In this document: positions 1 to 64,000 of the stretch, piece after piece
Layout of the letters: every line of letters begins with the position of its first letter
Numbering within the stretch: position 1 is the first letter of the stretch
From: Lachnospiraceae bacterium
GTDB lineage: Bacteria; Bacillota; Clostridia; Lachnospirales; Lachnospiraceae
DNA: 64,000 nt
Reading direction: 5' to 3'
NCBI GenBank assembly: GCA_029225065.1
Contig: JAQXVT010000048.1
Coordinates: 1 to 64,000, forward strand
Translations under genes and position numbers: made by a program
The notes under the pieces: model-generated
Database searches by the model: none
Seen by the model: the letters and a program-made list of their open reading frames with translations, nothing else
What the model was told of the DNA's origin: nothing

Positions 1-143
1 GTGATGCCGTACTCACGGCTTTTGTAGCGCAGCGCAAGAGGTTGTCCTATCCGGAGCCGGAGTTCTTCCAGACTGTCTTCGTTTAGTGCTGCCGCCTGAA
101 AGAGACGGCGAAGTTCTGATGGAAACGAATCGTAGAACGGCAT
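1..143 (-). CDS. spoIIIAA: Stage III sporulation protein AA, N-terminal fragment (cut by window edge)
   Basis: The first 47 codons of a minus-strand gene are visible, beginning at the ATG at 143-141 and running off the left edge. The readable part includes MPFYDSFPSELRRLF and then LEELRLRIGQPLALR, which matches the conserved N-terminal region of SpoIIIAA, an AAA-type ATPase of the mother-cell SpoIIIA channel used during engulfment. A purine-rich AGAGAGG lies about 13 bases upstream, a slightly long spacing. No nearer in-frame start exists. The rest of a spoIIIA operon would lie outside the window. The assignment rests on a short fragment, so it is only moderately sure. Confidence 0.6.
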   Translation of the reverse strand, partial: MPFYDSFPSELRRLFQAAALNEDSLEELRLRIGQPLALRYKSREYGI

Positions 144-183
144 CCCATACCACGTCCTCTCTGAATCTCAGGACTCAACCCGG

Positions 184-240
184 TCAAAGCGGATATTCCA
201 GGTCCGCTTCGCTACTTGCTATTGCTTAGTGAAACAGCAA
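184..240. repeat. Dispersed intergenic hairpin, family A copy 1
   Basis: Left arm AAAGCGGAT (186-194), loop 195-201, right arm GTCCGCTTC (202-210), followed by CTACTTGCTATTGCTTAG, which resembles the tail of other copies. The stem has one T-G wobble and one terminal mismatch. It lies upstream of both spoIIIAA (minus) and arcC (plus). Confidence 0.65.
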
Positions 241-303
241 ACTCTTTTACTGCGTAAACAACAACCATGTTTCAATATATGGGACGGGTTCCTGGATTAT
301 GCC

Positions 304-332
304 TTGCTTTTTTATGCACGGAATAATATAAT
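304..332 (+). promoter_or_regulatory. Sigma-A promoter for carbamate kinase
   Basis: TTGCTT at 304-309 and TATAAT at 327-332 are separated by 17 bases. The predicted start near 339 would leave a leader of about 45 bases before the gene at 385. Confidence 0.6.
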
Positions 333-384
333 AAGTCATGATTATTAAGCACGAAATTCTTACGAAAGTACGAGGTATCCTGAT

Positions 385-1317
385 ATGAAAAAGAGAGTTG
401 TTGTTGCACTTGGCCATCGTGCGCTTGGCACGACGCTTCCGGATCAGAAGCTGGCAGTAAACTCTTCCGCTGTTATTCTTGCGGATCTGGTGGAGGAAGG
501 CGCACAGCTGATTATCACACACAGCAATGCACCGCAGGTCGGCATGATTCACACCGCGATGAACGAGTATGCAAAGGCACATGAGACATATGGCGCACCA
601 ATGTCTGTATGCTCCGCAATGAGCCAGGGTTATATTGGATATGATATTCAGAACGCACTGCGCGCAGAACTCTTAAAACGTGGCATTTATAAGACTGTTT
701 CCACGGTTCTGTCGCAGGTAACGGTAGACCCGTATGATGAGACATTCTACCATCCAACGAAAGTGATCGGCCGGTATATGACCGCAGAGGAAGCTGCTCT
801 GGAGGAGAAAAAGGGAAATTATGTTGTGGAGGAGCCTGGAAAAGGCTTCCGCCGGATCATTGCTTCCCCGAAGCCGATCGATATCGTAGAGATTGATGCA
901 ATTAATGCCCTCTCTGCAGCAGGACAGATCGTGATTGCCTGCGGAGGAGGCGGAATCCCGGTACTGAAACAGGGAAGCAAGCTGAAGGGTGCCAGCGCGG
1001 TCATCGAGAAAGATCTGGTCAGCGGACTGCTTGCGGATCTGACCGATGCGGATATGCTGATGCTCCTGACAAATGAAGAGTTTGTCAACATCAAGTACGG
1101 CACAGACAAGGAGACGCCGCTTGAGCGCATCACTGCCGAGGAAGCAAGAGTCCATATCGCAAACCATGAGTTTGGCGAGACAAAGATGCTGCCGAAGATC
1201 GAGGCATCCATCAACTTTGTCTCCAGAAAAGAAGGACGTACGGCGGTCATCACCTCCATCGACAAAGCGGTCGACGCTTATCTTGGAAAGACCGGTACGG
1301 TGATCTGCGAGAAATAG
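385..1317 (+). CDS. arcC: Carbamate kinase (divergent N-terminal loop)
   Basis: This 310-residue amino acid kinase family protein matches carbamate kinase, which interconverts carbamoyl phosphate plus ADP with carbamate plus ATP in the cytoplasm. Supporting motifs are THSNAPQVG near residue 52, DPYDETFYHPTKVIG near 119, FRRIIASPKP near 153, ACGGGGIPV near 185 and a C-terminal TNEEFVNIKYGT. The usual first loop (GGNAL) is replaced by GHRALGTT, a variant I recall in clostridial homologues. Arginine deiminase and ornithine transcarbamylase genes are not adjacent, so it may act in ATP production from another carbamoyl phosphate source such as purine or agmatine breakdown. It has its own promoter and terminator and appears monocistronic. 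Confidence 0.85.
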   Translation: MKKRVVVALGHRALGTTLPDQKLAVNSSAVILADLVEEGAQLIITHSNAPQVGMIHTAMNEYAKAHETYGAPMSVCSAMSQGYIGYDIQNALRAELLKRGIYKTVSTVLSQVTVDPYDETFYHPTKVIGRYMTAEEAALEEKKGNYVVEEPGKGFRRIIASPKPIDIVEIDAINALSAAGQIVIACGGGGIPVLKQGSKLKGASAVIEKDLVSGLLADLTDADMLMLLTNEEFVNIKYGTDKETPLERITAEEARVHIANHEFGETKMLPKIEASINFVSRKEGRTAVITSIDKAVDAYLGKTGTVICEK

Positions 1318-1344
1318 GGTTTTCTGAAAAACAGAACCAATAAA

Positions 1345-1386
1345 AAGAAGAACCAGAGGTTTATAAACCTGGTTCTTCTTATATTA
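1345..1386 (+). terminator. Intrinsic terminator after arcC
   Basis: Perfect 12-base arms AAGAAGAACCAG (1345-1356) and CTGGTTCTTCTT (1369-1380), extended inward by a GTTTATAAAC palindrome and followed by a T-rich run. It ends the carbamate kinase transcript 27 bases after its stop codon. Confidence 0.8.
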
Positions 1387-1747
1387 TATTTTATGAAACG
1401 CACATTTTTACTTTTCAGCTTCCTGATTGTCTGTCAATTCTGTTGTTTTAATTTTTGTCCTGTGCTGCTTTTAAGATGTTTTGGAAATCCCGCAGAGTCT
1501 CCCATAAAAGACTGGTCAAAAGTTAATACTACGAACCGTTTCTGTGCAAGCTCATTTTTCTCTTAGATGCTACACTCAGGCTAGTCAGACCTCTTTCGGA
1601 AGAACTCAGGTACAGAGCCGGAATCCAGGATTTTGTTCAGGTTCTTCAGGAAATAAACGCCATTTTTTATTCACAAAAGACACAGAGTAAAACCTGTACG
1701 AATCAGTTTTCACTCTGTGTCTTTTGTGATCGCCTTAATATATAATT
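1387..1747. other. Gene-free stretch with one long inverted repeat
   Basis: No convincing open reading frame is seen. The only structure is a perfect 18-base inverted repeat at 1671-1688 and 1712-1729 (arms contain ACAAAAGACACAGAGT), immediately downstream of dut on the minus strand. It probably ends the dut transcript, although the minus-strand flank after the stem is not a clear U tract. The rest (1390-1660) shows nothing I can name and may be decayed sequence. Confidence 0.4.
1671..1729 (-). terminator. Probable terminator of the pheS-dut run
   Basis: An 18-base-pair perfect stem with a 23-base loop lies 19 bases past the dut stop codon. The weak U tract is the reason for the modest confidence; it could also be an RNA stabilising stem. 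Confidence 0.5.
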
Positions 1748-2182
1748 TTAATTCTTTCCGGTACTTCCGATTCCGCCGCGGTCCGGTGCTTCGAGCCGCT
1801 CACACTCTTCAAAGTGAAGTGTCGGTTGATGCTCCATGATGCGGAACTGGCAGATTCGGTCATTTTTGTGGATCTCAGTATCGCGCAGCGCATACGCCGG
1901 CATATACCACCAGTCGTTTGGACCGGCATACGTCTCATCTACGACGCCCATATGGTTTGTCTGGATAATGCCGAAGTTTTTGTAGGTAGAACTGCGCGGC
2001 ACGATGTGTGCCTCATAGCCCTCCGGCAGCTGCATTGCCACGCCGAGCGGAATCAGGCGGAACTCGCCTTTTTTCATCACGATGTCCTCTGCTGCACGCA
2101 GGTCGATCCAGTCTGATTTGCCATCAATGTATTCGAGACGTTTGATGTCATCGTTTAAATACTGAATTTTAATATTTTTCAT
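1748..2182 (-). CDS. dut: dUTP diphosphatase
   Basis: This is a 144-residue trimeric-type dUTPase, which hydrolyses dUTP to dUMP and diphosphate and keeps uracil out of DNA. The five family motifs are recognisable: DLRAAED (27-33), PRSS (62-65), GVVDETYAG (79-87) with the substrate Tyr, RICQFRI (109-115) and the C-terminal RGGIGSTG (135-142). I chose the ATG at 2182 because AAAAGGA stands in front of it and family homology begins there. A longer frame reaching 2293 would read through the repeat hairpin and is not real. The gene is last in the run led by pheS, 110 bases behind nrdG with repeats in between. Confidence 0.9.
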
Positions 2183-2219
2183 GCTTTGTTTTCCTTTTTT
2201 ATATGATTTTTGCCGCAAA

Positions 2220-2303
2220 TCAAAGCGGATATTGCTATCTGCTTTGCTACTGGCAGGCAGCTCATAAGGGATCCTCCCACTGACGTGGGCCACTACTTAT
2301 GAG
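2220..2303. repeat. Family A hairpin next to a family B palindrome
   Basis: Family A core: AAAGCGGAT (2222-2230), six-base loop, ATCTGCTTT (2237-2245). Directly after it lies family B: CTCATAAG (2261-2268) with CTTATGAG (2296-2303) and an inner CCCAC/GTGGG pair. The palindrome overlaps the last codons and TAG stop of nrdG. It sits between nrdG and dut. Confidence 0.65.
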
Positions 2304-2781
2304 AGATCATGTATCCCTGCCGCAATGATTCCGGCACGTCGATCACGTGCTGATTTGAGCTTCCCCTCCAGTGCAGCTGCGTATCGCGCAGCTCTTTTTC
2401 GTAGCGCCCATCCACCAGCACATCGATATAGTTCAAAATTTCGTGTCCCATCAGCGCAGACCACTCATATCCGGTGTAAAGCCAGATCGTTTTGTTCGGA
2501 AACTGCTCTTTGATTTCTTTTGCAAGCGCGGTAATCTCCGCCTCATTTGCTTCGTGAAGTGGATCGCCGCCGCTGAAGGTGATGCCGGAAACGTATGGCT
2601 TTCCCAGCTCGGCGAAAAGCTCGTGCTTCTCTTTCTCTGTAAACGGGAGTCCACCGTTCGGATCCCAGGTCAGCGGATTCTGACACTCCGGACAGCCGTG
2701 ACTGCACCCGGCCACCCACAGCACCACGCGGAGTCCGTCGCCGTTTAGCATATCGTCCTTTGTAATGTTATGATATCTCAT
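2293..2781 (-). CDS. nrdG: Anaerobic ribonucleotide reductase activating protein
   Basis: This 162-residue radical SAM enzyme generates the glycyl radical on the anaerobic class III ribonucleotide reductase NrdD. The cluster-binding signature CSHGCPEC gives cysteines at 26, 30 and 33, in the C-x3-C-x2-C spacing used by NrdG-type activases. A GGDP motif for SAM binding follows at 71-74. The length is normal for the family. The partner nrdD is not in the window. The gene starts 8 bases after queA ends, so the two are probably cotranscribed. Its 3' end runs into a family B palindrome, which supplies the final His-Lys codons and stop. Pairing with dut downstream gives a small nucleotide-metabolism set. 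Confidence 0.9.
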
Positions 2782-2789
2782 GGCTGACC

Positions 2790-3848
2790 TCAGTTATCTG
2801 ATTCCGTTGTGCCGGTACTGTCGTCCGTGATCAGCATGGCGTCTCCAAAGGAGAAAAATCTGTATTTTTCCCGAACCGCTTCCTCATACGCGGTCATAAT
2901 GTGTTCTTTTCCGGCCAGCGCGGACACCAGCATCAAAAGCGTGGACTCCGGAAGGTGGAAGTTTGTGATCAGGCAGTCCAACACTTTGAATTGATATCCC
3001 GGATAGATAAAAATTTCGGTCCAGCCGCTGCACGGGCGCAGTGTACCGTCCGGTGCTGCTGCGGATTCGATTGTCCGACAGCTCGTTGTGCCGACACAGA
3101 TGATGCGTCCGCCGTTTTTCCTTGTCTCATTGATGAGGTTTGCTGCAGTCTCGTCGACCTGGTAAAATTCAGAGTGCATGTGATGCTGTGTCACATCCTC
3201 GACCTTGACCGGGCGGAAGGTGCCAAGCCCGACGTGTAGTGTGACCTCTGCGATATTCACGCCCATCGCCCGCACTTTTTCCAGCAGTTCCGGTGTAAAA
3301 TGAAGGCCGGCGGTCGGTGCTGCTGCGGATCCCTCATATTTTGCGTAGACGGTCTGGTAGCGGTTTTTATCTTTCAGCTCATGGGTGATATACGGCGGCA
3401 GCGGCATCTGTCCGAGCTGATCCAGAATCTCCTCAAAGACGCCCTTGTACGTGAACTGAATCAGGCGGTTGCCCTCCTCCACGATATCAACAACTTCTCC
3501 GACTAAAAGTCCGTCACCGAAGATAATTTTTGTACCGATACGTGCCTTTTTTCCCGGCTTTACAAGGGTTTCCCAGATGTTGTTTTCTTTTCGCTTCAGG
3601 AGAAGAATCTCGATCAGCGCACCGGTTCCCTCCCGTGTTCCGTAGAGACGTGCCGGGATAACTTTCGTGTTGTTTATGACAAGGCAGTCTCCCTTGTGAA
3701 GGTAATCGGTGATATTATAAAAGTGACGGTGATGCATTTCACCCGTCTTTTTATTCAGTACAAGAAGCCGCGAAGCTGAGCGATCCTCAAGTGGATCCTG
3801 AGCGATCAGTTCCTGCGGCAGATCAAAATAAAAATCAGACGTTTTCAT
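2790..3848 (-). CDS. queA: S-adenosylmethionine:tRNA ribosyltransferase-isomerase
   Basis: QueA transfers and isomerises the ribose of S-adenosylmethionine onto 7-aminomethyl-7-deazaguanine at the wobble position of GUN tRNAs, giving epoxyqueuosine. The protein is 352 residues, close to the usual length. Typical features are the N-terminal [16 protein letters not shown], the central [25 protein letters not shown] and the C-terminal [17 protein letters not shown]. The start codon overlaps the end of the upstream phosphatase gene by 14 bases, so translation is likely coupled. Other queuosine genes (tgt, queG/queH) are not here. It belongs to the run that begins at the Phe T-box. Confidence 0.93.
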
Positions 3849-4485
3849 AATATATCTTATCCTGTTCTATGATTGCCCAGCGAGGGGCATCTGTTTCGTT
3901 GCTTTCCTTTGTGCGCGGCAAAAGTTCGACGATTGTGACGGCACAGTTCGGTGGAACCCCTCCATCCCAGAAGTCGACCAGAGCAGCGTGCCTGATGTGC
4001 GCCAACAGGGCGCGGCTTGCCGCACCGTGCGTCGAAATGAGAATTGTTTTGTCGGCGAGCTCCGTTTTCTGTGCAAGCTCGTCAAGAAACGCTGCGGTCC
4101 TGGCAAGAAGCTGCGGCAGGCTTTCTGCGTCCTTCGGCGGAATAAACTGATCCGGGTGTGAAAAAAAACTCTGAAAAATCGGATCAACCAGTGCTCCGCT
4201 TTCATCTCTCACGCGCCGTCCTTCGTATGTGCCAAAACCAATCTCCTGAATCCGCGCATCCTCCAGAAAAGGAATCGTTCGGTTCCCAAGTATAATCTGT
4301 GCTGTCTCTTTTGCGCGCAGAAGCGGACTTGTAATACAGAGGTCAAACGGAACCATCTGCAAAGCACGGGCGGTCACCTGTGCAAGTTCCCGCCCGTTTT
4401 CATTTAATGGAATATCAGTCTGACCCTGAAGAAAAAGCTCTTTGTTCCATGCGGTCTCCCCATGGCGAATGATATACAGTTTCAT
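3835..4485 (-). CDS. Histidine phosphatase family protein
   Basis: A 216-residue member of the phosphoglycerate mutase-like histidine phosphatase superfamily. The catalytic signature RHGETAWN (R7, H8) is at the N terminus and the second catalytic histidine is in STHGAAS near residue 152, with a conserved [10 protein letters not shown] segment near 54. The substrate cannot be told from sequence; relatives include alpha-ribazole phosphatase, fructose bisphosphatase and small-molecule phosphatases. It starts 20 bases after pheT and overlaps queA, so it is an internal gene of the pheS-led run. There are no cobalamin genes nearby, so I do not call it CobC. Confidence 0.8.
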
Positions 4486-4505
4486 TTTTCAGTCCTTTTC
4501 CGCGA

Positions 4506-6923
4506 TCAGGAACGGATATCGATGCCCATGGATTCCAGACCATTCCAGATCTTCTTCATTGCTGCGGTGATATCGCTCTCACCAAGCGTGCGGTCTTTCG
4601 CACGGAACGTGATGGAGTAAGCCATGGACTTGAATCCAGCTTTGATCTGTGCGCCCTCATAAATATCGAAGAGCTCACAGCCCTCAAGGATCTGTCCGCC
4701 GCGTTTGATGATCATCTCCTCGATCTGTCCTGCAAGGATGGATTTCGGAACGACCATACTGATGTCACGTGTGACAGCCGGGAATTTTGCAATGCCCTGA
4801 TATTTTCTGTCATACGTTGCAAGCTTCACGATCTCCGGCATATCGAGAACAGCAATGTAAGCCTTCTCTCCAATTCCGTACGTAGCTGCAACGGTCGGAT
4901 GTACCTCTCCGAGATAGCCAACCAGTGTCTCGCCGCAGTAAATATTTGCCTGGCGGCCCGGATGCAGGAACGGCTTTCCGCTCTCCGGGGAATACGTCTT
5001 GCGGCAGGTGATGCCGACTTTCTCAAGGAACTCTTCCACGACACCCTTCATCGTGAAGAAATCACCGTCACCGTACATACCAAGCGTAAACTGCATGCGC
5101 TCATCCGGCAGCTCGGTCAGTGGAAGTGCCTTCGGCAGGTAAATGTTTCCAAGCTCATAGAGACGTACATTTTTGTTGCGGTGGCTATAGTTGAATGCGA
5201 GGGAGGTCAGCATGCCGTTTACCGACTGGGTACGCATGATACTGAAATCTTCGCCGAGCGGATTCATGATGCGGATCGCATTGCGAAGCGGAGAATCTGT
5301 CGGAATCAGGAGCTTGTCGAATGCCTTCGGACTCTCAAAAGAGTACATCATTCCCTGCGAGAATCCACAGAACTCTGCGATATCCTGTGCTGTTGCGCGC
5401 ACACGAAGGTCAAACGGAAGCTTTCCGGTTGTGGCCTCTCCACTCGGGAGTGTAGTCGGAATATTGGCATATCCGTAGAATCTTGCAACCTCCTCTGCCA
5501 GATCAGCAGTGCGGAACAGATCCTGACGGAAGGTCGGAGCGATGACTTCATTTGTCACCTCGTCGTATCCAAGATCAATCTTTTTGAAATAAGCAAGCAT
5601 CTGGTCTGCGGAAATATCTGTGCCGAGCAGTGCGTTGATGCGGTCCGGCTCAAACGGGATGCGTACCGGCTGTTTTACGACCGGATAAACATCTACCATA
5701 CCGCCGACAACCTCTCCTGCACCAAGCTCCTCGATCAGCTGGCAGGCACGGTTGATTGCTTCCTCTGCGTTGTTCGGATCCAATCCTTTCTCAAATTTTG
5801 CAGATGCGTCGGTACGAAGGCCGATTCTCTTTGCAGAGAGACGGATGTTTGTTCCATCGAAGCAGGCTGCCTCAAACAGCATGGTCTTGACATCATCTGT
5901 AATCATGGAGTTCTCACCGCCCATGATACCTGCGATACCAACGGATTTCTCACCATCGCAGATTACCAGAACATTTTCATCCAGCGTGCGCTCCTGATCG
6001 TCGAGTGTGACGAACTTCTCGCCCTTTTCTGCGCGTCGTACAATAATCTCATGACCGGAGAGCTGATCATAGTCGTATGCATGCATCGGCTGGCCATACT
6101 CTTCCATGATATAGTTTGTGATATCGACGATATTATTGATCGGACGGATGCCTGCTGCTGCAAGGCGGCGCTGCATCCACTTCGGTGACGGTGCGATATG
6201 GATGTTCTTTACGACTCTTGCGCAGTAGCGTGGGCAGAGATCGGTATCCTTTACCGTTACCTTAATATAATCTGCTGCGTTTTCGTCATTTCCGGTCGGT
6301 GTGACAACCGGCGGATGAAATTTTTTTCCAAATGTGGCAGCGGCCTCTCTTGCAATTCCGATTACGCCGAAGCAGTCCACACGGTTGGAAGTAATCTCAT
6401 ATTCAAAAGTGACATCATGCAGTCCGAGTGCCTCGATTGCGTCTGCACCAACCTCAGCATCCTCCGGGAAAATGTAGATGCCGTATTCCGGTGCTTCCGG
6501 GTACAGCTCTTTGGTCGAACCAAGCTCTTCGATGGAGCACATCATACCGTTTGACTCTACGCCGCGCAGTTTCCCTTTTTTGATTTTAATGCCGCCCTCG
6601 GTCATCTTGCCGTCATGATTTCCGGCTACTCTTCCGCCGTCCAGTACGACCGGAACCTTGTCGCCCTCTTTGACATTCGGTGCGCCGGTGACGATCTGAA
6701 TCGTCTCGCTTCCGATATTTACCTGGCAGATGATCAGCTTGTCTGCGTCCGGATGACGCTCGATTTTTTCGATCTGACCGATGACGATCTTTTCCAGATC
6801 GCGGTCAGCTGCCTCATATCCCTCCACCTTTGTTCCGGAGAGTGTCATTGCATCCGTATATTCCTGAGCCGTGCAGTCAAGATCCGGTACGTATGCTTTA
6901 ATCCAGGATAACGTTGTATTCAT
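4506..6923 (-). CDS. pheT: Phenylalanyl-tRNA synthetase beta subunit
   Basis: The 805-residue beta subunit of the alpha2-beta2 enzyme that charges tRNA-Phe. An EMAP/tRNA-binding domain occupies about residues 40-155, the B3/B4 editing domain follows at about 205-380 (YCARVVKNIHIAPSPKWMQ and NNIVDITNYIMEEYGQPMH at its front), then B5, the catalytic-like core and a C-terminal anticodon-binding FDX-ACB domain at about 710-805 (KFPAVTRDISMVVPK). Length and domain order are normal for bacterial PheT. It starts 13 bases after pheS. Expression should be set by the T-box leader upstream of pheS. Confidence 0.96.
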   Translation of the reverse strand: MNTTLSWIKAYVPDLDCTAQEYTDAMTLSGTKVEGYEAADRDLEKIVIGQIEKIERHPDADKLIICQVNIGSETIQIVTGAPNVKEGDKVPVVLDGGRVAGNHDGKMTEGGIKIKKGKLRGVESNGMMCSIEELGSTKELYPEAPEYGIYIFPEDAEVGADAIEALGLHDVTFEYEITSNRVDCFGVIGIAREAAATFGKKFHPPVVTPTGNDENAADYIKVTVKDTDLCPRYCARVVKNIHIAPSPKWMQRRLAAAGIRPINNIVDITNYIMEEYGQPMHAYDYDQLSGHEIIVRRAEKGEKFVTLDDQERTLDENVLVICDGEKSVGIAGIMGGENSMITDDVKTMLFEAACFDGTNIRLSAKRIGLRTDASAKFEKGLDPNNAEEAINRACQLIEELGAGEVVGGMVDVYPVVKQPVRIPFEPDRINALLGTDISADQMLAYFKKIDLGYDEVTNEVIAPTFRQDLFRTADLAEEVARFYGYANIPTTLPSGEATTGKLPFDLRVRATAQDIAEFCGFSQGMMYSFESPKAFDKLLIPTDSPLRNAIRIMNPLGEDFSIMRTQSVNGMLTSLAFNYSHRNKNVRLYELGNIYLPKALPLTELPDERMQFTLGMYGDGDFFTMKGVVEEFLEKVGITCRKTYSPESGKPFLHPGRQANIYCGETLVGYLGEVHPTVAATYGIGEKAYIAVLDMPEIVKLATYDRKYQGIAKFPAVTRDISMVVPKSILAGQIEEMIIKRGGQILEGCELFDIYEGAQIKAGFKSMAYSITFRAKDRTLGESDITAAMKKIWNGLESMGIDIRS

Positions 6924-6936
6924 TTTCTTCTCCTCC

Positions 6937-7956
6937 TTAGAACTGTTTCAGGAAACGAACGTCGTTCTCGTACAGTAATCTCATGTCATCAATTTCATAT
7001 TTCAGCAGTGCGATACGCTCCAGACCGACACCGAATGCGAAACCGGTGTATTCGTTCGGGTCAATGCCGCACATCTCAAGTACGTGCGGATGTACCATGC
7101 CGCAGCCGAGAATTTCGATCCAGCCGCTGCCCTTGCAGAAACGGCAGCCCTTTCCGCCGCATTTGAAGCAGGAAACATCTACCTCTGCGCTCGGCTCTGT
7201 GAACGGGAAATGATGCGGACGGAATTTTGTCTTGGTCTCCGCACCAAACAGTTCTTTTGCAAACTCCTCCAGGGTTCCCTTCAAGTCTGCAAATGTGATG
7301 TTTTTGTCGACAACAAGTCCCTCGATCTGATGGAAGGACGGAGAATGGGTTGCATCTACCTCATCAGAACGGAATACGCGTCCCGGTGCGATCATACGGA
7401 TCGGAAGCTTGCCCTGTTCCATGATACGTGCCTGTACCGGAGAAGTCTGAGTACGCAGTACGATATCCTTGTTGATGTAAAAGGTATCCTGCTCATCCTT
7501 TGCCGGATGGTTTGCCGGAATGTTCAGTTTTTCGAAGTTGTACAGATCATATTCGATTTCCGGTCCCTCGACTACCTCATAGCCCATACCGATGAAGATA
7601 CGCTCTACTTCTTCCAGCGCGATTGTGTTCGGGTGGCGATGGCCAACGTTGTTTTTCTTTGCCGGAAGCGTAACGTCAATGACCTCTGATTTCAGCTGGT
7701 GCTCCAGAGCCTGCGCTTCCATTTTTTTCTTCGTCTCATCGAGGAAGTTCTCGATCTGTGTTCTGGTCTCATTGACCAGCTGTCCGAATGCCGGACGATC
7801 CTCCGGTGCAACTTCCTTCATGCTTTTTAATACAGCGGTGAGTTTTCCTTTTTTTCCAAGGAAATTGACGCGGACATCATTCAGTTTGTCCAGTGCGCCA
7901 GCCTGCTCAATCTGAGCAAGGGCTTCTTCCTTGATTGACTGCAGTTTGTCTTTCAT
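6937..7956 (-). CDS. pheS: Phenylalanyl-tRNA synthetase alpha subunit
   Basis: The 339-residue catalytic alpha subunit of phenylalanyl-tRNA synthetase. A coiled-coil N-terminal arm (about residues 1-85) precedes the class II core, with HRVFRSDEVDATHSPSFHQI-type motif 2 residues near 195 and motif 3 GVGLERIALL near 310. The Cys-rich loop CFKCGGKGCRFC (about 256-267) found in many PheS proteins is present. It is the first gene behind the T-box leader and is followed after 13 bases by pheT. Confidence 0.96.
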   Translation of the reverse strand: MKDKLQSIKEEALAQIEQAGALDKLNDVRVNFLGKKGKLTAVLKSMKEVAPEDRPAFGQLVNETRTQIENFLDETKKKMEAQALEHQLKSEVIDVTLPAKKNNVGHRHPNTIALEEVERIFIGMGYEVVEGPEIEYDLYNFEKLNIPANHPAKDEQDTFYINKDIVLRTQTSPVQARIMEQGKLPIRMIAPGRVFRSDEVDATHSPSFHQIEGLVVDKNITFADLKGTLEEFAKELFGAETKTKFRPHHFPFTEPSAEVDVSCFKCGGKGCRFCKGSGWIEILGCGMVHPHVLEMCGIDPNEYTGFAFGVGLERIALLKYEIDDMRLLYENDVRFLKQF

Positions 7957-8110
7957 GGCGTATATTCCTTTCTTTTGGATTTTTCAGTGTGAATAAGTGA
8001 GGGAAATGCTCCGGACGTTCCGTGGGCAGCAGGTCACAGACCCGCCCGCTGCGCGGACTATCCGCTGCTTACAGTAGCTTCTGTCTGTGGCTTATTCGTG
8101 GCATGCCGGT

Positions 8111-8148
8111 CATAAGGGATCCTCCCGCTGCGCGGGTCCTTCCTTATG
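8111..8148. repeat. Family B palindrome, copy 2
   Basis: CATAAGG (8111-8117) pairs with CCTTATG (8142-8148), with an inner CCCGC/GCGGG stem (8124-8135). The outer arms and the GGGATCCTCCC stretch match the copy at 2261-2303, while the inner pair differs by a compensated A-T to G-C change. It lies between the T-box terminator and pheS. Confidence 0.6.
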
Positions 8149-8175
8149 ATATGCGCTGAACTACATGACACACAC

Positions 8176-8446
8176 AAAGAAAGCTCCGCCCCTCTGATAG
8201 GGACGAAGCTGTATGTTCCGTGGTACCACCCTGCTTCCTGCCATCCGGCAGGCACTTGGTATGCGTAACGTGCACTGACGTCTTCTTCTACTTGGACTTC
8301 CGTTCAAAGAGGAGGCTCCGGTGTGAAATTTCGAACGGTATCTGAACCTGAGGAGCTTCCAGCCGCTGACATCCTCTCTCTGTCGGAAAATACACTTCTA
8401 CTTTGCACCATCTGCGCTTTTTTTCTATAAAAGTTTCTTATATACC
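8176..8446 (-). promoter_or_regulatory. Phenylalanine T-box riboswitch leader of pheST
   Basis: The minus strand carries the T-box sequence GGGTGGTACCACGG (8217-8231), the antiterminator element that pairs with the acceptor end of uncharged tRNA. It is followed by a terminator hairpin, AGCTTCGTCCCT-type arms at 8182-8193 and 8199-8210, then a U-rich run. The upstream 200 bases fold into several stems as expected for stem I to III, including AGTA near the 5' end. A plausible UUC (Phe) specifier is at 8327-8325 in ATTTCAC, which fits the pheS-pheT genes downstream. The exact specifier needs a covariance alignment. Uncharged tRNA-Phe should favour read-through. Confidence 0.88.
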
Positions 8447-8452
8447 CTTGCT

Positions 8453-8480
8453 ATTGTACCACACGAAAATTATCTGTCAA
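8453..8480 (-). promoter_or_regulatory. Promoter of the pheST T-box leader
   Basis: TTGACA (8480-8475) and TACAAT (8458-8453) are separated by 16 bases. The -35 box lies inside the last codons of the upstream yihY-like gene, so the two transcription units abut without a spacer. Confidence 0.75.
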
Positions 8481-9306
8481 GGGGAAACATTTCCGGATTC
8501 GCCAGGTAATGGTTGATTTCCGCGCCGATAAAGAGCAGATACATGCAGGAATACAGCCACAGCATGACGACAATCAGCGTCGTAAGGCTGCCGTAGAGCA
8601 CCGACATATTTTTGGCATATTTTAAATAGATGGCAAACACATAGGAAAAAAGTCCCCAGGACACAGCAGTAAACACCGCCCCCGGAATCTGGTGGAAAAA
8701 CCGCATTCTGCGGTTCGGCAGAAACGTATAGAGGACTGTGAAGAGGACGAGCAGAATCAGCAGCGCAACACTGGTCGGCAGCACCGTCAGTTCATCCTGA
8801 TAAGCGGTCAGCAGCGGAATCTTTTTCAGCAGATACGTTTCGATGCTGTATCCGAATACAAGAATGAAAAGACTCACGATAAGCGCAATCACCATGACGA
8901 CGGTATAACATGCACAGCGAAACCTTATCACAAAATAATTTTGCCGGTCCTCGATCTGGAAAATGGAATTCAGTCCGTCTGAGAGCCCCAGAATTCCCTT
9001 TCCGGCCGTCCACACAGCGACCAGTGCAGTCCATGGAACCAGTGCGGTCGACTGGCTGAAAATGCTGTCCACCACCGGCTGCAGCTCCTGTGTAATCGCA
9101 AAGGGCGTCAGCTCCTCAATCGTAAAAATTACCTGTTCTGATGTAAGCGTCGTATAGCGAAGCATGGTCAGAAGAAGCATCAGAATCGGAAAAACGCTCA
9201 TGATAATGAAAAATGCTGCTTCCGCTGCGTGCGCCCGCACACGGTCCCGCCCTATTTTTTTGGTAAATCGCATAATTAATGTGATGATATTATAAATCTT
9301 TGACAT
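8470..9306 (-). CDS. YihY/BrkB family inner membrane protein
   Basis: A 278-residue polytopic membrane protein with about six hydrophobic segments (starting near residues 30, 88, 130, 180, 210 and 245) and the family features AAEAAFFIIMSVFPILMLL and PGAVFTAVSWGLFSYVFAIY. The YihY/BrkB family was once labelled ribonuclease BN, which is a misannotation; its true role is not established. The length is typical. Its ATG overlaps the end of the SpoIID-domain gene by 17 bases, pointing to coupled translation and a shared envelope role. The last codons contain the -35 box of the pheST promoter. Confidence 0.85.
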   Translation of the reverse strand: MSKIYNIITLIMRFTKKIGRDRVRAHAAEAAFFIIMSVFPILMLLLTMLRYTTLTSEQVIFTIEELTPFAITQELQPVVDSIFSQSTALVPWTALVAVWTAGKGILGLSDGLNSIFQIEDRQNYFVIRFRCACYTVVMVIALIVSLFILVFGYSIETYLLKKIPLLTAYQDELTVLPTSVALLILLVLFTVLYTFLPNRRMRFFHQIPGAVFTAVSWGLFSYVFAIYLKYAKNMSVLYGSLTTLIVVMLWLYSCMYLLFIGAEINHYLANPEMFPLDR

Positions 9307-10891
9307 GCTCTAACTCACTTTCTCCATAGTAGTAGTCAAGAATTTCCCGATAGGTTGCTCCATCTTCCGCCATAGCGGCCGCGCCGCACTGACTCATTCC
9401 GGTTCCATGTCCATACCCACCGCCGCTTAAAAACAGCTTTTCGGACTTCGGATCATATGTCTCGATGGACAGCCAGGCGCTTGGAAGCAGTGTAAGACCT
9501 GTGATTTCCTGCCCGTTGTTCAGACAGACAGGGGTATTTTTCGGGGCCAGTACCGCCCGGATTTCATATTCACCTTCAATGCGGACTTCTCTCCCATCGC
9601 CGCCAAGCAGAAGCTCGTTTGCCTGCCCGGAGGAACTGCGTTTACTTACCTCGACGCGTTCCAGTGAAGTAAGCATTTCACCGGAGCGCTGCTTTAGCTG
9701 TGCAAGGACTGAGGAAACGTCCAAAACGGTATGCCAGCGCACCCACGGGGAACTGTATTCGGTGCTCTCATCCGGCAGTTCCTCCATAGAAGCAGCAAAG
9801 ACTTCGTTATCTGAAAGATCCAAATCGTGATACGCGATATCCAAAGACTCTGTCTCCGAACATTTTTCGTTGAAACAAGCCGCCTCCGAAAACGCTTCAT
9901 CTGATTCATCCGAAGCAGAACTGTTTTTACCTGAATCGTCGTCTTCCATAAATTTGGAGCCCGGTACATATGCGGTTGAATAATACAGCGCCTCCGACAG
10001 CGGTAGAATCTCCCCGGCTGTCTCATCAACTGCCCGGATGGAAGCATCCGACACTATCTGATTATTATATACTTGAAATGATACACTGTCATCTAAATCT
10101 GAAAAAGAATTTTTATTTTTTTGTGCTTCCATTCTGCGCACGGCGTAGGTGCGGGCACACACCGCCTGCGCCTTCAGGGCTTCCATCGGATAATAGGAGG
10201 GCATTTCACTTGCAACGACACTCTTTAAATATGTTTCAAGCTCCACTTCATTTACAACGAACAGTCCGTCCCCCTCGGCATACAAATAGACTCGGCCTTC
10301 ATATTTAGGCATTGGTATATCGCGCTGCAATTCCGGAAAATAGAAGCCTTCCCCTTCTGACGGAACTGCAATCAGATGTGTGCCGCAGGAAAAATCAGTT
10401 GAGGAGACAGAAAACAGTTCTTCTTTTTCAAATTTCTGCACTACCTTGCCATCCTCTTGAGCGGAAGAATTCTCTTCGGCCTCAAAAAGTGTCCATGGAG
10501 CATCTGAGGTAATCGATATGGAGTCATGCAGTTCATTTTCAAAATGATTGCTTCGAATGCAGACACGGATTAGGTTGGAGGTGTCTCCGGCTGAATTTTT
10601 ACTGCCTGTTCTTTTCTCTGTTTCAGATGTTTTCATTCCTTCACTTTGGTTCTCTTTCGGAAAAACTGTTGTTTCCGTTGACATCCCGATTCGATTTCCT
10701 TCCGGTATTTTTTCAGGAATGCTTTGTGCAGTTGATACCTGTATTTCTTCCGATGCATTTTTTAATGTATGTTTCTTTGCATCATCTCGGGCATATCGGG
10801 CAAGCAGCCATATAATCATAGACAGACTTACAAGTAACCAAAGAGACAGCGCAGCTATGAAAAAAAGAGTCTTCTTCCTGATTTTTCTCAT
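9290..10891 (-). CDS. SpoIID/LytB-domain protein with acidic insertion
   Basis: A 533-residue protein with one N-terminal membrane segment (about residues 9-30), then a polar linker, then a SpoIID domain. Conserved SpoIID parts are VNEVELETYLKSVVASEMP, AQAVCARTYAVRRM and the C-terminal GYGHGTGMSQCGA. SpoIID is a lytic transglycosylase of the engulfment machinery that cuts glycan strands after stem peptides are removed. Here a Ser/Asp/Glu-rich insertion of roughly 85 residues (about 310-395) interrupts the domain at a point where SpoIID proteins normally continue directly. Without spoIIQ or spoIIM/P neighbours, I cannot say whether it is the sporulation SpoIID or a vegetative paralogue. It forms a two-gene unit with the YihY protein. 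Confidence 0.8.
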   Translation of the reverse strand: MRKIRKKTLFFIAALSLWLLVSLSMIIWLLARYARDDAKKHTLKNASEEIQVSTAQSIPEKIPEGNRIGMSTETTVFPKENQSEGMKTSETEKRTGSKNSAGDTSNLIRVCIRSNHFENELHDSISITSDAPWTLFEAEENSSAQEDGKVVQKFEKEELFSVSSTDFSCGTHLIAVPSEGEGFYFPELQRDIPMPKYEGRVYLYAEGDGLFVVNEVELETYLKSVVASEMPSYYPMEALKAQAVCARTYAVRRMEAQKNKNSFSDLDDSVSFQVYNNQIVSDASIRAVDETAGEILPLSEALYYSTAYVPGSKFMEDDDSGKNSSASDESDEAFSEAACFNEKCSETESLDIAYHDLDLSDNEVFAASMEELPDESTEYSSPWVRWHTVLDVSSVLAQLKQRSGEMLTSLERVEVSKRSSSGQANELLLGGDGREVRIEGEYEIRAVLAPKNTPVCLNNGQEITGLTLLPSAWLSIETYDPKSEKLFLSGGGYGHGTGMSQCGAAAMAEDGATYREILDYYYGESELEHVKDL

Positions 10892-11021
10892 TTTTTTGCA
10901 TCACATTCCTGAAAATGTTCAAAATCTTCTCTACTTATTATATTTTCCTCTTTCTGAATTCATCACTCTGTGATACACTGGAGTTGTTGCTTCGAACACT
11001 TAGGAGAAGGAGTTTTCTGTT

Positions 11022-11918
11022 ATGAAAAAAGTACTTGTCATTGGTTCTACCGTTGTAGATGTGATTATTAACGTGGATCACCTTCCAACGACTCAGGAAG
11101 ATGTGCATGTGATTTCCCAGCATATGTCGCTTGGCGGCTGTGCATTTAATACTTCCGATATGATCCGGCATTTTGAAGTTCCCTATATTCTTTTTTCTCC
11201 GGTCGGCACCGGCGCGTATGGTGAATTTGTCCGCATGAACTTAAAAGACCGGAAGATCGAAACCCCGATCCCGGCACCGGCCCGCGATAACGGCTGCTGC
11301 TACTGCTTCGTAGAATCAAGCGGAGAACGGACCTTTATCTCCTATCACGGGGCAGAATACTTATTTGAAAAAGAGTGGTTTTCCATTCCGAATGCGGAAG
11401 AGATAGACAGCGTTTATATCTGCGGCCTTGAAGTTGAGGAAGCGACCGGTGAGAACATCGTCTCTTATCTGGAGGCGCATCCGGAGTTCCGGATCTATTT
11501 TGCTCCGGGACCGCGTATCAATAAAATTGATCCGCAGCTTTTAAGTCGGCTGTTTGCACTGCACCCGGTGATTCACTTGAATGAGGAAGAAATTCTTGCC
11601 TACACAAAGGAAACCGTCTGTGAAAAGGCAGCACAGAAGCTGTTTTCCATGACAGGAAACAGCGTGATCGTTACACTGGGATCGCAGGGAACGTATTACT
11701 GCTGTAAGGATGGCTGCGGACATGTGCCGGGCGTAAAGGCACATCAGATCGATACGATCGGCGCTGGTGATTCACATATCGGCGCAGTGATTGCATGTGA
11801 AAAGCTTGGAAAACCGCTTCCGGAAGCGATCCGTATAGCGAATGCTGCCGCTGCACGTGTCGTTGAGACACAGGGCGCGCTGCTGCCGGATGAGGAATTT
11901 GCGAAAATTTCTTTCTGA
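11022..11918 (+). CDS. PfkB-family carbohydrate or nucleoside kinase
   Basis: A 298-residue ribokinase-superfamily kinase. The N-terminal GSTVVDVIINVDHLP and GGCAFNTSDMIRHF segments and the C-terminal catalytic motif GAGDSHIGA (about residues 247-255, Asp as base) are clear, with TLGSQGTYYC before it. These enzymes phosphorylate a sugar hydroxyl with ATP in the cytoplasm. The substrate is unknown. Because the gene faces the nucleoside hydrolase and transporter locus, phosphorylation of ribose or a related sugar released from nucleosides is a reasonable guess. A strong AGGAGAAGGAG precedes the ATG. It is transcribed opposite to its neighbours and shares a two-way terminator with the hydrolase. 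Confidence 0.85.
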   Translation: MKKVLVIGSTVVDVIINVDHLPTTQEDVHVISQHMSLGGCAFNTSDMIRHFEVPYILFSPVGTGAYGEFVRMNLKDRKIETPIPAPARDNGCCYCFVESSGERTFISYHGAEYLFEKEWFSIPNAEEIDSVYICGLEVEEATGENIVSYLEAHPEFRIYFAPGPRINKIDPQLLSRLFALHPVIHLNEEEILAYTKETVCEKAAQKLFSMTGNSVIVTLGSQGTYYCCKDGCGHVPGVKAHQIDTIGAGDSHIGAVIACEKLGKPLPEAIRIANAAAARVVETQGALLPDEEFAKISF

Positions 11919-11950
11919 GTATATCACCGCTTTTTCTCTCGGATAAAATA

Positions 11951-11999
11951 AAATCCCCACTTTCTTGCTTATTGCCATTAAAGCTGGAAGTGGGGATTT
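11951..11999. terminator. Two-way terminator between kinase and nucleoside hydrolase
   Basis: Arms AAATCCCCACTT (11951-11962) and AAGTGGGGATTT (11988-11999) form a perfect 12-base stem. The minus-strand flank TATTTTATCC is U-rich, the plus-strand flank less so. It lies between two convergent genes and probably serves both. Confidence 0.7.
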
Positions 12000-12038
12000 G
12001 TCATTATAGATAAGATATACCGTCGCTGTTCATTCATA

Positions 12039-12063
12039 AAAATGGATTGATTTTATCCGCTTT
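12039..12063. repeat. Family A hairpin, degenerate copy
   Basis: AAAATGGAT (12039-12047), seven-base loop, ATCCGCTTT (12055-12063). The right arm matches the consensus; the left arm has drifted, leaving one mismatch and a wobble. It lies just past the nucleoside hydrolase stop. Confidence 0.5.
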
Positions 12064-12078
12064 GCTTCTCCTGAAGAA

Positions 12079-13017
12079 CTACTTCCGGTCGTGGCTGAGA
12101 ATTGCCTCCATCAGATACGCTTCAAATTTTTCAGAATCCGCATCGGTAAGCACAAGAGCATTTTTCGGTGCCTCCGACCACGAACGCGTGTCACAGATCG
12201 TCATGCCGCGATTCACACCTTCGGAGCAGTCCACAGAGACATTCATCTCCTGTCCGCTGAAAATTTCCGGGTGAAGCAGATACATAAATGTAACTGCATC
12301 GTGGATTGCGATCCGCTGTTTATCCGTATAGACTTCTGAATGGAAATAGAAATCCATCATTTCTCCGAAAGCTTTTGCTTTTTCACCTCCGGCAAGCAGT
12401 GACTGAATCTGCTCGCGGTTAAAGCCACATTTGCAGGTGACATCAAGCCCGCACATTACAATCGGAATACCGGAAGAAAATACGATCTGTGCCGCTTCCG
12501 GATCCTCCCAGATATTAAACTCTGCGGTCGAAGTGATATTTCCGCCTGTGATTGCACCGCCCATCAGAACAATCTTCTCAATTTTTTCCGCGGCATCCGG
12601 AAAAGTCTTCAAAAGCAGTGCAATGTTTGTAAGCGGAGCCGTCGGAACGAGCACCATCTTCTCTCCGTTTTTCAGTTCCTGAAGCTTCTGATAGAGAAAG
12701 ACTGGTGCCGGTTCGCATGAGACAGTCCGGTCTGTCTCCGGAAGTTTACAGTTGCCAAGACCGGTTTCGCCATGGACATATCCAGCAGGAACGATTTCAC
12801 GAAGCAGCGGTGTCTCGCAGCCTCTTGCAACCGGGATTTCCATTCCAAGAAAAGACGTCAGTTTCAGTGCATTTCCGGTTACACGTTCAATCGTCTGATT
12901 TCCTGCTACGGAAGTAATTCCACGGATGTCAAGGATTTCCGGATGTGCCGCTGCCAGCGCAAATGCCACAGCATCATCAATTCCAGGGTCACAGTCAAAT
13001 AAAATGTGATATTTCAT
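12079..13017 (-). CDS. Inosine-uridine preferring nucleoside hydrolase
   Basis: A 312-residue nucleoside hydrolase that splits the N-glycosidic bond of ribonucleosides into base and ribose. The calcium-binding signature DCDPGIDDA (residues 8-16) opens the protein, VLVPTAPLTNIALLL and VLMGGA follow near 125-155, and a conserved His is in IHDAVTFMYLLHP near 235. I chose the ATG at 13017, with AAAGG ten bases ahead, over an upstream frame that adds about 20 residues with no homology. The gene lies 164 bases after the second permease on the same strand, with an intervening hairpin, and completes the import-then-hydrolyse pathway. Confidence 0.9.
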   Translation of the reverse strand: MKYHILFDCDPGIDDAVAFALAAAHPEILDIRGITSVAGNQTIERVTGNALKLTSFLGMEIPVARGCETPLLREIVPAGYVHGETGLGNCKLPETDRTVSCEPAPVFLYQKLQELKNGEKMVLVPTAPLTNIALLLKTFPDAAEKIEKIVLMGGAITGGNITSTAEFNIWEDPEAAQIVFSSGIPIVMCGLDVTCKCGFNREQIQSLLAGGEKAKAFGEMMDFYFHSEVYTDKQRIAIHDAVTFMYLLHPEIFSGQEMNVSVDCSEGVNRGMTICDTRSWSEAPKNALVLTDADSEKFEAYLMEAILSHDRK

Positions 13018-13136
13018 GCTTTCCATTCCTTTCTCACAATCAATAAATATATCTGTTTTGATTAAGCCCTCATTCATTGCTTATTGATTCAAAATAGAAA
13101 CAGTGAACTTGTTTTATTCGATTAATAAGATAGTTC

Positions 13137-13168
13137 TGCCGTGCTTTGCAGTTTACAAAACACGGCAG
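13137..13168 (-). terminator. Stem-loop between permease and nucleoside hydrolase
   Basis: CTGCCGTG and CACGGCAG arms (13137-13144 and 13161-13168), extendable by a few pairs across one bulge. No U tract follows on the minus strand, so it may be an RNA processing or partial stop signal rather than a full terminator. Confidence 0.4.
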
Positions 13169-13181
13169 TTAAAAATATAGC

Positions 13182-14102
13182 TTAATTATGTGCTCCCAGC
13201 CTGTTTTTGCGCTTCATCACCGCATAGCTGTAAATAGCAAGTCCGATCAGTGTGGTCAGATACGGAATCATCTGAATCAACTCGGTCGGGATGGTTGTCA
13301 GCTGCATCAGGTTGCCAAGTGCCTGCGCGATACCAAAGAGCATCGTTACGAGAAAGCCGCCGATCGGCGTATCTGCTCCCATAGAGCTTGCGGCCAGTGC
13401 AATGAATCCTTTTCCGGCAGACATATCCTTTGTGAACATGTTCATGTATCCGCCGGACAGGAAGTAACCGCCCATGCTGCAGAGCACGCCGCTGAGTACG
13501 AGTGCGATGTACTGAATCTTCTTTGAACTGATACCGACGGATTCCGCTGCATTTTTATTTTCGCCGACCGCACGGATCTTCAGTCCCATCGGTGTCTTGT
13601 ACAGGAAAATGTGTACCACCACAACGGCAATCAGGGAAAGCCAGGTCATCAGATTCTGTCCCGAAAGCACTTTTCCAAGGAACGGGATCTGGGCAACACC
13701 CGGGATATAGATCGTCGGTGCCGAAACGCTGGAGATGGAGGTAGAAGCGCCGCGGTCTCCGGAAACAGCCAGCATAAGAAGTACCGTGCCGCCCGTTGCG
13801 ATCAGGTTCAACGCGATCGCAGCAAGGATCTCATCCGTTTTCAGCTGCAGGATAAAGAATGCAAGGAAGAAACCGATCAGTCCGCCAATCACCATCGTGA
13901 TCAGAAGTCCGCCGAGAAAGCTGTGTGTCAGCGAACTGAAGATAACGCCGAACAGTGCGGAAAACAACAGCATTCCCTCCAGCGCCATGTTGGTAATTCC
14001 TGACTTTGATGCAATGGCAGAGGCAAGGGTTGCAAACAGAATCGGTGTGGAGGCTCTTAAAATTGCATTGATAAAATCAGGAGATAAAATATTTTTCAGC
14101 AT
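13182..14102 (-). CDS. Nucleoside ABC transporter permease (second subunit)
   Basis: A 306-residue polytopic permease of the branched-chain amino acid/nucleoside type that pairs with BMP-family lipoproteins (the NupQ/YufQ type in Bacillus). Hydrophobic segments run through most of its length, and GEKNKNAAESVGIS-like cytoplasmic loop residues (AVGENKNAAESVGISSKKI near residue 177) mark the coupling helix. It begins directly after the stop codon of the first permease with no spacer. The transporter most probably imports purine or pyrimidine nucleosides, since a nucleoside hydrolase follows and a BMP lipoprotein leads. Confidence 0.87.
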   Translation of the reverse strand: MLKNILSPDFINAILRASTPILFATLASAIASKSGITNMALEGMLLFSALFGVIFSSLTHSFLGGLLITMVIGGLIGFFLAFFILQLKTDEILAAIALNLIATGGTVLLMLAVSGDRGASTSISSVSAPTIYIPGVAQIPFLGKVLSGQNLMTWLSLIAVVVVHIFLYKTPMGLKIRAVGENKNAAESVGISSKKIQYIALVLSGVLCSMGGYFLSGGYMNMFTKDMSAGKGFIALAASSMGADTPIGGFLVTMLFGIAQALGNLMQLTTIPTELIQMIPYLTTLIGLAIYSYAVMKRKNRLGAHN

Positions 14103-15173
14103 TTAGTGTACCTCCTCTTCTTTCAGAGAGGCCATTGCCTCTTTTGCAATCATCTTGTGCTTGTAACCGCTTAAGAACTGCTCTGCGACAACCAGCAGAA
14201 TAATGATACCCTGGGTGATCTGCACGATCTCCAGGGTAACATCCGTGTAACGTGCCATGATGGACGCTCCGGTACGCAGGTATGCAAGAAACAGTGCAGC
14301 AAGCGGTGTATAGAGCGGATTGTTTTTGGAAAGCGTACAGATGATGATTGCATCCCAGCCGTAGCCAAGCAGCGACGTCCAGGAAAATCTCGTATAGATC
14401 GGGCTGAGCAGTTCGACTCCGCCGCCCATACCGGCAATAAATCCACCGAGCAGCTGAGAAACGAGTACAACTTTGACGATGTTGATGCCGGAGTATTTTG
14501 CAAATTCTTCATTCTGTCCGGTCAGACGAAGCTCATATCCGATCTTGGACTTAAACAGGAAAATGTAACCCAATACAGCGCAGGCCAGAGCCAAAATCAG
14601 ACCTGGATGGATTCTTGTTTTTGCAATCAGTGTCGGGAGCGTGGACGCATCCGGAATCGTATAAGATGCAGAACCGATACTCGGGTCACAGATAAAATGC
14701 ATCAGAATAAAGGTTGCAAACCACAGAGCAATGTAATTCAGCATCAGGGAAGATACCAGGATGGATGAATTCGTCTTGATTTTAAGTACTGCCGGGATCG
14801 CGGTAAAGACAGCTCCGACAAGACCGGAAAGCAGGATTGCTACAACCGGGCTCACACCTGCCGGAAGGCCAAGCTGCAGCGCCACAACAGACGCAACCAG
14901 TCCACCAAGATGGAACGCACCCTCACCGGCGAGGTTGATCTGATTCGCTGAGAACATGATACATACGCCGATACCGGTAAACATCAGCGGAATCATCGCT
15001 TCAATTACATTTGCAAAGTTTCGTCTGCTCTTAAAAGGACCGGTAATCAGGGTATAGATTGCGGTCAGTGGCTCCTTGCTCACAAGAAAAATAATCACGA
15101 ACGAAATCAGGAGCGAGATCACAATCGCGAAGAACATACGAAATACTTCAAATCTTTTTACGCTGTTACTCAT
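14103..15173 (-). CDS. Nucleoside ABC transporter permease (first subunit)
   Basis: A 356-residue membrane permease of the NupP/YufP type, with an N-terminal signal-anchor segment (MFFAIVISLLISFVIIFLV) and about eight further hydrophobic spans. The coupling loop RLTGQNEEFAKYSGIN lies near residue 218. The ATG at 15173 is preceded by GGAGG at eight bases, so I prefer it to a longer frame beginning at 15200. It overlaps the ATPase gene by eight bases. With the second permease and the ATPase it builds the membrane complex fed by the BMP lipoprotein. Confidence 0.87.
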   Translation of the reverse strand: MSNSVKRFEVFRMFFAIVISLLISFVIIFLVSKEPLTAIYTLITGPFKSRRNFANVIEAMIPLMFTGIGVCIMFSANQINLAGEGAFHLGGLVASVVALQLGLPAGVSPVVAILLSGLVGAVFTAIPAVLKIKTNSSILVSSLMLNYIALWFATFILMHFICDPSIGSASYTIPDASTLPTLIAKTRIHPGLILALACAVLGYIFLFKSKIGYELRLTGQNEEFAKYSGINIVKVVLVSQLLGGFIAGMGGGVELLSPIYTRFSWTSLLGYGWDAIIICTLSKNNPLYTPLAALFLAYLRTGASIMARYTDVTLEIVQITQGIIILLVVAEQFLSGYKHKMIAKEAMASLKEEEVH

Positions 15174-16722
15174 GAGATGCACCTCCGTTTTCAGAATCAT
15201 TTTTCAGGCCAAGCATGTACTGGCCAAGCTCTTCCTCCGTTACCTTTGCAACGTCAGTAAAGACGCCAGAGAAGTTGCCTTTATACATAACTGCAAGCCG
15301 GTCACTCAGAGAAAAGATTTCATTCAGGTCAGCAGATACGAGAATAACCGCGCAGCCTGCATCACGGAATTCCAGAAGCTTTCGGCGGATGAATTCCGAT
15401 GCTCCGACGTCAATTCCACGCGTTGGCTGGTTGGCAATGATGATATCCGGACCGGTCGAGAACTCTCTTGCTACGATAACCTTCTGGATATTTCCACCGG
15501 AAAGCATTCCGACCTCCTGCTTCTGTGACTTACATTTGACCAGATACTCTTTGATCAGCTCATCACTGCGCATCTGGATCACTTTTGATTTCAGCATCAC
15601 CTTTCCGGAATACTTTGGATCCGTATACTGATTTGCAAACATGTTTTCCTGAATGTTCAGATGCGCCGCACAGCCTGCTGTCATGCGGTCTTCCGGAATA
15701 TGCGCAAGCTTTTTCTGACGAATATCACGAATGGAATCGTTTTTGATGTCCTCACCTTTAATGGTGATTGTTCCGCTGTATTTTTTCGACATGCCGGTGA
15801 TCGCGTCGATCAGTTCAGACTGACCATTGCCCTCCACACCTGCAATTCCGAGAATTTCTCCGCCGTGCAGATCAAAAGAGAGGTCACGTACTTTCTGCAC
15901 TCCCTGTGCATTGTATGCATCCAGATGACTGACAGAAAGCATCACATCTTTTACCTTTGCCGGCTGTTTATCAAATTCCAGAACGACCTCACGGCCTACC
16001 ATCAGCTTTGACATGTCGCTCGTGCTGATCTCATTTACATTGTAGGTTCCCATGCTCTTTCCGCTGCGCATGATCGTCGCGCGGTCACAGATCCGCTTGA
16101 TCTCATCAAGCTTGTGGGAAATGAAAATCACGGTATGGCCGTCGTCACGGAGTTTTTCCAGCTGAATGAACAGCTCTTCTGTCTCCTGCGGCGTCAGAAC
16201 TGCCGTTGGTTCATCCAGAATCAGAATATCGGCACCACGGTAAAGCGCCTTTAAAATTTCAACCTTCTGCTTGATTCCGACAGGAATTTCTTCCACGCGG
16301 GCAGATACATCGATATCAAAATTGTATTTTTCTGCAATCTCTTTTGCTGAACGAATTGCCTGCTTCATATCGATGAAGAATTTCTTTTTTCTTGGTTCCA
16401 CACCAAGAATGATATTTTCTGCAACGGTCAGGGACGGCAGAAGCATAAAGTGCTGATGCACCATGCCGATTCCCTTTGAAATTGCATCCTGCGGCGATTT
16501 AATTGTCGTTTCTGCTCCGTTTAAGAGAATTTTTCCCTGATCCGGTATTTCAATACCAAACAGAACCTTCATCAGTGTACTTTTTCCGGCACCGTTTTCC
16601 CCGAGCAGCGCATGAATTTCACCTTTTTTCAGATCCAGGCTGACATCCTCGTTCGCGACAACACCATTTGAATAGATTTTCATAATGTGCTGCATTTCCA
16701 GAACCGTTTCTTTTGCCAACAC
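15166..16722 (-). CDS. Nucleoside ABC transporter ATPase, two-domain
   Basis: A 518-residue fused ATPase with two ABC modules, as in NupO/YufO and the sugar importers RbsA/MglA. Module one has Walker A GENGAGKST near residue 41, signature VGIKQKVEILKAL and Walker B ILILDEPTAVLTP. Module two is partly degenerate: GVEGNGQSELIDAI in place of Walker A, then LSGGNIQKVIVAREF and a Walker B-like IIIANQPTRGIDVGA. Such asymmetry is normal for the family. A GTG start at 16722 is supported by GAGGGTG just upstream. It lies 169 bases after the lipoprotein gene, across a stem-loop that may lower its expression. Confidence 0.9.
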   Translation of the reverse strand: MLAKETVLEMQHIMKIYSNGVVANEDVSLDLKKGEIHALLGENGAGKSTLMKVLFGIEIPDQGKILLNGAETTIKSPQDAISKGIGMVHQHFMLLPSLTVAENIILGVEPRKKKFFIDMKQAIRSAKEIAEKYNFDIDVSARVEEIPVGIKQKVEILKALYRGADILILDEPTAVLTPQETEELFIQLEKLRDDGHTVIFISHKLDEIKRICDRATIMRSGKSMGTYNVNEISTSDMSKLMVGREVVLEFDKQPAKVKDVMLSVSHLDAYNAQGVQKVRDLSFDLHGGEILGIAGVEGNGQSELIDAITGMSKKYSGTITIKGEDIKNDSIRDIRQKKLAHIPEDRMTAGCAAHLNIQENMFANQYTDPKYSGKVMLKSKVIQMRSDELIKEYLVKCKSQKQEVGMLSGGNIQKVIVAREFSTGPDIIIANQPTRGIDVGASEFIRRKLLEFRDAGCAVILVSADLNEIFSLSDRLAVMYKGNFSGVFTDVAKVTEEELGQYMLGLKNDSENGGASHE

Positions 16723-16796
16723 AATTCACCCTCTTCCATTTTTCTTCATCCAAAAATTTTTATTGCAGATCGTTTACGCTTTTTGCCTGCTTCACT

Positions 16797-16840
16797 GAAA
16801 AAGGAGCTGCCGCGTATGCATCACATACGTCAGCAGCCCC
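16797..16840 (-). terminator. Attenuating terminator between BMP lipoprotein and ATPase
   Basis: On the minus strand GGGGCTGC pairs with GCAGCTCC, with an inner CGTATG/CATACG stem, and five U residues follow. This looks like an intrinsic terminator inside the operon. It would let most transcripts stop after the abundant binding protein, with fewer reaching the ATPase and permeases. Confidence 0.65.
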
Positions 16841-16891
16841 GTGCTTTTACGCTATTTCTGTGCAGCCGACTTTTTCAAGCCTCGATCTGTC

Positions 16892-18691
16892 TTAGCGTCC
16901 AACCTTAACAGAGTCTTTCAGTTCATCGATCTCTGCCTGATCCATATCATAGGAAGATTTTACAACGATATCTCCATTGATAATGGACTGCTCCAGCTCA
17001 TCCAGCTTCGTGCGGATGGACTCCGGAAGCATCTCCTCATAATGAGCATCCTTTACGAGTGCTACACCGCCCTCTTTGAAACCATAGGTCTCTGTTGTGC
17101 CATATGCGAGCTCGCCAAGCATATCCTTCTGAATTGCAAGGTACAGGGACTGTCCAACGTTCTTCAGTGCAGAAGTCGGGATGCAGTCTGCATAGTCGGT
17201 AAGCAGTGCAGCCTGGTCGGAGTCAACGCCGAATGCGTATTTGCCCTCGTCCTTTGCAGCTTCGATCTGTCCAAGACCAGCGTTTCCAGCTACATTAAAT
17301 CCAACATCTGCGCCGCTCTGATACTGGGAAAGAGCAATGTCCTTACCCTTTGTGGAGTCAACGAAGTCACCTACGAATCCAACTGCAACTTCGATATCCG
17401 GATCGATATCAGCTGCACCCTGGATGTAGCCTACCAGGAAGTCGTTGATAACGTTGTTGTCCATACCGCCGAGGAATCCGATGATGTGGTTGTCCGGATC
17501 GATGCCTTCCAGATCAGCGTCTGTCGTCATCATTGCTGCTGCCGCACCTACCAGGTAAGAAACCTCATTCTGTTTGTAAAGTACATTGTAAATGTTGTCC
17601 GGGTTGCCATTTCCTTCGAAATCAAACTGCTCGTCGAACAGGATGAATTTCTGATCCGGATACTCTGCGGATGCAGTTGCCAGCGGTGCTGCCATCTGCC
17701 AGGTACCCATGATGATTACGTCGTATTCTCCGGAATCACAGTAGTCAAGCAGTGTCGGCTCCCACTTGGACTCGTCTGCAGCGGTTCCGCCCATCTGCTC
17801 TACCTTGAAATCAAATACGTCAGAACCAAGCTCGTCGCGAAGTCTGGTCAGACCTTCGTTTGCAGAATCATAGAAAGATTTATCGCCAAGGTTTCCGTTC
17901 AGAAGAAGGGCTGCCTTGTAATGAGTGCCTTCCGGAGCAACAAATGCTTCTGCCTCTGTCTCAACCTCTACTGCCTCAGTAGCTTCTTCCGTTGCTTCCT
18001 CAGTAGCTTCTTCCGTAGCAGCCTCAGTTACTGCCTCAGTAGCTTCTTCCGTAGCAGCTTCTGTAGCTTCCTCGGTAGCTTCTTCTGTAGCAGCCTCAGT
18101 TACTGCCTCAGTAGCGACTTCTGTAGCAGCCTCAGTAGCTTCTTCCGTAGCAGCTTCTGTAGCTGCCTCGGTAGCCTCTTCTGTAGCGGCTTCTGTTGCA
18201 ACTTCCGTAGCTTCCTCAGTAGCGACTTCTGTAGCTGCCTCTGTTACTGCTTCAGTAGTTTCTTCCGTAGCAGCTTCTGTAGCTGCCTCGGTAGCCTCTT
18301 CTGTAGCGGCTTCCGTAGCTTCCTCGGTAGCTTCTTCTGTAGCTGCCTCTGTTACTGCCTCAGTAGCGGCTTCAGTAGCAACCTCAGTTACAGCTTCCGT
18401 AGCAGCTGCAGCCTCAGTAGCGGCTTCCGTCACAGCCTCGGTTGTAGCCTCAGTAGTGGCTTCCGTCACAGCTTCAGTTGCTGCCTCCGTCGCAGCTTCC
18501 GTCGCAGCCTCAGTTGCTGCCTCTGTAGCAGCTTCTGTCGCTTTCTCGGTTGCCTTCTCGGTTGCTTTTTCGGTAGCTTTTTCAGTTGCTGCCTCTGTCT
18601 TCGGAGCCTCTGTCTCCTTCTGGTTTGAACCGCATCCTGCAAGTGAAATTGTCATTGCAGCTGCAAGCACAAACATGGTTGCCTTTTTCAT
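16892..18691 (-). CDS. BMP-family nucleoside-binding lipoprotein with long TEA-rich spacer
   Basis: A 599-residue lipoprotein. Signal peptide and lipobox end in SLAGC (Cys about 20), then comes a low-complexity stretch of about 220 residues made almost only of Ala, Thr, Glu and Val, then a BMP domain from about residue 260 (HYKAALLLNGNLGDKSFYDS) to the end. BMP proteins bind nucleosides (PnrA, NupN) or autoinducer-like ligands outside the membrane and pass them to an ABC permease. The spacer is unusually long and probably lifts the binding domain through the wall. The ATG at 18691 overlaps the stop codon of the upstream ADP-ribosylglycohydrolase gene (ATGA), implying coupled translation, and GGAG precedes it. 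Confidence 0.88.
   Translation of the reverse strand: MKKATMFVLAAAMTISLAGCGSNQKETEAPKTEAATEKATEKATEKATEKATEAATEAATEAATEAATEAATEAVTEATTEATTEAVTEAATEAAAATEAVTEVATEAATEAVTEAATEEATEEATEAATEEATEAATEAATEETTEAVTEAATEVATEEATEVATEAATEEATEAATEAATEEATEAATEVATEAVTEAATEEATEEATEAATEEATEAVTEAATEEATEEATEEATEAVEVETEAEAFVAPEGTHYKAALLLNGNLGDKSFYDSANEGLTRLRDELGSDVFDFKVEQMGGTAADESKWEPTLLDYCDSGEYDVIIMGTWQMAAPLATASAEYPDQKFILFDEQFDFEGNGNPDNIYNVLYKQNEVSYLVGAAAAMMTTDADLEGIDPDNHIIGFLGGMDNNVINDFLVGYIQGAADIDPDIEVAVGFVGDFVDSTKGKDIALSQYQSGADVGFNVAGNAGLGQIEAAKDEGKYAFGVDSDQAALLTDYADCIPTSALKNVGQSLYLAIQKDMLGELAYGTTETYGFKEGGVALVKDAHYEEMLPESIRTKLDELEQSIINGDIVVKSSYDMDQAEIDELKDSVKVGR
17950..18605. repeat. Low-complexity coding repeat (ATEA-type tract)
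   Basis: About 650 bases encode tandem Ala-Thr-Glu-Ala units with Val or Glu variants on the minus strand. Synonymous changes are frequent between units, so the tract is kept as protein and is not a fresh DNA expansion. The antisense frames of this tract give long Ser/Ala/Val open frames that are artefacts. Confidence 0.85.
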
Positions 18692-20094
18692 TTTACAGAT
18701 CTCCACTCATAGGCTTGTTTTATACTTAATAAAGTATCGTCCACTAACTCCTCCAGTTTTATGTTGCGCGCTTCCCGCATATAGGTGGAAAGCTCTGCAA
18801 AATCCGGATGAATCAGTCTTTCTGGAATGATACTCATTCCCCTTTGAATTGCGACCACTGGCAGGATCATACCTGCATTGCAGTCTACATCATAACCACA
18901 CATGGTGATAATCTCCAGTGTTTTTTCATAATCACTGTTTCCATACCAGAGTGCAAAAATTTCACAGCATGCATTCGGATAAGCATGAATCCAGTTGTAA
19001 CGCCGAAACCGCTTTCGACAGGCTGCAAGCGCATCGTGCCAGTCGTCATAAATAAGACAGCACTCATGTGCGAAGCGAATCACACTGTAATACTCACAGT
19101 CTTCCGGGATGACAGAAATCGCAGTTTCAATAATGGTGTGCATGTCCGAATACACAAACGCCAGTGATGTCAGCACCGCGTTGAACACTTCTCCGAAAAT
19201 GCCGTTGTTCGCATGCGAAATCTCACCGTCCGACCAGGCCAGCTGTGCAGCCGTCCGCGCATCGCCCGGAGCGACCATTCCACAGATTCCTCCGCGCATC
19301 TGTGCACCGATCCATTCATTGAACGGATTTGCAAAGGTGCCACTCTCCGGCGGGAGGATTCCCATACGGAGATTTCGAAGCGCAAGCTCTTCTGCCGACC
19401 ATCCGGCCGGGATCAGACCAATCCACCACGAAGCGATATCCTTTGATGTGACGTCATATCCTTTTTCATGAAATGCCTTCAGAAACGCCAGCTCATAGGT
19501 GATATCGTCATTGTAGGTACCGGGTCTTCTGAGATAATCTGTGATCCGACCATACGCTTTATAAAGATTTTCGGAAGTGTAGCCCTCAACCATGGTGCCG
19601 ATTGCTGCACCGATCAGCTGAGACAGCCATCCGGCCAGAACCCGCTCACGGAAATCTTCCGAATCGAGATTGATATACTGCGGCGACGGGAACGTGACAT
19701 GTGCTTCATACTCTCTGAAATCCTTATAGCAGTGGTACGTCCAGTAATCCGAATCACTGTCTTTCTCCATGGTAAGAAGCTTATGGTTTAACTGTGATGA
19801 GATTTGCCACAGAGAAACGCAGTCCTGCGCTTTTGCAGCTGCGATCCCCTCCATCAGAAGATGCATCGTTTCCTCATCAGCACGGTAACCACGGTTTTCC
19901 ATTGCCTGCACGGCTGCCACCATAATACGTTCCGGTGCACCCGAGCCTGGAACATTACTTCCCCACTGAAGCAAAATCTGCTGATCATAAAAATCAGAGA
20001 CACTGAAATTGTCCTCCCAGGTCTGTTCTTCTTCCTCCAGCAGCTTCGGAACGGCATTTTCAAACAGCTCTGCTGCTATCTCCCATGCCTGCAC
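18688..20094 (-). CDS. ADP-ribosylglycohydrolase family protein
   Basis: A 468-residue protein if translation starts at the GTG at 20094, which has AAAGGA ten bases upstream and lies about 35 bases past a good promoter. The C-terminal two thirds (from about residue 155) match the ARH fold: RVLAGWLSQLIGAAIG, the acidic metal motif YNDDITYE, a central SHANNGIFGEVF and a second metal motif GYDVDCNAGM. The first 150 residues are helical and not recognised. ARH enzymes cleave ADP-ribose or related N/O-glycosidic bonds. Sitting first in an operon with a nucleoside importer and ending in a nucleoside hydrolase, it may act on an imported ribosyl compound. Longer starts would cross the leuD terminator and are rejected. 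Confidence 0.82.
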   Translation of the reverse strand: MQAWEIAAELFENAVPKLLEEEEQTWEDNFSVSDFYDQQILLQWGSNVPGSGAPERIMVAAVQAMENRGYRADEETMHLLMEGIAAAKAQDCVSLWQISSQLNHKLLTMEKDSDSDYWTYHCYKDFREYEAHVTFPSPQYINLDSEDFRERVLAGWLSQLIGAAIGTMVEGYTSENLYKAYGRITDYLRRPGTYNDDITYELAFLKAFHEKGYDVTSKDIASWWIGLIPAGWSAEELALRNLRMGILPPESGTFANPFNEWIGAQMRGGICGMVAPGDARTAAQLAWSDGEISHANNGIFGEVFNAVLTSLAFVYSDMHTIIETAISVIPEDCEYYSVIRFAHECCLIYDDWHDALAACRKRFRRYNWIHAYPNACCEIFALWYGNSDYEKTLEIITMCGYDVDCNAGMILPVVAIQRGMSIIPERLIHPDFAELSTYMREARNIKLEELVDDTLLSIKQAYEWRSVK

Positions 20095-20134
20095 ATCACC
20101 ACCGTCCTTTCGGCATATCTTTCTACATTTAAGT

Positions 20135-20163
20135 ATCATATCATACTTATCTGAAAAATCCAA
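20135..20163 (-). promoter_or_regulatory. Promoter of the nucleoside salvage operon
   Basis: TTGGAT (20163-20158) and TATGAT (20140-20135) with 17 bases between. The predicted start is about 35 bases before the GTG start of the ADP-ribosylglycohydrolase gene. A leuD terminator stands just upstream. Confidence 0.7.
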
Positions 20164-20171
20164 GATAAAAT

Positions 20172-20214
20172 GCACAAAAAGAGTGGGATTTTTTGACAAA
20201 TCCCCACCCTTTTC
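20172..20214 (-). terminator. Terminator after leuD
   Basis: On the minus strand AAAGGGTGGGGATTT pairs with AAATCCCACTCTTT, allowing two bulges, and is followed by TTTTTGTG. It ends leuCD and separates it from the nucleoside operon promoter. Confidence 0.75.
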
Positions 20215-20224
20215 CATAAGTTTC

Positions 20225-20710
20225 CTATTTTTCATTGATGTAATTGATCAGACCCTCTGCGTGAATGATCTTCTGCATGAACTCCGGGAAAGCCTGTCCC
20301 TGGAAGCTCGTGCCCTTTGTCTTGTTGTAGATCATACCGCTGTCGAAATCGATCTCCACTTCATCGCCGAATTCAATTCCCTTTGACACCTCCGGACATT
20401 CAATAATCGGAAGTCCGATATTGATCGCGTTGCGGTAAAAGATACGCGCGAATGTTTCTGCAATGACGCAGCTGACACCGGCTGCCTTGATTGCGATCGG
20501 TGCATGCTCGCGGGATGAACCGCAGCCAAAGTTTTTATCAGCAACGATAATGTCGCCTTTCTGAACCTGATGAATGAAATTCGGATCAATGTCTTCCATG
20601 CAGTGTGTTGCAAGCTCTGCCGGATCTGATGAATTCAGATAGCGAGCCGGGATAATTACATCGGTATCCACATTGTCACCGTATTTAAATACTCTTCCTG
20701 ATGCTTTCAT
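20225..20710 (-). CDS. leuD: 3-isopropylmalate dehydratase small subunit
   Basis: A 161-residue small subunit that, with LeuC, isomerises 2-isopropylmalate to 3-isopropylmalate in leucine synthesis. The N-terminal [16 protein letters not shown] and the swivel-loop [12 protein letters not shown] are diagnostic of the short LeuD type. The start at 20710 has AGGAGG six bases ahead; a longer frame to 20833 has no homology. It lies 112 bases after leuC on the same strand and is followed by an intrinsic terminator. Confidence 0.93.
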
Positions 20711-20822
20711 GGTAATCCTCCTAATCGTAGCGCAGGATTTCTGCAGTCTCTCTTTTCCAATATTTTCTGCCAGCCGACAGATGAAATCTCTCTTCCGGCG
20801 TATCGCCATGACTTCCGAAGCG

Positions 20823-22091
20823 TTACATGCCAAGCTCTTCCGGCGCGGAAATCTTTCCGGTCACAGCTGAAGCTGCTGCAACTGCCGGGCTTGCAAGATA
20901 TACCTCGGAGCCAACATGGCCCATACGTCCGACAAAGTTCCGGTTTGTCGTGGAAATACAGCGCTCCTTGTCTGCCAGAATACCCATGTATCCGCCGAGG
21001 CACGGTCCGCAGGTCGGTGTGCTCACAACAGCGCCTGCCTCGATAAAGATTTTCAGAAGGCCCTCTTCCATTGCCTGCAGATAAATCGCCTGTGTTGCCG
21101 GGATTACGATACAGCGGATGCCCTTCTTTACTTTACGGCCCTTCAGGATTGAAGCAGCGACACGCAGATCATCGATCCGGCCGTTTGTGCAGGAACCGAT
21201 CACAGACTGATCGATCACGATATCTTCCGTGATCTCATCGATCGTCTTTGTATTCTCCGGAAGATGCGGGAAAGCGATGGTCGGACGAAGTGTGCTAAGA
21301 TCAATCGTATATTCTGCGTCGTAAACAGCGTCCTCATCTGCCTCGAAAATTTTGTATTCCCGTTTGGAGTGTTCCTTCATGTAGGCGATGGCTTTCTCAT
21401 CTACCGGGAAAATGCCGTTCTTTCCGCCTGCTTCGATCGCCATATTCGCGATTGTGAAACGGTCGTCCATGGAAAGATTTGCCACGCCCTCTCCGGTGAA
21501 CTCCATGGATTTGTACAGAGCGCCATCCACACCGATCATGCCGATGATGTGCAGAATCACATCCTTTCCGCTGACCCATTTGGAAGGTTTGCCGATCAGA
21601 TTGAATTTGATGGCGGACGGAACCTTGAACCATGCTTTTCCGGTTGCCATTCCAGCTGCCATATCGGTACTGCCGACACCGGTGGAAAATGCTCCAAGTG
21701 CACCGTAAGTACATGTATGGGAGTCGGCACCAATAATTACATCACCGGCAACAGTCAGACCTTTTTCCGGCAGAAGTGCATGCTCAATACCCATCTCTCC
21801 AACGTCAAAATAATTTGTGATTTCATGCTTACATGCAAACTCACGTACGCATTTGCAGTGCTCTGCAGATTTGATATCCTTATTCGGGATAAAATGATCC
21901 ATGACAAGTGCGATCTTATCCTTATTAAATACATTTTTATTTTTAAATTTGTCCATCTCATGGATAGCGACTGGTGACGTAATGTCATTTCCAAGGACAA
22001 GGTCAAGATCAGCCTCGATCAGCTGACCGGCCTGAACGGATTCCAGACCGGCGGCAGCTGCAAGAATTTTCTGAGTCATTGTCATTCCCAT
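20823..22091 (-). CDS. leuC: 3-isopropylmalate dehydratase large subunit
   Basis: A 422-residue aconitase-family protein of the short LeuC/HacA type. It holds a 4Fe-4S cluster through Cys residues in IGSCTNGR and TCGPCLGG, and has the [20 protein letters not shown] segment typical of the family. The ATG at 22091 follows GGAGG at ten bases; a longer frame to 22151 is not supported. Homoaconitase is a formal alternative, but the neighbouring ilvN, ilvC and leuD make the leucine pathway the clear choice. An intrinsic terminator separates it from ilvC, so leuCD may have its own promoter. Confidence 0.93.
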
Positions 22092-22128
22092 AATTCTGTT
22101 TCCTCCTGGTATAGTCTGTTGTGATGTG

Positions 22129-22168
22129 TCAAAGCAAAGGTAAGTCCCCAAATTTGCCTGACTCGCTC
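22129..22168. repeat. Partial family A tail module
   Basis: Contains GTAAGTCCCC and TTTGCCTGACTCG without a full hairpin core. Both words recur, in opposite orientation, at 34699-34770, and TACCTGACTCG recurs at 48238-48250. It is in the leuC leader region. Confidence 0.45.
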
Positions 22169-22200
22169 AAAAAATCCCCGGAACCATCTCGCCCGGGGAC
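22169..22200 (-). terminator. Terminator after ilvC
   Basis: On the minus strand TCCCCGG and CCGGGGA arms flank an 11-base loop and are followed by six U residues. It lies 43 bases after the ilvC stop codon. Confidence 0.8.
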
Positions 22201-22242
22201 TTTGGAAACGGGTATCGCCCGATTCAATATGCTGTTTCCGAA

Positions 22243-23289
<1,047 letters not shown>

Positions 23290-23439
23290 TTATAGCTGCA
23301 ATCCGGCCGTAACCCAGAATGTAATCTTTACACAGGCGTTTTTCCCGTGTTGTTCTACAGTCGGACAGTTACCAATAAATTAAATGCTGTGCGATAGCCG
23401 ATGTGAATCCTTCAGACCAGCTTCGTTGTTTGATATTAA

Positions 23440-23937
23440 TTAAAGATACCGGATATCCTCTGCGCCGCGGGAAAGACCTGTGATTCCAGTGCGCGCCAGT
23501 TCGAGAATCTCATATCCGCGGAGAAGCTCCACGAATGCATCCAGCTTTGACTGCTGGCCGGTCAGCTCGATGATCAGAGAATCTTTTCCGACATCGATGA
23601 TGCTGCCGCGAAATACATTTGCGATTGCGATAATGGACTGGCGGTCTGCTGCGTCTGCACGTACCTTTACGAGTACAAGCTCTCTGTTTACACTGCTCTC
23701 CTCTTCCAGTACCTTTATATCTACAACGTCGATCAGCTTTGCGAGCTGCTTGACGATCTGATCCAGGATCTGCTCATCCCCTCTGGCAACGACGGTCATA
23801 CGGGAATACCTCGGGTCGGCTGTCTCTCCAACGGTAAGGCTGTCAATGTTATAACCACGGCGGCTGAAAAGTCCCGCTACACGGCTGAGTACACCGGAGG
23901 TGTTATCAACCAGTAATGATAAAACTCTTTTTTTCAT
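23440..23937 (-). CDS. ilvN: Acetolactate synthase small regulatory subunit
   Basis: A 165-residue ACT-domain protein. The N-terminal ACT domain (LLVDNTSGVLSRVAGLFSRRGYNID) binds valine for feedback control and the C-terminal half (from about residue 80) activates the catalytic subunit. Length and layout match IlvN/IlvH. The catalytic subunit ilvB is not in the window. GGCAGGAG precedes the ATG and a strong promoter lies just upstream with a short leader; no T-box or attenuator fits in that leader. Confidence 0.93.
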   Translation of the reverse strand: MKKRVLSLLVDNTSGVLSRVAGLFSRRGYNIDSLTVGETADPRYSRMTVVARGDEQILDQIVKQLAKLIDVVDIKVLEEESSVNRELVLVKVRADAADRQSIIAIANVFRGSIIDVGKDSLIIELTGQQSKLDAFVELLRGYEILELARTGITGLSRGAEDIRYL

Positions 23938-23973
23938 ATGCCTTTACTCCTGCCTTAAAAAAACTTTCTAATT

Positions 23974-24002
23974 ATTCTACCAATGATTCCTTTTTTTGTC
24001 AA
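23974..24002 (-). promoter_or_regulatory. Promoter of ilvN-ilvC
   Basis: TTGACA (24002-23997) and TAGAAT (23979-23974) with 17 bases between. The predicted start is only about 30 bases before the ilvN ATG, so control is probably by a DNA-binding regulator rather than by leader RNA. Confidence 0.8.
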
Positions 24003-24071
24003 TGCTCAGATTTCCGCGCGCGAAAAACAAATTTCCGCATGAGGAAAACGGAATTCGTCCCCGGCTTTCCG

Positions 24072-24125
24072 TGAAAAAACAGGAAAAAGCCCGCAATGCG
24101 TGTTAAGCTTTCTCCTGTTTTTTCA
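24072..24125 (-). terminator. Terminator after the amidase gene
   Basis: TGAAAAAACAGGA and TCCTGTTTTTTCA arms, both 13 bases and perfectly paired, with a GCTTT/AAAGC extension. The minus-strand right arm itself carries a run of six U. Confidence 0.8.
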
Positions 24126-24168
24126 GGCTGACGGAGGATTTCGAACCATTTCGGTCAGCTGCTATTTA

Positions 24169-25779
24169 TTAATTAAAGTAAGATACAATCGCAGATGCTG
24201 CCGCAGCTGCCATCTTGTCTTTATTTTTATTATAGAACGAGATATCGTCCTTATCGTCGATAAATGCCGTCTCAAGCAGTCCATACGAAACCCCTTTTTT
24301 CTGGCACGTTTTTGCGTTGAACAGGCCGGAGGAAGTGAAAATTCCATTTCCTCTGCCCCAGATTGGAAAACCTGTATTTGAGATTGCCTTTACGATTTTT
24401 TTATCGATTGTCGTATTTTTCTTTGCGGAATTAACGTACATACCGACACCTTTGTATTTACCGTCTCCCTTTTTATCTTTTCCGGATTCAGCGGTAGCAT
24501 TGAAATGGATTTCCAGTATGTAATCATAATCGGTCAGTTTCGGAATCGGTCCGCTTTTCTTTCCTGACATGACCTGATATAAATCATAATTCTGATTATA
24601 AAGTGTAACATTGATAGCCGGGTAAGCGGCAAGCTTCTGCTTTATCAGGGATGCAAATTCACGCGTACACTGATATTCATAGTATGTTTTGGAACCATAC
24701 ACACCGACCGCGCCGACATCGCCCTGTCCATGTCCGGACAAAATAAGCACTTTTGCCTTTGTCACATTTGTCGGAAGTTTATCTGCGACACCGTCTGCGC
24801 CAATTTTTACGCCATTTACAGTTGTGCTTCGTGCCATTCTTCCATCGACAACAGAAAAATAATATACCTTACCGCTGATTGTCTGCCAGCCAGTCTGAAC
24901 AATACCGCTTCGCAGGAAATATTTCCGGTTTCCGGAATGATTCAGCCATCCGGTCTGTTTCTGCTGTACGCCCTGACTGTTAAAATAGTAGCGGGTTCCA
25001 CTGATGGTCTGAAATCCTGTCGCTTTCTGACCATTTACATAATAATAGGTCTTCCCATCAATAGTTTTCCAGCCAGATGCTTTTTTCTGCTTCTCTCCGT
25101 TTTCATTTACCACGTACCCGTCCGGAGTGACTGTCGATGTCAGCATACGGCCCTTTTCATCTACATAATAGCGGTTATCGATCCAACAATTTTTCTGGAG
25201 AATACCGTCCTGCGTAAAATAATAACGATAACCGTAAATTCCTTTCCAGCCAGTCATAGCGCGGCCGCGAATTCCGAGAATTTTTCCATTACTGAAAAAA
25301 TAGGTATTCCCATTATATTCTTTCCAGCCAATCGCTACTGATCCATCTGTCTGAAACAAAAAGCGATAGTTTGTATCTGCCTTTCGAAATCCAACAAACA
25401 TCTTTCCCCTTGAGCCAAGCGCTCCACTTTTCTGAAAATAATAATTTTTGTTATTAATTGTCTGCCAGCCCGTTTGAAGCCGTCCGTACTTATCAAAATA
25501 ATAGGTATACGAACCAACCTTGTAAAAACCGGTTACTCGACTTCCGATTGGAGCTTTTCCCTGTACTGTCGTACGAAAATAGTAATCTTTTCCGTCAATG
25601 GTGTGCCAGCCAATCGCAATTCTTCCGAAATTGTTATAATAACGATAGTAATTGTCGACTTTTACCCAACCTCTTTTTGTAGCTGCCTGCGCGGAGCCAG
25701 TCATCAAAAACAGACTGCAGATCAGTGCAAATAAAACAAATACTTTTCTTGTTTTTCCTTTCCATTTCATAGATTCCAT
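24169..25779 (-). CDS. Secreted N-acetylmuramoyl-L-alanine amidase with cell-wall-binding repeats
   Basis: A 536-residue exported protein. A signal peptide (about residues 1-33, ending SAQAA) precedes about nine repeats of the choline/glucan-binding type, such as IGWHTIDGKDYYF and TGWQTINNKNYYF, spanning about 35-330. The C-terminal 200 residues form a zinc amidase of the Amidase_3 type: HGQGDVGAVG carries the first His and LEIHFNA the second, while LLETAFIDDKDD carries the catalytic Glu. The enzyme should cut the bond between N-acetylmuramate and L-Ala of peptidoglycan. The ATG at 25779 lies after AGGGAG; an alternative is the ATG at 25770. The gene has its own promoter and terminator. Confidence 0.87.
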   Translation of the reverse strand: MESMKWKGKTRKVFVLFALICSLFLMTGSAQAATKRGWVKVDNYYRYYNNFGRIAIGWHTIDGKDYYFRTTVQGKAPIGSRVTGFYKVGSYTYYFDKYGRLQTGWQTINNKNYYFQKSGALGSRGKMFVGFRKADTNYRFLFQTDGSVAIGWKEYNGNTYFFSNGKILGIRGRAMTGWKGIYGYRYYFTQDGILQKNCWIDNRYYVDEKGRMLTSTVTPDGYVVNENGEKQKKASGWKTIDGKTYYYVNGQKATGFQTISGTRYYFNSQGVQQKQTGWLNHSGNRKYFLRSGIVQTGWQTISGKVYYFSVVDGRMARSTTVNGVKIGADGVADKLPTNVTKAKVLILSGHGQGDVGAVGVYGSKTYYEYQCTREFASLIKQKLAAYPAINVTLYNQNYDLYQVMSGKKSGPIPKLTDYDYILEIHFNATAESGKDKKGDGKYKGVGMYVNSAKKNTTIDKKIVKAISNTGFPIWGRGNGIFTSSGLFNAKTCQKKGVSYGLLETAFIDDKDDISFYNKNKDKMAAAAASAIVSYFN

Positions 25780-25933
25780 TTTTCTCCCTGTCTCCTTTTT
25801 GCTCCATATGATCATCCCCGGGGAAAATTCTCCTGAACGCTCCATCTTTTGAGATTCCGGCTTTGCTTTGATTTTTACCCCAGACAGTACACCGCCGCAC
25901 CACGGATAGAACCGGATGCGGCAATTTGTCTAC

Positions 25934-25962
25934 AGAATAACATAGCTCTTCGAAATTTTCAA
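25934..25962 (-). promoter_or_regulatory. Promoter of the amidase gene
   Basis: TTGAAA (25962-25957) and TATTCT (25939-25934) with 17 bases between. It overlaps the stop codon region of the CBS gene. The leader of about 150 bases contains a GCCGCA/TGCGGC hairpin near 25893-25923. Confidence 0.5.
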
Positions 25963-26372
25963 GCGTTTAACTCTTTATATTTTGTATAAAAATACTCGAT
26001 GATACTTTTTCTCGTAATAATACCAATGAAAATTCCATTGTCATCGATGACTGGCACAAAATTCTGATTCAGTGAGGTCATCACAAGATCTTCAATATTG
26101 CAGTTTACATTGACCGGCTGATTGTCCCGCTTTCTTTTGATCTGCCGAAGGCTGATCTCTTCCGCATCATGGATATCATGAAAATCACGGCCTGCCAGTT
26201 CCCACAGGATGTCCCCCTCTGTCAGTGTACCGACGTAAGCTCCCTCCCGGCTGATAATCGGCACTGCTCCATATTTGTGATACTCCATCTTTTCGATCGC
26301 CTGGCGCATTGTATAATCATCGTAGAGATACATAACTTCACTCTTCGGCACCAGATAAAACAGTATGTTCAT
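25959..26372 (-). CDS. CBS-domain protein
   Basis: A 137-residue protein consisting of two CBS motifs (about residues 10-60 and 85-135), for example YGAVPIISREGAYVGTLTEGD and FVPVIDDNGIFIGIITRKSI. Tandem CBS motifs form a Bateman module that binds adenine nucleotides and acts as an energy or ligand sensor. No enzymatic domain is attached, so it probably acts on a partner. AAGGA six bases before the ATG at 26372 fixes this start; a frame extending to 26417 is not supported. It appears to be a single-gene unit. Confidence 0.82.
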   Translation of the reverse strand: MNILFYLVPKSEVMYLYDDYTMRQAIEKMEYHKYGAVPIISREGAYVGTLTEGDILWELAGRDFHDIHDAEEISLRQIKRKRDNQPVNVNCNIEDLVMTSLNQNFVPVIDDNGIFIGIITRKSIIEYFYTKYKELNA

Positions 26373-26450
26373 ACGTATTCCTTCCCGCATCTTTTGTGCA
26401 TTGTATTTTCTCTGCACTTTTTGTGCATGTTGTTCTTTTTGACCGCGTTA

Positions 26451-26479
26451 ATTTTATCACAGGAGGGAATTATATTCAA
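26451..26479 (-). promoter_or_regulatory. Promoter of the CBS gene
   Basis: TTGAAT (26479-26474) and TAAAAT (26456-26451) with 17 bases between. Downstream, the leader holds two copies of TGCACAAAA (26392-26400 and 26419-26427). Confidence 0.55.
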
Positions 26480-26510
26480 GAAAGGGAACGGGGTTTATAC
26501 TTTTTTAAGG

Positions 26511-26554
26511 AAAACAAAAAATCCGGCACCTCCGTTTTTCAGCCGGTGCCGGAT
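26511..26554 (-). terminator. Terminator of the metQ-metN-metI-peptidase run
   Basis: ATCCGGCACC and GGTGCCGGAT arms (26521-26530 and 26545-26554), perfectly paired, followed on the minus strand by TTTTTTGTTTT. A family A repeat lies between the peptidase stop and this terminator. Confidence 0.88.
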
Positions 26555-26581
26555 GATTCACAATGATCCGTTATAAAAAGT

Positions 26582-26636
26582 CAAAAGCGGATATTCGCAA
26601 TCTGCTTTGCTGCTTGCCTGACTCGGTTAAATATAG
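26582..26636. repeat. Dispersed family A hairpin with tail module
   Basis: AAAGCGGAT (26584-26592), loop ATTCGCA, ATCTGCTTT (26600-26608), then GCTGCTTGCCTGACTCGG and TTAAATATAG. One G-U wobble in the stem. This copy is one of the clearest for the core-plus-tail architecture. Confidence 0.75.
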
Positions 26637-26646
26637 CGAATCCAGG

Positions 26647-27735
26647 TTATTTTTCTGTAACCGGAATAATCTGCAGTGTCTTATCGTAATGATTCAGTAT
26701 CTCGACTCCGTCTTCGGTTACAAGCACCAGATCCTCGATACGCACGCCCACGTCACCCGGGAGGTAGATGCCCGGTTCAATCGAGAACGTCATTCCCGGT
26801 TTTACGACTGCTTCATTTGCAGCGGATACATCTCCTTTTTCATGGACCTCCTGCCCGATAAAATGCCCAAGCCGATGTGTGAAATACGGTCCGTATCCGG
26901 CTTCCGTAATGACGGATCTGGCTGCATGGTCGATCTCACACAGCTTCACGCCCGGACGGATCATCGCCTCAGCCGCTGCCTGCGCACGCCGAACGGTCTC
27001 ATAGACTTTCTCATGCTCCGGGCTGACCTCTCCGTAGAAGAAAGTTCTCGTCATATCAGAACAGTAACCGTCCTTTTTGCATCCGACATCAAACAGCACA
27101 CAGTCACCTTTTTTCAGTACGGTGTGATCCGGACCGTGATGTCCGTTTGCTGCGTTTCCGCCAAAACCGACAAGCGGTTCGAACGAATGTCCCTGTGCTC
27201 CCAGCTTTTTGTAAATTGCTTCCATCTGCTCGGCAATCTCAAGTTCTGTCACGCCTTCATGAATCAGTTTTTTGAATTCCGCCATCGCTGCATCATTGAT
27301 TCTGGATGCTTCTCTCATTTTTTCCTGTTCTTCAGCGTCCTTGCGTGCACGGTTGTCATCCACACAATCGGATGCGTTTAAATATTTTGGTGCTGCATTC
27401 AGATCCAGCAGACGAATCAGGAAACGGGCTGCCATACATTTATCAATGCCAAGCGGACTTTCATGATCAACGTACTGATTCAGAAGTGCTGCGCCGTCCT
27501 CTCCGTCCGAGTACCACAGAATCTCCACACCGGATACGTCGTTTAAGGTAAACAGACGATTTGCCACAAGTTTATGGTTCCCATCTGTCCGAAGATAAAG
27601 TGCCCAGAAACGTTCAATCGGATCTTCATAATGAACCGCAAGGTACGCAATAGATACCGGATCCGTAATAATCAGCTGAGTCAGACCCGTCTCTTTCATT
27701 TTTTCCAAAACTCTGTTAATTCTTTCTGCCTTCAT
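26647..27735 (-). CDS. Xaa-Pro dipeptidase/aminopeptidase (M24 family)
   Basis: A 362-residue M24 metallopeptidase that removes residues from peptides with proline in the second position. After an N-terminal creatinase-like domain (about residues 1-135) come the metal ligands: Asp in LFDVGCKKDGYCSDMTRTF, His in HRLGHFIGQEVHE, Glu in SIEPGIYLPGD and Glu in RIEDLVLV. It lies 37 bases after metI, so it is probably cotranscribed with the methionine importer, perhaps to gain amino acids from peptides. The Shine-Dalgarno GGAGG is over 20 bases from the ATG, with a small GCTGC/GCGGC hairpin between that could bring them together. Confidence 0.88.
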   Translation of the reverse strand: MKAERINRVLEKMKETGLTQLIITDPVSIAYLAVHYEDPIERFWALYLRTDGNHKLVANRLFTLNDVSGVEILWYSDGEDGAALLNQYVDHESPLGIDKCMAARFLIRLLDLNAAPKYLNASDCVDDNRARKDAEEQEKMREASRINDAAMAEFKKLIHEGVTELEIAEQMEAIYKKLGAQGHSFEPLVGFGGNAANGHHGPDHTVLKKGDCVLFDVGCKKDGYCSDMTRTFFYGEVSPEHEKVYETVRRAQAAAEAMIRPGVKLCEIDHAARSVITEAGYGPYFTHRLGHFIGQEVHEKGDVSAANEAVVKPGMTFSIEPGIYLPGDVGVRIEDLVLVTEDGVEILNHYDKTLQIIPVTEK

Positions 27736-27772
27736 ATTTTTCTGCCGCTTTTTTGCAGCTCCTCCTTTTCTC

Positions 27773-28459
27773 TCAGGAACGTCTTCTGTCCAGCTTCTTG
27801 GACAGCATCATACCGATACTCTGCAGAATCTGCACCAGAAGCACCAGTACGATAATCGTAATAAACATCACATCGGTCTGATATCGGTAATAGCCGTACC
27901 GGATTGCGATATCGCCCAGTCCGCCGCCGCCGACTGCGCCGGCCATCGCCGAATAACCGAGAATTGTGCCGGTCGCGATTGTAACGCCGACCAATAAAGA
28001 GGTGCGCGCTTCAACCAGCAGGACACTCCAGATAATCCGACCGACACTCGCCCCCATCGACTGCGCTGCCTCGATGACACCGCGGTCTACCTCCTTTAAG
28101 GAGGATTCCACCATTCGCGCAATAAACGGAGCTGCCGCGATGGTCAGCGGAACGATGGTCGCTGTGGAACCGTAGCTTTTTCCGACAATCGCCTTCGTGA
28201 TCGGGATAACCAGAATCAGAAGGATCAGAAACGGAATACTGCGGGCGATATTGACTACTACATCGAGTATTTTGTAAATCACATCATACGCTCTCTGCGC
28301 GCCTTTGGAATGCGGGCGAATGCCTTCCTTGTCTGTTACCATCAGAAGAATTCCCATCGGCAGACCGAATAAATAGCCAAAAAATGTTGCAAACAGCGTC
28401 ATATACAGGGTATCTCTAGTGCCTTCCACCAGCATCTTTATCATTTCACTATCCAACAT
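27773..28459 (-). CDS. metI: Methionine ABC transporter permease
   Basis: A 228-residue membrane permease with about five spans. The coupling EAA loop (EAAQSMGASVGRIIWSVLL) is near residue 140 and GYSAMAGAVGGGGLGDIA near 180 is typical of MetI. The ATG at 28459 overlaps metN by 11 bases and follows its GGAGG; a longer frame to 28507 is rejected. It forms the membrane channel of the MetNIQ importer for methionine. Confidence 0.92.
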   Translation of the reverse strand: MLDSEMIKMLVEGTRDTLYMTLFATFFGYLFGLPMGILLMVTDKEGIRPHSKGAQRAYDVIYKILDVVVNIARSIPFLILLILVIPITKAIVGKSYGSTATIVPLTIAAAPFIARMVESSLKEVDRGVIEAAQSMGASVGRIIWSVLLVEARTSLLVGVTIATGTILGYSAMAGAVGGGGLGDIAIRYGYYRYQTDVMFITIIVLVLLVQILQSIGMMLSKKLDRRRS

Positions 28460-29459
28460 AATGATCGAGCACCTCCACGCCAAGATTTTTCTCTCTGAGA
28501 TCGGCAATCATCCGCTCCGCCGTCTCATTCATTTCCGGAAGCTGCAGAATCATTTCTCCCTCTGCATTTCCATCGATATTCCGCGTATTTGCATACAGAA
28601 TATTAACCGGTGTCTTATACTCGAGCACGAGATTTCCAATGACCGGCTCAAAGGAGGACTGGCCGGAAAATGTGATCCGGACGATCTTCTCGCCTTTCAT
28701 CCGTTCAATCTGCTCGGTGCCTGTGAGGATCAGCTTGCGCGCCGCCTCCGTCTTTGGAGCGCGGAACAGTTCCTGCACCGTACCGCTCTCGGCAAGCGTT
28801 CCATGATCCAGCACAGCGACATGGTGGCAGATTTCCTGCACAACTGCCATCTCATGTGTGATCACGACGATCGTAATGCCATACGCTTCATTGATGCTTT
28901 TAAGCAGACCGAGAATTGATTTCGTCGTCTGCGGGTCAAGAGCGCTCGTTGCCTCGTCACAAAGAAGAATCTTTGGATTGTTCGCAAGAACTCTCGCAAT
29001 TGCAACTCTCTGCTTCTGGCCTCCGGATAGCTGTGCCGGATAGGCGTTTGCCTTGTCCTCCAGTCCTACGGTCCGCAGAAGCTCCATCGCGCGTTCTTTC
29101 GCTTTTGATCCCTTTACGCCGGTAATTTTCATCGGAAAGCAGACGTTGTCGAGCACCGTCTTCTGCATCAGCAGATTGAAATGCTGAAAGATCATACCGA
29201 TGTCGCGGCGCATCAGGCGCAGTTCTTTATCGGATAATTTTGTCAGATTTTTGCCGTCTACAATCACATCGCCGGAGGTTGGCTGCTCCAGCAGGTTCAG
29301 GCAGCGCACCAGCGTACTTTTGCCTGCACCGGACAGACCGATGATTCCAAAGATATCACCACGTTCGATATCGAAGCTGATATCCTTTGCTGCATCGATC
29401 ACATTTCCCTTCACCTGGAAGGTCTTACATAGATGTTGTACCTGAATAATCGGATCCAT
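28449..29459 (-). CDS. metN: Methionine ABC transporter ATPase
   Basis: A 336-residue ABC ATPase with Walker A GLSGAGKST near residue 38, signature LSGGQKQRVAIARVL near 140 and Walker B ILLCDEATSALDP near 160. A C-terminal NIL domain (about 260-336) is the methionine-sensing domain that locks the transporter at high internal methionine. The start at 29459 follows AGGAG at eight bases; a longer frame on the same strand would overlap metQ in another phase and is not real. It lies 163 bases after metQ across a stem-loop. Confidence 0.94.
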   Translation of the reverse strand: MDPIIQVQHLCKTFQVKGNVIDAAKDISFDIERGDIFGIIGLSGAGKSTLVRCLNLLEQPTSGDVIVDGKNLTKLSDKELRLMRRDIGMIFQHFNLLMQKTVLDNVCFPMKITGVKGSKAKERAMELLRTVGLEDKANAYPAQLSGGQKQRVAIARVLANNPKILLCDEATSALDPQTTKSILGLLKSINEAYGITIVVITHEMAVVQEICHHVAVLDHGTLAESGTVQELFRAPKTEAARKLILTGTEQIERMKGEKIVRITFSGQSSFEPVIGNLVLEYKTPVNILYANTRNIDGNAEGEMILQLPEMNETAERMIADLREKNLGVEVLDHYVG

Positions 29460-29516
29460 ACTTTTTTCTCCTGTTATTTTTTCTGCTGTTATCTTACCTT
29501 TTTTTCTTTGCCATGT

Positions 29517-29541
29517 AAAGCAGATATTTACGATCTGCTCT
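29517..29541. repeat. Family A hairpin with compensated stem pair
   Basis: AAAGCAGAT (29517-29525), loop 29526-29532, ATCTGCTCT (29533-29541). The sixth pair is A-T here instead of the consensus G-C, with both sides changed. It lies between metQ and metN. Confidence 0.6.
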
Positions 29542-29566
29542 GACTGTCTGATGAAGCAATGCGAAA

Positions 29567-29606
29567 GAAACCGGTATACTCCGTCTGGCGGAAATATACC
29601 GGTTTC
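29567..29606 (-). terminator. Stem-loop between metQ and metN
   Basis: GAAACCGGTATA and TATACCGGTTTC form a perfect 12-base stem with a 16-base loop. It begins 17 bases past the metQ stop codon and is followed on the minus strand by TTTCGC. It resembles a weak terminator that would keep the binding protein more abundant than MetNI. Confidence 0.6.
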
Positions 29607-29622
29607 TGTAGTGAGCCTGTTA

Positions 29623-30507
29623 TTACTCGGTAACAGCTTCTGTTGCGGCTTCCGTAGCTGCCTCTGTTGCAGCTTCGGTGTCTGCCTCTGCAGCTCCGTC
29701 CTCAAACGGGATCACTGCTCCGTCGTAAGTCTCAGTGATGTAATTCTTGATCTCATCAGATTTCAGTACGGAGATCAGTGCGTTGGTCTTGTCGCTGTTC
29801 TCATTTCCTTCTTTTACTGCGATGACATTTACATATGTTTTTGCAGCCTCAGAGTCAGAAGTTTCATATGCGATCGCATCCTTTGCTACAGAGAAACCAG
29901 CCTGAAGTGCATAATTTCCATTTAATACGACAAATGCAACTTCATCTTTCACACGCGGTACCTGTGCAGCTTCCAGCTCCTGAATCTCTACATTGTACGG
30001 ATTTTCCTCGATGTCTTTTACTGTAGCGGTAAGTCCTGCGTCCTCTTTCAGCTTGATGACACCGTTTGCCTCGAGCAGCAGCAGTGCGCGCGCCTCGTTT
30101 GTCGTATCATTCGGAACTGCGATCGTATCACCATCCTCCAGCTCATCGAGTGTGCTCTTTGTTCCCGGATAAATTCCGAATGGCTCATAGTGGATGCCGC
30201 CTGCATTTACCAGATGTGTTCCCTGCTCCTCGTTGAAGTTCTCCAGATACGGGATATGCTGGAAGTAGTTTGCATCAAAGTCTCCGCTCTCTACTACCAG
30301 GTTCGGCTGAACGTAATCATCAAATACGGTAACCTCCAGATTCCAGCCCTGCTCCTCCAGAAGCGGCTTTGCCTGCTCCAGAATCTCTGCATGCGGTGTT
30401 GCAGATGCTGCTACGGTGATTGTCTTATCTTCCTCTGCGAATGCGCCAACGGAAAGTGCAGATACTGCAAGTGCCAGTGATAAACCAAAAGAAACTAACT
30501 TTTTCAT
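29623..30507 (-). CDS. metQ: Methionine-binding protein without lipobox, with TEA-type C-terminal tail
   Basis: A 294-residue NlpA/MetQ-type binding protein. Family segments include ATPHAEILEQAKPLLEEQG, YFQHIPYLENFN and the ligand-pocket region AVPNDTTNEARALLLLEANG. MetQ proteins of Gram-positive bacteria are normally lipoproteins. Here the signal peptide ends ALSVGAFAEE with no cysteine, so cleavage by signal peptidase I is expected. The protein ends in a tail of about 20 residues made of ADTEAATEAATEA-type repeats, like the spacer in the BMP lipoprotein. How it stays at the membrane is unclear. GGAGG lies eight bases before the ATG, and a strong promoter lies upstream. Confidence 0.88.
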   Translation of the reverse strand: MKKLVSFGLSLALAVSALSVGAFAEEDKTITVAASATPHAEILEQAKPLLEEQGWNLEVTVFDDYVQPNLVVESGDFDANYFQHIPYLENFNEEQGTHLVNAGGIHYEPFGIYPGTKSTLDELEDGDTIAVPNDTTNEARALLLLEANGVIKLKEDAGLTATVKDIEENPYNVEIQELEAAQVPRVKDEVAFVVLNGNYALQAGFSVAKDAIAYETSDSEAAKTYVNVIAVKEGNENSDKTNALISVLKSDEIKNYITETYDGAVIPFEDGAAEADTEAATEAATEAATEAVTE

Positions 30508-30561
30508 AATGAAATCCTCCTGTTCTCTTCTTCCTCGTATTTTCCTGAAACTCTATTGGAT

Positions 30562-30598
30562 TGGTATGAATAATACCAGACATCAAAGCGTTTGTCAA
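30562..30598 (-). promoter_or_regulatory. metQ promoter with palindromic candidate operator
   Basis: TTGACA (30598-30593) and TATTAT (30575-30570) with 17 bases between. A perfect TGGTAT-N5-ATACCA palindrome (30562-30578) covers the -10 box, where a bound repressor would block polymerase. No S-box riboswitch is visible in the leader of about 55 bases. Confidence 0.75.
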
Positions 30599-30692
30599 CG
30601 AATCTGAGGAAACTGGCTTATTGGAAAAAAGGCGGGTTCGTTATAGGTTTTATCTATAGCAGCCAACGGCTCTGCAAAAAAAGGTTGTTCCA

Positions 30693-31625
30693 TTATTTGC
30701 GTGAAAAATCCGGGGTACCCATTAAATCATAAGGCGTTATCTGATACACGTAATAATTCAGCCAGTTCGTATATAAATTGTTCGCATGCGAGCGCCATGT
30801 AAGAAGCGGCCGGTTTTCCGGATTATCGTCTGGATAATAGTTTTTTGGAAGATCAATCGGCAGATTTTTTGCCAGATCACGCTTATACTCTCCGTCCAGT
30901 GTGACACGGTCGTACTCCGGATGGCCCATCACAAAAATTTTTCTGCCATTCTCCGCCATCGCAAGAAACAGCCCGGCCTCCTTGGATTCTGCCAGTACAG
31001 TCAGTGCTTCTACTTTTCGGATCTCCTCCATCGGCACCTCCGTATGTCTGGAATGCGGCGCATAGAAAACATCATCAAATCCACGGACAAGCGGAATCTT
31101 TCGATTTAAGACGCGGTGTTCAAAGACTCCAAACATCTTGTGATCAAGAAGCCGTTTCTGAAGGCCGTAGTAATGGTACAGTCCGGCCTGTGCCGCCCAG
31201 CACAGATGGATCGTCGAAGTCACATGAGATTCTGCCCAGTCCATGATTTCCGTCAGTTCTTCCCAGTAGTCGACCTCTTCAAACTCCATCAGCTCCACCG
31301 GTGCACCGGTAATGATCATGCCGTCAAAGCGCCGCGAACAGATCTCGTTAAATTCTACATAAAATTTATTCAGATGGCTGCTGGATGTATTTTTTGATTC
31401 GTGCGATTTCACTTTTACGAAGGTCACATCGATCTGCAGCGGGGTATTGGAAAATGAACGAAGCAGCTGAAGCTCAGTTTCCTCCTTCAGCGGCATCAGA
31501 TTTAAAATTGCAATGTGGATAGGACGGATGTCCTGGTGCACGGCACGGTTTTCATCCATCACAAATATGTTTTCCCGTTCCAGGATTTCTCTGGCCGGGA
31601 GATCATTCTGTACTTTAATTGGCAT
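30693..31625 (-). CDS. metAA: Homoserine O-acetyltransferase (MetA family)
   Basis: A 310-residue MetA-family enzyme that acylates homoserine in the first committed step of methionine synthesis. The start at 31625 has GAGGAG upstream and gives the family numbering: Cys142 nucleophile in HLCWAAQAG, His in MGHPEYDR and Glu in the catalytic set. Residue 111, in ITGAPVE, is Glu. In studied MetA proteins Glu111 goes with acetyl-CoA use and Gly111 with succinyl-CoA, so acetyl transfer is predicted. The gene lies just upstream of the metQNI genes on the same strand, although metQ has its own promoter. A longer frame to 31712 crosses a repeat and is not used. Confidence 0.9.
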   Translation of the reverse strand: MPIKVQNDLPAREILERENIFVMDENRAVHQDIRPIHIAILNLMPLKEETELQLLRSFSNTPLQIDVTFVKVKSHESKNTSSSHLNKFYVEFNEICSRRFDGMIITGAPVELMEFEEVDYWEELTEIMDWAESHVTSTIHLCWAAQAGLYHYYGLQKRLLDHKMFGVFEHRVLNRKIPLVRGFDDVFYAPHSRHTEVPMEEIRKVEALTVLAESKEAGLFLAMAENGRKIFVMGHPEYDRVTLDGEYKRDLAKNLPIDLPKNYYPDDNPENRPLLTWRSHANNLYTNWLNYYVYQITPYDLMGTPDFSRK

Positions 31626-31681
31626 TGTGATATCTCCTCTGTGTTCTCTCGTTATTTTTTCTGTATTCTCTATCATATGGG

Positions 31682-31706
31682 AAAACGGACATTTGCAATC
31701 CATTTT
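31682..31706. repeat. Family A hairpin, variant subtype
   Basis: AAAACGGAC, loop ATTTGCA, ATCCATTTT, then CG. The same GGAC...ATCCATTTTCG form recurs at 44075-44101, suggesting a sub-family. It is in the metAA leader. Confidence 0.5.
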
Positions 31707-31740
31707 CGTCAATTGCAGAATACATTAATCAGTCCTCTTT

Positions 31741-33723
31741 TTACTCTGCTTCGGAAACGGAAGTCTCCCCTGCAAGCTCCAGAAAATCTTTCTCCGAAAG
31801 CAGCGGAATATTCAGCTCGCGTGCCTTTTTATTTTTGGAAGAGGTGGATTCTTTATCGTTATTAATCAGATAGTCCGTCTTTTTTGTGACGCTTCCGGTC
31901 ACTTTTCCGCCTCGCTCCTCAATATAATTTTTCAGCTCGCTGCGATTTGCAAAAAGAAACACGCTTCCGGTAATGACAAACGTCTTTCCGGCGAGTACGC
32001 TGCTGTTCTCATTTTCTTCCGGCTTTTCAATATCCAGTTCATAGAGCAGTGCCTCCAGCGCTGCCTCGTTCGCTTCTTCCGCAAAATAATTTACAACAGC
32101 TGCTGCAATCACCCCTCCGATTCCTTCAACTGAGGCAATCTCCTCCTCATTCGCCTCCTTAAGGCGTTTCAGGTCATAATCAAAGAATCGGCAGAGAAGC
32201 TTTGCATTGGCAGCTCCAATATTCGGAATACCAAGCGCGTAAATCACTCTCGGCAGCGTGGTCTTTCGTGAACGGTCAATACTTTCCATCAGGTTCTGGT
32301 AAGATTTTTCTCCAAAACCGTCCATGGCGACGATTTCTTCCTGATAATGATTCAGATGATAGATATCTGCAAAGGTATGGATATATCCATGCGCGATGAA
32401 TTTTTCCAACGTCGCTTCAGACAGTCCCTCGATATTCATGGCATCGCGGCTGACAAAAAGTGAGAAAGATTTGATCCGTCTTGCACTGCATCTGCTGTTT
32501 GTACAGTACAGCGTCTCCACATCATTCATTTGACGGATTTCTGTTTTTCCGCCGCAGGCAGGGCAATACTCCGGCACCGGTACACTTCCGCTTCCGGTCA
32601 GGTTTTCGGCGATCTGCGGAATGATCATGTTTGCCTTATAAACCGTGATGGTATCTCCGATTCCAAGACAAAGACTTTTCATAATACTTAAGTTGTGCAC
32701 GCTGGCACGGCTGACGGTTGTGCCCTCCAGCTCGACCGGATCAAATACGGCGATCGGATTGATCAGTCCCGTTCGCGACGGACTCCACTCGATCTCACGA
32801 AGGACCGTCTCTCTTACCTCATCCTGCCACTTGAATGCGATGGAGTTGCGCGGGAATTTTGCGGTGTGACCAAGCGATTCGCCGTACGCAATATCGTTAT
32901 ACGTGACGACCAGTCCGTCAGACGGCACATCATAGTGCTGAATCTTCTCCTCGAACCATGCAACGGTGGACGGAATTTCCTTTGCGGTCACTTTATGATA
33001 TTCTACCGTTTCAAAGCCCTGCTCCTTCATCCATTGAAACTGATTGCTGTGAAGATTTTTGAAATCCACCCCGTCTGCTTTCACAAGCGCAAACGCATAA
33101 AAACGCACGTGGCGCTTTGCAGTAATCTCATTGTTCAGCTGGCGGACGGAACCACTGCAGAGATTCCGTGGATTTTTATAACGTGTCTCTGCGTCAATAC
33201 TCTCCGCATTGATCTTTTCAAAATCAGAATACGTAATGACTGCTTCCCCGCGCAGGATCAATTCCCCCTGATAGGAAATATGCAGCGGAATATTCTGGAA
33301 CACGCGGGCGTTGTTTGTGATTACCTCTCCCACTTCTCCGTTTCCGCGCGTGACTGCCTTTTGCAGCGTCCCGTTTTCATATGTCAGTACGACCGTGAGT
33401 CCGTCCAGTTTCCAGGACATCAGCACTTCCTGCGTTCCGGCAAACGCAGCCAGTTCCTCCACACTCTTGGTCTTATCAAGGGAAAGCATCGGCGCTTCAT
33501 GACGCTCTTTTGGAAGCTGTTCCAGAGATTCATAGCCGACCGTAACCGTCGGGCTTCCCGAAAGCACGATGCCGGTCTCTTTTTCCAGTACCACAAGTTC
33601 ATCATAGAGCCGGTCGTATTCAAGATTACTCATAATCTCTTCATCCTTCTGATAATAGGCCTGCGAAGCCAGACGCAGCTGCTGCGTCAGTTCTTTCATT
33701 CGATCCATTGGATTCGTCATCAT
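31741..33723 (-). CDS. ligA: NAD-dependent DNA ligase
   Basis: A 660-residue LigA that seals nicks using NAD. The Ia domain (YYQKDEEIMSNLEYDRLYDEL, residues 23-43) binds the nicotinamide, the adenylated lysine is K105 in SWKLDG, an OB fold follows, then a four-Cys zinc finger (CPACGG and CTNSRCSARR), helix-hairpin-helix repeats and a C-terminal BRCT domain from about residue 575. All parts are intact. The ATG overlaps the stop codon of the pseudouridine synthase gene (ATGA), so translation is coupled. Confidence 0.96.
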   Translation of the reverse strand: MMTNPMDRMKELTQQLRLASQAYYQKDEEIMSNLEYDRLYDELVVLEKETGIVLSGSPTVTVGYESLEQLPKERHEAPMLSLDKTKSVEELAAFAGTQEVLMSWKLDGLTVVLTYENGTLQKAVTRGNGEVGEVITNNARVFQNIPLHISYQGELILRGEAVITYSDFEKINAESIDAETRYKNPRNLCSGSVRQLNNEITAKRHVRFYAFALVKADGVDFKNLHSNQFQWMKEQGFETVEYHKVTAKEIPSTVAWFEEKIQHYDVPSDGLVVTYNDIAYGESLGHTAKFPRNSIAFKWQDEVRETVLREIEWSPSRTGLINPIAVFDPVELEGTTVSRASVHNLSIMKSLCLGIGDTITVYKANMIIPQIAENLTGSGSVPVPEYCPACGGKTEIRQMNDVETLYCTNSRCSARRIKSFSLFVSRDAMNIEGLSEATLEKFIAHGYIHTFADIYHLNHYQEEIVAMDGFGEKSYQNLMESIDRSRKTTLPRVIYALGIPNIGAANAKLLCRFFDYDLKRLKEANEEEIASVEGIGGVIAAAVVNYFAEEANEAALEALLYELDIEKPEENENSSVLAGKTFVITGSVFLFANRSELKNYIEERGGKVTGSVTKKTDYLINNDKESTSSKNKKARELNIPLLSEKDFLELAGETSVSEAE

Positions 33724-34667
33724 CTCGGCTCCCTTCTCTTTTCCTGTTTTTTATTATTTTCCGGTTTGTTATTTTCAGTTCTGCTGTTTCTTTTTACTGT
33801 TGCCGCCTGAAACATCTCCTTTTTCCTATGCGATTTTCCTGTCAGCTCTTTCGCTTCCGAAAAAAATAAATTCCCTCGTTTCGGATTCTGGAAAGAAGGC
33901 ATATGCCTTTGATGCTCGCCCGGATTTGTAGAATCTTTCAGTGCTTTTAACAGTACGGTGTACTCCTCCTGCGTAACGTTTCGATAAACGCCAGACTCCA
34001 GGGAACCAAGTTCGATATTCATGATCCGAACCCGCTTCAGGGAAGTAACCTGACAGCCGCAGGCCGCGCACATCCGGCGAATCTGCCGGTTCAGACCCTG
34101 GGTGAGAATAATTCGAAAAGTAAATTCATCAACGGCAGATACCTTGCACGGTCTTGTCCGTACTTCCAGCTCTTTCAGGTACAGACCGCCGCTTATCTTC
34201 TTTAAAAACGCTTCTGTCACAGGCTTATCGATTGTGACAACATACTCTTTTTCATGATAATTCCCGGCGCGCATAATCTTATTCAGGATATCTCCGTTAT
34301 TTGTCATAAGAAGCAATCCTTCTGATTCCTTATCCAGCCGCCCGATTGAAAAAATCCTTTTTGGGTAGTTCATAAGATCGTAAATCGTCCGGTCTCCCCA
34401 GCGGGTGTCGGTCGTACAGACGATTCCGCGCGGCTTGTTGACTGCGAGCAGAATCATTTCCTCTTCCGGTGTGATGTTCTTTCCATCCACGCACACCTGC
34501 ATACCGGGTACAACCCGGCTGCCAAGTGTTGCTGGTTTTCCGTCAATCTGTACTCTTCCCTCTGTGATCAGCCGGTCTGCCTCCCGTCTGGAACAAACAC
34601 CGGCATCGCTGATATATTTATTGAGCCGGACATCCTCCGGCTGATTCTCTGACTGAAATTTTTGCAT
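33720..34667 (-). CDS. 23S rRNA pseudouridine synthase, RluF-like
   Basis: A 315-residue RsuA/RluB/RluE/RluF-family enzyme. An S4 RNA-binding domain (RLNKYISDAGVCSRREADRL, about 14-33) precedes the catalytic domain with the active Asp in GRLDKESEGLLLMTN (about 109-123). GLNRQIRRMCAACGCQV is closest to RluF, which modifies U2604 of 23S rRNA. After about residue 235 comes a basic, Lys/Arg/Asn-rich tail of some 80 residues without recognisable fold, probably RNA-binding. It overlaps ligA by four bases. Confidence 0.87.
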   Translation of the reverse strand: MQKFQSENQPEDVRLNKYISDAGVCSRREADRLITEGRVQIDGKPATLGSRVVPGMQVCVDGKNITPEEEMILLAVNKPRGIVCTTDTRWGDRTIYDLMNYPKRIFSIGRLDKESEGLLLMTNNGDILNKIMRAGNYHEKEYVVTIDKPVTEAFLKKISGGLYLKELEVRTRPCKVSAVDEFTFRIILTQGLNRQIRRMCAACGCQVTSLKRVRIMNIELGSLESGVYRNVTQEEYTVLLKALKDSTNPGEHQRHMPSFQNPKRGNLFFSEAKELTGKSHRKKEMFQAATVKRNSRTENNKPENNKKQEKRREPR

Positions 34668-34698
34668 GTTCTTACCCTTTTCTTTTTATATGATGCAA

Positions 34699-34802
34699 AT
34701 ATTTAACCGAGTCAGGCAAGTCCTTTGCGGGGTTGCGAGGAGCAATAAGCAGTAGATGGGGACTTACTTGTATCATAAGTGAAATAAACTCACTTGTGAT
34801 AC
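34699..34802. repeat. Composite dispersed repeat (tail module, reverse orientation)
   Basis: AACCGAGTCAGGCAAGTC (34706-34723) is the reverse complement of the tail seen at 26617 and 48240, GAGCAATAAGC matches the middle module at 48209-48219 in reverse, and GGGGACTTAC recurs at 22139 in reverse. A 13-base hairpin, GTATCATAAGTGA with TCACTTGTGATAC (34770-34802), follows with one wobble. The surrounding 34668-34914 has no gene. Confidence 0.6.
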
Positions 34803-34914
34803 AGGTTATGAAATATCACAAGGCGGGAACCGCTTGCGGAACTTCCAAAGAAATATGTATGCCTGTCTCGGACAAAGTCTGTTTGTTATTTTATCACATT
34901 CCAAAATAATGCAC

Positions 34915-34949
34915 AAGAAAAAACAGGCTGCTGCATCTGCAGCAACCTG
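34915..34949 (-). terminator. Terminator after the SH3b gene
   Basis: CAGGTTGCTGCA and TGCAGCAGCCTG pair on the minus strand with one wobble and a two-base loop, followed by TTTTTTCTTG. Strong intrinsic form. Confidence 0.85.
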
Positions 34950-34990
34950 CACTTTGTATTGTTTAAAACCAGGTAAAATTTATCAAATTT

Positions 34991-36001
34991 CTACTGTGCC
35001 GACTGATCTGCTGCCTCCAGATACTGTGTCATAACATATCCTTCAATCGTCGTTCCACTGTATGTGTAGCGGATCTTTGACCAGCCGCTGTCTAGGTTCT
35101 CCAGTACTTCAACTTCCATTCCGGAGATTAATGTACCATACAGTGTAGCATCCGGGGACGCTTCTCCACGTACATTAACTCCGGTGGATACTTTCATTGT
35201 ACCGGTCTGTGCGGTCGATGTTGAGGTATCGCTTCCTGTAGTATCTGCCTCAGTTCCAATCGAATCTACATAGGAAGCAAGTGCGGAATCCTGAGTCTTT
35301 GCATCGGCCAGCTTCTGATTAACATCCTTAACGAGTGTCTGTACATCACTGTCTTTCTGGCAGTCAAGCAGATAATCGACCAGTTCCTGACTGCTTCGCT
35401 TGTCTCCAATTTTTAAATTGCCGTCTGCATCTGTGGCAAGGTACATTTCCCGAAGACTTGGTGCCAGTGTATCGATGCCGGTAATTTTTGCTTCAAAATA
35501 AATATACGCAACATACGTTCCATCCGTCAGGCCCGGTTTTGTGTAGGTAACAATATTATTGTAGGACTCGATTGCCGATTCCGCTTCAATATTCGCCTTC
35601 GCATCGTCATTGAACGTCTCATCAATAGAGGAAAGTGTATCGTAGTCTCTCGCTGCAACAGCCGTATAATACTGCGTGATGAGCGTCTGCACTGCAGAAT
35701 CAGAAGATTCTTTTGTAAGAGGAGCCGTTGTACTGCCAGTCGCTACAGATGTTTCTTTTTCAGTCTCACCGGATGTCTCTTTATCCGCATTGTCTGCCTT
35801 GCTGCTGTCTGCTGCCGTTTTATCTGCCGTACCACTTGCTTCCGTCACTGCTGCATTTGTCTCCGCCTGCTTTTTTGAGGAACCTCCGCCGCTGATCAGC
35901 CGGATTGCAAAGAAAGCAATCACCACAACCAGAAGAACAGCAAGTCCCAGTAAAATGTAGCGCAAATTGTCTGATAACCATTCCCTGAAATTATCCATCA
36001 T
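34991..36001 (-). CDS. Membrane-anchored SH3b-domain protein
   Basis: A 336-residue protein with a short cytoplasmic N terminus, one membrane span (about residues 13-36, YILLGLAVLLVVVIAFFAI), a Ser/Thr/Glu-rich extracytoplasmic linker (about 40-98), a helical middle domain (about 100-240, starting VQTLITQYYTAVAARDYDTL) and a C-terminal bacterial SH3 domain (about 268-330, MKVSTGVNVRGEASPDA). SH3b domains usually bind peptidoglycan, and the middle region resembles NTF2-like or DUF4878-type folds. The function is unknown. The ATG at 36001 has GGAGG nine bases ahead. It is a single-gene unit with a strong terminator. Confidence 0.78.
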   Translation of the reverse strand: MMDNFREWLSDNLRYILLGLAVLLVVVIAFFAIRLISGGGSSKKQAETNAAVTEASGTADKTAADSSKADNADKETSGETEKETSVATGSTTAPLTKESSDSAVQTLITQYYTAVAARDYDTLSSIDETFNDDAKANIEAESAIESYNNIVTYTKPGLTDGTYVAYIYFEAKITGIDTLAPSLREMYLATDADGNLKIGDKRSSQELVDYLLDCQKDSDVQTLVKDVNQKLADAKTQDSALASYVDSIGTEADTTGSDTSTSTAQTGTMKVSTGVNVRGEASPDATLYGTLISGMEVEVLENLDSGWSKIRYTYSGTTIEGYVMTQYLEAADQSAQ

Positions 36002-36036
36002 CTGCAATTCCCTCCGGACTCATATTGTAATTGTTC

Positions 36037-36060
36037 GAAGCAAATAGTCGAATCCGCTTC
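36037..36060. repeat. Family A hairpin, diverged copy
   Basis: GAAGCAAAT (36037-36045), six-base loop, ATCCGCTTC (36052-36060). The terminal pair is G-C here instead of A-T, with both sides changed; two inner pairs are mismatched. Confidence 0.45.
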
Positions 36061-36099
36061 GCCCCTGTTCCTAACCAAATAGCTGATTCGTTATACTGA

Positions 36100-36135
36100 T
36101 TTATTATAATTCACAGCTTTATTATAATTCACAGC
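36100..36135. repeat. Tandem 18-base duplication in the SH3b gene leader
   Basis: Two perfect copies of TTTATTATAATTCACAGC in tandem. On the minus strand each contains ATTATAAT, a -10-like word, upstream of the SH3b gene. The rest of 36002-36238 is AT-rich with no gene visible. Confidence 0.6.
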
Positions 36136-36238
36136 TTATTAGGTTAATTTTTTAAATTTACATGAATTTTATCATATGCAGAGTTAAAAGTAAAGCCACC
36201 GTTTCTTAAACATTTTGTAAATTTTATAACAAAAAAAA

Positions 36239-36311
36239 CGCGTCTGGAGGGAGTCGAACCCCCGGCACGTGGTACCGGAAACCACTGCTCTATCCTCTGA
36301 GCTACAGACGC
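36239..36311 (-). tRNA. tRNA-Arg, anticodon CCG
   Basis: A 73-base cloverleaf on the minus strand: acceptor arms GCGTCTG and CAGACGC, D-loop TAGCTCAGAGGATAGAGC, anticodon stem GTGGT/ACCAC with loop TTCCGGT giving anticodon CCG, and T-loop GGTTCGACTCC. It reads the arginine codon CGG. The 3' CCA is not encoded; the discriminator base is followed at once by a run of T residues that probably ends transcription. Confidence 0.95.
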
Positions 36312-36328
36312 ATTTTCAATACTTGTTT

Positions 36329-36357
36329 ATCATAGCACAGTATTTTTGAATTGTAAA
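36329..36357 (-). promoter_or_regulatory. Promoter of tRNA-Arg
   Basis: TTTACA (36357-36352) and TATGAT (36334-36329) with 17 bases between, starting transcription about 10 bases before the mature tRNA 5' end. Confidence 0.75.
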
Positions 36358-36413
36358 GGATGATTTTTTAATTTTTTCGCAATTTGTTTAATTTTTGATA
36401 TAAATAACACAAC

Positions 36414-36447
36414 TTTTTCGGGCAGAGAAAATTCTCTGCCCGAAAAA
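36414..36447 (-). terminator. Probable terminator of the large surface protein gene
   Basis: TTTTTCGGGCAGAGA and TCTCTGCCCGAAAAA form a 15-base stem with a four-base loop. It lies about 100 bases past the surface protein stop codon. The A-T ends of the stem mean it can act in either direction, though the U tract is inside the stem. Confidence 0.65.
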
Positions 36448-36507
36448 CAGAAACAACACAATAGCGATATATATTTGTTTACAGCTGCTCACTTATGAGC
36501 AAGCAGC

Positions 36508-36532
36508 AAAGCGAATTGCGAATATTCGCTTT
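36508..36532. repeat. Family A hairpin, reverse orientation, perfect compensated stem
   Basis: AAAGCGAAT (36508-36516), loop TGCGAAT, ATTCGCTTT (36524-36532): a perfect 9-base stem. Relative to the consensus, pair 7 is A-T instead of G-C on both strands, and the loop is the exact reverse complement of ATTCGCA. It lies between the surface protein stop and its terminator. Confidence 0.7.
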
Positions 36533-36548
36533 GACGATATTGGATTGT

Positions 36549-39500
36549 TTATTGCTTCCGGCAATGTCTCTTTTTTCGTCTGCCAGACACCAGTGTTCCA
36601 GTAAAGAGCAGCAGCCCTGATATCACCCCAAAAAGTGGCGGAAAGAAATTGGTTGGATCACCTGTTTTTACACTGCCCGGAATCGTCGGCTTTTTCGGCT
36701 CTGTCTCGGATTGTTTTTCTGTCTCTTTTTCTGATTCTGACTCTGTTTCTTTTAAAGTTTCACTCTCTGTTTCTTCCGGAACACGCTCTGACTCCGTTTC
36801 ACTCTCACTTTCCGTTTCTATCTCGCTTTCTGTTTCCAATTCCGTTTCTTTTTCTGGAACTGGCTTATCGTACATTGTAATCTGCTGAACTTCCATGGTA
36901 TCTTCGACTGTGAAACGAATCGTCTCCGCCACCTCATACCCGCGCGGTGCTGTGATTTCGGTCAGTTCATAGGTACCTTTTTTCAGACGGATCCTGTGTG
37001 GTTCTTTCTCTGAAATCCACGTTTCAAGTACCTTTCCCTCAAGATCAGACACTTTCAGAACAGCTCCCGGAAGCTCCTCATCCCCGGTAATCGTCTTTTT
37101 CGAGATATCCACCTGAAGCGGAGCATCTTTCATGACAACCTTCTGTACCTCACCTGTTTCTTCTACTTCAAACGCAACAGACTCTGCTGTCGCATAATAA
37201 TCCGGTGCTGCAATCTCAGTCAGCACATAAGTGCCGCTTGCGATCTGCAGTCGGTGCGGCTCTTCACCGGAATACCAGCGGTCGACCTCATTTCCATCCA
37301 TATCGCAGATCGTAAGAAGCGCACCCGGCAGTTCCTTACTGTCAGTAATATCCTGCTTGGAGATTTCCACCTCAATCGGTTTGTCATACATGATTACTTT
37401 TTGAATTTCGGCCGTATCTGTCACCTCAAACGTAATCGTCTCCGCCTTGCAGTAACCGGATGGAGCTGCAACTTCTGTCAATGTGTACATACCGGCTGCA
37501 AGATTCAGGAAATGTGGTTCCTCCGTTGACGTCCAGTCTGCAACAATCGTTCCTTTGGCATCCCGCACGGTGAGCTGTGCACCCGGCAGTTCCTTTTCGG
37601 TTGTGATATCCTGCTTAGATATCTGTACCTGAATCGGCGCGTCACGCATTTCAACTTTCTGCAGTGCCATGTCATCCCGTACTTCAAAGGAAATTGTTTC
37701 GGCTTTTGCATATTTCTCCGGTGCTGCGATTTCCGTCAGTGTATACATTCCGGCCGCAAGATTCAGGAAATGCGGTTCCTCTGCCGAAACCCATGTATCG
37801 ATCAGCGTACCGTCTTCTGCTCTTACTTCAAGCTGTGCACCCGGCAGTTCTTCCTGTCCTGTAATATCCTTTTTCGATATCTGTACCAGGATCTGATCAT
37901 CGTTCATAACAACCTGCTGCACCTCCAGACTGTCTGTCAGTGTAAAAGTGATTGTCTCCGCAACTGCATAACCCAGCGGTGCGCGGTCTTCTGTGAGAGT
38001 ATATGTTCCTGCGGCAAGCCCTTTGATTCGATGCGGCGCTTCTTCAGAAATCCAGTGCTCGATTGTGTTTCCGTCTGCATCTTGAATCGTAAGTTCTGCA
38101 CCTGGAAGTTCGCAATCACCTGTAATATCCCACTTCGTGATTTCAACTTCATTTGCCTGATTGCTGATTTTCAGTGTATAGGATACCTGTCCGTTAATTC
38201 GTCCATCCGCGTCAACGGAAATCTTATACAAATTACGTTCCAGATTGTATCCAGGCAGTGTTTCAGACTCATAAATATAATAGATGGTACTGTGCTTCAG
38301 ATCAGCAACTTCGATTTGGCCATTTTCATCTGTTATATATTCTGTTCCAAGACTTGCCAGTTCTTCTGAGATCTGCCCTGTTTCATCTCCAAGCATGTCC
38401 AATTCCTGCGCAGTAAAAATCCGAAAATGGATTCCTGCAAGAGGCAGCATTTTTTCTTCTGTCGACTCAGAATCTTTTTTTTGGATGATCAGTGATGTTT
38501 TTTCGTTTTCAACGGAAAGCTCCGCCTCTACAGAAGCTTTTGTCCGATCATAAAGAAGCTCTGCTTCATAAACCTGATCAGAAACTGCATAAAATTCTCC
38601 TGCAGTAACTTCGCGTACTTCATACCTTCCAATGTAAAGCTCTGGTGAGTACGCAATTCCATCCGCATTTGTAAAGACAACAGCAGCCAATGCTCCCTTT
38701 TCCAGCATAACAGAACCATCCGGTGTTTCCATTGCAAGCACTGTTCCTGCCGGATCCGTGATATCCTCTGCCGCACGAATTTCAAAGGCAAAGCCTTCTC
38801 CAAGCTGCCCGTGTGTCTGTGCGTCCTTTTTCTGAATCAGAATCCTGCCTTTTTGCATTTCATCAAAGCATTCCACGACAAGCGGTTCCTCATAAGAATG
38901 TGCTCCATCTACAGTAAATGTCAAAGGCTCTGCAATCAGATATTTCTCAGGTGCTTCTATTTCCTTTAACGTATAGCTGCCTTTTTTCAGCGGCTTTGTC
39001 AGATATATTTTTCCTTCTTCGTTTGTAGTAAATGTATCTGTCATCTTACTAAAGTCGAGATTATCCTGCATTACGATCGGCGTACCGCTGCTATCGAGAA
39101 TCTGGAATTTTGCACCGGTTTTTGGAATCATATTTCCTGTTTGACGGTCTTTCTTCACAATCTCAAGCATTGCATTCTGTACACCGTTTGTCACAACATA
39201 TTTTACCTGCACGTCCTGCTTCGTGATACGTATCTTTGCTTCTTTCAGTCCTGCATAGCCTTCCGGTGTAGTTGCCGGATCCTCCCGCAGAGTCCAGGTG
39301 CCATAAACCAGTTCCTGTGCTTTCGTTGCAGCATATCCATACTGATCCGTAATGATTTCTTTTTCCGGCACAGACGGATCTTCATGTGTCAGTGTAAACC
39401 GGATTCCGGAAAGCTCTCCACGATCAATCCAGTCCTGAAGAATCGACTCGTCATAACGATCATCTAAAAACTTCATCAGCATCAGACTTCCCCGAATTAC

Positions 39501-42500
39501 CGGGTCGTAGGACTGAATCTGATATGATTTTTGACCATCATCCGCCACTGTCACTTCATGTACAAGTACATCCATTTCGTAGCCTGCCGGTGCTTTTGTC
39601 TCCTTTAAATAATACGTTCCCGGACGCAATGGGCTGCTTTTTGCATAGCCAGAGGCATTCAACTTCAGAACTTCCAGCTGTTTACTGCAATTTTTGTCTT
39701 CATAAATGGTATACTGTGCTCCTGCAAATTTCACAGCACAGTTATTCGGCGCAGGTTTTCCCGTTTCTTTATCGTATTTCTGCACTTCGATCGGTTTTCG
39801 TATCACCTGCTCTTCTGAGTTCACCGAATAGACAGAAAGTTTATCAGAAACTTTCATATCAATACGGTAAACCGTCGGATCCAACTCATACCCATTAGGC
39901 CGCTTCGTTTCTTTCACATAATAAATATCCATCGGCAAACTTTTGCTTTTGGCATATCCGGAGGTATTTGTTGTCATAACATCCACCTCTTTCGTGCAGG
40001 AAGCATCTGAATAAATCGAATACTGTGCTCCTGCAAAGGAGGTTCCGGCAACAGGAACCTTCCTGCCTGTTTCTTTATCGTATTTCTGCACCTCAATCGG
40101 CCGTTTTTCTATCTCCTCATTCGATTTTACCGTGTATACTTTCAGCAGATTTTCCATGTCGATGTCTACTTTATGAACACTTTCATCCAGAAGGTAACCG
40201 GCAGGCGCCGTGACTTCTTTTACGTAATAGATTCCAAGTGGAAGTTCTTTGCTCTCCGCTTTTCCAGAATCGTCTGTAGTCATTGTCTCTACCTGTTTCG
40301 TGCAGGACGCATCACTGTAAATGACATATTTTGCGCCACGGAAGACTACTTTTCCATTGTATGGTTCCGGTTTTCCTGTAATCGCATCATATTTTTGTAC
40401 CTGGATTTTAGCTGTCCGCGGAGCTTCTTCTGACTTTACGGTATATGTAACTGTCCCTGATACACTCATCTCCACTTTATGAATCACTTTATCCAGGAGA
40501 TATCCTTTCGGAGCTTTCGTCTCCTTCAAATAATACGTCGCAATTGCAAGCTCAGTGCTTTTAGCGTAACCACTCGCATTTGTTTTCAGCGTCTCCACCG
40601 CTTTTGTGCAGCCGGCATCACTGTAGATCGTGTATTCTGCACCCGTGAAAGAATATTTTTCATTGTACGGTTTTGCGTTTCCGGTCTGCGCATCGTACTT
40701 CTGAATCTCAATAAACTTCTTCACCGGTTTTTCGTTCGAAGCAACAGAATATACCGCAACCTTATCGTTTCCTTCCATAGCCACCTTGTGAACCGCCGTG
40801 TCCAGGGAATATCCAACCGGAGCCTTTGTCTCCTTCACGTAATACGTCGCAATCGCAAGCTCAGAGCTTTTAGCGTAACCACTCGCATTTGTTTTCAGCG
40901 TCTCCACCGCTTTTGTGCAGCCGGCATCACTGTAGATCGTGTATTCTGCACCCGTGAAAGAATATTTTTCATTGTACGGTTTTGCGTTTCCGGTCTGTGC
41001 ATCGTACTTCTGAATCTCAATCGATTTTTTTACTGGTTTTTCGCGGGAGCTGATCGGATATACAGTTGTCTCACCACCTGCAGCCATCGCAATTCTGTGA
41101 ACAACGGAATCTAATTCATATCCGCTTGGAGCTTTTGTCTCCTTTATATAATAGGTCGTGAGCGGCAGCAGCGCACTTTCTGCATAACCATTTTTATTCG
41201 TTACCAAAGTTGCTGCTTTTTTTGTACACGCGTCATCCAGATAAACTGTGTATTCCGCACCTTCAAATGTTCCACTTTGTGGTACCGTTTTTCCTGTTTC
41301 CGCATCATATTTCTGCACAGAAAGTTTTTTGCGGATCGGTTCCTCATAGGACGTGAATGTAGCCGTTTCACCTGAAACCACCTTGAGCGTGTAAAGCTTT
41401 TCATCCAACCGATATCCTTTTGATGCCTTTGTCTCCTTCACATAATAAGTACCGGCTTCCAGTTCGACCTGATTCGTCTTTCCACTCTCTGCCGTTGTCA
41501 GAGAAACTACGGTCGCCGTGCAGCCTTGATCCTTATATACGGTATATACTGCTCCTGCCAGCGAATAATTTTCATTGAGAAGTTTTGTGCTTTGAGACAG
41601 TGCATCCAGCTTTTGTACATATGCTGTTCCGTTTTTCGGAATTTCCGGAATTTTCGGAATCGTAACGCTTAAAAGCAGCTGTTTTTCGCCCGAATAATAG
41701 GAAAAACCAATATCCTGGTAGCCGCTTAGGCCAAGCTTCAGTGCCTGATAATCCACAGGATATTTGCAGTTAAGCGTCAGCTGTACGGTTCCGGCTGATA
41801 CGGTGCGATCTGCCTCCAGATGGAACCGGTCGCCGCCATTTAACGTTGCTTTTCCAGTAAAACGTCCTCCTGTCGTCTCATTTACAAGCGTAATCCCATT
41901 TGGAAGTGCTACAGTGGCCGTATTTTCTTCAAACGATTTATATACCGTTGATGGTGTAATACTTTTATCAGAAGCACTTCGATAACTGGCCTGCAGCTGT
42001 GCTTCCGTCAGATAAGAATTCGGGTTCGGCATTTTAGCAATATAAGAAGCAAGTGTCTTGACCAGTTCCACTCCTGCATCATTCAAAACATTTGCATAGT
42101 TTGAATTATAGTTCCAATTTGATCCATTCATATAAAAATAGCTCAAAACATAATGCGTGACTGTGTAGTAATTACCGCTTGTACTGCATCCGACACGCTC
42201 CATCACTTCCTTCAAATTTACACTGCTTCCATCGTTCAGTTCGATTGTACGCCCCCATGCAGGACCGCCATAGAGATAGAACATACCTTTTGACATATAG
42301 CGTTCCTTTTGTGTGCCAGTCGTTCCATCCAAATATTCCGCTGTGTCTTTATCGTATATCGTGCCGCTTTCCGGAGAATTCAATCTCGGCTGAATGCAGT
42401 ACGCCTCCCGGATCACTTTACTGCCATCACTCTCAAAAAAAATAACCGTTTTATGTGTCGACGCCGCATGACCATTATTCAGATTTGCAGGAGCTGAATA

Positions 42501-43967
42501 TACGCCGCTTACAACCAGCTTGAAACGATCCGGAACAGGATCCTCATCCTCAGCTGCATATGTTTTCACCGCATCATCTGTATTTACCAGTAAAAGAACG
42601 TTTGACTCCGGCATTTCAAAATAAAAGCGTTCTTCTTTCTCCTCGAATAAAAGAGGAAGCTGATCTTCCTCAAGCGAACGTGCAAGTTCCGGAACTGTAG
42701 TATCTTTTATGCTGTACGCAGCAATCTCAAGCGCTTCCAGTTCCGGTGCAGCCTCCAGCGTAAACGATACTTCCTCACCAGGCTGATACCACTGTGTCTC
42801 CGAACAAAACGAAATTTTATATTCTGTACTTTTCGGCAGCAAAACCTGATAACAACTCTCCGGTACCTCCATTTCACTTTCCGATTCATATTCCATTTCA
42901 CTTTCTTCTTCGAATACACTTTCTTGCGTTTCATCTTCTAAAAATGTATCTGACTCGTCTGTCATTTCTTCCCATAGTACATCTGTCTCCTGTGTTGTCA
43001 AATCTTTCCAGTCATCCTCTGTTTCATTTGGAACTTCTTCCGATTTCTCCTCTGCCGACGGATTTTCTGTTTCGTCTGTTTCATCCTCTGTAACAAAATC
43101 CTCCGGCTGATCTTCTGGCTCTTCCGTTTCATCCCCCTGAGCACTTTCTGTTTCTTCTGATTTAGTTTCATCAGAAAAATCTTCTGACTCATCCTTCCAC
43201 AGCTCCTGTGTTTCATCAGATTCACTTTCGCCTAATAGATCTTCCGTCTCATCTGACCACACGGTCTCTGATTCCTCTGTTTCCTCTTCTTCAGTAGTTT
43301 CTTCTGTTTCAGTGATCCACACATTCTCTGTTTCACTCCATCCCTTTTCGCTGTCTTCATCGTATACTTCACTTAGATCATCTGTCTGATCCTTGTCCTG
43401 CTCCGGATCCTCGTTTTCCCAGGTGTCACTTTGCTCTGTGTCAGTCACATCTGGAAGTTCATTCTCCCCGTAATCAGAATCATTATCCCCTCTGTTTTTG
43501 TGATCGCCATCTTCTGAACTGTGAAATGTCATTTCCTGTCCATTGATCGGTACCTCTGTATCTGTCTCCTCTGCGTGATGGAACTGCGCCCGAAAAGTGA
43601 CAGGTTCTTCCGGCATGGAAAAGCTTACGGTCTGATTTGTAATCATAACCGGTATCTCAGCGTTACTGCCAAATATCTGCATTTCATCGATCATCCAGCC
43701 GTCTGCCGGAACTACTTCAAACACAACCTGTGCGCCGGCTTCATACTGCATGGTGATTTCCTGATTCGCATTTTTTGTCTCTTTTTTGTGTGATGCTTCG
43801 TACCGGTAATCACATGCTTCATAGATTGGAAGCGTAACTGTGTACTGCTCCGGTCGGGCAGTCTCATCAGGCGCAATCGCCGCGGATGCACCCCCAATCC
43901 CACTGCCGGTCATAAAAACGCTCAGTGCCATCAAAAATGACAGCACTCTTTTCCTTTTTCTTTTCAT
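36549..43967 (-). CDS. Giant wall-anchored surface protein with thioester-like and SpaA/Cna-B repeats
   Basis: A 2,472-residue exported protein. After a signal peptide (about 1-30) comes a short head, then a Ser/Thr/Glu/Asp-rich acidic stalk (about 140-400). A thioester-like domain (about 480-700) has AYCIQPRL with Cys near 524, and THYVLSYFY further on, where other such domains have a Gln. Seven repeats of about 100 residues follow (about 785-1480; typical pieces VQKYDAETGK, GAEYTIYSDAGCTK, YYVKETKAPAGY). Four more varied repeats reach about 1940, then five short ones (ISKQDITDSKELPGA type) reach about 2370. The C terminus has a Glu/Ser/Thr region, a sorting signal PGSVKTGD without the usual LP, a membrane span and a basic tail. 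Likely an adhesin or pilus-type stalk stabilised by isopeptide bonds. No sortase gene is in the window. GAGGAGG precedes the ATG at 43967. Confidence 0.88.
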   Translation of the reverse strand: MKRKRKRVLSFLMALSVFMTGSGIGGASAAIAPDETARPEQYTVTLPIYEACDYRYEASHKKETKNANQEITMQYEAGAQVVFEVVPADGWMIDEMQIFGSNAEIPVMITNQTVSFSMPEEPVTFRAQFHHAEETDTEVPINGQEMTFHSSEDGDHKNRGDNDSDYGENELPDVTDTEQSDTWENEDPEQDKDQTDDLSEVYDEDSEKGWSETENVWITETEETTEEEETEESETVWSDETEDLLGESESDETQELWKDESEDFSDETKSEETESAQGDETEEPEDQPEDFVTEDETDETENPSAEEKSEEVPNETEDDWKDLTTQETDVLWEEMTDESDTFLEDETQESVFEEESEMEYESESEMEVPESCYQVLLPKSTEYKISFCSETQWYQPGEEVSFTLEAAPELEALEIAAYSIKDTTVPELARSLEEDQLPLLFEEKEERFYFEMPESNVLLLVNTDDAVKTYAAEDEDPVPDRFKLVVSGVYSAPANLNNGHAASTHKTVIFFESDGSKVIREAYCIQPRLNSPESGTIYDKDTAEYLDGTTGTQKERYMSKGMFYLYGGPAWGRTIELNDGSSVNLKEVMERVGCSTSGNYYTVTHYVLSYFYMNGSNWNYNSNYANVLNDAGVELVKTLASYIAKMPNPNSYLTEAQLQASYRSASDKSITPSTVYKSFEENTATVALPNGITLVNETTGGRFTGKATLNGGDRFHLEADRTVSAGTVQLTLNCKYPVDYQALKLGLSGYQDIGFSYYSGEKQLLLSVTIPKIPEIPKNGTAYVQKLDALSQSTKLLNENYSLAGAVYTVYKDQGCTATVVSLTTAESGKTNQVELEAGTYYVKETKASKGYRLDEKLYTLKVVSGETATFTSYEEPIRKKLSVQKYDAETGKTVPQSGTFEGAEYTVYLDDACTKKAATLVTNKNGYAESALLPLTTYYIKETKAPSGYELDSVVHRIAMAAGGETTVYPISSREKPVKKSIEIQKYDAQTGNAKPYNEKYSFTGAEYTIYSDAGCTKAVETLKTNASGYAKSSELAIATYYVKETKAPVGYSLDTAVHKVAMEGNDKVAVYSVASNEKPVKKFIEIQKYDAQTGNAKPYNEKYSFTGAEYTIYSDAGCTKAVETLKTNASGYAKSTELAIATYYLKETKAPKGYLLDKVIHKVEMSVSGTVTYTVKSEEAPRTAKIQVQKYDAITGKPEPYNGKVVFRGAKYVIYSDASCTKQVETMTTDDSGKAESKELPLGIYYVKEVTAPAGYLLDESVHKVDIDMENLLKVYTVKSNEEIEKRPIEVQKYDKETGRKVPVAGTSFAGAQYSIYSDASCTKEVDVMTTNTSGYAKSKSLPMDIYYVKETKRPNGYELDPTVYRIDMKVSDKLSVYSVNSEEQVIRKPIEVQKYDKETGKPAPNNCAVKFAGAQYTIYEDKNCSKQLEVLKLNASGYAKSSPLRPGTYYLKETKAPAGYEMDVLVHEVTVADDGQKSYQIQSYDPVIRGSLMLMKFLDDRYDESILQDWIDRGELSGIRFTLTHEDPSVPEKEIITDQYGYAATKAQELVYGTWTLREDPATTPEGYAGLKEAKIRITKQDVQVKYVVTNGVQNAMLEIVKKDRQTGNMIPKTGAKFQILDSSGTPIVMQDNLDFSKMTDTFTTNEEGKIYLTKPLKKGSYTLKEIEAPEKYLIAEPLTFTVDGAHSYEEPLVVECFDEMQKGRILIQKKDAQTHGQLGEGFAFEIRAAEDITDPAGTVLAMETPDGSVMLEKGALAAVVFTNADGIAYSPELYIGRYEVREVTAGEFYAVSDQVYEAELLYDRTKASVEAELSVENEKTSLIIQKKDSESTEEKMLPLAGIHFRIFTAQELDMLGDETGQISEELASLGTEYITDENGQIEVADLKHSTIYYIYESETLPGYNLERNLYKISVDADGRINGQVSYTLKISNQANEVEITKWDITGDCELPGAELTIQDADGNTIEHWISEEAPHRIKGLAAGTYTLTEDRAPLGYAVAETITFTLTDSLEVQQVVMNDDQILVQISKKDITGQEELPGAQLEVRAEDGTLIDTWVSAEEPHFLNLAAGMYTLTEIAAPEKYAKAETISFEVRDDMALQKVEMRDAPIQVQISKQDITTEKELPGAQLTVRDAKGTIVADWTSTEEPHFLNLAAGMYTLTEVAAPSGYCKAETITFEVTDTAEIQKVIMYDKPIEVEISKQDITDSKELPGALLTICDMDGNEVDRWYSGEEPHRLQIASGTYVLTEIAAPDYYATAESVAFEVEETGEVQKVVMKDAPLQVDISKKTITGDEELPGAVLKVSDLEGKVLETWISEKEPHRIRLKKGTYELTEITAPRGYEVAETIRFTVEDTMEVQQITMYDKPVPEKETELETESEIETESESETESERVPEETESETLKETESESEKETEKQSETEPKKPTIPGSVKTGDPTNFFPPLFGVISGLLLFTGTLVSGRRKKRHCRKQ
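40559..41012. repeat. Near-identical internal duplication in the surface protein gene
   Basis: About 145 bases starting at 40561 recur 309 bases later at 40870, with a single visible difference near position 40690/40999. This is far more alike than the other repeats of the same gene and points to a recent duplication or gene conversion of one SpaA-type unit. Confidence 0.75.
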
Positions 43968-44074
43968 AGGATTCCTCCTCATAGTCATTTTTGTAATTTA
44001 TGAATATTCCACTTTTCTCTGTTCTCGTTTGAATTTCACTTTTTCTATCCGGTGTCTGCCGTAATGCAGACAGT

Positions 44075-44099
44075 AAATCGGACATTCGCAATCCATTTT
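44075..44099. repeat. Family A hairpin, variant subtype
   Basis: AAATCGGAC, loop ATTCGCA, ATCCATTTT. Shares the GGAC...ATCCATTTTCG form with the copy at 31682. It lies in the leader of the surface protein gene. Confidence 0.5.
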
Positions 44100-44168
44100 C
44101 GCGGTCTGCGTTCACCCTCCCTCTCGTCAACATTGTCATTTCATGTCAGGCCATCCTGAGTATTCAGA

Positions 44169-44295
44169 ATTACCGTCTGTCGCGCCGCTTTCCCTGCTCT
44201 AACAAAATTCCAAGAATCGTACAGCCGCTCATAACGATCAGCGCCAGAAGTGAAAGCACTGGGATTAAAAACACACTGGCCAGTATAATCTGCAT
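44169..44295 (-). CDS. Possible small membrane protein (about 41 residues)
   Basis: A short frame starts at the ATG at 44295, after a strong GGGAGGAG at about six bases. It begins MQIILASVFLIPVLSLLALI, a clear hydrophobic segment, followed by VMSGC, and then a more polar, basic end with a stop near 44170. The exact frame and length of the last third are uncertain. It lies between the DUF5688 gene and the surface protein on the same strand. I recognise no family; a single-pass micropeptide is the best description. Confidence 0.4.
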
Positions 44296-44432
44296 TTTTT
44301 CACTCCTCCCTACCATTTTTCTATTACTTCTCTCTTACATTTCTTTTGATATCTTTTTTACATCTCATTTCGCTTCCTTTCCGTGCATCAGATCCTGTTT
44401 TTATGTTGGACTTTCTTTATCTTCCACCGGTC

Positions 44433-45344
44433 TTATTCCTCTGTTTTTTCTTCTTTCCAGGCAATCGTCAGCAACCCACCACTTCGGGTGTAGAGATACA
44501 CCGAATCGCCCAGAATCTCTTCCTGTGCGACGTGCTCTTCGTTGATCTCCTTTACCATCTCGTGAAGTCCCTCTGGCGTAAGGCCATCCAGCACCGGAAC
44601 GATCATGCATTCATGAATGCTGCTCGGCAGAATATAATAGTCTGTTTGCAGCTTTTCTCCGATTTTTCTGCAAACAGACGGCAGCAGGATTTCCGCTGCT
44701 CCAAAATACTTTTCTTTGTTTGTCAGTACATACATCGGAACGGTCTGTGAAAAGAGATATCCAGCACTTCGATTTGTCATTTCATCGACCAGTGCGGCAA
44801 GACTCAGCAGCTCTGCCGGAAGCAGCTCCGGCATGTTTAAAAGCGCAGCCTGATTAAGTTCTTTTTCCGTGATCCCCCAGAGCTTCAGATGATCATTTTT
44901 CACGAGGATGCTTGCGTTTCCAAACGTATCACACTCCAGTTTGTAGTAATAGACGAGCGCCAGATCCAGAAAATACCGATGCGGAACCTCTTTCAGCAGC
45001 GCTTTGTTCATCCCTGCATGCACCAGCTTGCAGGCAATGTGATTTTTTACTTTTTCATAGTCTGTGTAAAAATTCATATCATACCTGGCTGGTTTTTCCA
45101 TATTCGCATGGTATTCCAGAATCTCTTCTGCAATCCGGCCGATCGAAGTTCCACACTGATACTGGCTGAAAAACGGCCGAAGCCAGATCGCAGGGGCTAC
45201 ATTTTCTCCTTTTCGCAGAATCGTCAGGCCGTCCACGCAGGGAATGTTGTTTTTTAAAATATGATTGACACTGACTTTTGTCTCTTCTCCGGCCGCTTTC
45301 TGCACCTCCTGCTGAATCACACCTACAAATTTCTGATATTCCAA
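44433..45344 (-). CDS. DUF5688 family protein
   Basis: A 303-residue protein of a family widespread in Lachnospiraceae and of unknown function. It has no signal peptide or membrane span. Visible features are the N-terminal VNHILKNNIPCVDGLTI and, in the C-terminal third, the YYILPSSIHECMIVPV and EEVHVAQEEILGDSVYLY-like region (EEHVAQEEILGDSVYLYTR) typical of the family. I chose the TTG at 45344 because AAAGGTGG stands seven bases before it; the ATG further upstream at 45398 lies in the promoter region and lacks a ribosome-binding site. No partner gene explains its role. Confidence 0.75.
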   Translation of the reverse strand: MEYQKFVGVIQQEVQKAAGEETKVSVNHILKNNIPCVDGLTILRKGENVAPAIWLRPFFSQYQCGTSIGRIAEEILEYHANMEKPARYDMNFYTDYEKVKNHIACKLVHAGMNKALLKEVPHRYFLDLALVYYYKLECDTFGNASILVKNDHLKLWGITEKELNQAALLNMPELLPAELLSLAALVDEMTNRSAGYLFSQTVPMYVLTNKEKYFGAAEILLPSVCRKIGEKLQTDYYILPSSIHECMIVPVLDGLTPEGLHEMVKEINEEHVAQEEILGDSVYLYTRSGGLLTIAWKEEKTEE

Positions 45345-45413
45345 ATTTCTACCACCTTTCTGTTTGATATATGTCTCTTTCTGATTATCATATATCATTT
45401 ATGCATTTATTAT

Positions 45414-45442
45414 TTTATAACATATAATATCACTTTTTGCAA
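45414..45442 (-). promoter_or_regulatory. Promoter of the DUF5688 gene
   Basis: TTGCAA (45442-45437) and TATAAA (45419-45414) with 17 bases between, inside a very AT-rich stretch. The leader of about 60 bases ends at the TTG start codon. Confidence 0.5.
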
Positions 45443-45469
45443 GTTTACAATCTTATTTTATAAATTATT

Positions 45470-45633
45470 AATAATCAAATGAAACAAAAAAAGTAAAACA
45501 GGAATCTGATCACAGAAAAATCCCCTTAAAATTCTGCAAACAGCAAAGGCGATTGCAAACGCTCTCTTTACAACAAAAACGCAGAAAAACAGCTCGCTAT
45601 TTCTTAAAACTGTTTTTCTGCGTTTTTTATTGT
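45470..45633 (+). ncRNA. Possible small RNA ending in a strong two-way hairpin
   Basis: A 20-base arm containing CGCAGAAAAACAG (45573-45592) pairs with its complement (45610-45633), and both strands have U-rich ends. No gene on either strand ends here, because efp has its own terminator at 45770-45820. A TTTACA word near 45445 with TATTAA 16 bases on could start a plus-strand RNA near 45475. The piece 45482-45770 has no open frame of note. This is a suggestion only. Confidence 0.25.
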
Positions 45634-45700
45634 AGACAATTTTTATTCACTCATAACCAGCACCATGAGTAGAAACACAGACGACTTTTCTGACTCTTAT

Positions 45701-45732
45701 CAAAGCGGATGTTTGCAATCCACGATGCTTTC
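45701..45732. repeat. Family A hairpin with insertion in right arm
   Basis: AAAGCGGAT (45702-45710), loop GTTTGCA, ATCCACGATGCTTTC: the right arm is split by about four extra bases. Nearby TGAAGGATCCTTCA (45743-45756) is a separate perfect palindrome. Confidence 0.5.
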
Positions 45733-45769
45733 TGCAGAATCATGAAGGATCCTTCACCTGCTTTGTAAA

Positions 45770-45820
45770 ACAAAAAAGCTACCGTGCCACAAATGACAAT
45801 GCATCAGTGACGCGGTAGCT
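45770..45820 (-). terminator. Terminator after efp
   Basis: AGCTACCG and CGGTAGCT arms with partial inner pairing (GTCAC/GTGGC), followed on the minus strand by TTTTTTGTTTT. It lies about 110 bases past the efp stop. Confidence 0.8.
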
Positions 45821-45927
45821 CATATCGAAACGAATATTTTTAATCCGTCCTGTTATGAATTCAATAAAACTTTGATTTTGGAATACCTGTATTCTATCAG
45901 ATAATACGGCACTTTTCCTCATACAAA

Positions 45928-46485
45928 TCAGACACGGGAGAGGTACTCACCTGTTCTGGTGTCGATCTTCAGCTTGTCGCCTGTCTCTACGAACAGCGGT
46001 ACGTATACAACTGCGCCTGTCTCTACAGTTGCCGGTTTGGTTGCACCGGTTGCTGTATCGCCCTTGAAGCCCGGTTCTGTATCAGTTACTTCAAGCTCTA
46101 CAAACAGCGGAGCCTCTACTGCAAATACGTTTCCGTTGTGCGAACAAACCTTTACCATCTCGTTCTCTTTTACGAATTTCAGTGCATCACCGATGGTCTC
46201 GTTGTTCAGTGCGATCTGATCATAGGTCTCTGTATTCATGAAGTAGAACAGATCTCCGTCATTGTAAAGATACTGCATCTCTACACGGTCGATTCTTGCG
46301 GTCGGGAATTTTTCTGTCGGACGGAAAGTTTTCTCAACTACACCGCCGTTGATGATGTTTTTCAGCTTTGTTCTTACGAACGCAGCGCCTTTACCCGGTT
46401 TTACGTGCTGGAACTCGATGATCTGATAAATATTTCCATCCATCTCCAAAGTAACACCGTTTCTAAAATCTCCTGCTGATACCAT
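45928..46485 (-). CDS. efp: Elongation factor P
   Basis: A 185-residue translation factor that binds between the P and E sites and rescues ribosomes stalled on proline runs. Three beta-barrel domains are present: KOW-like at the N terminus with the tip loop PGKGAAF (Lys32), an OB domain from about 65 and the C-terminal OB domain from about 130 ending in [10 protein letters not shown]. Whether Lys32 is modified cannot be told; the modification genes are not in the window. AAGGAGG precedes the ATG and the gene is monocistronic. Confidence 0.97.
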
Positions 46486-46627
46486 TTGCTGTATTCCTCC
46501 TTAAATTTATCTGGCAGTTATGCTCTTTCATGCCTTACTCATGACAGAACCCGCCGGTCTGGAACCGGTCCGTCAGCTTTGGAGTAATCCTCTTCTCCCT
46601 CTTCTGCCATGTCACATTATCTTTTGT

Positions 46628-46656
46628 ATTCTACCGTATCCTGCGATATTTTTCAA
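46628..46656 (-). promoter_or_regulatory. Promoter of efp
   Basis: TTGAAA (46656-46651) and TAGAAT (46633-46628) with 17 bases between. The leader of about 135 bases contains an ACCGG-rich hairpin region (about 46555-46580). It is divergent from the pyrC promoter 36 bases away. Confidence 0.75.
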
Positions 46657-46692
46657 CTGTTTTTTTGTGATAACGTGATTTCATCTTTTTTC

Positions 46693-46721
46693 TTGACATC
46701 ACCTGCGCGCCTTTTTACAAT
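46693..46721 (+). promoter_or_regulatory. Promoter of pyrC
   Basis: TTGACA (46693-46698) and TACAAT (46716-46721) with 17 bases between. The predicted leader is about 150 bases. I find no PyrR-binding loop or attenuator hairpin in it. Confidence 0.75.
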
Positions 46722-46877
46722 AAAACTGATACGGCATTCATTAAATAACTGCCACACTCCCTTGTCTGCAAATCTGATTCCACGCTTGAAAAAGCCCTGA
46801 CATAATATAAAACAGATTTCAGTTCACAAGGTCATATATTACACTGAATTCATACGACAGAAAAGGAGAACTTCACC

Positions 46878-48119
46878 ATGCTGATTAAAAACGGTCTCAT
46901 CCTTTCTCCCGATACGAACCTGCAGGCACGCGGCGATCTGCGGATCACAGACGGGATTATCTCTGAAATTGAAACTTCCGGAACTTTAAATCCACAGCCG
47001 GGCGAGCAGGTCATTGATGCCTCATCCTGCGTGGTTGCACCGGGACTTATAGATATTCACGTTCATTTCCGCGATCCGGGACTTACCTATAAGGAAGACC
47101 TTCATACGGGTGCCATGGCAGCTGCAGCTGGCGGCTTTACGACCGTCATCTGCATGGCAAACACAAAACCGGTCGCAGACTGCCCGGAAATTATCACCGA
47201 TATCCTTACACGTGCGAAAAAAGAACCAGTGCGCATCCTTCAGACTGGTGCGGTCAGCGTCGGCATGAAAGGTGAAACATTGACAGATTTTGAAGCACTC
47301 GCCGCGGCAGGCGCATGCGGTTTTACCGATGACGGCATTCCGCTGACGGATGAAGAAATCACGAAGCAGGCAATGCGGCGGGCGAAAGCGCTGAATCTTC
47401 CGCTCTCTTTTCACGAGGAAGATCCGGCTTTTATTGAAAAATCCGGAACGAACCGCACGGCTCCTGCCATCGCTGAGGATGTGATGGTGGCGCGTGACTG
47501 CATGCTTGCGCTTTATACCGGAGCTGTGATCGACATTCAGCATATCAGCTCCAGAAATTCGGTTGCGCTTGTACGGACGGCAAAAGCCCTTGGCGCTCCG
47601 GTCTTTGCTGAGGCAACGCCGCATCATTTTACATTGACAGAAGAAGCAGTCGAGACGTATGGCACCTACGCAAAAATGAACCCGCCGCTGCGTACGGAAG
47701 AAGACCGCAGGGCGATCATTGAAGGACTGATCGACGGAACAATTGACTGCATTGCCACCGATCATGCGCCGCACAGCACCGAAGAAAAACACCGCGAACA
47801 CTTTTTTGACGCGCCAAGCGGAATCATCGGATTGGAGACCTCGCTTGCACTTGGCATCACCTCGCTCGTACGCCCGGGGCACCTGACCTTATCCGAGCTG
47901 ATGAAAAAAATGTCTCTGAATCCCGCAAAGCTCTATCATCTCCCAGCAGGAAAAATCGCAGAAGGCACACCTGCTGACCTTGTTATTTTTAACCCGGAGG
48001 AAGAATTTATTCCTTCGGAGTATCAGTCGAAAGCGGAAAATACGCCGTTTACCGGCTGGAAGCTTTACGGGAAGGTGCATTACACGATCTGCCGCGGTGA
48101 GATTGTCTGGGAAAATTAG
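46878..48119 (+). CDS. pyrC: Dihydroorotase
   Basis: A 413-residue class I dihydroorotase that closes carbamoyl aspartate to dihydroorotate in pyrimidine synthesis. The metal-binding DIHVHFRDPG (about residues 57-66), the FTDDGIPL segment near 150, QHISSRNSV near 220 and CIATDHAPHS near 293 are all present. The length fits the bacterial PyrC/AllB-like amidohydrolase group; allantoinase is a formal alternative, but the FRDPG and TDDGIP forms favour dihydroorotase. AAGGAG precedes the ATG. No other pyr genes are adjacent. A family A repeat and a terminator follow. Confidence 0.9.
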   Translation: MLIKNGLILSPDTNLQARGDLRITDGIISEIETSGTLNPQPGEQVIDASSCVVAPGLIDIHVHFRDPGLTYKEDLHTGAMAAAAGGFTTVICMANTKPVADCPEIITDILTRAKKEPVRILQTGAVSVGMKGETLTDFEALAAAGACGFTDDGIPLTDEEITKQAMRRAKALNLPLSFHEEDPAFIEKSGTNRTAPAIAEDVMVARDCMLALYTGAVIDIQHISSRNSVALVRTAKALGAPVFAEATPHHFTLTEEAVETYGTYAKMNPPLRTEEDRRAIIEGLIDGTIDCIATDHAPHSTEEKHREHFFDAPSGIIGLETSLALGITSLVRPGHLTLSELMKKMSLNPAKLYHLPAGKIAEGTPADLVIFNPEEEFIPSEYQSKAENTPFTGWKLYGKVHYTICRGEIVWEN

Positions 48120-48129
48120 AATCTGTTTT

Positions 48130-48260
48130 GCTTCCGGCTCATAATGCAAGCTGACGACTTGCTTGACTCAAGTCACAGCGGATATTCGCAATCCGTTTTG
48201 CTGCCTGCTTATTGCTCCGCGAAATTGAAGCAGGGTACTTACCTGACTCGATTAAATATA
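48130..48260. repeat. Longest family A element (core, middle and tail modules)
   Basis: Core AGCGGAT (48177-48183), loop ATTCGCA, ATCCGTTTT, then CTGCCTGCTTATTGCTCCG (middle module), then TACTTACCTGACTCG and TTAAATATAG (tail module). A degenerate TTGCTTGACTC piece lies at 48159-48169. This copy shows the full order of modules, about 90 bases, between pyrC and its terminator. Confidence 0.7.
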
Positions 48261-48264
48261 GACA

Positions 48265-48321
48265 GAGGCTGCCGCTTCCTCATCCACTTCCGATGAGAAA
48301 ACGGCAGCCTCCTTGTTTTTT
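48265..48321 (+). terminator. Terminator after pyrC
   Basis: GAGGCTGCCG (48265-48274) pairs with CGGCAGCCTC (48302-48311), with an inner CTCATC/GATGAG stem, followed by CTTGTTTTTTC. It also faces the convergent yqeG gene. Confidence 0.8.
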
Positions 48322-48331
48322 CTTACTTCTT

Positions 48332-48844
48332 TTATTTTTTCCCGCGCTGCTCTTTCAGATAAAAATGCAGTACAATCTTCTCCAGATATCGCTTCAGCAC
48401 GATCTGGATCTCTTCTTTCGGGTGGATCGGCTTTACCAGAATCGAATGGATTCCGGTGCGTCTGGCACCAAATACGTCGGTAAAAAGCTGGTCCCCCACA
48501 AACAGGGTATTTCCGGTATCGGTTCCCATGATCTCCATCGCCTTCCGGTAGCTTTTGATGGATGGCTTATGGGCATTCTCGATAAAATTCACACCGACAT
48601 TCTGGTTGAACAGCTCCACGCGCGGCCGCTGGTTGTTTGAGAGCAGGCAGCAGGAAAAGCCGATGCTTTTCAGATGTGCAAACAGCGCTTCCGCGCGCGC
48701 ATCCGCCGGTGCCCCGTGAGGCACCAGCGTGTTGTCGATATCAAAAATCACTCCGCGATATCCTTTTTTGTAGAGCAGATCAAAATCTATCTCATACGTA
48801 GAATCCAGATATTCATCCGGGTAAAACATGTGCAGAAAACTCAT
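48332..48844 (-). CDS. YqeG-type HAD phosphatase
   Basis: A 170-residue HAD-superfamily IIIA phosphatase of the YqeG group. The nucleophile motif DIDNTLVP (Asp first) is near residue 35, motif II LLSNNQ near 68, and motif III with KPSIKSY (Lys) and FVGDQLFTDVFGA near 115 completes the site. In Bacillus the gene sits with ribosome-assembly genes, and the substrate is not known. Here it is the last gene of the run that includes polC, 27 bases after polC. Confidence 0.87.
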   Translation of the reverse strand: MSFLHMFYPDEYLDSTYEIDFDLLYKKGYRGVIFDIDNTLVPHGAPADARAEALFAHLKSIGFSCCLLSNNQRPRVELFNQNVGVNFIENAHKPSIKSYRKAMEIMGTDTGNTLFVGDQLFTDVFGARRTGIHSILVKPIHPKEEIQIVLKRYLEKIVLHFYLKEQRGKK

Positions 48845-48871
48845 CTAATCAATTTCCTTTCCTCTTTCTTC

Positions 48872-51800
48872 CTACACCGCAAAATCAAACAGCGACAGCT
48901 GATTCGACTCCGGCAGGCTGTCAAGAATATTCAGATCCGACAGCAGATCCACAACAGTCTTGCTGACTTTTGTCCGGTTGCGGAAATCGTCCTTGGAGAG
49001 GAACGGACCATCCTTCACAGCGTCGACAACCGCCTCAGCTGCCTTGTCTCCCAGACCGGAAACGGTGCTCAAAGAAGGCAGCAGCTTGCCGTCCTTCACT
49101 TTAAAGCGGCTCGCGCCGGATTCGTAGATGTCGATCGGCAGAAATTCAAAGCCTCTTGCATACATCTCCCGCACAACCTTCATATCACGGTATGTATCCT
49201 GCTCTTTTTTGCTTAAGGTATCCATCCGCTTTTCGTAGTCCTTCATATGGCGCAGCAGCTTATCCTCTCCAAGACACATCAGCTCGTAGTCAAATCCCGG
49301 TGCACGGATACTGAAAAACGCTGCATAATAAGCCAGCGGATAAAAAATTTTGCAGTAAGCGATGCGATAGGCCATCATGACGTAAGCGGCAGCGTGCGCT
49401 TTCGGGAACATGTATTTAATCTTTTTACACGACCAGATATACCAGTCCGGTACACCGTGCGCGGTCATCTCTGTCTCCCACTCCGGCTTTAAGCCCTTTC
49501 CTTTTCGAACACTCTCCATGATTGTGAAGGAAAGCTCACTGTCCAGTCCCTTTCCGATCAGATAGATCATGATATCGTCTCGTGTACAGATCGCAGTCGA
49601 AATCGTCGCCTTGCCCTCCGCAATCAGCGTCTGCGCGTTGCCCAGCCATACGTCCGTACCATGCGCCAGACCGGCGATGCGGACCAGATCGGAAAAGTAT
49701 TTCGGCTTTGTGTCCAGAAGCATCTGGATCGCAAATTCCGTTCCGAACTCCGGAATGCCAAGGCAGCCAAGCTGACAGCCACCGATATCATCCGGGGTGA
49801 TACCCAGCGCCTCGGTCGATGCAAACAGTGACATAACCGACGGATCATCAAGCGGAATCTTTTTCGCATCGATTCCGGTCAGATCCTCCAGCATACGGAT
49901 CATGGTCGGATCATCGTGTCCGAGAATGTCAAGCTTTAACAGGTTGTGGTCAATCGAATGGTAATCAAAATGCGTCGTGATGATATCCGTCGTCATATCG
50001 TTGGCCGGGTGCTGAACCGGCGTAAATGAGTAGATCTCCTCTCCCACAGGGAGCACGATGATACCGCCCGGATGCTGTCCGGTCGTCCTGCGCACGCCGA
50101 CGCAGCCCTTTACAATGCGGTCGATCTCACAGTTTCGCTTGCGGATCTCGCGCTCCTCGTAATATTTTTTCACATAACCGAACGCCGTCTTATCTGCCAG
50201 CGTACCGATCGTGCCGGCACGGAAGGTCTGACCGGCGCCGAAAATTACCTCCGTGTATTTGTGCGCCTTACTCTGATAATCGCCGGAGAAGTTCAGGTCG
50301 ATATCCGGCTCTTTGTTTCCCTTAAATCCAAGAAACGTCTCAAACGGGATGTCATGCCCCTCTTTTTTCATCTTTGTGCCGCATTTCGGACAGTCCTTAT
50401 CCGGCATGTCGCAGCCGGACATACCCGAGAATTTTTTTACATCCTCCGAATCAAAATCACTGTAATGGCAGTGTGGGCAGATATAATGCGGGCTGAGTGG
50501 ATTTACCTCCGTGATACCGGACATCGTCGCGACAAAGGACGATCCGACCGAACCACGCGAGCCAACCAGGTAGCCGTCCGCGTTTGATTTCCACACGAGC
50601 TTCTGTGCGATGATATACATAACCGCAAATCCGTTTGAAATGATGGAGTTCAGCTCCCGCTCAAGGCGCTCTTCCACGACAGACGGAAGCGTCTCACCGT
50701 AAATTTCATGCGCTTTCTCATAGCACAGATTTCGCAGGATCTGGTCGGAATGCTCGATGACCGGCGGACATTTATCCGGCCGCACCGGGGAAATTTTTTC
50801 GCACATATTTGCAATCTTCACGGTGTTCGTGATGACGACCTCGTGCGCTTTTTCCTCGCCGAGATACGAAAATTCCTCCAGCATCTCCTCCGTCGTGCGC
50901 AGGTAGAGCGGTGCCTGATCATCGGCGTCCTTGAAGCCTTTACTTGCCATGATAATCCGGCGGTAGACCTCATCCTTCGGATCAAGGAAATGGACGTCAC
51001 ACGTCGCCACGACCGGACGGCTGTAGCGCTCGCCGAGCTCAACAATGCGTCGGTTCAGGTTTTTCAAATCGTCCACGGTCTTGCGGTCCTCATAATCCTC
51101 CCGCGTCATGAACATGTTGTTGCCAAGCGGCTGAATTTCCAGATAATCGTAAAAATTTACGAGCCTTGCAATCTCCGGCTCCGGAGCATCGCGCAGCAGC
51201 GCGCGGTACAGTTCTCCCGCTTCGCAGGCAGAGCCAAGAATCAGTCCCTCCCGGTACTTCTGAAGCACACTTTTCGGCACACGCGGCCGGCGGTTGTAAT
51301 ACTGCAGATGCGACCAGGAGACAAGCCGATAGAGATTGACTCTTCCGATGTCGTTTTTTGCCAGAATGATCGCATGGTACGTCGGCAGCTTTTTGATCTG
51401 CGATTCCGAAGAACGGCCAAGCGCATTGAGTTCTTCCAGGGTCTCAATATCCTGCTTTTCCAGCATCGCGATAAATTTTTCAAAAATCTCTGCAGTACAG
51501 CCGGCATCATCGACCGCACGGTGATGGTTTTCCAGCGAGACGCCGAGCGCTTTTGCCACCGTATCCAGCTTGAAACGGTTCAGCTGCGGCAGCAAAACAC
51601 GCGCCATCGACACGGTATCCACAACCGTCTTCTCACACGGCAGTCCGAGCCTTCTGCAGTTCTCCTCGATAAAACTCATATCAAAGGAGGCATTGTGCGC
51701 CACCATGATGCAGCCCTCACAGAATTCCATAAACTGCGGCAGGATCGTCTCGATCGTCGGCGCAGACATAACCATCTCATCATTGATGCTGGTCAGCTCC

Positions 51801-53362
51801 TCAATCCGAAACGGAATCGGAACCTTGGGATTGACAAAGGTGCTGAATTTATCGGTGATTTTTCCTTCAACGACCTTTACGGCACCGATCTCAATGATCT
51901 GGTTCTGCACACAGGAAAAGCCTGTCGTCTCCAGGTCAAAGACCACAAAGGAATCGTGGATTGTCTGACCATTTGTGTTTACTGCAATCTCTTTTAAGTC
52001 GTCTACCAGATAGGCTTCCATTCCATAGATGACTTTGAAATCGTCGTTCCGCGAGATGGTGTGGTTGGCATCCGGGAACGCCTGTACCGCACCGTGATCG
52101 GTAATTGCAAGCGCCGGGTGCCCCCATTCTTTCGCTCGCTTTAAGATCGCAGAAACCTCCGAAACGCCGTCCATATCGCTCATTTTTGTATGACAGTGTA
52201 GCTCCACACGTTTTTCCGGGTACGTATCTACGCGTTTTTCCCGGAAATCAGGGATTTTTTTCATACCAGTCACATTTCCGATCGACAGCTGGCTGTCATA
52301 CCGGTCGATCGTTGTCACGCCGTTCAGCTTAAAAAATGCGCCCTCCTTGATGACACTCTTCAGCTCGTCCGCCTGCTCATTTTTTACAAACATTTTTACG
52401 GTGATGGTATCGGTAAAATCCGTGATATTAAAGATAAGCAGCGTCTTTGCGATACGCAGCTCTCTCGCCTCAAAGGAGAGCACCTGCCCGCGGATCGTCA
52501 CGCCGCCGATTTCTCCTGTGATCTGCTCGATTTCCATCGGTTCGCCTTCGACATCACGCCCGTAAATAACATCCGGATCGTCGGATTTTTTCGGCGCAAA
52601 TCGATCGCCTGAGAAAAAGGTGTTTCGCTTTTCGGCCATCTTCTTTCCGGCCATCTCGTCTGCCTTCGGATTTTGCGGCATTTCTTTTGCGGCAGTCTTT
52701 TTCTCCTGTGCTTTTTTCTCTTTCGTTCCACTCGTATTTTCGGCATCTTCCGTTTTTTGTCTGGCTTCTTCTCCCTTTGCAGCCGCATACTGCTTTGAAA
52801 TCGCAGCGACCTCCTGCTCCAGCTCCAGATCGGCATTCTTTCTCCGTCTGCTCACCGGCGGCTCCACGCGCTTCGCAGAGACATGAAAATCCAGCCCGCA
52901 CCGCTCACAGAAGACCTTCTCGAGAATTTCCAGAAGCTCCTGCTCCTTACCGTCCGCAATTACCGTATCCGGTACCTCCAGGCAGAGCGTATCGGGCGCT
53001 GTAAAGACCTTTTTTGAATCGTGCATCAGGCTGTAGAGCAGCGCATTGTAATTTTTCAGCTCCAGCAAAATACTCGATTCGTAGACGGGCATCAGGTTCT
53101 GCGGCGTATATTGCTTTGACAGATGAAATTTTTCAATGATTTTCACCGTCATTTTTACATCAGAAAAAAGCTGGTGCACAATTGCCTGTTCCAGCTCGAA
53201 AATGTGTTTTTTAAAAATCAGTTTTTCACTTTCCAGAAAAATCCGCATAAAATCCCGGTCACGGTTTAACGTGACCCGGTCTATGCGGACAAATTCCAGA
53301 AGTCCTTTTAATTCATCCGACAGATCAAGTGTCGGAAAAACCTCCATAAATGGTTTCTGCAA
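48872..53362 (-). CDS. polC: DNA polymerase III alpha subunit, Gram-positive type
   Basis: A 1,496-residue replicative polymerase with built-in proofreading, typical of low-GC Gram-positive bacteria. Order: an N-terminal domain, a charged linker rich in Lys/Glu (about 195-255), an OB fold (about 265-345), the PHP domain beginning HCHTKMSDMDG (about 387), interrupted by a DEDDh exonuclease (FDLETTGFSC near 472), then a zinc finger (CPHCHYSD, CPKCGTKM) and the catalytic aspartates in PDIDLNFSGDYQ (about 1019). The TTG at 53362 has AGGAG nine bases ahead and is preferred to the ATG five codons later. It lies within the pheA-to-yqeG run. Confidence 0.96.
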   Translation of the reverse strand: MQKPFMEVFPTLDLSDELKGLLEFVRIDRVTLNRDRDFMRIFLESEKLIFKKHIFELEQAIVHQLFSDVKMTVKIIEKFHLSKQYTPQNLMPVYESSILLELKNYNALLYSLMHDSKKVFTAPDTLCLEVPDTVIADGKEQELLEILEKVFCERCGLDFHVSAKRVEPPVSRRRKNADLELEQEVAAISKQYAAAKGEEARQKTEDAENTSGTKEKKAQEKKTAAKEMPQNPKADEMAGKKMAEKRNTFFSGDRFAPKKSDDPDVIYGRDVEGEPMEIEQITGEIGGVTIRGQVLSFEARELRIAKTLLIFNITDFTDTITVKMFVKNEQADELKSVIKEGAFFKLNGVTTIDRYDSQLSIGNVTGMKKIPDFREKRVDTYPEKRVELHCHTKMSDMDGVSEVSAILKRAKEWGHPALAITDHGAVQAFPDANHTISRNDDFKVIYGMEAYLVDDLKEIAVNTNGQTIHDSFVVFDLETTGFSCVQNQIIEIGAVKVVEGKITDKFSTFVNPKVPIPFRIEELTSINDEMVMSAPTIETILPQFMEFCEGCIMVAHNASFDMSFIEENCRRLGLPCEKTVVDTVSMARVLLPQLNRFKLDTVAKALGVSLENHHRAVDDAGCTAEIFEKFIAMLEKQDIETLEELNALGRSSESQIKKLPTYHAIILAKNDIGRVNLYRLVSWSHLQYYNRRPRVPKSVLQKYREGLILGSACEAGELYRALLRDAPEPEIARLVNFYDYLEIQPLGNNMFMTREDYEDRKTVDDLKNLNRRIVELGERYSRPVVATCDVHFLDPKDEVYRRIIMASKGFKDADDQAPLYLRTTEEMLEEFSYLGEEKAHEVVITNTVKIANMCEKISPVRPDKCPPVIEHSDQILRNLCYEKAHEIYGETLPSVVEERLERELNSIISNGFAVMYIIAQKLVWKSNADGYLVGSRGSVGSSFVATMSGITEVNPLSPHYICPHCHYSDFDSEDVKKFSGMSGCDMPDKDCPKCGTKMKKEGHDIPFETFLGFKGNKEPDIDLNFSGDYQSKAHKYTEVIFGAGQTFRAGTIGTLADKTAFGYVKKYYEEREIRKRNCEIDRIVKGCVGVRRTTGQHPGGIIVLPVGEEIYSFTPVQHPANDMTTDIITTHFDYHSIDHNLLKLDILGHDDPTMIRMLEDLTGIDAKKIPLDDPSVMSLFASTEALGITPDDIGGCQLGCLGIPEFGTEFAIQMLLDTKPKYFSDLVRIAGLAHGTDVWLGNAQTLIAEGKATISTAICTRDDIMIYLIGKGLDSELSFTIMESVRKGKGLKPEWETEMTAHGVPDWYIWSCKKIKYMFPKAHAAAYVMMAYRIAYCKIFYPLAYYAAFFSIRAPGFDYELMCLGEDKLLRHMKDYEKRMDTLSKKEQDTYRDMKVVREMYARGFEFLPIDIYESGASRFKVKDGKLLPSLSTVSGLGDKAAEAVVDAVKDGPFLSKDDFRNRTKVSKTVVDLLSDLNILDSLPESNQLSLFDFAV

Positions 53363-53383
53363 TAAAATCGACTCCTATGATTC

Positions 53384-54442
53384 CTACTTTTTCTCCCAGT
53401 TTAAAAGCTCCTCACGCAGCACCGAAAGCAGCTGATCCTCCGGCATCTTGCGGATCACCTCGCCTTTTTTGATCAGCAGGCCCTCGCCCTTTCCTCCGGC
53501 GATTCCGATGTCTGCTTCTTTCGCCTCGCCAGGTCCGTTTACTACGCATCCCATGACGGCTACCTTCAGGTCAAGCGGAATATCTTCCACCATATTCTGC
53601 ACCTGATTTGCCAGCCCGATCAGATCGATCTGAGTCCGTCCGCAGGTCGGGCACGATACTACCTCAATGCCGCCCTTTCGAAGCCCGAGCGTGCGCAGAA
53701 TCATTTTTGCGGATTTTACTTCCTCGAGCGGATCGCCGGTCAATGAGACACGAATCGTGTCACCGATTCCCTGATACAGAATGATGCCAAGTCCGATCGC
53801 AGATTTGATATTTCCGGAATAAAGCGTGCCTGCCTCTGTGATGCCGACGTGCAGCGGATGATTCGTCTTCTGCACGAGCGCTTCGTGCGCCTTTGCGCAC
53901 ATCATTACGTCGGAGGATTTGATGCTGATGACCAGATTATCATATCCCATATCCTCAATCACCGCACACTGGTGCAGCGCGCTCTCCGCAAGGCCCTCCG
54001 CCGTCACGCCATGGTCGCGCTCCACGATCTCTTTTTCCAGCGAACCGCTGTTGACGCCGACGCGGATCGGAATCTGCCGCTCCTTTGCCACGTCCACGAC
54101 GGCCCGCACGCGCTCCGTGCTTCCGATGTTGCCCGGATTGATTCGGATCTTGTCTGCACCCGCTTCCATCGCAGCGATGGCCAGACGGTAATCAAAATGG
54201 ATATCCGCCACGAGCGGAATCGTAATCTGCTTTTTAATCTCTGAAAGCGCATGCGCGGCCTCCATCGTCGGCACTGCACACCGGATGATATCGCATCCGG
54301 CTGCTGCGAGACGGTTGATCTGATTTACCGTCGCAGCGACATCCTCTGTCTTTGTATTTGTCATGGACTGGATCAGCACCGGATTGCCTCCGCCGATCAC
54401 CCGGTCCCCGATTTTTACTGTTTTTGTATGATCGCGATACAT
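53384..54442 (-). CDS. ispG: 4-hydroxy-3-methylbut-2-enyl diphosphate synthase
   Basis: A 352-residue iron-sulfur enzyme of the non-mevalonate isoprenoid pathway, converting MEcPP to HMBPP. The TIM-barrel part carries GGGNPVLIQSMTNT and ADIHFDYRLA, and the C-terminal cluster domain has cysteines in CPTCGRTQ and MGCVVNGPGEA. Length is typical. I use the ATG at 54442 with GGAGG five bases before it. It lies 21 bases from polC and 13 from ppk1. The usual dxr and rseP neighbours are not in the window. Confidence 0.95.
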   Translation of the reverse strand: MYRDHTKTVKIGDRVIGGGNPVLIQSMTNTKTEDVAATVNQINRLAAAGCDIIRCAVPTMEAAHALSEIKKQITIPLVADIHFDYRLAIAAMEAGADKIRINPGNIGSTERVRAVVDVAKERQIPIRVGVNSGSLEKEIVERDHGVTAEGLAESALHQCAVIEDMGYDNLVISIKSSDVMMCAKAHEALVQKTNHPLHVGITEAGTLYSGNIKSAIGLGIILYQGIGDTIRVSLTGDPLEEVKSAKMILRTLGLRKGGIEVVSCPTCGRTQIDLIGLANQVQNMVEDIPLDLKVAVMGCVVNGPGEAKEADIGIAGGKGEGLLIKKGEVIRKMPEDQLLSVLREELLNWEKK

Positions 54443-54455
54443 AATAGCCTCCAAA

Positions 54456-56594
54456 CTATTCTTCTGATTCAAGTGGAATAAATATCCGGGTTGAAACCGT
54501 CTCACTCTGTGTCTTTCCCTCTTTCATTGCCTCCGCGCAGAACGTTTCCTGTGCATTTACCAGCACCTTTCCGCGCTTGTCAATCTTCTCATAGACACCG
54601 GACGGCTGCAGAATATGCGCTTTTACGTTGTCATCCAGCTGTACCTGCAGGATATGACGGACCTTCTCCCGAAGCGCAGCATCTTCCACCGGGAACATAA
54701 TCTCCACACGCTTGTCCAGGTTGCGCGGCATCCAGTCCGCGCTTCCCATGTAAAATTCTTCATTGCCGCCGTTTCGGAAATAAAAAATACGAGCGTGCTC
54801 CAGGAAATTTCCGACGATGGAGCGCACATGGATCGTCTCACTGACACCCGGGATGCCGGTCTTTAAGCAGCAGATGCCGCGGATTATAAGATCGATCTCC
54901 ACACCGGCTGCGGATGCCTCATACAGCGCGGCGATGATTTCTTTGTCGCACAGGGAGTTCATCTTTGCGACGATCCGCGCCGGCTCATGGTTTCTCGCAT
55001 GCGCGGTCTCCCGGCGGATCAGACGCATAAACGTATCGCGCAGCCAAAGCGGCGCAAGCACGAGGCGGTTCCAGTTTTTCGGCTCCGAATAGCCGGAAAG
55101 CATATTGAATACGGCGGTCGCGTCCTCTCCGATCGGTTCAGAGCACGTCAAAATGCCACAGTCCGTATACAGCTTCGCCGTGGAATCGTTGTAATTTCCG
55201 GTGCCGAGATGGACGTAACGGCGGATGCCATCCTCTTCTTTTCGCACCACAAGCGTAATCTTGCTGTGCGTTTTCAGTCCAAGCAGACCGTAGATAACGT
55301 GGCAGCCTGCCTTCTCCAGCATTTTTGCCCAGATAATGTTGTTTTCCTCATCAAACCGTGCCTTCAGCTCAACCAGTACGGAAACCTGTTTGCCGTTTTC
55401 CGCCGCCTGCGCAAGCGCCGCAACGATCGGCGAATGGCCGCTGACACGATACAGCGTCTGCTTGATTGCCAGCACATCCGGATCAACTGCCGCCTGCTTT
55501 ACAAACTGAACGACCGGGTCAAACGTCATGTACGGATGGTGCAGCAGAATATCGCCGCGGCGGATCTGCGTAAAGATATCCTCCTCGTCGTTCATCCCCG
55601 GCACCGGCTGCGGCTGGTACGGCTTATAACGGTACTCGTCCATGCCCTCCATTCCGTACAGCTTCATCAGAAACGTCAGGTCAAGCGGTCCGTTGATGCG
55701 GTAAATGTCATCCTCTTTTACCTCAAACTCCTGTTTCAGGATCTTTAACAGCTTCGGCTCCATCTTATCCTCGATCTCAAGACGGATGACCTCGCCCCAC
55801 TGGCGCTTTTTCAGCTGTTTCTGGATCTCCTTTAACAGATCGGCCGCATCCTCCTCATCGATCGGCAGATCGGCATTTCGCATAATCCGGTACGGGTGTG
55901 CACAGACCACGTCGTAATTCAGAAACAGTCTGGAAATGTTGCGCTCAATCACCTCTTCCAGCAAAATGACGCATTTCTGTCCATTCTCACCGTCCGGCAG
56001 GCGGATAATCCGCGGAAGAACGGACGGCACCTGAACGGTCGCAAACTCTACGTGATCCTTTTCCTGCTCTTTCTCTGCCTTTTTTGAGATCAGTGCTCCG
56101 ATATTTAAGGTCTTGTTCCGGATCAGCGGAAATGGTCTGGACGAATCCATTGCCATCGGCGTCAGCACCGGATAAACGTTCTCCTCAAAGTAGCGGTCTG
56201 CCGCCTCCGCCTGCGCGGGAGTGAGCTGCTCGTGCTCCGTGATAACCTCCACCTTGTTCTGCTTCAGCACCGGAAGCAGGGAGCGGTTGTACGTGGAATA
56301 CTGCAGATGCACCAGTTCATGAGCTTTTTTTGCAATTTTTTCCAGCTGCTGGGCCGGCGTCAGTCCGGCAATATCTTTTTTATTATACTTTGCATGAACC
56401 ATGTCCTTTAGGGAAGCGACACGGATCATGAAAAACTCATCCAGATTGGACGAGGTAATACTCAGAAATTTCAGGCGCTCCAGAAACGGAAGCGACTTGT
56501 CTCTTGCCTCGTACAGCACACGGCTGTTAAAAGCGAGCCAGCTCAACTCACGGTTCGTATAATACTCCGGTTTTTCAAAATCTGCAACTGCCAT
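54456..56594 (-). CDS. ppk1: Polyphosphate kinase 1
   Basis: A 712-residue enzyme that makes inorganic polyphosphate from ATP and can run in reverse. The N-terminal domain (YYTNRELSWLAFNSRVLYEA) and head domain are followed by two phospholipase D-like catalytic domains: the phosphorylated His is in GLKTHSKITLVVR (near residue 440) and the second catalytic His lies in HARIFYFRNGG. Length and domain order are normal. It is directly followed by ispG and preceded after 12 bases by the Ppx/GppA gene, so synthesis and breakdown of polyphosphate are encoded side by side. Confidence 0.95.
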   Translation of the reverse strand: MAVADFEKPEYYTNRELSWLAFNSRVLYEARDKSLPFLERLKFLSITSSNLDEFFMIRVASLKDMVHAKYNKKDIAGLTPAQQLEKIAKKAHELVHLQYSTYNRSLLPVLKQNKVEVITEHEQLTPAQAEAADRYFEENVYPVLTPMAMDSSRPFPLIRNKTLNIGALISKKAEKEQEKDHVEFATVQVPSVLPRIIRLPDGENGQKCVILLEEVIERNISRLFLNYDVVCAHPYRIMRNADLPIDEEDAADLLKEIQKQLKKRQWGEVIRLEIEDKMEPKLLKILKQEFEVKEDDIYRINGPLDLTFLMKLYGMEGMDEYRYKPYQPQPVPGMNDEEDIFTQIRRGDILLHHPYMTFDPVVQFVKQAAVDPDVLAIKQTLYRVSGHSPIVAALAQAAENGKQVSVLVELKARFDEENNIIWAKMLEKAGCHVIYGLLGLKTHSKITLVVRKEEDGIRRYVHLGTGNYNDSTAKLYTDCGILTCSEPIGEDATAVFNMLSGYSEPKNWNRLVLAPLWLRDTFMRLIRRETAHARNHEPARIVAKMNSLCDKEIIAALYEASAAGVEIDLIIRGICCLKTGIPGVSETIHVRSIVGNFLEHARIFYFRNGGNEEFYMGSADWMPRNLDKRVEIMFPVEDAALREKVRHILQVQLDDNVKAHILQPSGVYEKIDKRGKVLVNAQETFCAEAMKEGKTQSETVSTRIFIPLESEE

Positions 56595-56606
56595 GATACG
56601 TCCCCC

Positions 56607-58151
56607 TTAATATCCCTTTTTCTGCCGGATGACCGGATGCACATTGAATACTTCCTCAAAAAATTCCGCTTTTTCCTGGAACGATCCGATTTCCAGAGAA
56701 AGATCCTCCTGCGAAGCCACCGTCACACGCAGCTCATGATCCTTGAGCGCTACAGTTACATTCTTGCATTTCTGACGGTGCGTGCGATCCATCGCGTTTA
56801 CAATCCGCAGAATCGCCGTCATCTTTGCGATAATCAGATATTCTTCCTTGGAGAGATCGGCCTTTTCTGCCAGCTCTGTGTAATAAACGAACGGGCTTGT
56901 ATTGAACTTGACCGTGTAGGCAATCATCTCACGCTCGGAATGTGACAGTCCGATGATTTCGGTCGCCATGATAATATTGAACGCACAGTCGGAAACATCT
57001 TCCAGACTGATGAACTTGCCGCAGTTGTGCAGGATCACAGAAATCTGTAAAAGCAGCCGCTCCCGGCTTCCCATGCCGTGCACTTTTTTCATCTTATCGA
57101 ATACGGCAAGCGCGATGCTCTCCAGATTTTTCACATGCGACTGGCTGCACTTGTAGCGCTTGGAAATGCTGCGGGCCGCTGCAATGATATCCTCCTCAAA
57201 ATTGTGCCCGTTCTGAATATAGTTATTTCTGACTCCATACTCATAGGCAAGGCCGTCGCTCATATTAAAGCCCGGCAGCCATACCGTATCCACGCCGAAA
57301 TTTTCCATCAGCGTCTGGCAGAATAAAACGGAGGTCGCAAGCTCATCGCACCCGTCCTGCGGAATCTGAAACAGATCTGCGATCTCCTCCGGCTTTTTGC
57401 CGCTGATTTTCGCACAGACCTTTTCAAACTCGCCCTTTTCGACCGCACTGATCTTCTTTTTGCTCTTTTCCGCCGGCTTTAAGATTTCCAGCAGATTGCC
57501 GCCGACCACGATCAGATTTTTGATCTGACGGTCCTTCTGATAAAGCTTGTTGAACCCGGAAAGCTCATGCTCCAGAACTTCTTTTACCATATGCTCAAAA
57601 TGACTGCTGTTCTTTTCCAGAGGTGTGAGACGTTCACGGATCGTGATGCTGCCGACACGGATATTCTGCGTCGTGATCAGCTTGTCCTTGTCAAACAGCG
57701 AAATCTGCATGCTGCTTCCGCCGATATCGACAATCGCTGCAGGATTCTGGATAATCGACTCGAACTCGTCTGTCACCGATGCGATCGATTGGTAGTCCAC
57801 AAAACGCTGCTCTGAATTGCTGAGCACATCGATCAGAAGTCCCGTCTGCTTTTCGATGTAGTCCCGCATAATCAGCATATTTCTGGACTCACGGAACGCA
57901 CTCGTCGCACAGGCGCGGTACTCCGTCACCCGGTAACCGTCCATGATCCGCTTAAAATCCCGCAGAACCACGCAGAGCTCCTCGACATTTTTGCTGCTGA
58001 TGCGTCCCGTCGTATAGGCATCCAGCCCGAGATTCAGCCGTGTTGCCACCCAATCAATTTCTTTCATGGATTTTCTGGACGTATACTCGAAAATCTTCAT
58101 TTCTGTCACAGCCGATCCGATACTGATCGCTGCAAACGTCTTCACTGCCAT
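56607..58151 (-). CDS. ppx: Exopolyphosphatase / Ppx-GppA family phosphatase
   Basis: A 514-residue ASKHA-fold phosphatase. The first phosphate loop (AISIGSAVTEMKIFE) is near residues 8-22, VLSNSEQRFVDYQSI near 118 and the second loop IVDIGGSSMQISLF near 145. The C-terminal half contains an HD-like helical domain (ISVILHNCGKFISLED near 375), as in long Ppx proteins. It may degrade polyphosphate or hydrolyse pppGpp. Direct linkage to ppk1 favours polyphosphate. Confidence 0.9.
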   Translation of the reverse strand: MAVKTFAAISIGSAVTEMKIFEYTSRKSMKEIDWVATRLNLGLDAYTTGRISSKNVEELCVVLRDFKRIMDGYRVTEYRACATSAFRESRNMLIMRDYIEKQTGLLIDVLSNSEQRFVDYQSIASVTDEFESIIQNPAAIVDIGGSSMQISLFDKDKLITTQNIRVGSITIRERLTPLEKNSSHFEHMVKEVLEHELSGFNKLYQKDRQIKNLIVVGGNLLEILKPAEKSKKKISAVEKGEFEKVCAKISGKKPEEIADLFQIPQDGCDELATSVLFCQTLMENFGVDTVWLPGFNMSDGLAYEYGVRNNYIQNGHNFEEDIIAAARSISKRYKCSQSHVKNLESIALAVFDKMKKVHGMGSRERLLLQISVILHNCGKFISLEDVSDCAFNIIMATEIIGLSHSEREMIAYTVKFNTSPFVYYTELAEKADLSKEEYLIIAKMTAILRIVNAMDRTHRQKCKNVTVALKDHELRVTVASQEDLSLEIGSFQEKAEFFEEVFNVHPVIRQKKGY

Positions 58152-58176
58152 AATGGCCTCCTTTTTTGCCTGAATC

Positions 58177-59475
58177 TCACTCGGATTTCTGTCTGCCGAG
58201 GAGATAATCGATGAACTGCTGTGCTGTTCTGCCGGAAAGCCCGCCGTGGCTGAGCTCCCACTTGTTTGCCTCTAAGAGCAGCGTCTCTTCCGGCATGTCA
58301 ATGCCGTTTCGTCTCGCCAGAGAACGGACGATCTCCTGGAACTGCTTTTTATCCGGCGAACCGAAGTAGATCGTGACGCCGAATCTCGATACGAGGGAAA
58401 GCTTTTCCTGAATCGTATCATTTGAGTGCAGATCGCCATACGCCTCCTCGTTGTCGCGGAACGTCTCTTTGATCAAATGTCTGCGGTTTGAGGTAGCGTA
58501 TATCAGAATGTTTTCCGGCTTCTTTTCCAGGCCGCCCTCGATGACTGCTTTCAGATACTTGTATTCGATCTCAAATTCCTCAAAGGAAAGATCGTCCATA
58601 TAGATGATAAATTTGTAATTCCGGTTTTTGATCTGCGCGATCACCTCGTTCAGATCCTGGAACTGATGCTTGTAGATCTCGATAATGCGAAGCCCCTGAT
58701 CATAGTAACGGTTCAAGATCGCCTTGATGCTCGATGATTTTCCGGTGCCCGCGTCGCCGAACAGCAGGCAGTTATTTGCTCTTCGTCCCTGCACAAATGC
58801 CTCCGTGTTGTCGATCAGCTTCTGCTTTGCAATTTCATAACCGACGAGATCCTCCAGATTGACGTGACGTATGTTCGTGATCGGCTCAATCCGTACACCG
58901 CGCTCATCATGTGCCACACGGAATGCCTTGTGCAGTCCAAAGGTGCCAACGCCGAATTCCCGGTAAAATTCCACCATGCTCCTGGTGAATGACTCCAGGG
59001 TGTCTGCTGCGGCGAGTTCTTTGCTCAGCGCACAGATCCGGTCGCGGATACGGTGGTTAAACAGCTTGCCGGAGGATTCTTCGCGTCTGTAGCAAAGCAG
59101 TTCCTCAAAAAATCCTGCCTGCAGTGTGCGCTCCAGCTCCGTGAAGTCATACGCAAACAGTTCACGGAAAATCGCAAAATCATGACACGCCAGATTCAAA
59201 AGGCTGCAGTCGGAAATGCCGCGGATCTCACAGGCAGTGCTGAAGCTGTTTTCATTATTGACAAGCAGAAACGTCAGGTAAGTCTGCCACAGATTACCTT
59301 CAAAGCCGTATTGCCCGGCCAGCTCGATCAGGTCATGCATGCAGGAGAAAAACCGGCTTCTTACCTCGGCTGCATCGCTTTTTTCTTCAAAGTGCCCCAT
59401 GATCCAGGTCATGTCTTCCAGTACGGTTCCGTTTTCAAAATTTCGATATAAAACTAATTCTCTGATGTCTGTCAT
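58177..59475 (-). CDS. DUF815 family AAA ATPase
   Basis: A 432-residue protein. The first 190 residues are helical and variable. The C-terminal half matches DUF815: GYEIAKQKLIDNTEAFVQG, Walker A GDAGTGKSSS near 243, Walker B-like IIYMDDLSFEEFE near 293 and the sensor region ILIYATSNRRHLIKETF. The family is AAA-like and its function is not known. It lies between pheA and ppx with small gaps (12 and 25 bases), so it is probably cotranscribed with the polyphosphate genes. Confidence 0.88.
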   Translation of the reverse strand: MTDIRELVLYRNFENGTVLEDMTWIMGHFEEKSDAAEVRSRFFSCMHDLIELAGQYGFEGNLWQTYLTFLLVNNENSFSTACEIRGISDCSLLNLACHDFAIFRELFAYDFTELERTLQAGFFEELLCYRREESSGKLFNHRIRDRICALSKELAAADTLESFTRSMVEFYREFGVGTFGLHKAFRVAHDERGVRIEPITNIRHVNLEDLVGYEIAKQKLIDNTEAFVQGRRANNCLLFGDAGTGKSSSIKAILNRYYDQGLRIIEIYKHQFQDLNEVIAQIKNRNYKFIIYMDDLSFEEFEIEYKYLKAVIEGGLEKKPENILIYATSNRRHLIKETFRDNEEAYGDLHSNDTIQEKLSLVSRFGVTIYFGSPDKKQFQEIVRSLARRNGIDMPEETLLLEANKWELSHGGLSGRTAQQFIDYLLGRQKSE

Positions 59476-59487
59476 AATTATCCTGCC

Positions 59488-60618
59488 TTAGTAATTTCCA
59501 AGAATTTTCATATTGATTGCTTCCTCACGGATACCGCGGAGTGCATTTTTTACTGCGCTGTCGTTTAAGTTGCCCTCAAAATCGACAAAGAAGCGATATT
59601 CCCAGTTTCTTCCGTAAATCGGACGGGATTCTACTTTGTTCATGTTGAGGCCGTTGTAAATGATATGCGACAGCACGTTGTAAAGAGAACCGCTCGAATG
59701 CGGTGTCTCAAAGCAGATACTGATCTTCGTCGCGTCTTTGCGGAAAATTCGCTGATTCGTAACCACAATAAACCGCGTCGAATTTTTCTCATTATAATAA
59801 ATGTGCTCTTCCAGCACGTCAAGGCCAAATACCTGGGCTGCAAACTTGCTTGCAACCGCTGCCTGTGTCTTATCGCCATCCTCCGCAATCTTTTTTGCCG
59901 CCAATGCAGTATTATCGTATGGAACCTTCCGCCACTCCGAATGACTGCCGAGATATTCCTCACACTGTGCCAGTGCCTGAGAATGAGAATAAACAGTCTT
60001 AATGTCTGAAAGCTTTGTGCCGGGCAGGCCGAGCAGCGCATGCTGACATTTCACAATCTGCTCTCCTACGATATAATTTTCAAAATTTACAAGCAGATCA
60101 TAATTGTCTGCCACGATTCCGGCGGAAGAATTCTCAATCGGAAGCACTGCATAATCAGCTGCGCCCTCTGCGATTGCCTCCATCGCATCGCGGAAGGAAC
60201 GGACATGGAAACAGTTGACATCCTCTCCGAAATAAGCCCGCATTGCCGCATGGCTGTAAGCACCCTCCACGCCCTGATAAACGACACGGATATTCGTGCG
60301 GTCAATGTCATCTACTGCGATAAACGGCAGACGGCCGGAGGCTCCGTTTTGTTCCAGCAGCTGGTACTGCAGCTTCCGGCTCATCGACATGATCTGCTGA
60401 AACAGCTCTTCCACACCGTGGCGGTTGAAATCGTTGTGTGCCATCGCTTTTAAGGAGACAAGCTTCGCCTGCTCCCGTTCTTTGTCAAATACCTTTTTTC
60501 CAATGGAAATTTTATACTTTGCAACATCCTCACTGATCTGCATCCGCTGCTCAAACAATTCTACAATCTGTTTATCTACTGCGTCAATCTGTTCACGCAG
60601 CTCTGTCAAATTTTTCAT
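59488..60618 (-). CDS. pheA: Bifunctional chorismate mutase/prephenate dehydratase
   Basis: A 376-residue P-protein for phenylalanine synthesis. The AroQ-type chorismate mutase domain covers about residues 1-90 (LREQIDAVDKQIVELFEQRM). The dehydratase domain (about 110-290) has QGVEGAYSHAAMRAYFG and the catalytic NSTRFIVV. A C-terminal ACT domain with ESRP (near 340) gives feedback inhibition by phenylalanine. The start has GTGAGGAG upstream. It heads the long minus-strand run that continues to yqeG. A small leader frame and a hairpin that could hide its ribosome-binding site lie directly upstream. Confidence 0.95.
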   Translation of the reverse strand: MKNLTELREQIDAVDKQIVELFEQRMQISEDVAKYKISIGKKVFDKEREQAKLVSLKAMAHNDFNRHGVEELFQQIMSMSRKLQYQLLEQNGASGRLPFIAVDDIDRTNIRVVYQGVEGAYSHAAMRAYFGEDVNCFHVRSFRDAMEAIAEGAADYAVLPIENSSAGIVADNYDLLVNFENYIVGEQIVKCQHALLGLPGTKLSDIKTVYSHSQALAQCEEYLGSHSEWRKVPYDNTALAAKKIAEDGDKTQAAVASKFAAQVFGLDVLEEHIYYNEKNSTRFIVVTNQRIFRKDATKISICFETPHSSGSLYNVLSHIIYNGLNMNKVESRPIYGRNWEYRFFVDFEGNLNDSAVKNALRGIREEAINMKILGNY

Positions 60619-60636
60619 CTGTGACTCCTCACTCTT

Positions 60637-60693
60637 TTATACGTACTCTCGGAGTCTTTCTAGCTCAAACCAAAAAAGATTCTGAGGATACAT
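60637..60693 (-). CDS. Candidate leader peptide upstream of pheA
   Basis: An 18-codon frame, starting at the ATG at 60693 and ending 18 bases before the pheA start codon, reads MYPQNLFWFELERL followed by REYV. It contains Phe-Trp-Phe in a row. A stem of GACTCC (60656-60651) with GGAGTC (60628-60623) would cover the pheA ribosome-binding site. A weak promoter (TTTACA 60772-60767, TATGAT 60747-60742, 19-base spacer) lies upstream. Its own ribosome-binding site is poor. The rest of the gap to 60992 shows nothing else. Confidence 0.25.
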   Translation of the reverse strand: MYPQNLFWFELERLREYV

Positions 60694-60992
60694 TTATTTC
60701 TGCCGTGATATGCCATCGGATGGCTCCGGCGTTTTTATTCTATCATACTTTCACTCAGGAAAACACTGTAAATTGATAGATTTTTCGCTTCTTTTTCCAA
60801 TGACACTAACGTATGTAAACTGCTGCAAAGCAATGTAAAACAGGCGTAAGTTTCTGCCAAAATCGGCGTAATACGGAACAAACATTCGCAGACAACATTT
60901 TCAGAAATGCTATCGCCCTGCAGATATGCCGCGCATAACACCGGGCAATTTGGTCAATACTGAAACCATAAAATGTGGCTGGAGGATGTGTT

Positions 60993-61385
60993 ATGAAATG
61001 GAATTTTATTAAATGCGGCATGATCGGATGGTGTCTTGAGGTGGCGTGGACCGGACTTGGATCACTTCTGCACCATGATCCGAAGCTGACCGGGGTCTCA
61101 TCCCTGACCATGTTTCCCATCTATGGCATGGCCTCCCTCGTCGCGCCTGCATATCGGCATCTGCGAAAATATCGGTTTTATATTCGTGGGCTTGTCTATA
61201 TGACCGGCATTTTTGCAGTGGAATACACCACCGGCCGCATCCTGCAACGCTACAACTGCTGTCCCTGGGATTACAGCAATGCACCGCTGCAGATCGGCGG
61301 TGTGATCCGGCTCGACTACGCCCCCTTATGGTTTCTGACCGGCCTTTTTTATGAAAAAATGGTTACCGGAAATCCAATAAAATAG
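60993..61385 (+). CDS. Small membrane protein, putative ABC-transporter type IV family
   Basis: A 130-residue membrane protein with about four hydrophobic segments. It resembles the DUF1113/YesV-type family (Pfam putative ABC-transporter type IV), with an N-terminal GMIGWCLEVAWTGLGSLL, the central SLTMFPIYGMASLVAP and a C-terminal CPWDYSNAPLQIGGVIRLDY. No transport function is shown for the family and no ATPase is adjacent. GGAGG lies eight bases before the ATG at 60993. It is a single plus-strand gene ending at a two-way terminator. Confidence 0.78.
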   Translation: MKWNFIKCGMIGWCLEVAWTGLGSLLHHDPKLTGVSSLTMFPIYGMASLVAPAYRHLRKYRFYIRGLVYMTGIFAVEYTTGRILQRYNCCPWDYSNAPLQIGGVIRLDYAPLWFLTGLFYEKMVTGNPIK

Positions 61386-61466
61386 TCCAAACACGATCTG
61401 GCAAAGCTATGATTCACAATTCTTCCGGGCAATCAGCCAAAGAATAAACCCGCAGCACATCGTCAA

Positions 61467-61512
61467 AGACGCCGTCCCGTGCTTCACGCGTGTGAAGTTC
61501 GGTACGGCGTCT
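61467..61512. terminator. Two-way terminator between the membrane protein and HPr
   Basis: AGACGCCGT (61467-61475) pairs with ACGGCGTCT (61504-61512), with an inner CTTCAC/GTGAAG stem. Both flanks have short U runs (TTTG). It lies between convergent genes. Confidence 0.75.
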
Positions 61513-61557
61513 CATCTTTGTCCGCTTTCGTATGAATCTGTCATATCTGCCCGTCTC

Positions 61558-61815
61558 CTACTCCAGGTGCTTCAGTGCTTCTTCCATTGCATCCAGGTCT
61601 TCCTTTTCATTCGGACCGGTGCAGCGAAGCTCTATCTTTGCCCCGCACGGGATTGATGCTGCCAGGATATTCAGCAGGCTGCGCGCATTGATAATGTTAT
61701 ACTCGTAAATAATCTCCACTTTCGAGCTGCAATGCTCTGCCGCTTTTACGAGTACACCGGCCGGTCTAATATGAAATCCGGACGGATTCGATACAGTTAC
61801 CATTCTGCTGACCAT
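61558..61815 (-). CDS. HPr family phosphocarrier protein
   Basis: An 85-residue protein of normal HPr size. His15 lies in PSGFHIRPAG (usual form GLHARPA), with Arg17 kept, so it can accept phosphate from enzyme I. Ser46 in INARSLLNIL is the position phosphorylated by HPr kinase in carbon catabolite control. The surrounding residues are more divergent than in a typical PtsH (GFHI, and IPCGAKIEL in place of the usual glycine-rich turn), so it may be a Crh-like or secondary HPr. AGGAGG precedes the ATG, which follows a good promoter. Confidence 0.87.
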   Translation of the reverse strand: MVSRMVTVSNPSGFHIRPAGVLVKAAEHCSSKVEIIYEYNIINARSLLNILAASIPCGAKIELRCTGPNEKEDLDAMEEALKHLE

Positions 61816-61850
61816 AATCTTCCTCCTTGTTTTTATACATTATGGATATT

Positions 61851-61879
61851 ATCATAGTATATGCTTCGAGCAATTTCAA
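61851..61879 (-). promoter_or_regulatory. Promoter of the HPr gene
   Basis: TTGAAA (61879-61874) and TATGAT (61856-61851) with 17 bases between, about 30 bases before the start codon. Confidence 0.7.
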
Positions 61880-62038
61880 CATTTTTACTGATTGTACGCG
61901 TTTTTATCCAATTTTTTTACATTTTCTTAACATTTTAGTTTCAATTCGTTTTCTTTCGCCTTTTTTTGATCCCTGTCTGTACATAATCAGAAAATTACGG
62001 TATCATATTCTTGCCATTAACTCAAAAGGAGGTTCTTT

Positions 62039-62767
62039 ATGAAACTGATTATCATCCGTCACGGCGATCCCGATTACTCGATCGATTCCCTGACTGAAAA
62101 AGGCTGGAAAGAAGCCGAATATCTCGCCGACCGCATTGCAAAGCTCGACGTAAAGCAGTTTTACGTCTCCCCGCGCGGCCGGGCAAAAGACACTGCATCT
62201 CTCACTCTCAAAAAAATGAACCGCACCGCGATCGAATGCGAATGGCTGCGGGAATTTGCCCCGGTCATTGACCGTCCGGACCGTCCACAGTCCCCGGTGT
62301 GCTGGGACTGGCTTCCGGGTGACTGGACAAAGGAAGAAGATTTTTACCGATATGACCGCTGGGGCGAGGTACCCGCCATGAAAAATGGTCATGTAAAAGA
62401 AGAATACGACTGGGTATGCAAAAGCCTCGACGACTTGCTTGCGTCGTACGGCTACGTGCGCGACGGACATCTCTACCGCGCAGAGCAGCCAAATACCGAT
62501 ACAATCGTTTTCTTCTGCCATTTCGGGCTTGGCTGCGTCCTGATCAGTCACCTGATCGGTGTCTCACCGATGGTACTCTGGCACGGTCTGTGCGCAGCGC
62601 CGACCTCCGTTGCCTCACTCGTGACGGAAGAACGCAGAAAAGGAATTGCAAGCTTCCGGATGGGATACTACGGTGACATTTCTCATCTTTATGTGAAGGA
62701 TGAACCGCCTGCGTTCTCCGCACGGTTCTGTGAGTGTTATGACAATGAGGAGGAGCGGCACGACTGA
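62039..62767 (+). CDS. Histidine phosphatase family protein
   Basis: A 242-residue histidine phosphatase. The catalytic RHGDPDYS (His8) opens the protein and the second His is in FFCHFGLGC near 161. YVSPRGRAKDTASLTL near 43 is the substrate-loop region. It has CWDWLPGDW and a later HGLCAAPTSVASLVTEE region seen in a clostridial subgroup. The substrate is unknown. It differs clearly from the phosphatase at 3835-4485. AAGGAGG precedes the ATG. It is a single gene flanked downstream by two family A hairpins. Confidence 0.82.
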   Translation: MKLIIIRHGDPDYSIDSLTEKGWKEAEYLADRIAKLDVKQFYVSPRGRAKDTASLTLKKMNRTAIECEWLREFAPVIDRPDRPQSPVCWDWLPGDWTKEEDFYRYDRWGEVPAMKNGHVKEEYDWVCKSLDDLLASYGYVRDGHLYRAEQPNTDTIVFFCHFGLGCVLISHLIGVSPMVLWHGLCAAPTSVASLVTEERRKGIASFRMGYYGDISHLYVKDEPPAFSARFCECYDNEEERHD

Positions 62768-62784
62768 TATTTCAAGGCTGCCTC

Positions 62785-62885
62785 GCCGCTTGCCTGACTC
62801 CAATCAAAGCGAATATTCGCAATTTGCTTTGCAGCTGTTCAGGTCAAAGCAGATATCCGCAATTCGCTTCTCTACTTGCTCAGTT
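62785..62885. repeat. Two tandem family A hairpins
   Basis: First core AAAGCGAAT (62806-62814), loop ATTCGCA, ATTTGCTTT; second core AAAGCAGAT (62846-62854), loop ATCCGCA, ATTCGCTTC. A TTGCCTGACTC tail precedes the first and a TTGCTCAGTTAAAATA tail follows the second. The first shows A-T at pair 7 with both sides changed. They lie between convergent genes. Confidence 0.7.
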
Positions 62886-62894
62886 AAAATAGTT

Positions 62895-64000
62895 TCACCG
62901 GAAATGCCGGATCACGATCTGGAGCGTCTTTCTGCCCTGATATTCATTGACGGACGGATAATACGTGACATCCAGCGCGGTTCGGTTTTCTTTTCCCCAG
63001 AAAAGCTTCTGTACTTCGTTTTCCCCGTACTTTTCGATCAGATGACCGCGCAGTACCTCCGGATCCCCAAAATAAAGCGCCTCCATCTGGCAGCCCGTGC
63101 GGTTCATCACCTGCAGCTTTATGGCTCTTGCATTTTTTCCGATCACACGGGCGGATAACAGCTGCAGATTCCGCTCGGCAAAGAGTGGTTTTTCATTTCC
63201 TTTTCCAAACGGCTCCAGAACAGACAATTCTTCGATCAAATGCTCCGAAATATAGTCGATCGGCATCGGCACATCGATCATGACCTTTTCCGCCATGTCA
63301 TCGTCTGTCAGTGTACAGTTTTCGTTTAATCGGTGCCGCATCTCCGAAATCCGGGACTGCTCCAGTGAAAAGCCTGCCGCCATCGGATGACCGCCGAATT
63401 TCAGAAACAGATCCTGGCATTTTACCATCTCCTCAAACATAGAGTATGCCTCAATCGACCGGCCGGAACCCTTTGCCGAGTTCTCCCCGTCCGTCACAAC
63501 AAACGTCGGCTTCCCGTACCGCTCCCGCAGCCGTCCTGCTACGATCCCCGCAATACTCTCATGACAGTGCGGCAGATATACGACCAGCACACGGTCGGAT
63601 TCCTGCGGCCCATCCGGATCATTTTCTTTTTCGATCATTGCAGTTGCCTCTTCTACTGCTTCCAAAGTCAGCTGCTTTCGCTCATCATTAAGTGCTTTTA
63701 ACTGTTCAGCCAGCTGCTGTGCCTGTGTTTCATCCTCTGCAAGAAGCAGACGCAGGGAACGCTTTGCCGTGTCCAGTCTTCCGCTCGCATTGATGCACGG
63801 ACCAAGGATAAAACCGATGTGATAGGACTGAAGCGCGGACGGATCGAGATCATTCGCCTGAATCAGCGCACGCATGCCATAGTTTTCCGTTGTCCGCAGC
63901 CGTTTTAATCCTTCTTTTACCAGAATCCGGTTCTCTCCGTCGAGATCCATCACGTCCCCGACCGTCGCAAATCCGACAAATTCCAGATACTCCTTTGCTT
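62895..64000 (-). CDS. recJ: Single-stranded-DNA-specific exonuclease RecJ (C-terminal part, cut by window edge)
   Basis: The C-terminal 368 codons of a RecJ-type 5'-3' exonuclease; the reading frame continues past the right edge. Visible parts are YLEFVGFATVGDVMDLDGEN, the LGPCINASGRLDTAKRS motif, the DHHA1 domain with HCHESIAGIVAGRL and KGSGRSIEAYS, GGHPMAAGFSL, and the C-terminal OB-like domain. The DHH catalytic motifs lie outside the window. RecJ works in recombination and repair. Confidence 0.92.
   Translation of the reverse strand, partial: AKEYLEFVGFATVGDVMDLDGENRILVKEGLKRLRTTENYGMRALIQANDLDPSALQSYHIGFILGPCINASGRLDTAKRSLRLLLAEDETQAQQLAEQLKALNDERKQLTLEAVEEATAMIEKENDPDGPQESDRVLVVYLPHCHESIAGIVAGRLRERYGKPTFVVTDGENSAKGSGRSIEAYSMFEEMVKCQDLFLKFGGHPMAAGFSLEQSRISEMRHRLNENCTLTDDDMAEKVMIDVPMPIDYISEHLIEELSVLEPFGKGNEKPLFAERNLQLLSARVIGKNARAIKLQVMNRTGCQMEALYFGDPEVLRGHLIEKYGENEVQKLFWGKENRTALDVTYYPSVNEYQGRKTLQIVIRHFR

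Follow-up and report, generated by a model that had tools for sequence, protein, structure and literature searches.

A small palindrome-ended element dispersed in Lachnospiraceae genomes looks like single-strand mobile DNA

The systems closest to the element described here are the IS200/IS605 insertion sequences and the REP repeats, including the REPINs, in which two inverted REPs are paired. Transposition of the IS200/IS605 type is described as producing no target duplication, with insertion 3' of a tetra- or pentanucleotide and use of the lagging strand (PMC8612924, PMC7290912); in one account an IS605 element inserts at TTTAA (PMC11043419), and a survey of IS605 in Halanaerobium reports no strand preference, 10 of 22 copies being on the leading strand (PMC7290912). 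Here we follow up a hairpin family that a first-pass annotation had reported in a 64,000-nucleotide stretch of a Lachnospiraceae genome (the window) and had suggested to be under selection for its folded form. The element to which the hairpin belongs looks like mobile DNA rather than like a hairpin preserved for an RNA job.

The hairpin family and its full-length element

The family itself is well supported. A consensus scan of the window (threshold at least 18 of 27) found 16 places, two of them the same palindrome read on opposite strands, against 0-5 in each of 20 Markov shuffles; it recovered 11 of the 13 positions first listed, 12039 lying exactly at threshold. R1, a covariance model of the full element built from other genera, recovers 11 of these 13 positions and, in addition, a copy that had not been listed (34701-34838); three of its 11 have E-values of 0.16-0.89, yet score 23.6-32.5 with a weight matrix (PWM) whose training set contained window copies, and 62806 is detected through the weight matrix only. 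The claim of at least 13 copies thus stands for 12, by R1 and/or the weight matrix, and falls for 12039, whose score, 10.9 bits on the opposite strand, does not reach the highest null score (11.8) and whose loop is different.

Most window copies are shortened or decayed forms of the element. On the forward strand, a short copy with the end hairpin and a truncated body lies at 184-242 (R1 31.1 bits, PWM 35.4), a short deletion form running from the hairpin to ...CTGACTCGGTTAAA at 26582-26632 (R1 32.2 bits, exact pattern match), and another short copy at 48173-48225 (R1 31.8 bits; listed from 48177, its hairpin truly starts at 48175), which follows the TTAAA-side end of another copy with no TTAAA between them (CTTGCTTGACTCAAGTC). 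Decayed forward copies are found at 2220-2268 (R1 20.0 bits, E 0.002, absent from the PWM list), 29515-29560 (R1 15.3 bits, PWM 26.2), 31680-31729 (R1 12.4 bits, E 0.16, PWM 23.6) and 45700-45740 (R1 10.4 bits, E 0.51, PWM 32.5), with a badly decayed one at 36035-36149 (R1 17.5 bits, E 0.009); the stems listed at 2222 and 36037 are poor. The forward copy at 44073-44131 belongs to subfamily b (GTAAATCGG...CTGCGTTC; R1 9.4 bits, E 0.89, PWM 27.4), and a forward tandem pair comprises a first hairpin at 62804-62830 (PWM 41.2) and a second copy at 62844-62888, ending CAGTTAAA (R1 28.4 bits). Two copies lie on the reverse strand: a long one at 36366-36534, with its hairpin at 36508-36532 and an A+T-rich diverged body (R1 59.9 bits), and the unlisted one at 34701-34838, which on reading the sequence consists of the arms and the TTAAA-side end with no standard hairpin (R1 42.7 bits).

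Beyond the window the family is abundant, with 148 places in the genome at up to 3 mismatches against none for a reversed control, and 109 copies across 864 kb. All 13 listed window positions lie between genes, as first described, and only 4 of 106 genomic copies are intragenic in sequence that is 83-89% coding, by a simple gene finder of our own that was used for all gene calls. The 106 are the copies with a gene on both sides, and the orientation table omits the other 3 of the 109. Where one palindrome gave overlapping matches on both strands, these were merged into a single copy for the weight-matrix and orientation counts.

Elsewhere in the Lachnospiraceae the hairpin forms one end of an element of about 164 bp, laid out as hairpin, linker and a closed stem with three arms. 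Complete at about 164 bases, it contains no protein-coding gene, and its boundaries are fixed to within about one base; the full element was defined from the 80 printed loci of 111, the other 31 being unused. The strand first described is the complement of its active strand, which reads TTTAA^CCGAATC...three arms...GTAGCG-AAGCGGAT TGCGAAT ATCCGCTT-GAC^. The closing stem includes target bases, TAA being paired with TTA.

Insertion, orientation and spread

How the element arrives is visible at sites compared between relatives. In B. luti it lies between ...CTCTTTAA and ATGCCTGGAAAATCCCGTCC; the exact empty site reads ...TTCTTTAA AGGCCTGAAAAATCCCGTCC in genome G061 and ...TTCTTTAA AAGCCTG in genome G076, placing the insertion directly 3' of TTTAA. 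A second empty site (locus L124 against genome G121) is approximate, and neither the exact nor the approximate site shows a target-site duplication. TTTAA precedes 19 of 20 full elements, a figure partly built in, as copies were delimited by a TTAA-like end. At two window sites the relative G002, a congener, is without the element, having about 45 bp against 258 in the window at 48173 and about 48 bp against 148 at 62804/62844, with a divergence too great for exact junctions. Other comparisons gave no usable site: the E. ramulus pair is too diverged, the right flanks of a third B. luti site (L392, 4677-4841) are rearranged, and between G061 and G121 (97% identical) the inspected copies are shared and old, one-sided, unmatched or in rearranged regions. 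Copies also join end to end: 11 of 18 loosely flagged tandem rows are clear joins without TTAAA, one (L167) retains TTAA and six are ambiguous.

Orientation follows the direction of replication in 83 of 102 intergenic copies of the source genome. In gene-neutral gaps, where the flanking genes converge or diverge, 24 of 27 copies do so (P 5e-5), and where genes run against the fork only 3 of 5 do. Two other genomes were examined through 20 of 25 and 27 of 46 listed copies, and of these 47 the orientation of 42 agrees with local GC skew, which is itself partly gene-determined; in their gene-neutral gaps skew is followed by 3 of 4 and 4 of 7 copies (7 of 11), giving 31 of 38 over all three genomes (P 1e-4).

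The element is present in many Lachnospiraceae and across genera, with at least 148 copies in the source genome and tens in several others (genome G068 duplicates contig places of G002, and G069 those of G019; each was counted once). An element from E. ramulus has 96-98% identity to its best matches in Blautia sp. MSJ-9 and 93-95% to those in B. luti, where longer gene matches of that query are at 66-79%. No match was found among plasmids; 14 unannotated faecal phage records match, with no relative lacking the element found, and one IMG/VR contig carries an exact 41-base pattern. Two end-linked subfamilies are apparent in the source genome, TC...TTAAA with 22 copies and GT...GTTCAA with 6, against one of each mixed type (Fisher 8e-5), in a count where 62 of the 109 copies have no recognisable far end; over all 254 copies the linkage is weaker, the TA-preceded ones splitting 9 and 9. 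Of the six copies assigned to GT...GTTCAA, the one at 28240 appears to be spurious.

Covariation, the mobilising enzyme and competing explanations

The hairpin had been proposed to covary, with compensating changes at pairs 6 and 7. Double changes to A-T do occur, but pairs altered on one side only are more numerous (pair 6: GC 65, AC 16, GT 14, AT 8). In a shuffle test of the stem without pair 1, pairs 2-9 of 97 distinct genomic copies show 20 Watson-Crick double changes against 16.6 +/- 3.5 when shuffled, a number reached by 397 of 2000 shuffles, and 80.9% of stem cells are paired against 80.7%; the 69 best copies show 10 double changes against 7.7 (461 of 2000 shuffles reach 10). Significant covariation is thus absent from the stem, which in the genomic copies decays for the most part through changes on a single side, and the proposed selection on its folded form loses its support; given that copies were chosen by similarity to a consensus, which disfavours double changes, this is an absence of support and not proof that covariation is absent. 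The body behaves differently. Alignment A1 comprised 20 of 23 full-length references (L107, L133 and L109, itself near-identical to L104, were omitted). Body pairing across genera reaches 94.4% against 85.4% shuffled, and two-sided changes affect 20 pairs and 107 cells, where shuffling gives 13.8 and 36.2; the number of further pair types is unremarkable (44 against 40.1; 42 of 500). One-sided changes are few, and G.T (19) and A.C (24) mismatches are about equally rare in full elements, a strand test confounded by replication-linked mutation bias. Structure selection or copying fidelity shows up only when complete elements from different genera are compared, a part of the family outside the view of the first-pass annotation.

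The earlier view that the copies reflect selection rather than simple spread is in fact reversed by the empty sites, the end-to-end joining of tandem copies and the bias of orientation with replication, which point to spread by transposition. We consider it probable that the hairpin serves as the right-end palindrome of a small REP/PATE-like element that is non-autonomous and transposes as single strands, because its insertion, tandem and strand rules are those of IS200/IS605-type single-strand transposition; the weaker gene-neutral and end-linkage results slightly lower the support for transposition. A Y1/HUH transposase of the IS200/IS605 type would act in trans: it would cut the element out of the lagging-strand template as single-stranded DNA and insert it directly 3' of TTTAA into single-stranded DNA at another fork; the closing stem, which contains target bases, may help to choose the target. 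Inserted copies would then decay without evident constraint, and their intergenic placement could reflect purging from genes together with an A+T-rich target.

The enzyme was sought among Y1_Tnp and TnpB genes. None of 30 Y1_Tnp loci inspected (27 distinct; 12 genomes with a match) was seen to end in the hairpin, the one locus that has it carrying it about 640 bp away and outside the IS, and the carrier draft genomes G002 and G066 have no Y1_Tnp match. A search for an autonomous IS with the same ends tried 13 pairs, of which four gave a common stretch, none matching the element; given that no autonomous tnpA element among the loci inspected was found to share its ends, we say from the sequences that the element appears to work like IS200/IS605 and not that it is a member. 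TnpB was checked as protein, and IscB only through HEARO in Rfam. Of 30 TnpB loci inspected, none was observed to have the hairpin at its end; a loose hairpin-like match (16-19 of 23) is present at four, and downstream the closest of these lies 870 bp beyond the gene.

Other explanations account for parts of this. A structured RNA or mRNA-end stabiliser, whose fold would protect or terminate transcripts, could explain the strong covariation of the body and the agreement with the gene-sense strand in most tandem-gene cases (56 of 70), and REPs elsewhere are thought, in one account, to act in mRNA (PMC3733652). We nevertheless find it unlikely: hairpin copies in the source genome do not covary, the G.T and A.C counts favour no strand, none of 10 hairpins in 26000-63999 is terminator-like (stem then T run), and orientation follows the fork even between convergent or divergent genes. 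About as unlikely, or slightly more so, is a true REP family moved by a RAYT transposase. Over 100 intergenic copies of a short palindrome would fit it, as would GTAG at most 9 nt 5' of the palindrome foot on the active strand in 128 of 254 copies; in the source genome, however, only 17 of 109 copies have GTAG, the full form has 164 bp, multiple arms and a fixed target, and the text of one REP survey contains no occurrence of Firmicutes or of five clostridial names. The first-pass annotation's remark that no RAYT is visible holds for the 30 Y1_Tnp loci inspected, none of which was seen to be flanked by the hairpin; the sole PF01797 gene of the genome, a candidate for one adjoining a hairpin, is IS200-like and sits in a 3.4-kb locus without a hairpin copy.

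Very improbable, in our judgement, is an omega/reRNA-like guide unit, in which the transposon end would be transcribed with its right flank as a guide for TnpB in trans. TTTAA is described both as an insertion site and as a TnpB TAM, and reRNAs as products of right ends whose flank supplies the guide (PMC11043419, PMC8612924), but PF07282 has no match in the source genome or in G066, G067 and G072, no inspected TnpB gene was seen to end in the hairpin and the element shows no RNA-strand preference. Equally remote are a conventional, DDE-mobilised MITE, at odds with the lack of target duplication at the empty site and with the replication-strand bias, and arms kept perfect by template-switch correction of quasi-palindromes. 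Template switching could make double changes without G.U intermediates, and the scarcity of one-sided changes agrees with it; such correction may add covariation, but leaves the fixed boundaries unexplained. A more speculative reading, which we rate as unlikely, is a widespread single-stranded DNA transposon lineage of Lachnospiraceae whose mobiliser would not be a known Y1 transposase and whose target would be read by DNA base pairing: in the second subfamily the apparent target would shift from TTTAA to TTTGAA together with the internal partner strand and the other end. If so, target choice could be reprogrammed by editing the element alone.

Significance and comparison with known systems

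With its empty sites, its fixed target and its fork bias, the element offers a way to test single-strand transposition in gut commensals, and it raises the question of which enzyme moves it where no Y1 transposase is seen. The element could also serve as a natural marker of the direction of forks and of intergeneric transfer, and it carries a warning: a covarying fold alone is not evidence of RNA.

That no named family matches is borne out by Rfam, which gives no fit for the element, and we found no description of it in the literature searched. Clostridiales-1 RNA (RF01699) shares a short motif, TGAGCA...GCGGATTGCGAAT, on the opposite strand, and at least 12 of its 18 weak matches in the source genome fall on element copies. 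Identity with this RNA was rejected: element copies score 14-27 bits against a cut-off of 48, and genuine members (145 and 130 bits) have another architecture. No other Rfam family overlaps the elements at E up to 5 (eight full-length loci). Separately, a 47.1-bit RF01699 place (C73:84874) is absent from the listed element copies.

The BOX elements of pneumococcus are, like the element, modular intergenic repeats with variable inner parts. With REPINs, as they are described, the element shares its nature as palindrome-based miniature mobile DNA that spreads within a genome (PMC3116915); unlike theirs, its two ends are different structures. The first description as REP-like is apt in that the palindrome is small, dispersed, intergenic and at high copy, and many copies have a GTAG-like tag as in REP/BIME with TnpA_REP (RAYT); the TTTAA target, the 164-bp complete form, the lack of a RAYT neighbour among the loci seen and the Lachnospiraceae host set it apart. 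From IS200/IS605 it differs in that no tnpA or tnpB with matching ends was found, in its left end, a closed multi-arm stem that includes target bases, and in its number, at least 148 copies in the source genome. It is nonetheless with IS200/IS605 and the non-autonomous derivatives of that family, the PATEs, that it shares pentanucleotide insertion without duplication, subterminal palindromes, a bias to the lagging-strand template and end-to-end tandem joins.

Hairpin copies in the window and its genome

The hairpin belongs to a real and abundant family, rather likely one of non-autonomous mobile elements, a confidence that we lowered by a hair because gene-neutral orientation and the linkage between element ends are both weaker outside the window's genome. 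The first-pass annotation had listed 13 copies: 12 of them are supported by weight-matrix and covariance-model scans, the matrix having been trained on a set that included window copies and the model of the full element (R1) on other genera, without window copies. The exception, 12039, is not supported by them and lies just at the threshold of a plain consensus scan that recovered 11 of the 13 positions (shuffles give 0-5 matches). All 13 do lie between called genes, according to our own gene finder. An unlisted long copy at 34701-34838 (minus strand, R1 match) has the element body and TTAAA-side end, its hairpin being replaced by a different part (CCGCAAGCGG...CCTTGTGATATTTCATAAC); from this copy, the end modules may be exchangeable. 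At C37:73880 of the window's genome and in two stretches around element copies, L003 and L012, the hairpin is joined to another palindrome-forming module, GGATCATAAGG...CCTTATGATATT. At threshold, Rfam finds in the window only a T-box leader (8196-8423, minus strand, 108.5 bits) and a tRNA gene (36239-36311, minus strand), the latter in the same gap as the copies at 36037 and 36508.

The draft genome (3.18 Mb in 88 contigs, the window being C48:1-64000) holds 148 places at ≤3 mismatches to the hairpin pattern (reversed control, 0). Stretches of ten contigs (864 kb in all) carry 109 copies, or one every 8 kb or so, and copies are rare inside genes there (4 of 106). The proposal that compensating changes preserve the stem found no support: over pairs 2-9 of 97 distinct genomic copies, Watson-Crick double changes number 20, compared with 16.6 +/- 3.5 after shuffling (20 or more in 397 of 2000 shuffles), and the share of paired cells is 80.9%, compared with 80.7%. 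At pair 6 (GC 65, AC 16, GT 14, AT 8), half-changed pairs are commoner than compensated ones. There is no sign of copy-by-copy maintenance of the hairpin stem; a weak effect could be hidden because copies were picked by likeness to a consensus.

The full element and its insertion site

An exact core search, with one genome per species, returned at least 111 stretches, and in the 80 examined the hairpin (AAGCGGAT-ATTCGCA-ATCCGCTT) often starts an element that can reach ~164 bp, with a linker (CGCTACTTGCTCA) after the hairpin and a closing stem (TAACCGAAT/ATTCGGTTA) enclosing three arms. Short forms of 43-51 bp, several window copies among them, retain just the hairpin and the TTAAA-side end. 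In 20 full-length copies, whose hairpin is constant by search design, 94.4% of the cells of the 56-pair structure are paired (shuffled 85.4%, slid 33-44%), and two-sided changes affect 20 pairs and 107 cells against 13.8 and 36.2 shuffled; further pair types are not outstanding in these copies (44 vs 40.1, 42 of 500 shuffles). The closing stem varies (TAACCGAAT, TAACCTCAT, TAACCAAAT, TAACGCTAT) and its partner matches in most copies, pairs 46 and 47 being broken in 3 of the 20. Mismatches of G.T (19) and A.C (24) type are about equal, so RNA of neither strand is favoured. Clostridiales-1 RNA was rejected as the identity of the family: it gives weak opposite-strand matches at element places, yet its structure is different. 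Strong matches to Clostridiales-1 RNA lie at L134:6751-6918 (minus strand, 145 bits), with an element copy some 90 bp away, and at L085:4745-4913 (plus strand, 130 bits).

A full element in B. luti (L392) has no counterpart at the same site in B. massiliensis (G061) and a further genome, G076. On the active strand, the reverse complement of the strand on which the hairpins were listed, the filled site reads CTCTTTAA[CCAAATCAAG...CCGCTTGAC]ATGCCTGGAAAATCCCGTCC and the empty ones TTCTTTAA AGGCCTGAAAAATCCCGTCC and TTCTTTAA AAGCCTGAAAAATACCGTCC. This comparison sets the element from CC to TTGAC, to within about a base, and locates it 3' of TTTAA, with target duplication absent. A second site (L124 vs genome G121, with 86% identity across 2 kb close by) gives the same result at a precision of a few bases. 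Tandem joins without TTAAA are expected if TTTAA is target rather than element: in 11 of 18 tandem rows, picked by a loose pattern, the TTAAA-side end clearly meets the next copy's hairpin-side end without TTAAA (in L113, TTGATTCGG joined to GTCAAGCGG); one row (L167) retains TTAA, and 6 are ambiguous.

In the window's genome, TC before the hairpin accompanies a TTAAA end in 22 copies and GT a GTTCAA end in 6, of which one, the call at 28240, looks false; the two mixed combinations occur once each. The link is weaker over 254 copies in all (TC 85 vs 5, TA-preceded 9 vs 9). The closing stem extends into target bases in both subfamilies (TAACC.../...GGTTA; TGAACGCAG/CTGCGTTCA), from which we infer that it would aid target reading; an empty site of the GT...GTTCAA subfamily was not seen.

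Orientation relative to replication

Copies on a contig mostly share one orientation (weakest on C45, 6 vs 11). Fork direction was set as the majority gene direction, with which GC skew concurs in each of the ten contig stretches; tandem-gene gaps then show the listed strand opposed to the fork in 56 of 70 cases, convergent gaps in 14/16, divergent gaps in 10/11 and gaps between genes running counter to the fork in 3/5. For convergent and divergent gaps taken together (24 of 27), gene direction cannot be the cause. Elsewhere, 19 copies match local GC skew in B. massiliensis (20 of 25 copies examined) and 23 in Clostridium sp. Marseille-P2415 (27 of 46 examined), local skew being partly determined by genes themselves; gene-neutral gaps follow skew in 3/4 and 4/7 cases, respectively, and in 31/38 for the three genomes pooled. 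The active strand, TTTAA...CTTGAC, would be on the lagging-strand template.

Spread, mobilising enzyme and likeness to known elements

The core-carrying stretches come from many Lachnospiraceae genera (by record title), including Eubacterium ramulus, Blautia, Fusicatenibacter, Roseburia hominis, Oliverpabstia, Anaerocolumna, Catenibacillus, Hominisplanchenecus and others. Near the window's genome distribution is patchy: 2 of 35 congeners are rich in matches (69 and 24), while a third has just one, as does 1 of 24 genomes from the order's other families. For one E. ramulus element, identity to the best matches is 96-98% in Blautia sp. MSJ-9, 93-95% in B. luti and 91% in B. massiliensis, but about 75% in the E. 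ramulus strain ATCC 29099; with that query, longer matches to genes reach 66-79% in MSJ-9 and genome G064, and 74-88% in ATCC 29099. The comparison suggests recent between-genus transfer or, alternatively, an unusually constrained master. In Eubacterium sp. MSJ-13 (e.g. L067, L072, L074), many hairpins sit no more than about 55 bp from a contig end; nearly identical copies may interrupt short-read assembly, which suggests recent bursts. Decayed copies cluster among TGTTTCACGTGAAACA sites, which we take to be parS-like, by a parA-like gene in B. massiliensis and the relative G121 (L387, L371-L372), perhaps close to the origin. Element-like matches also occur in 14 faecal phage records, including MT838429.1 and MT835578.1; these are unverified or unannotated and could be prophage or bacterial contamination.

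The sole Y1_Tnp gene of the window's genome has no hairpin nearby, PF07282 has no match in that genome, and Y1_Tnp was not found in two other carriers (G002, the window relative, and G066, both drafts). Of the 30 Y1 loci inspected, 27 of them distinct, a single one has a hairpin in its surroundings, roughly 640 bp off and outside the IS; 4 of 30 TnpB loci have a loose hairpin-like match, the nearest downstream one 870 bp away, and none of the 30 has a hairpin at the right end of the TnpB gene. Searches of the open-access literature on intergenic Lachnospiraceae repeats and hairpins, on MITEs, on PATEs, on RAYT in Clostridia, and on REPs of Blautia, Eubacterium and Roseburia, turned up no description of the family, which is probably undescribed.

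The element works like an IS200/IS605 non-autonomous element; we liken it by behaviour and claim no membership, no mobiliser and no autonomous partner with matching ends having turned up among the loci inspected. Tetranucleotide guides read the target in IS200/IS605, and the closing stem may act alike. According to PMC8612924 and PMC6006769, IS608 and ISDra2 act on the lagging-strand template, the place predicted for the active strand of the element; a Halanaerobium IS605 survey (PMC7290912) reports no such preference. Elements of this kind are already known; this family is set apart as a variant by how it is built, by its matched ends and by the absence of its enzyme from the loci inspected.
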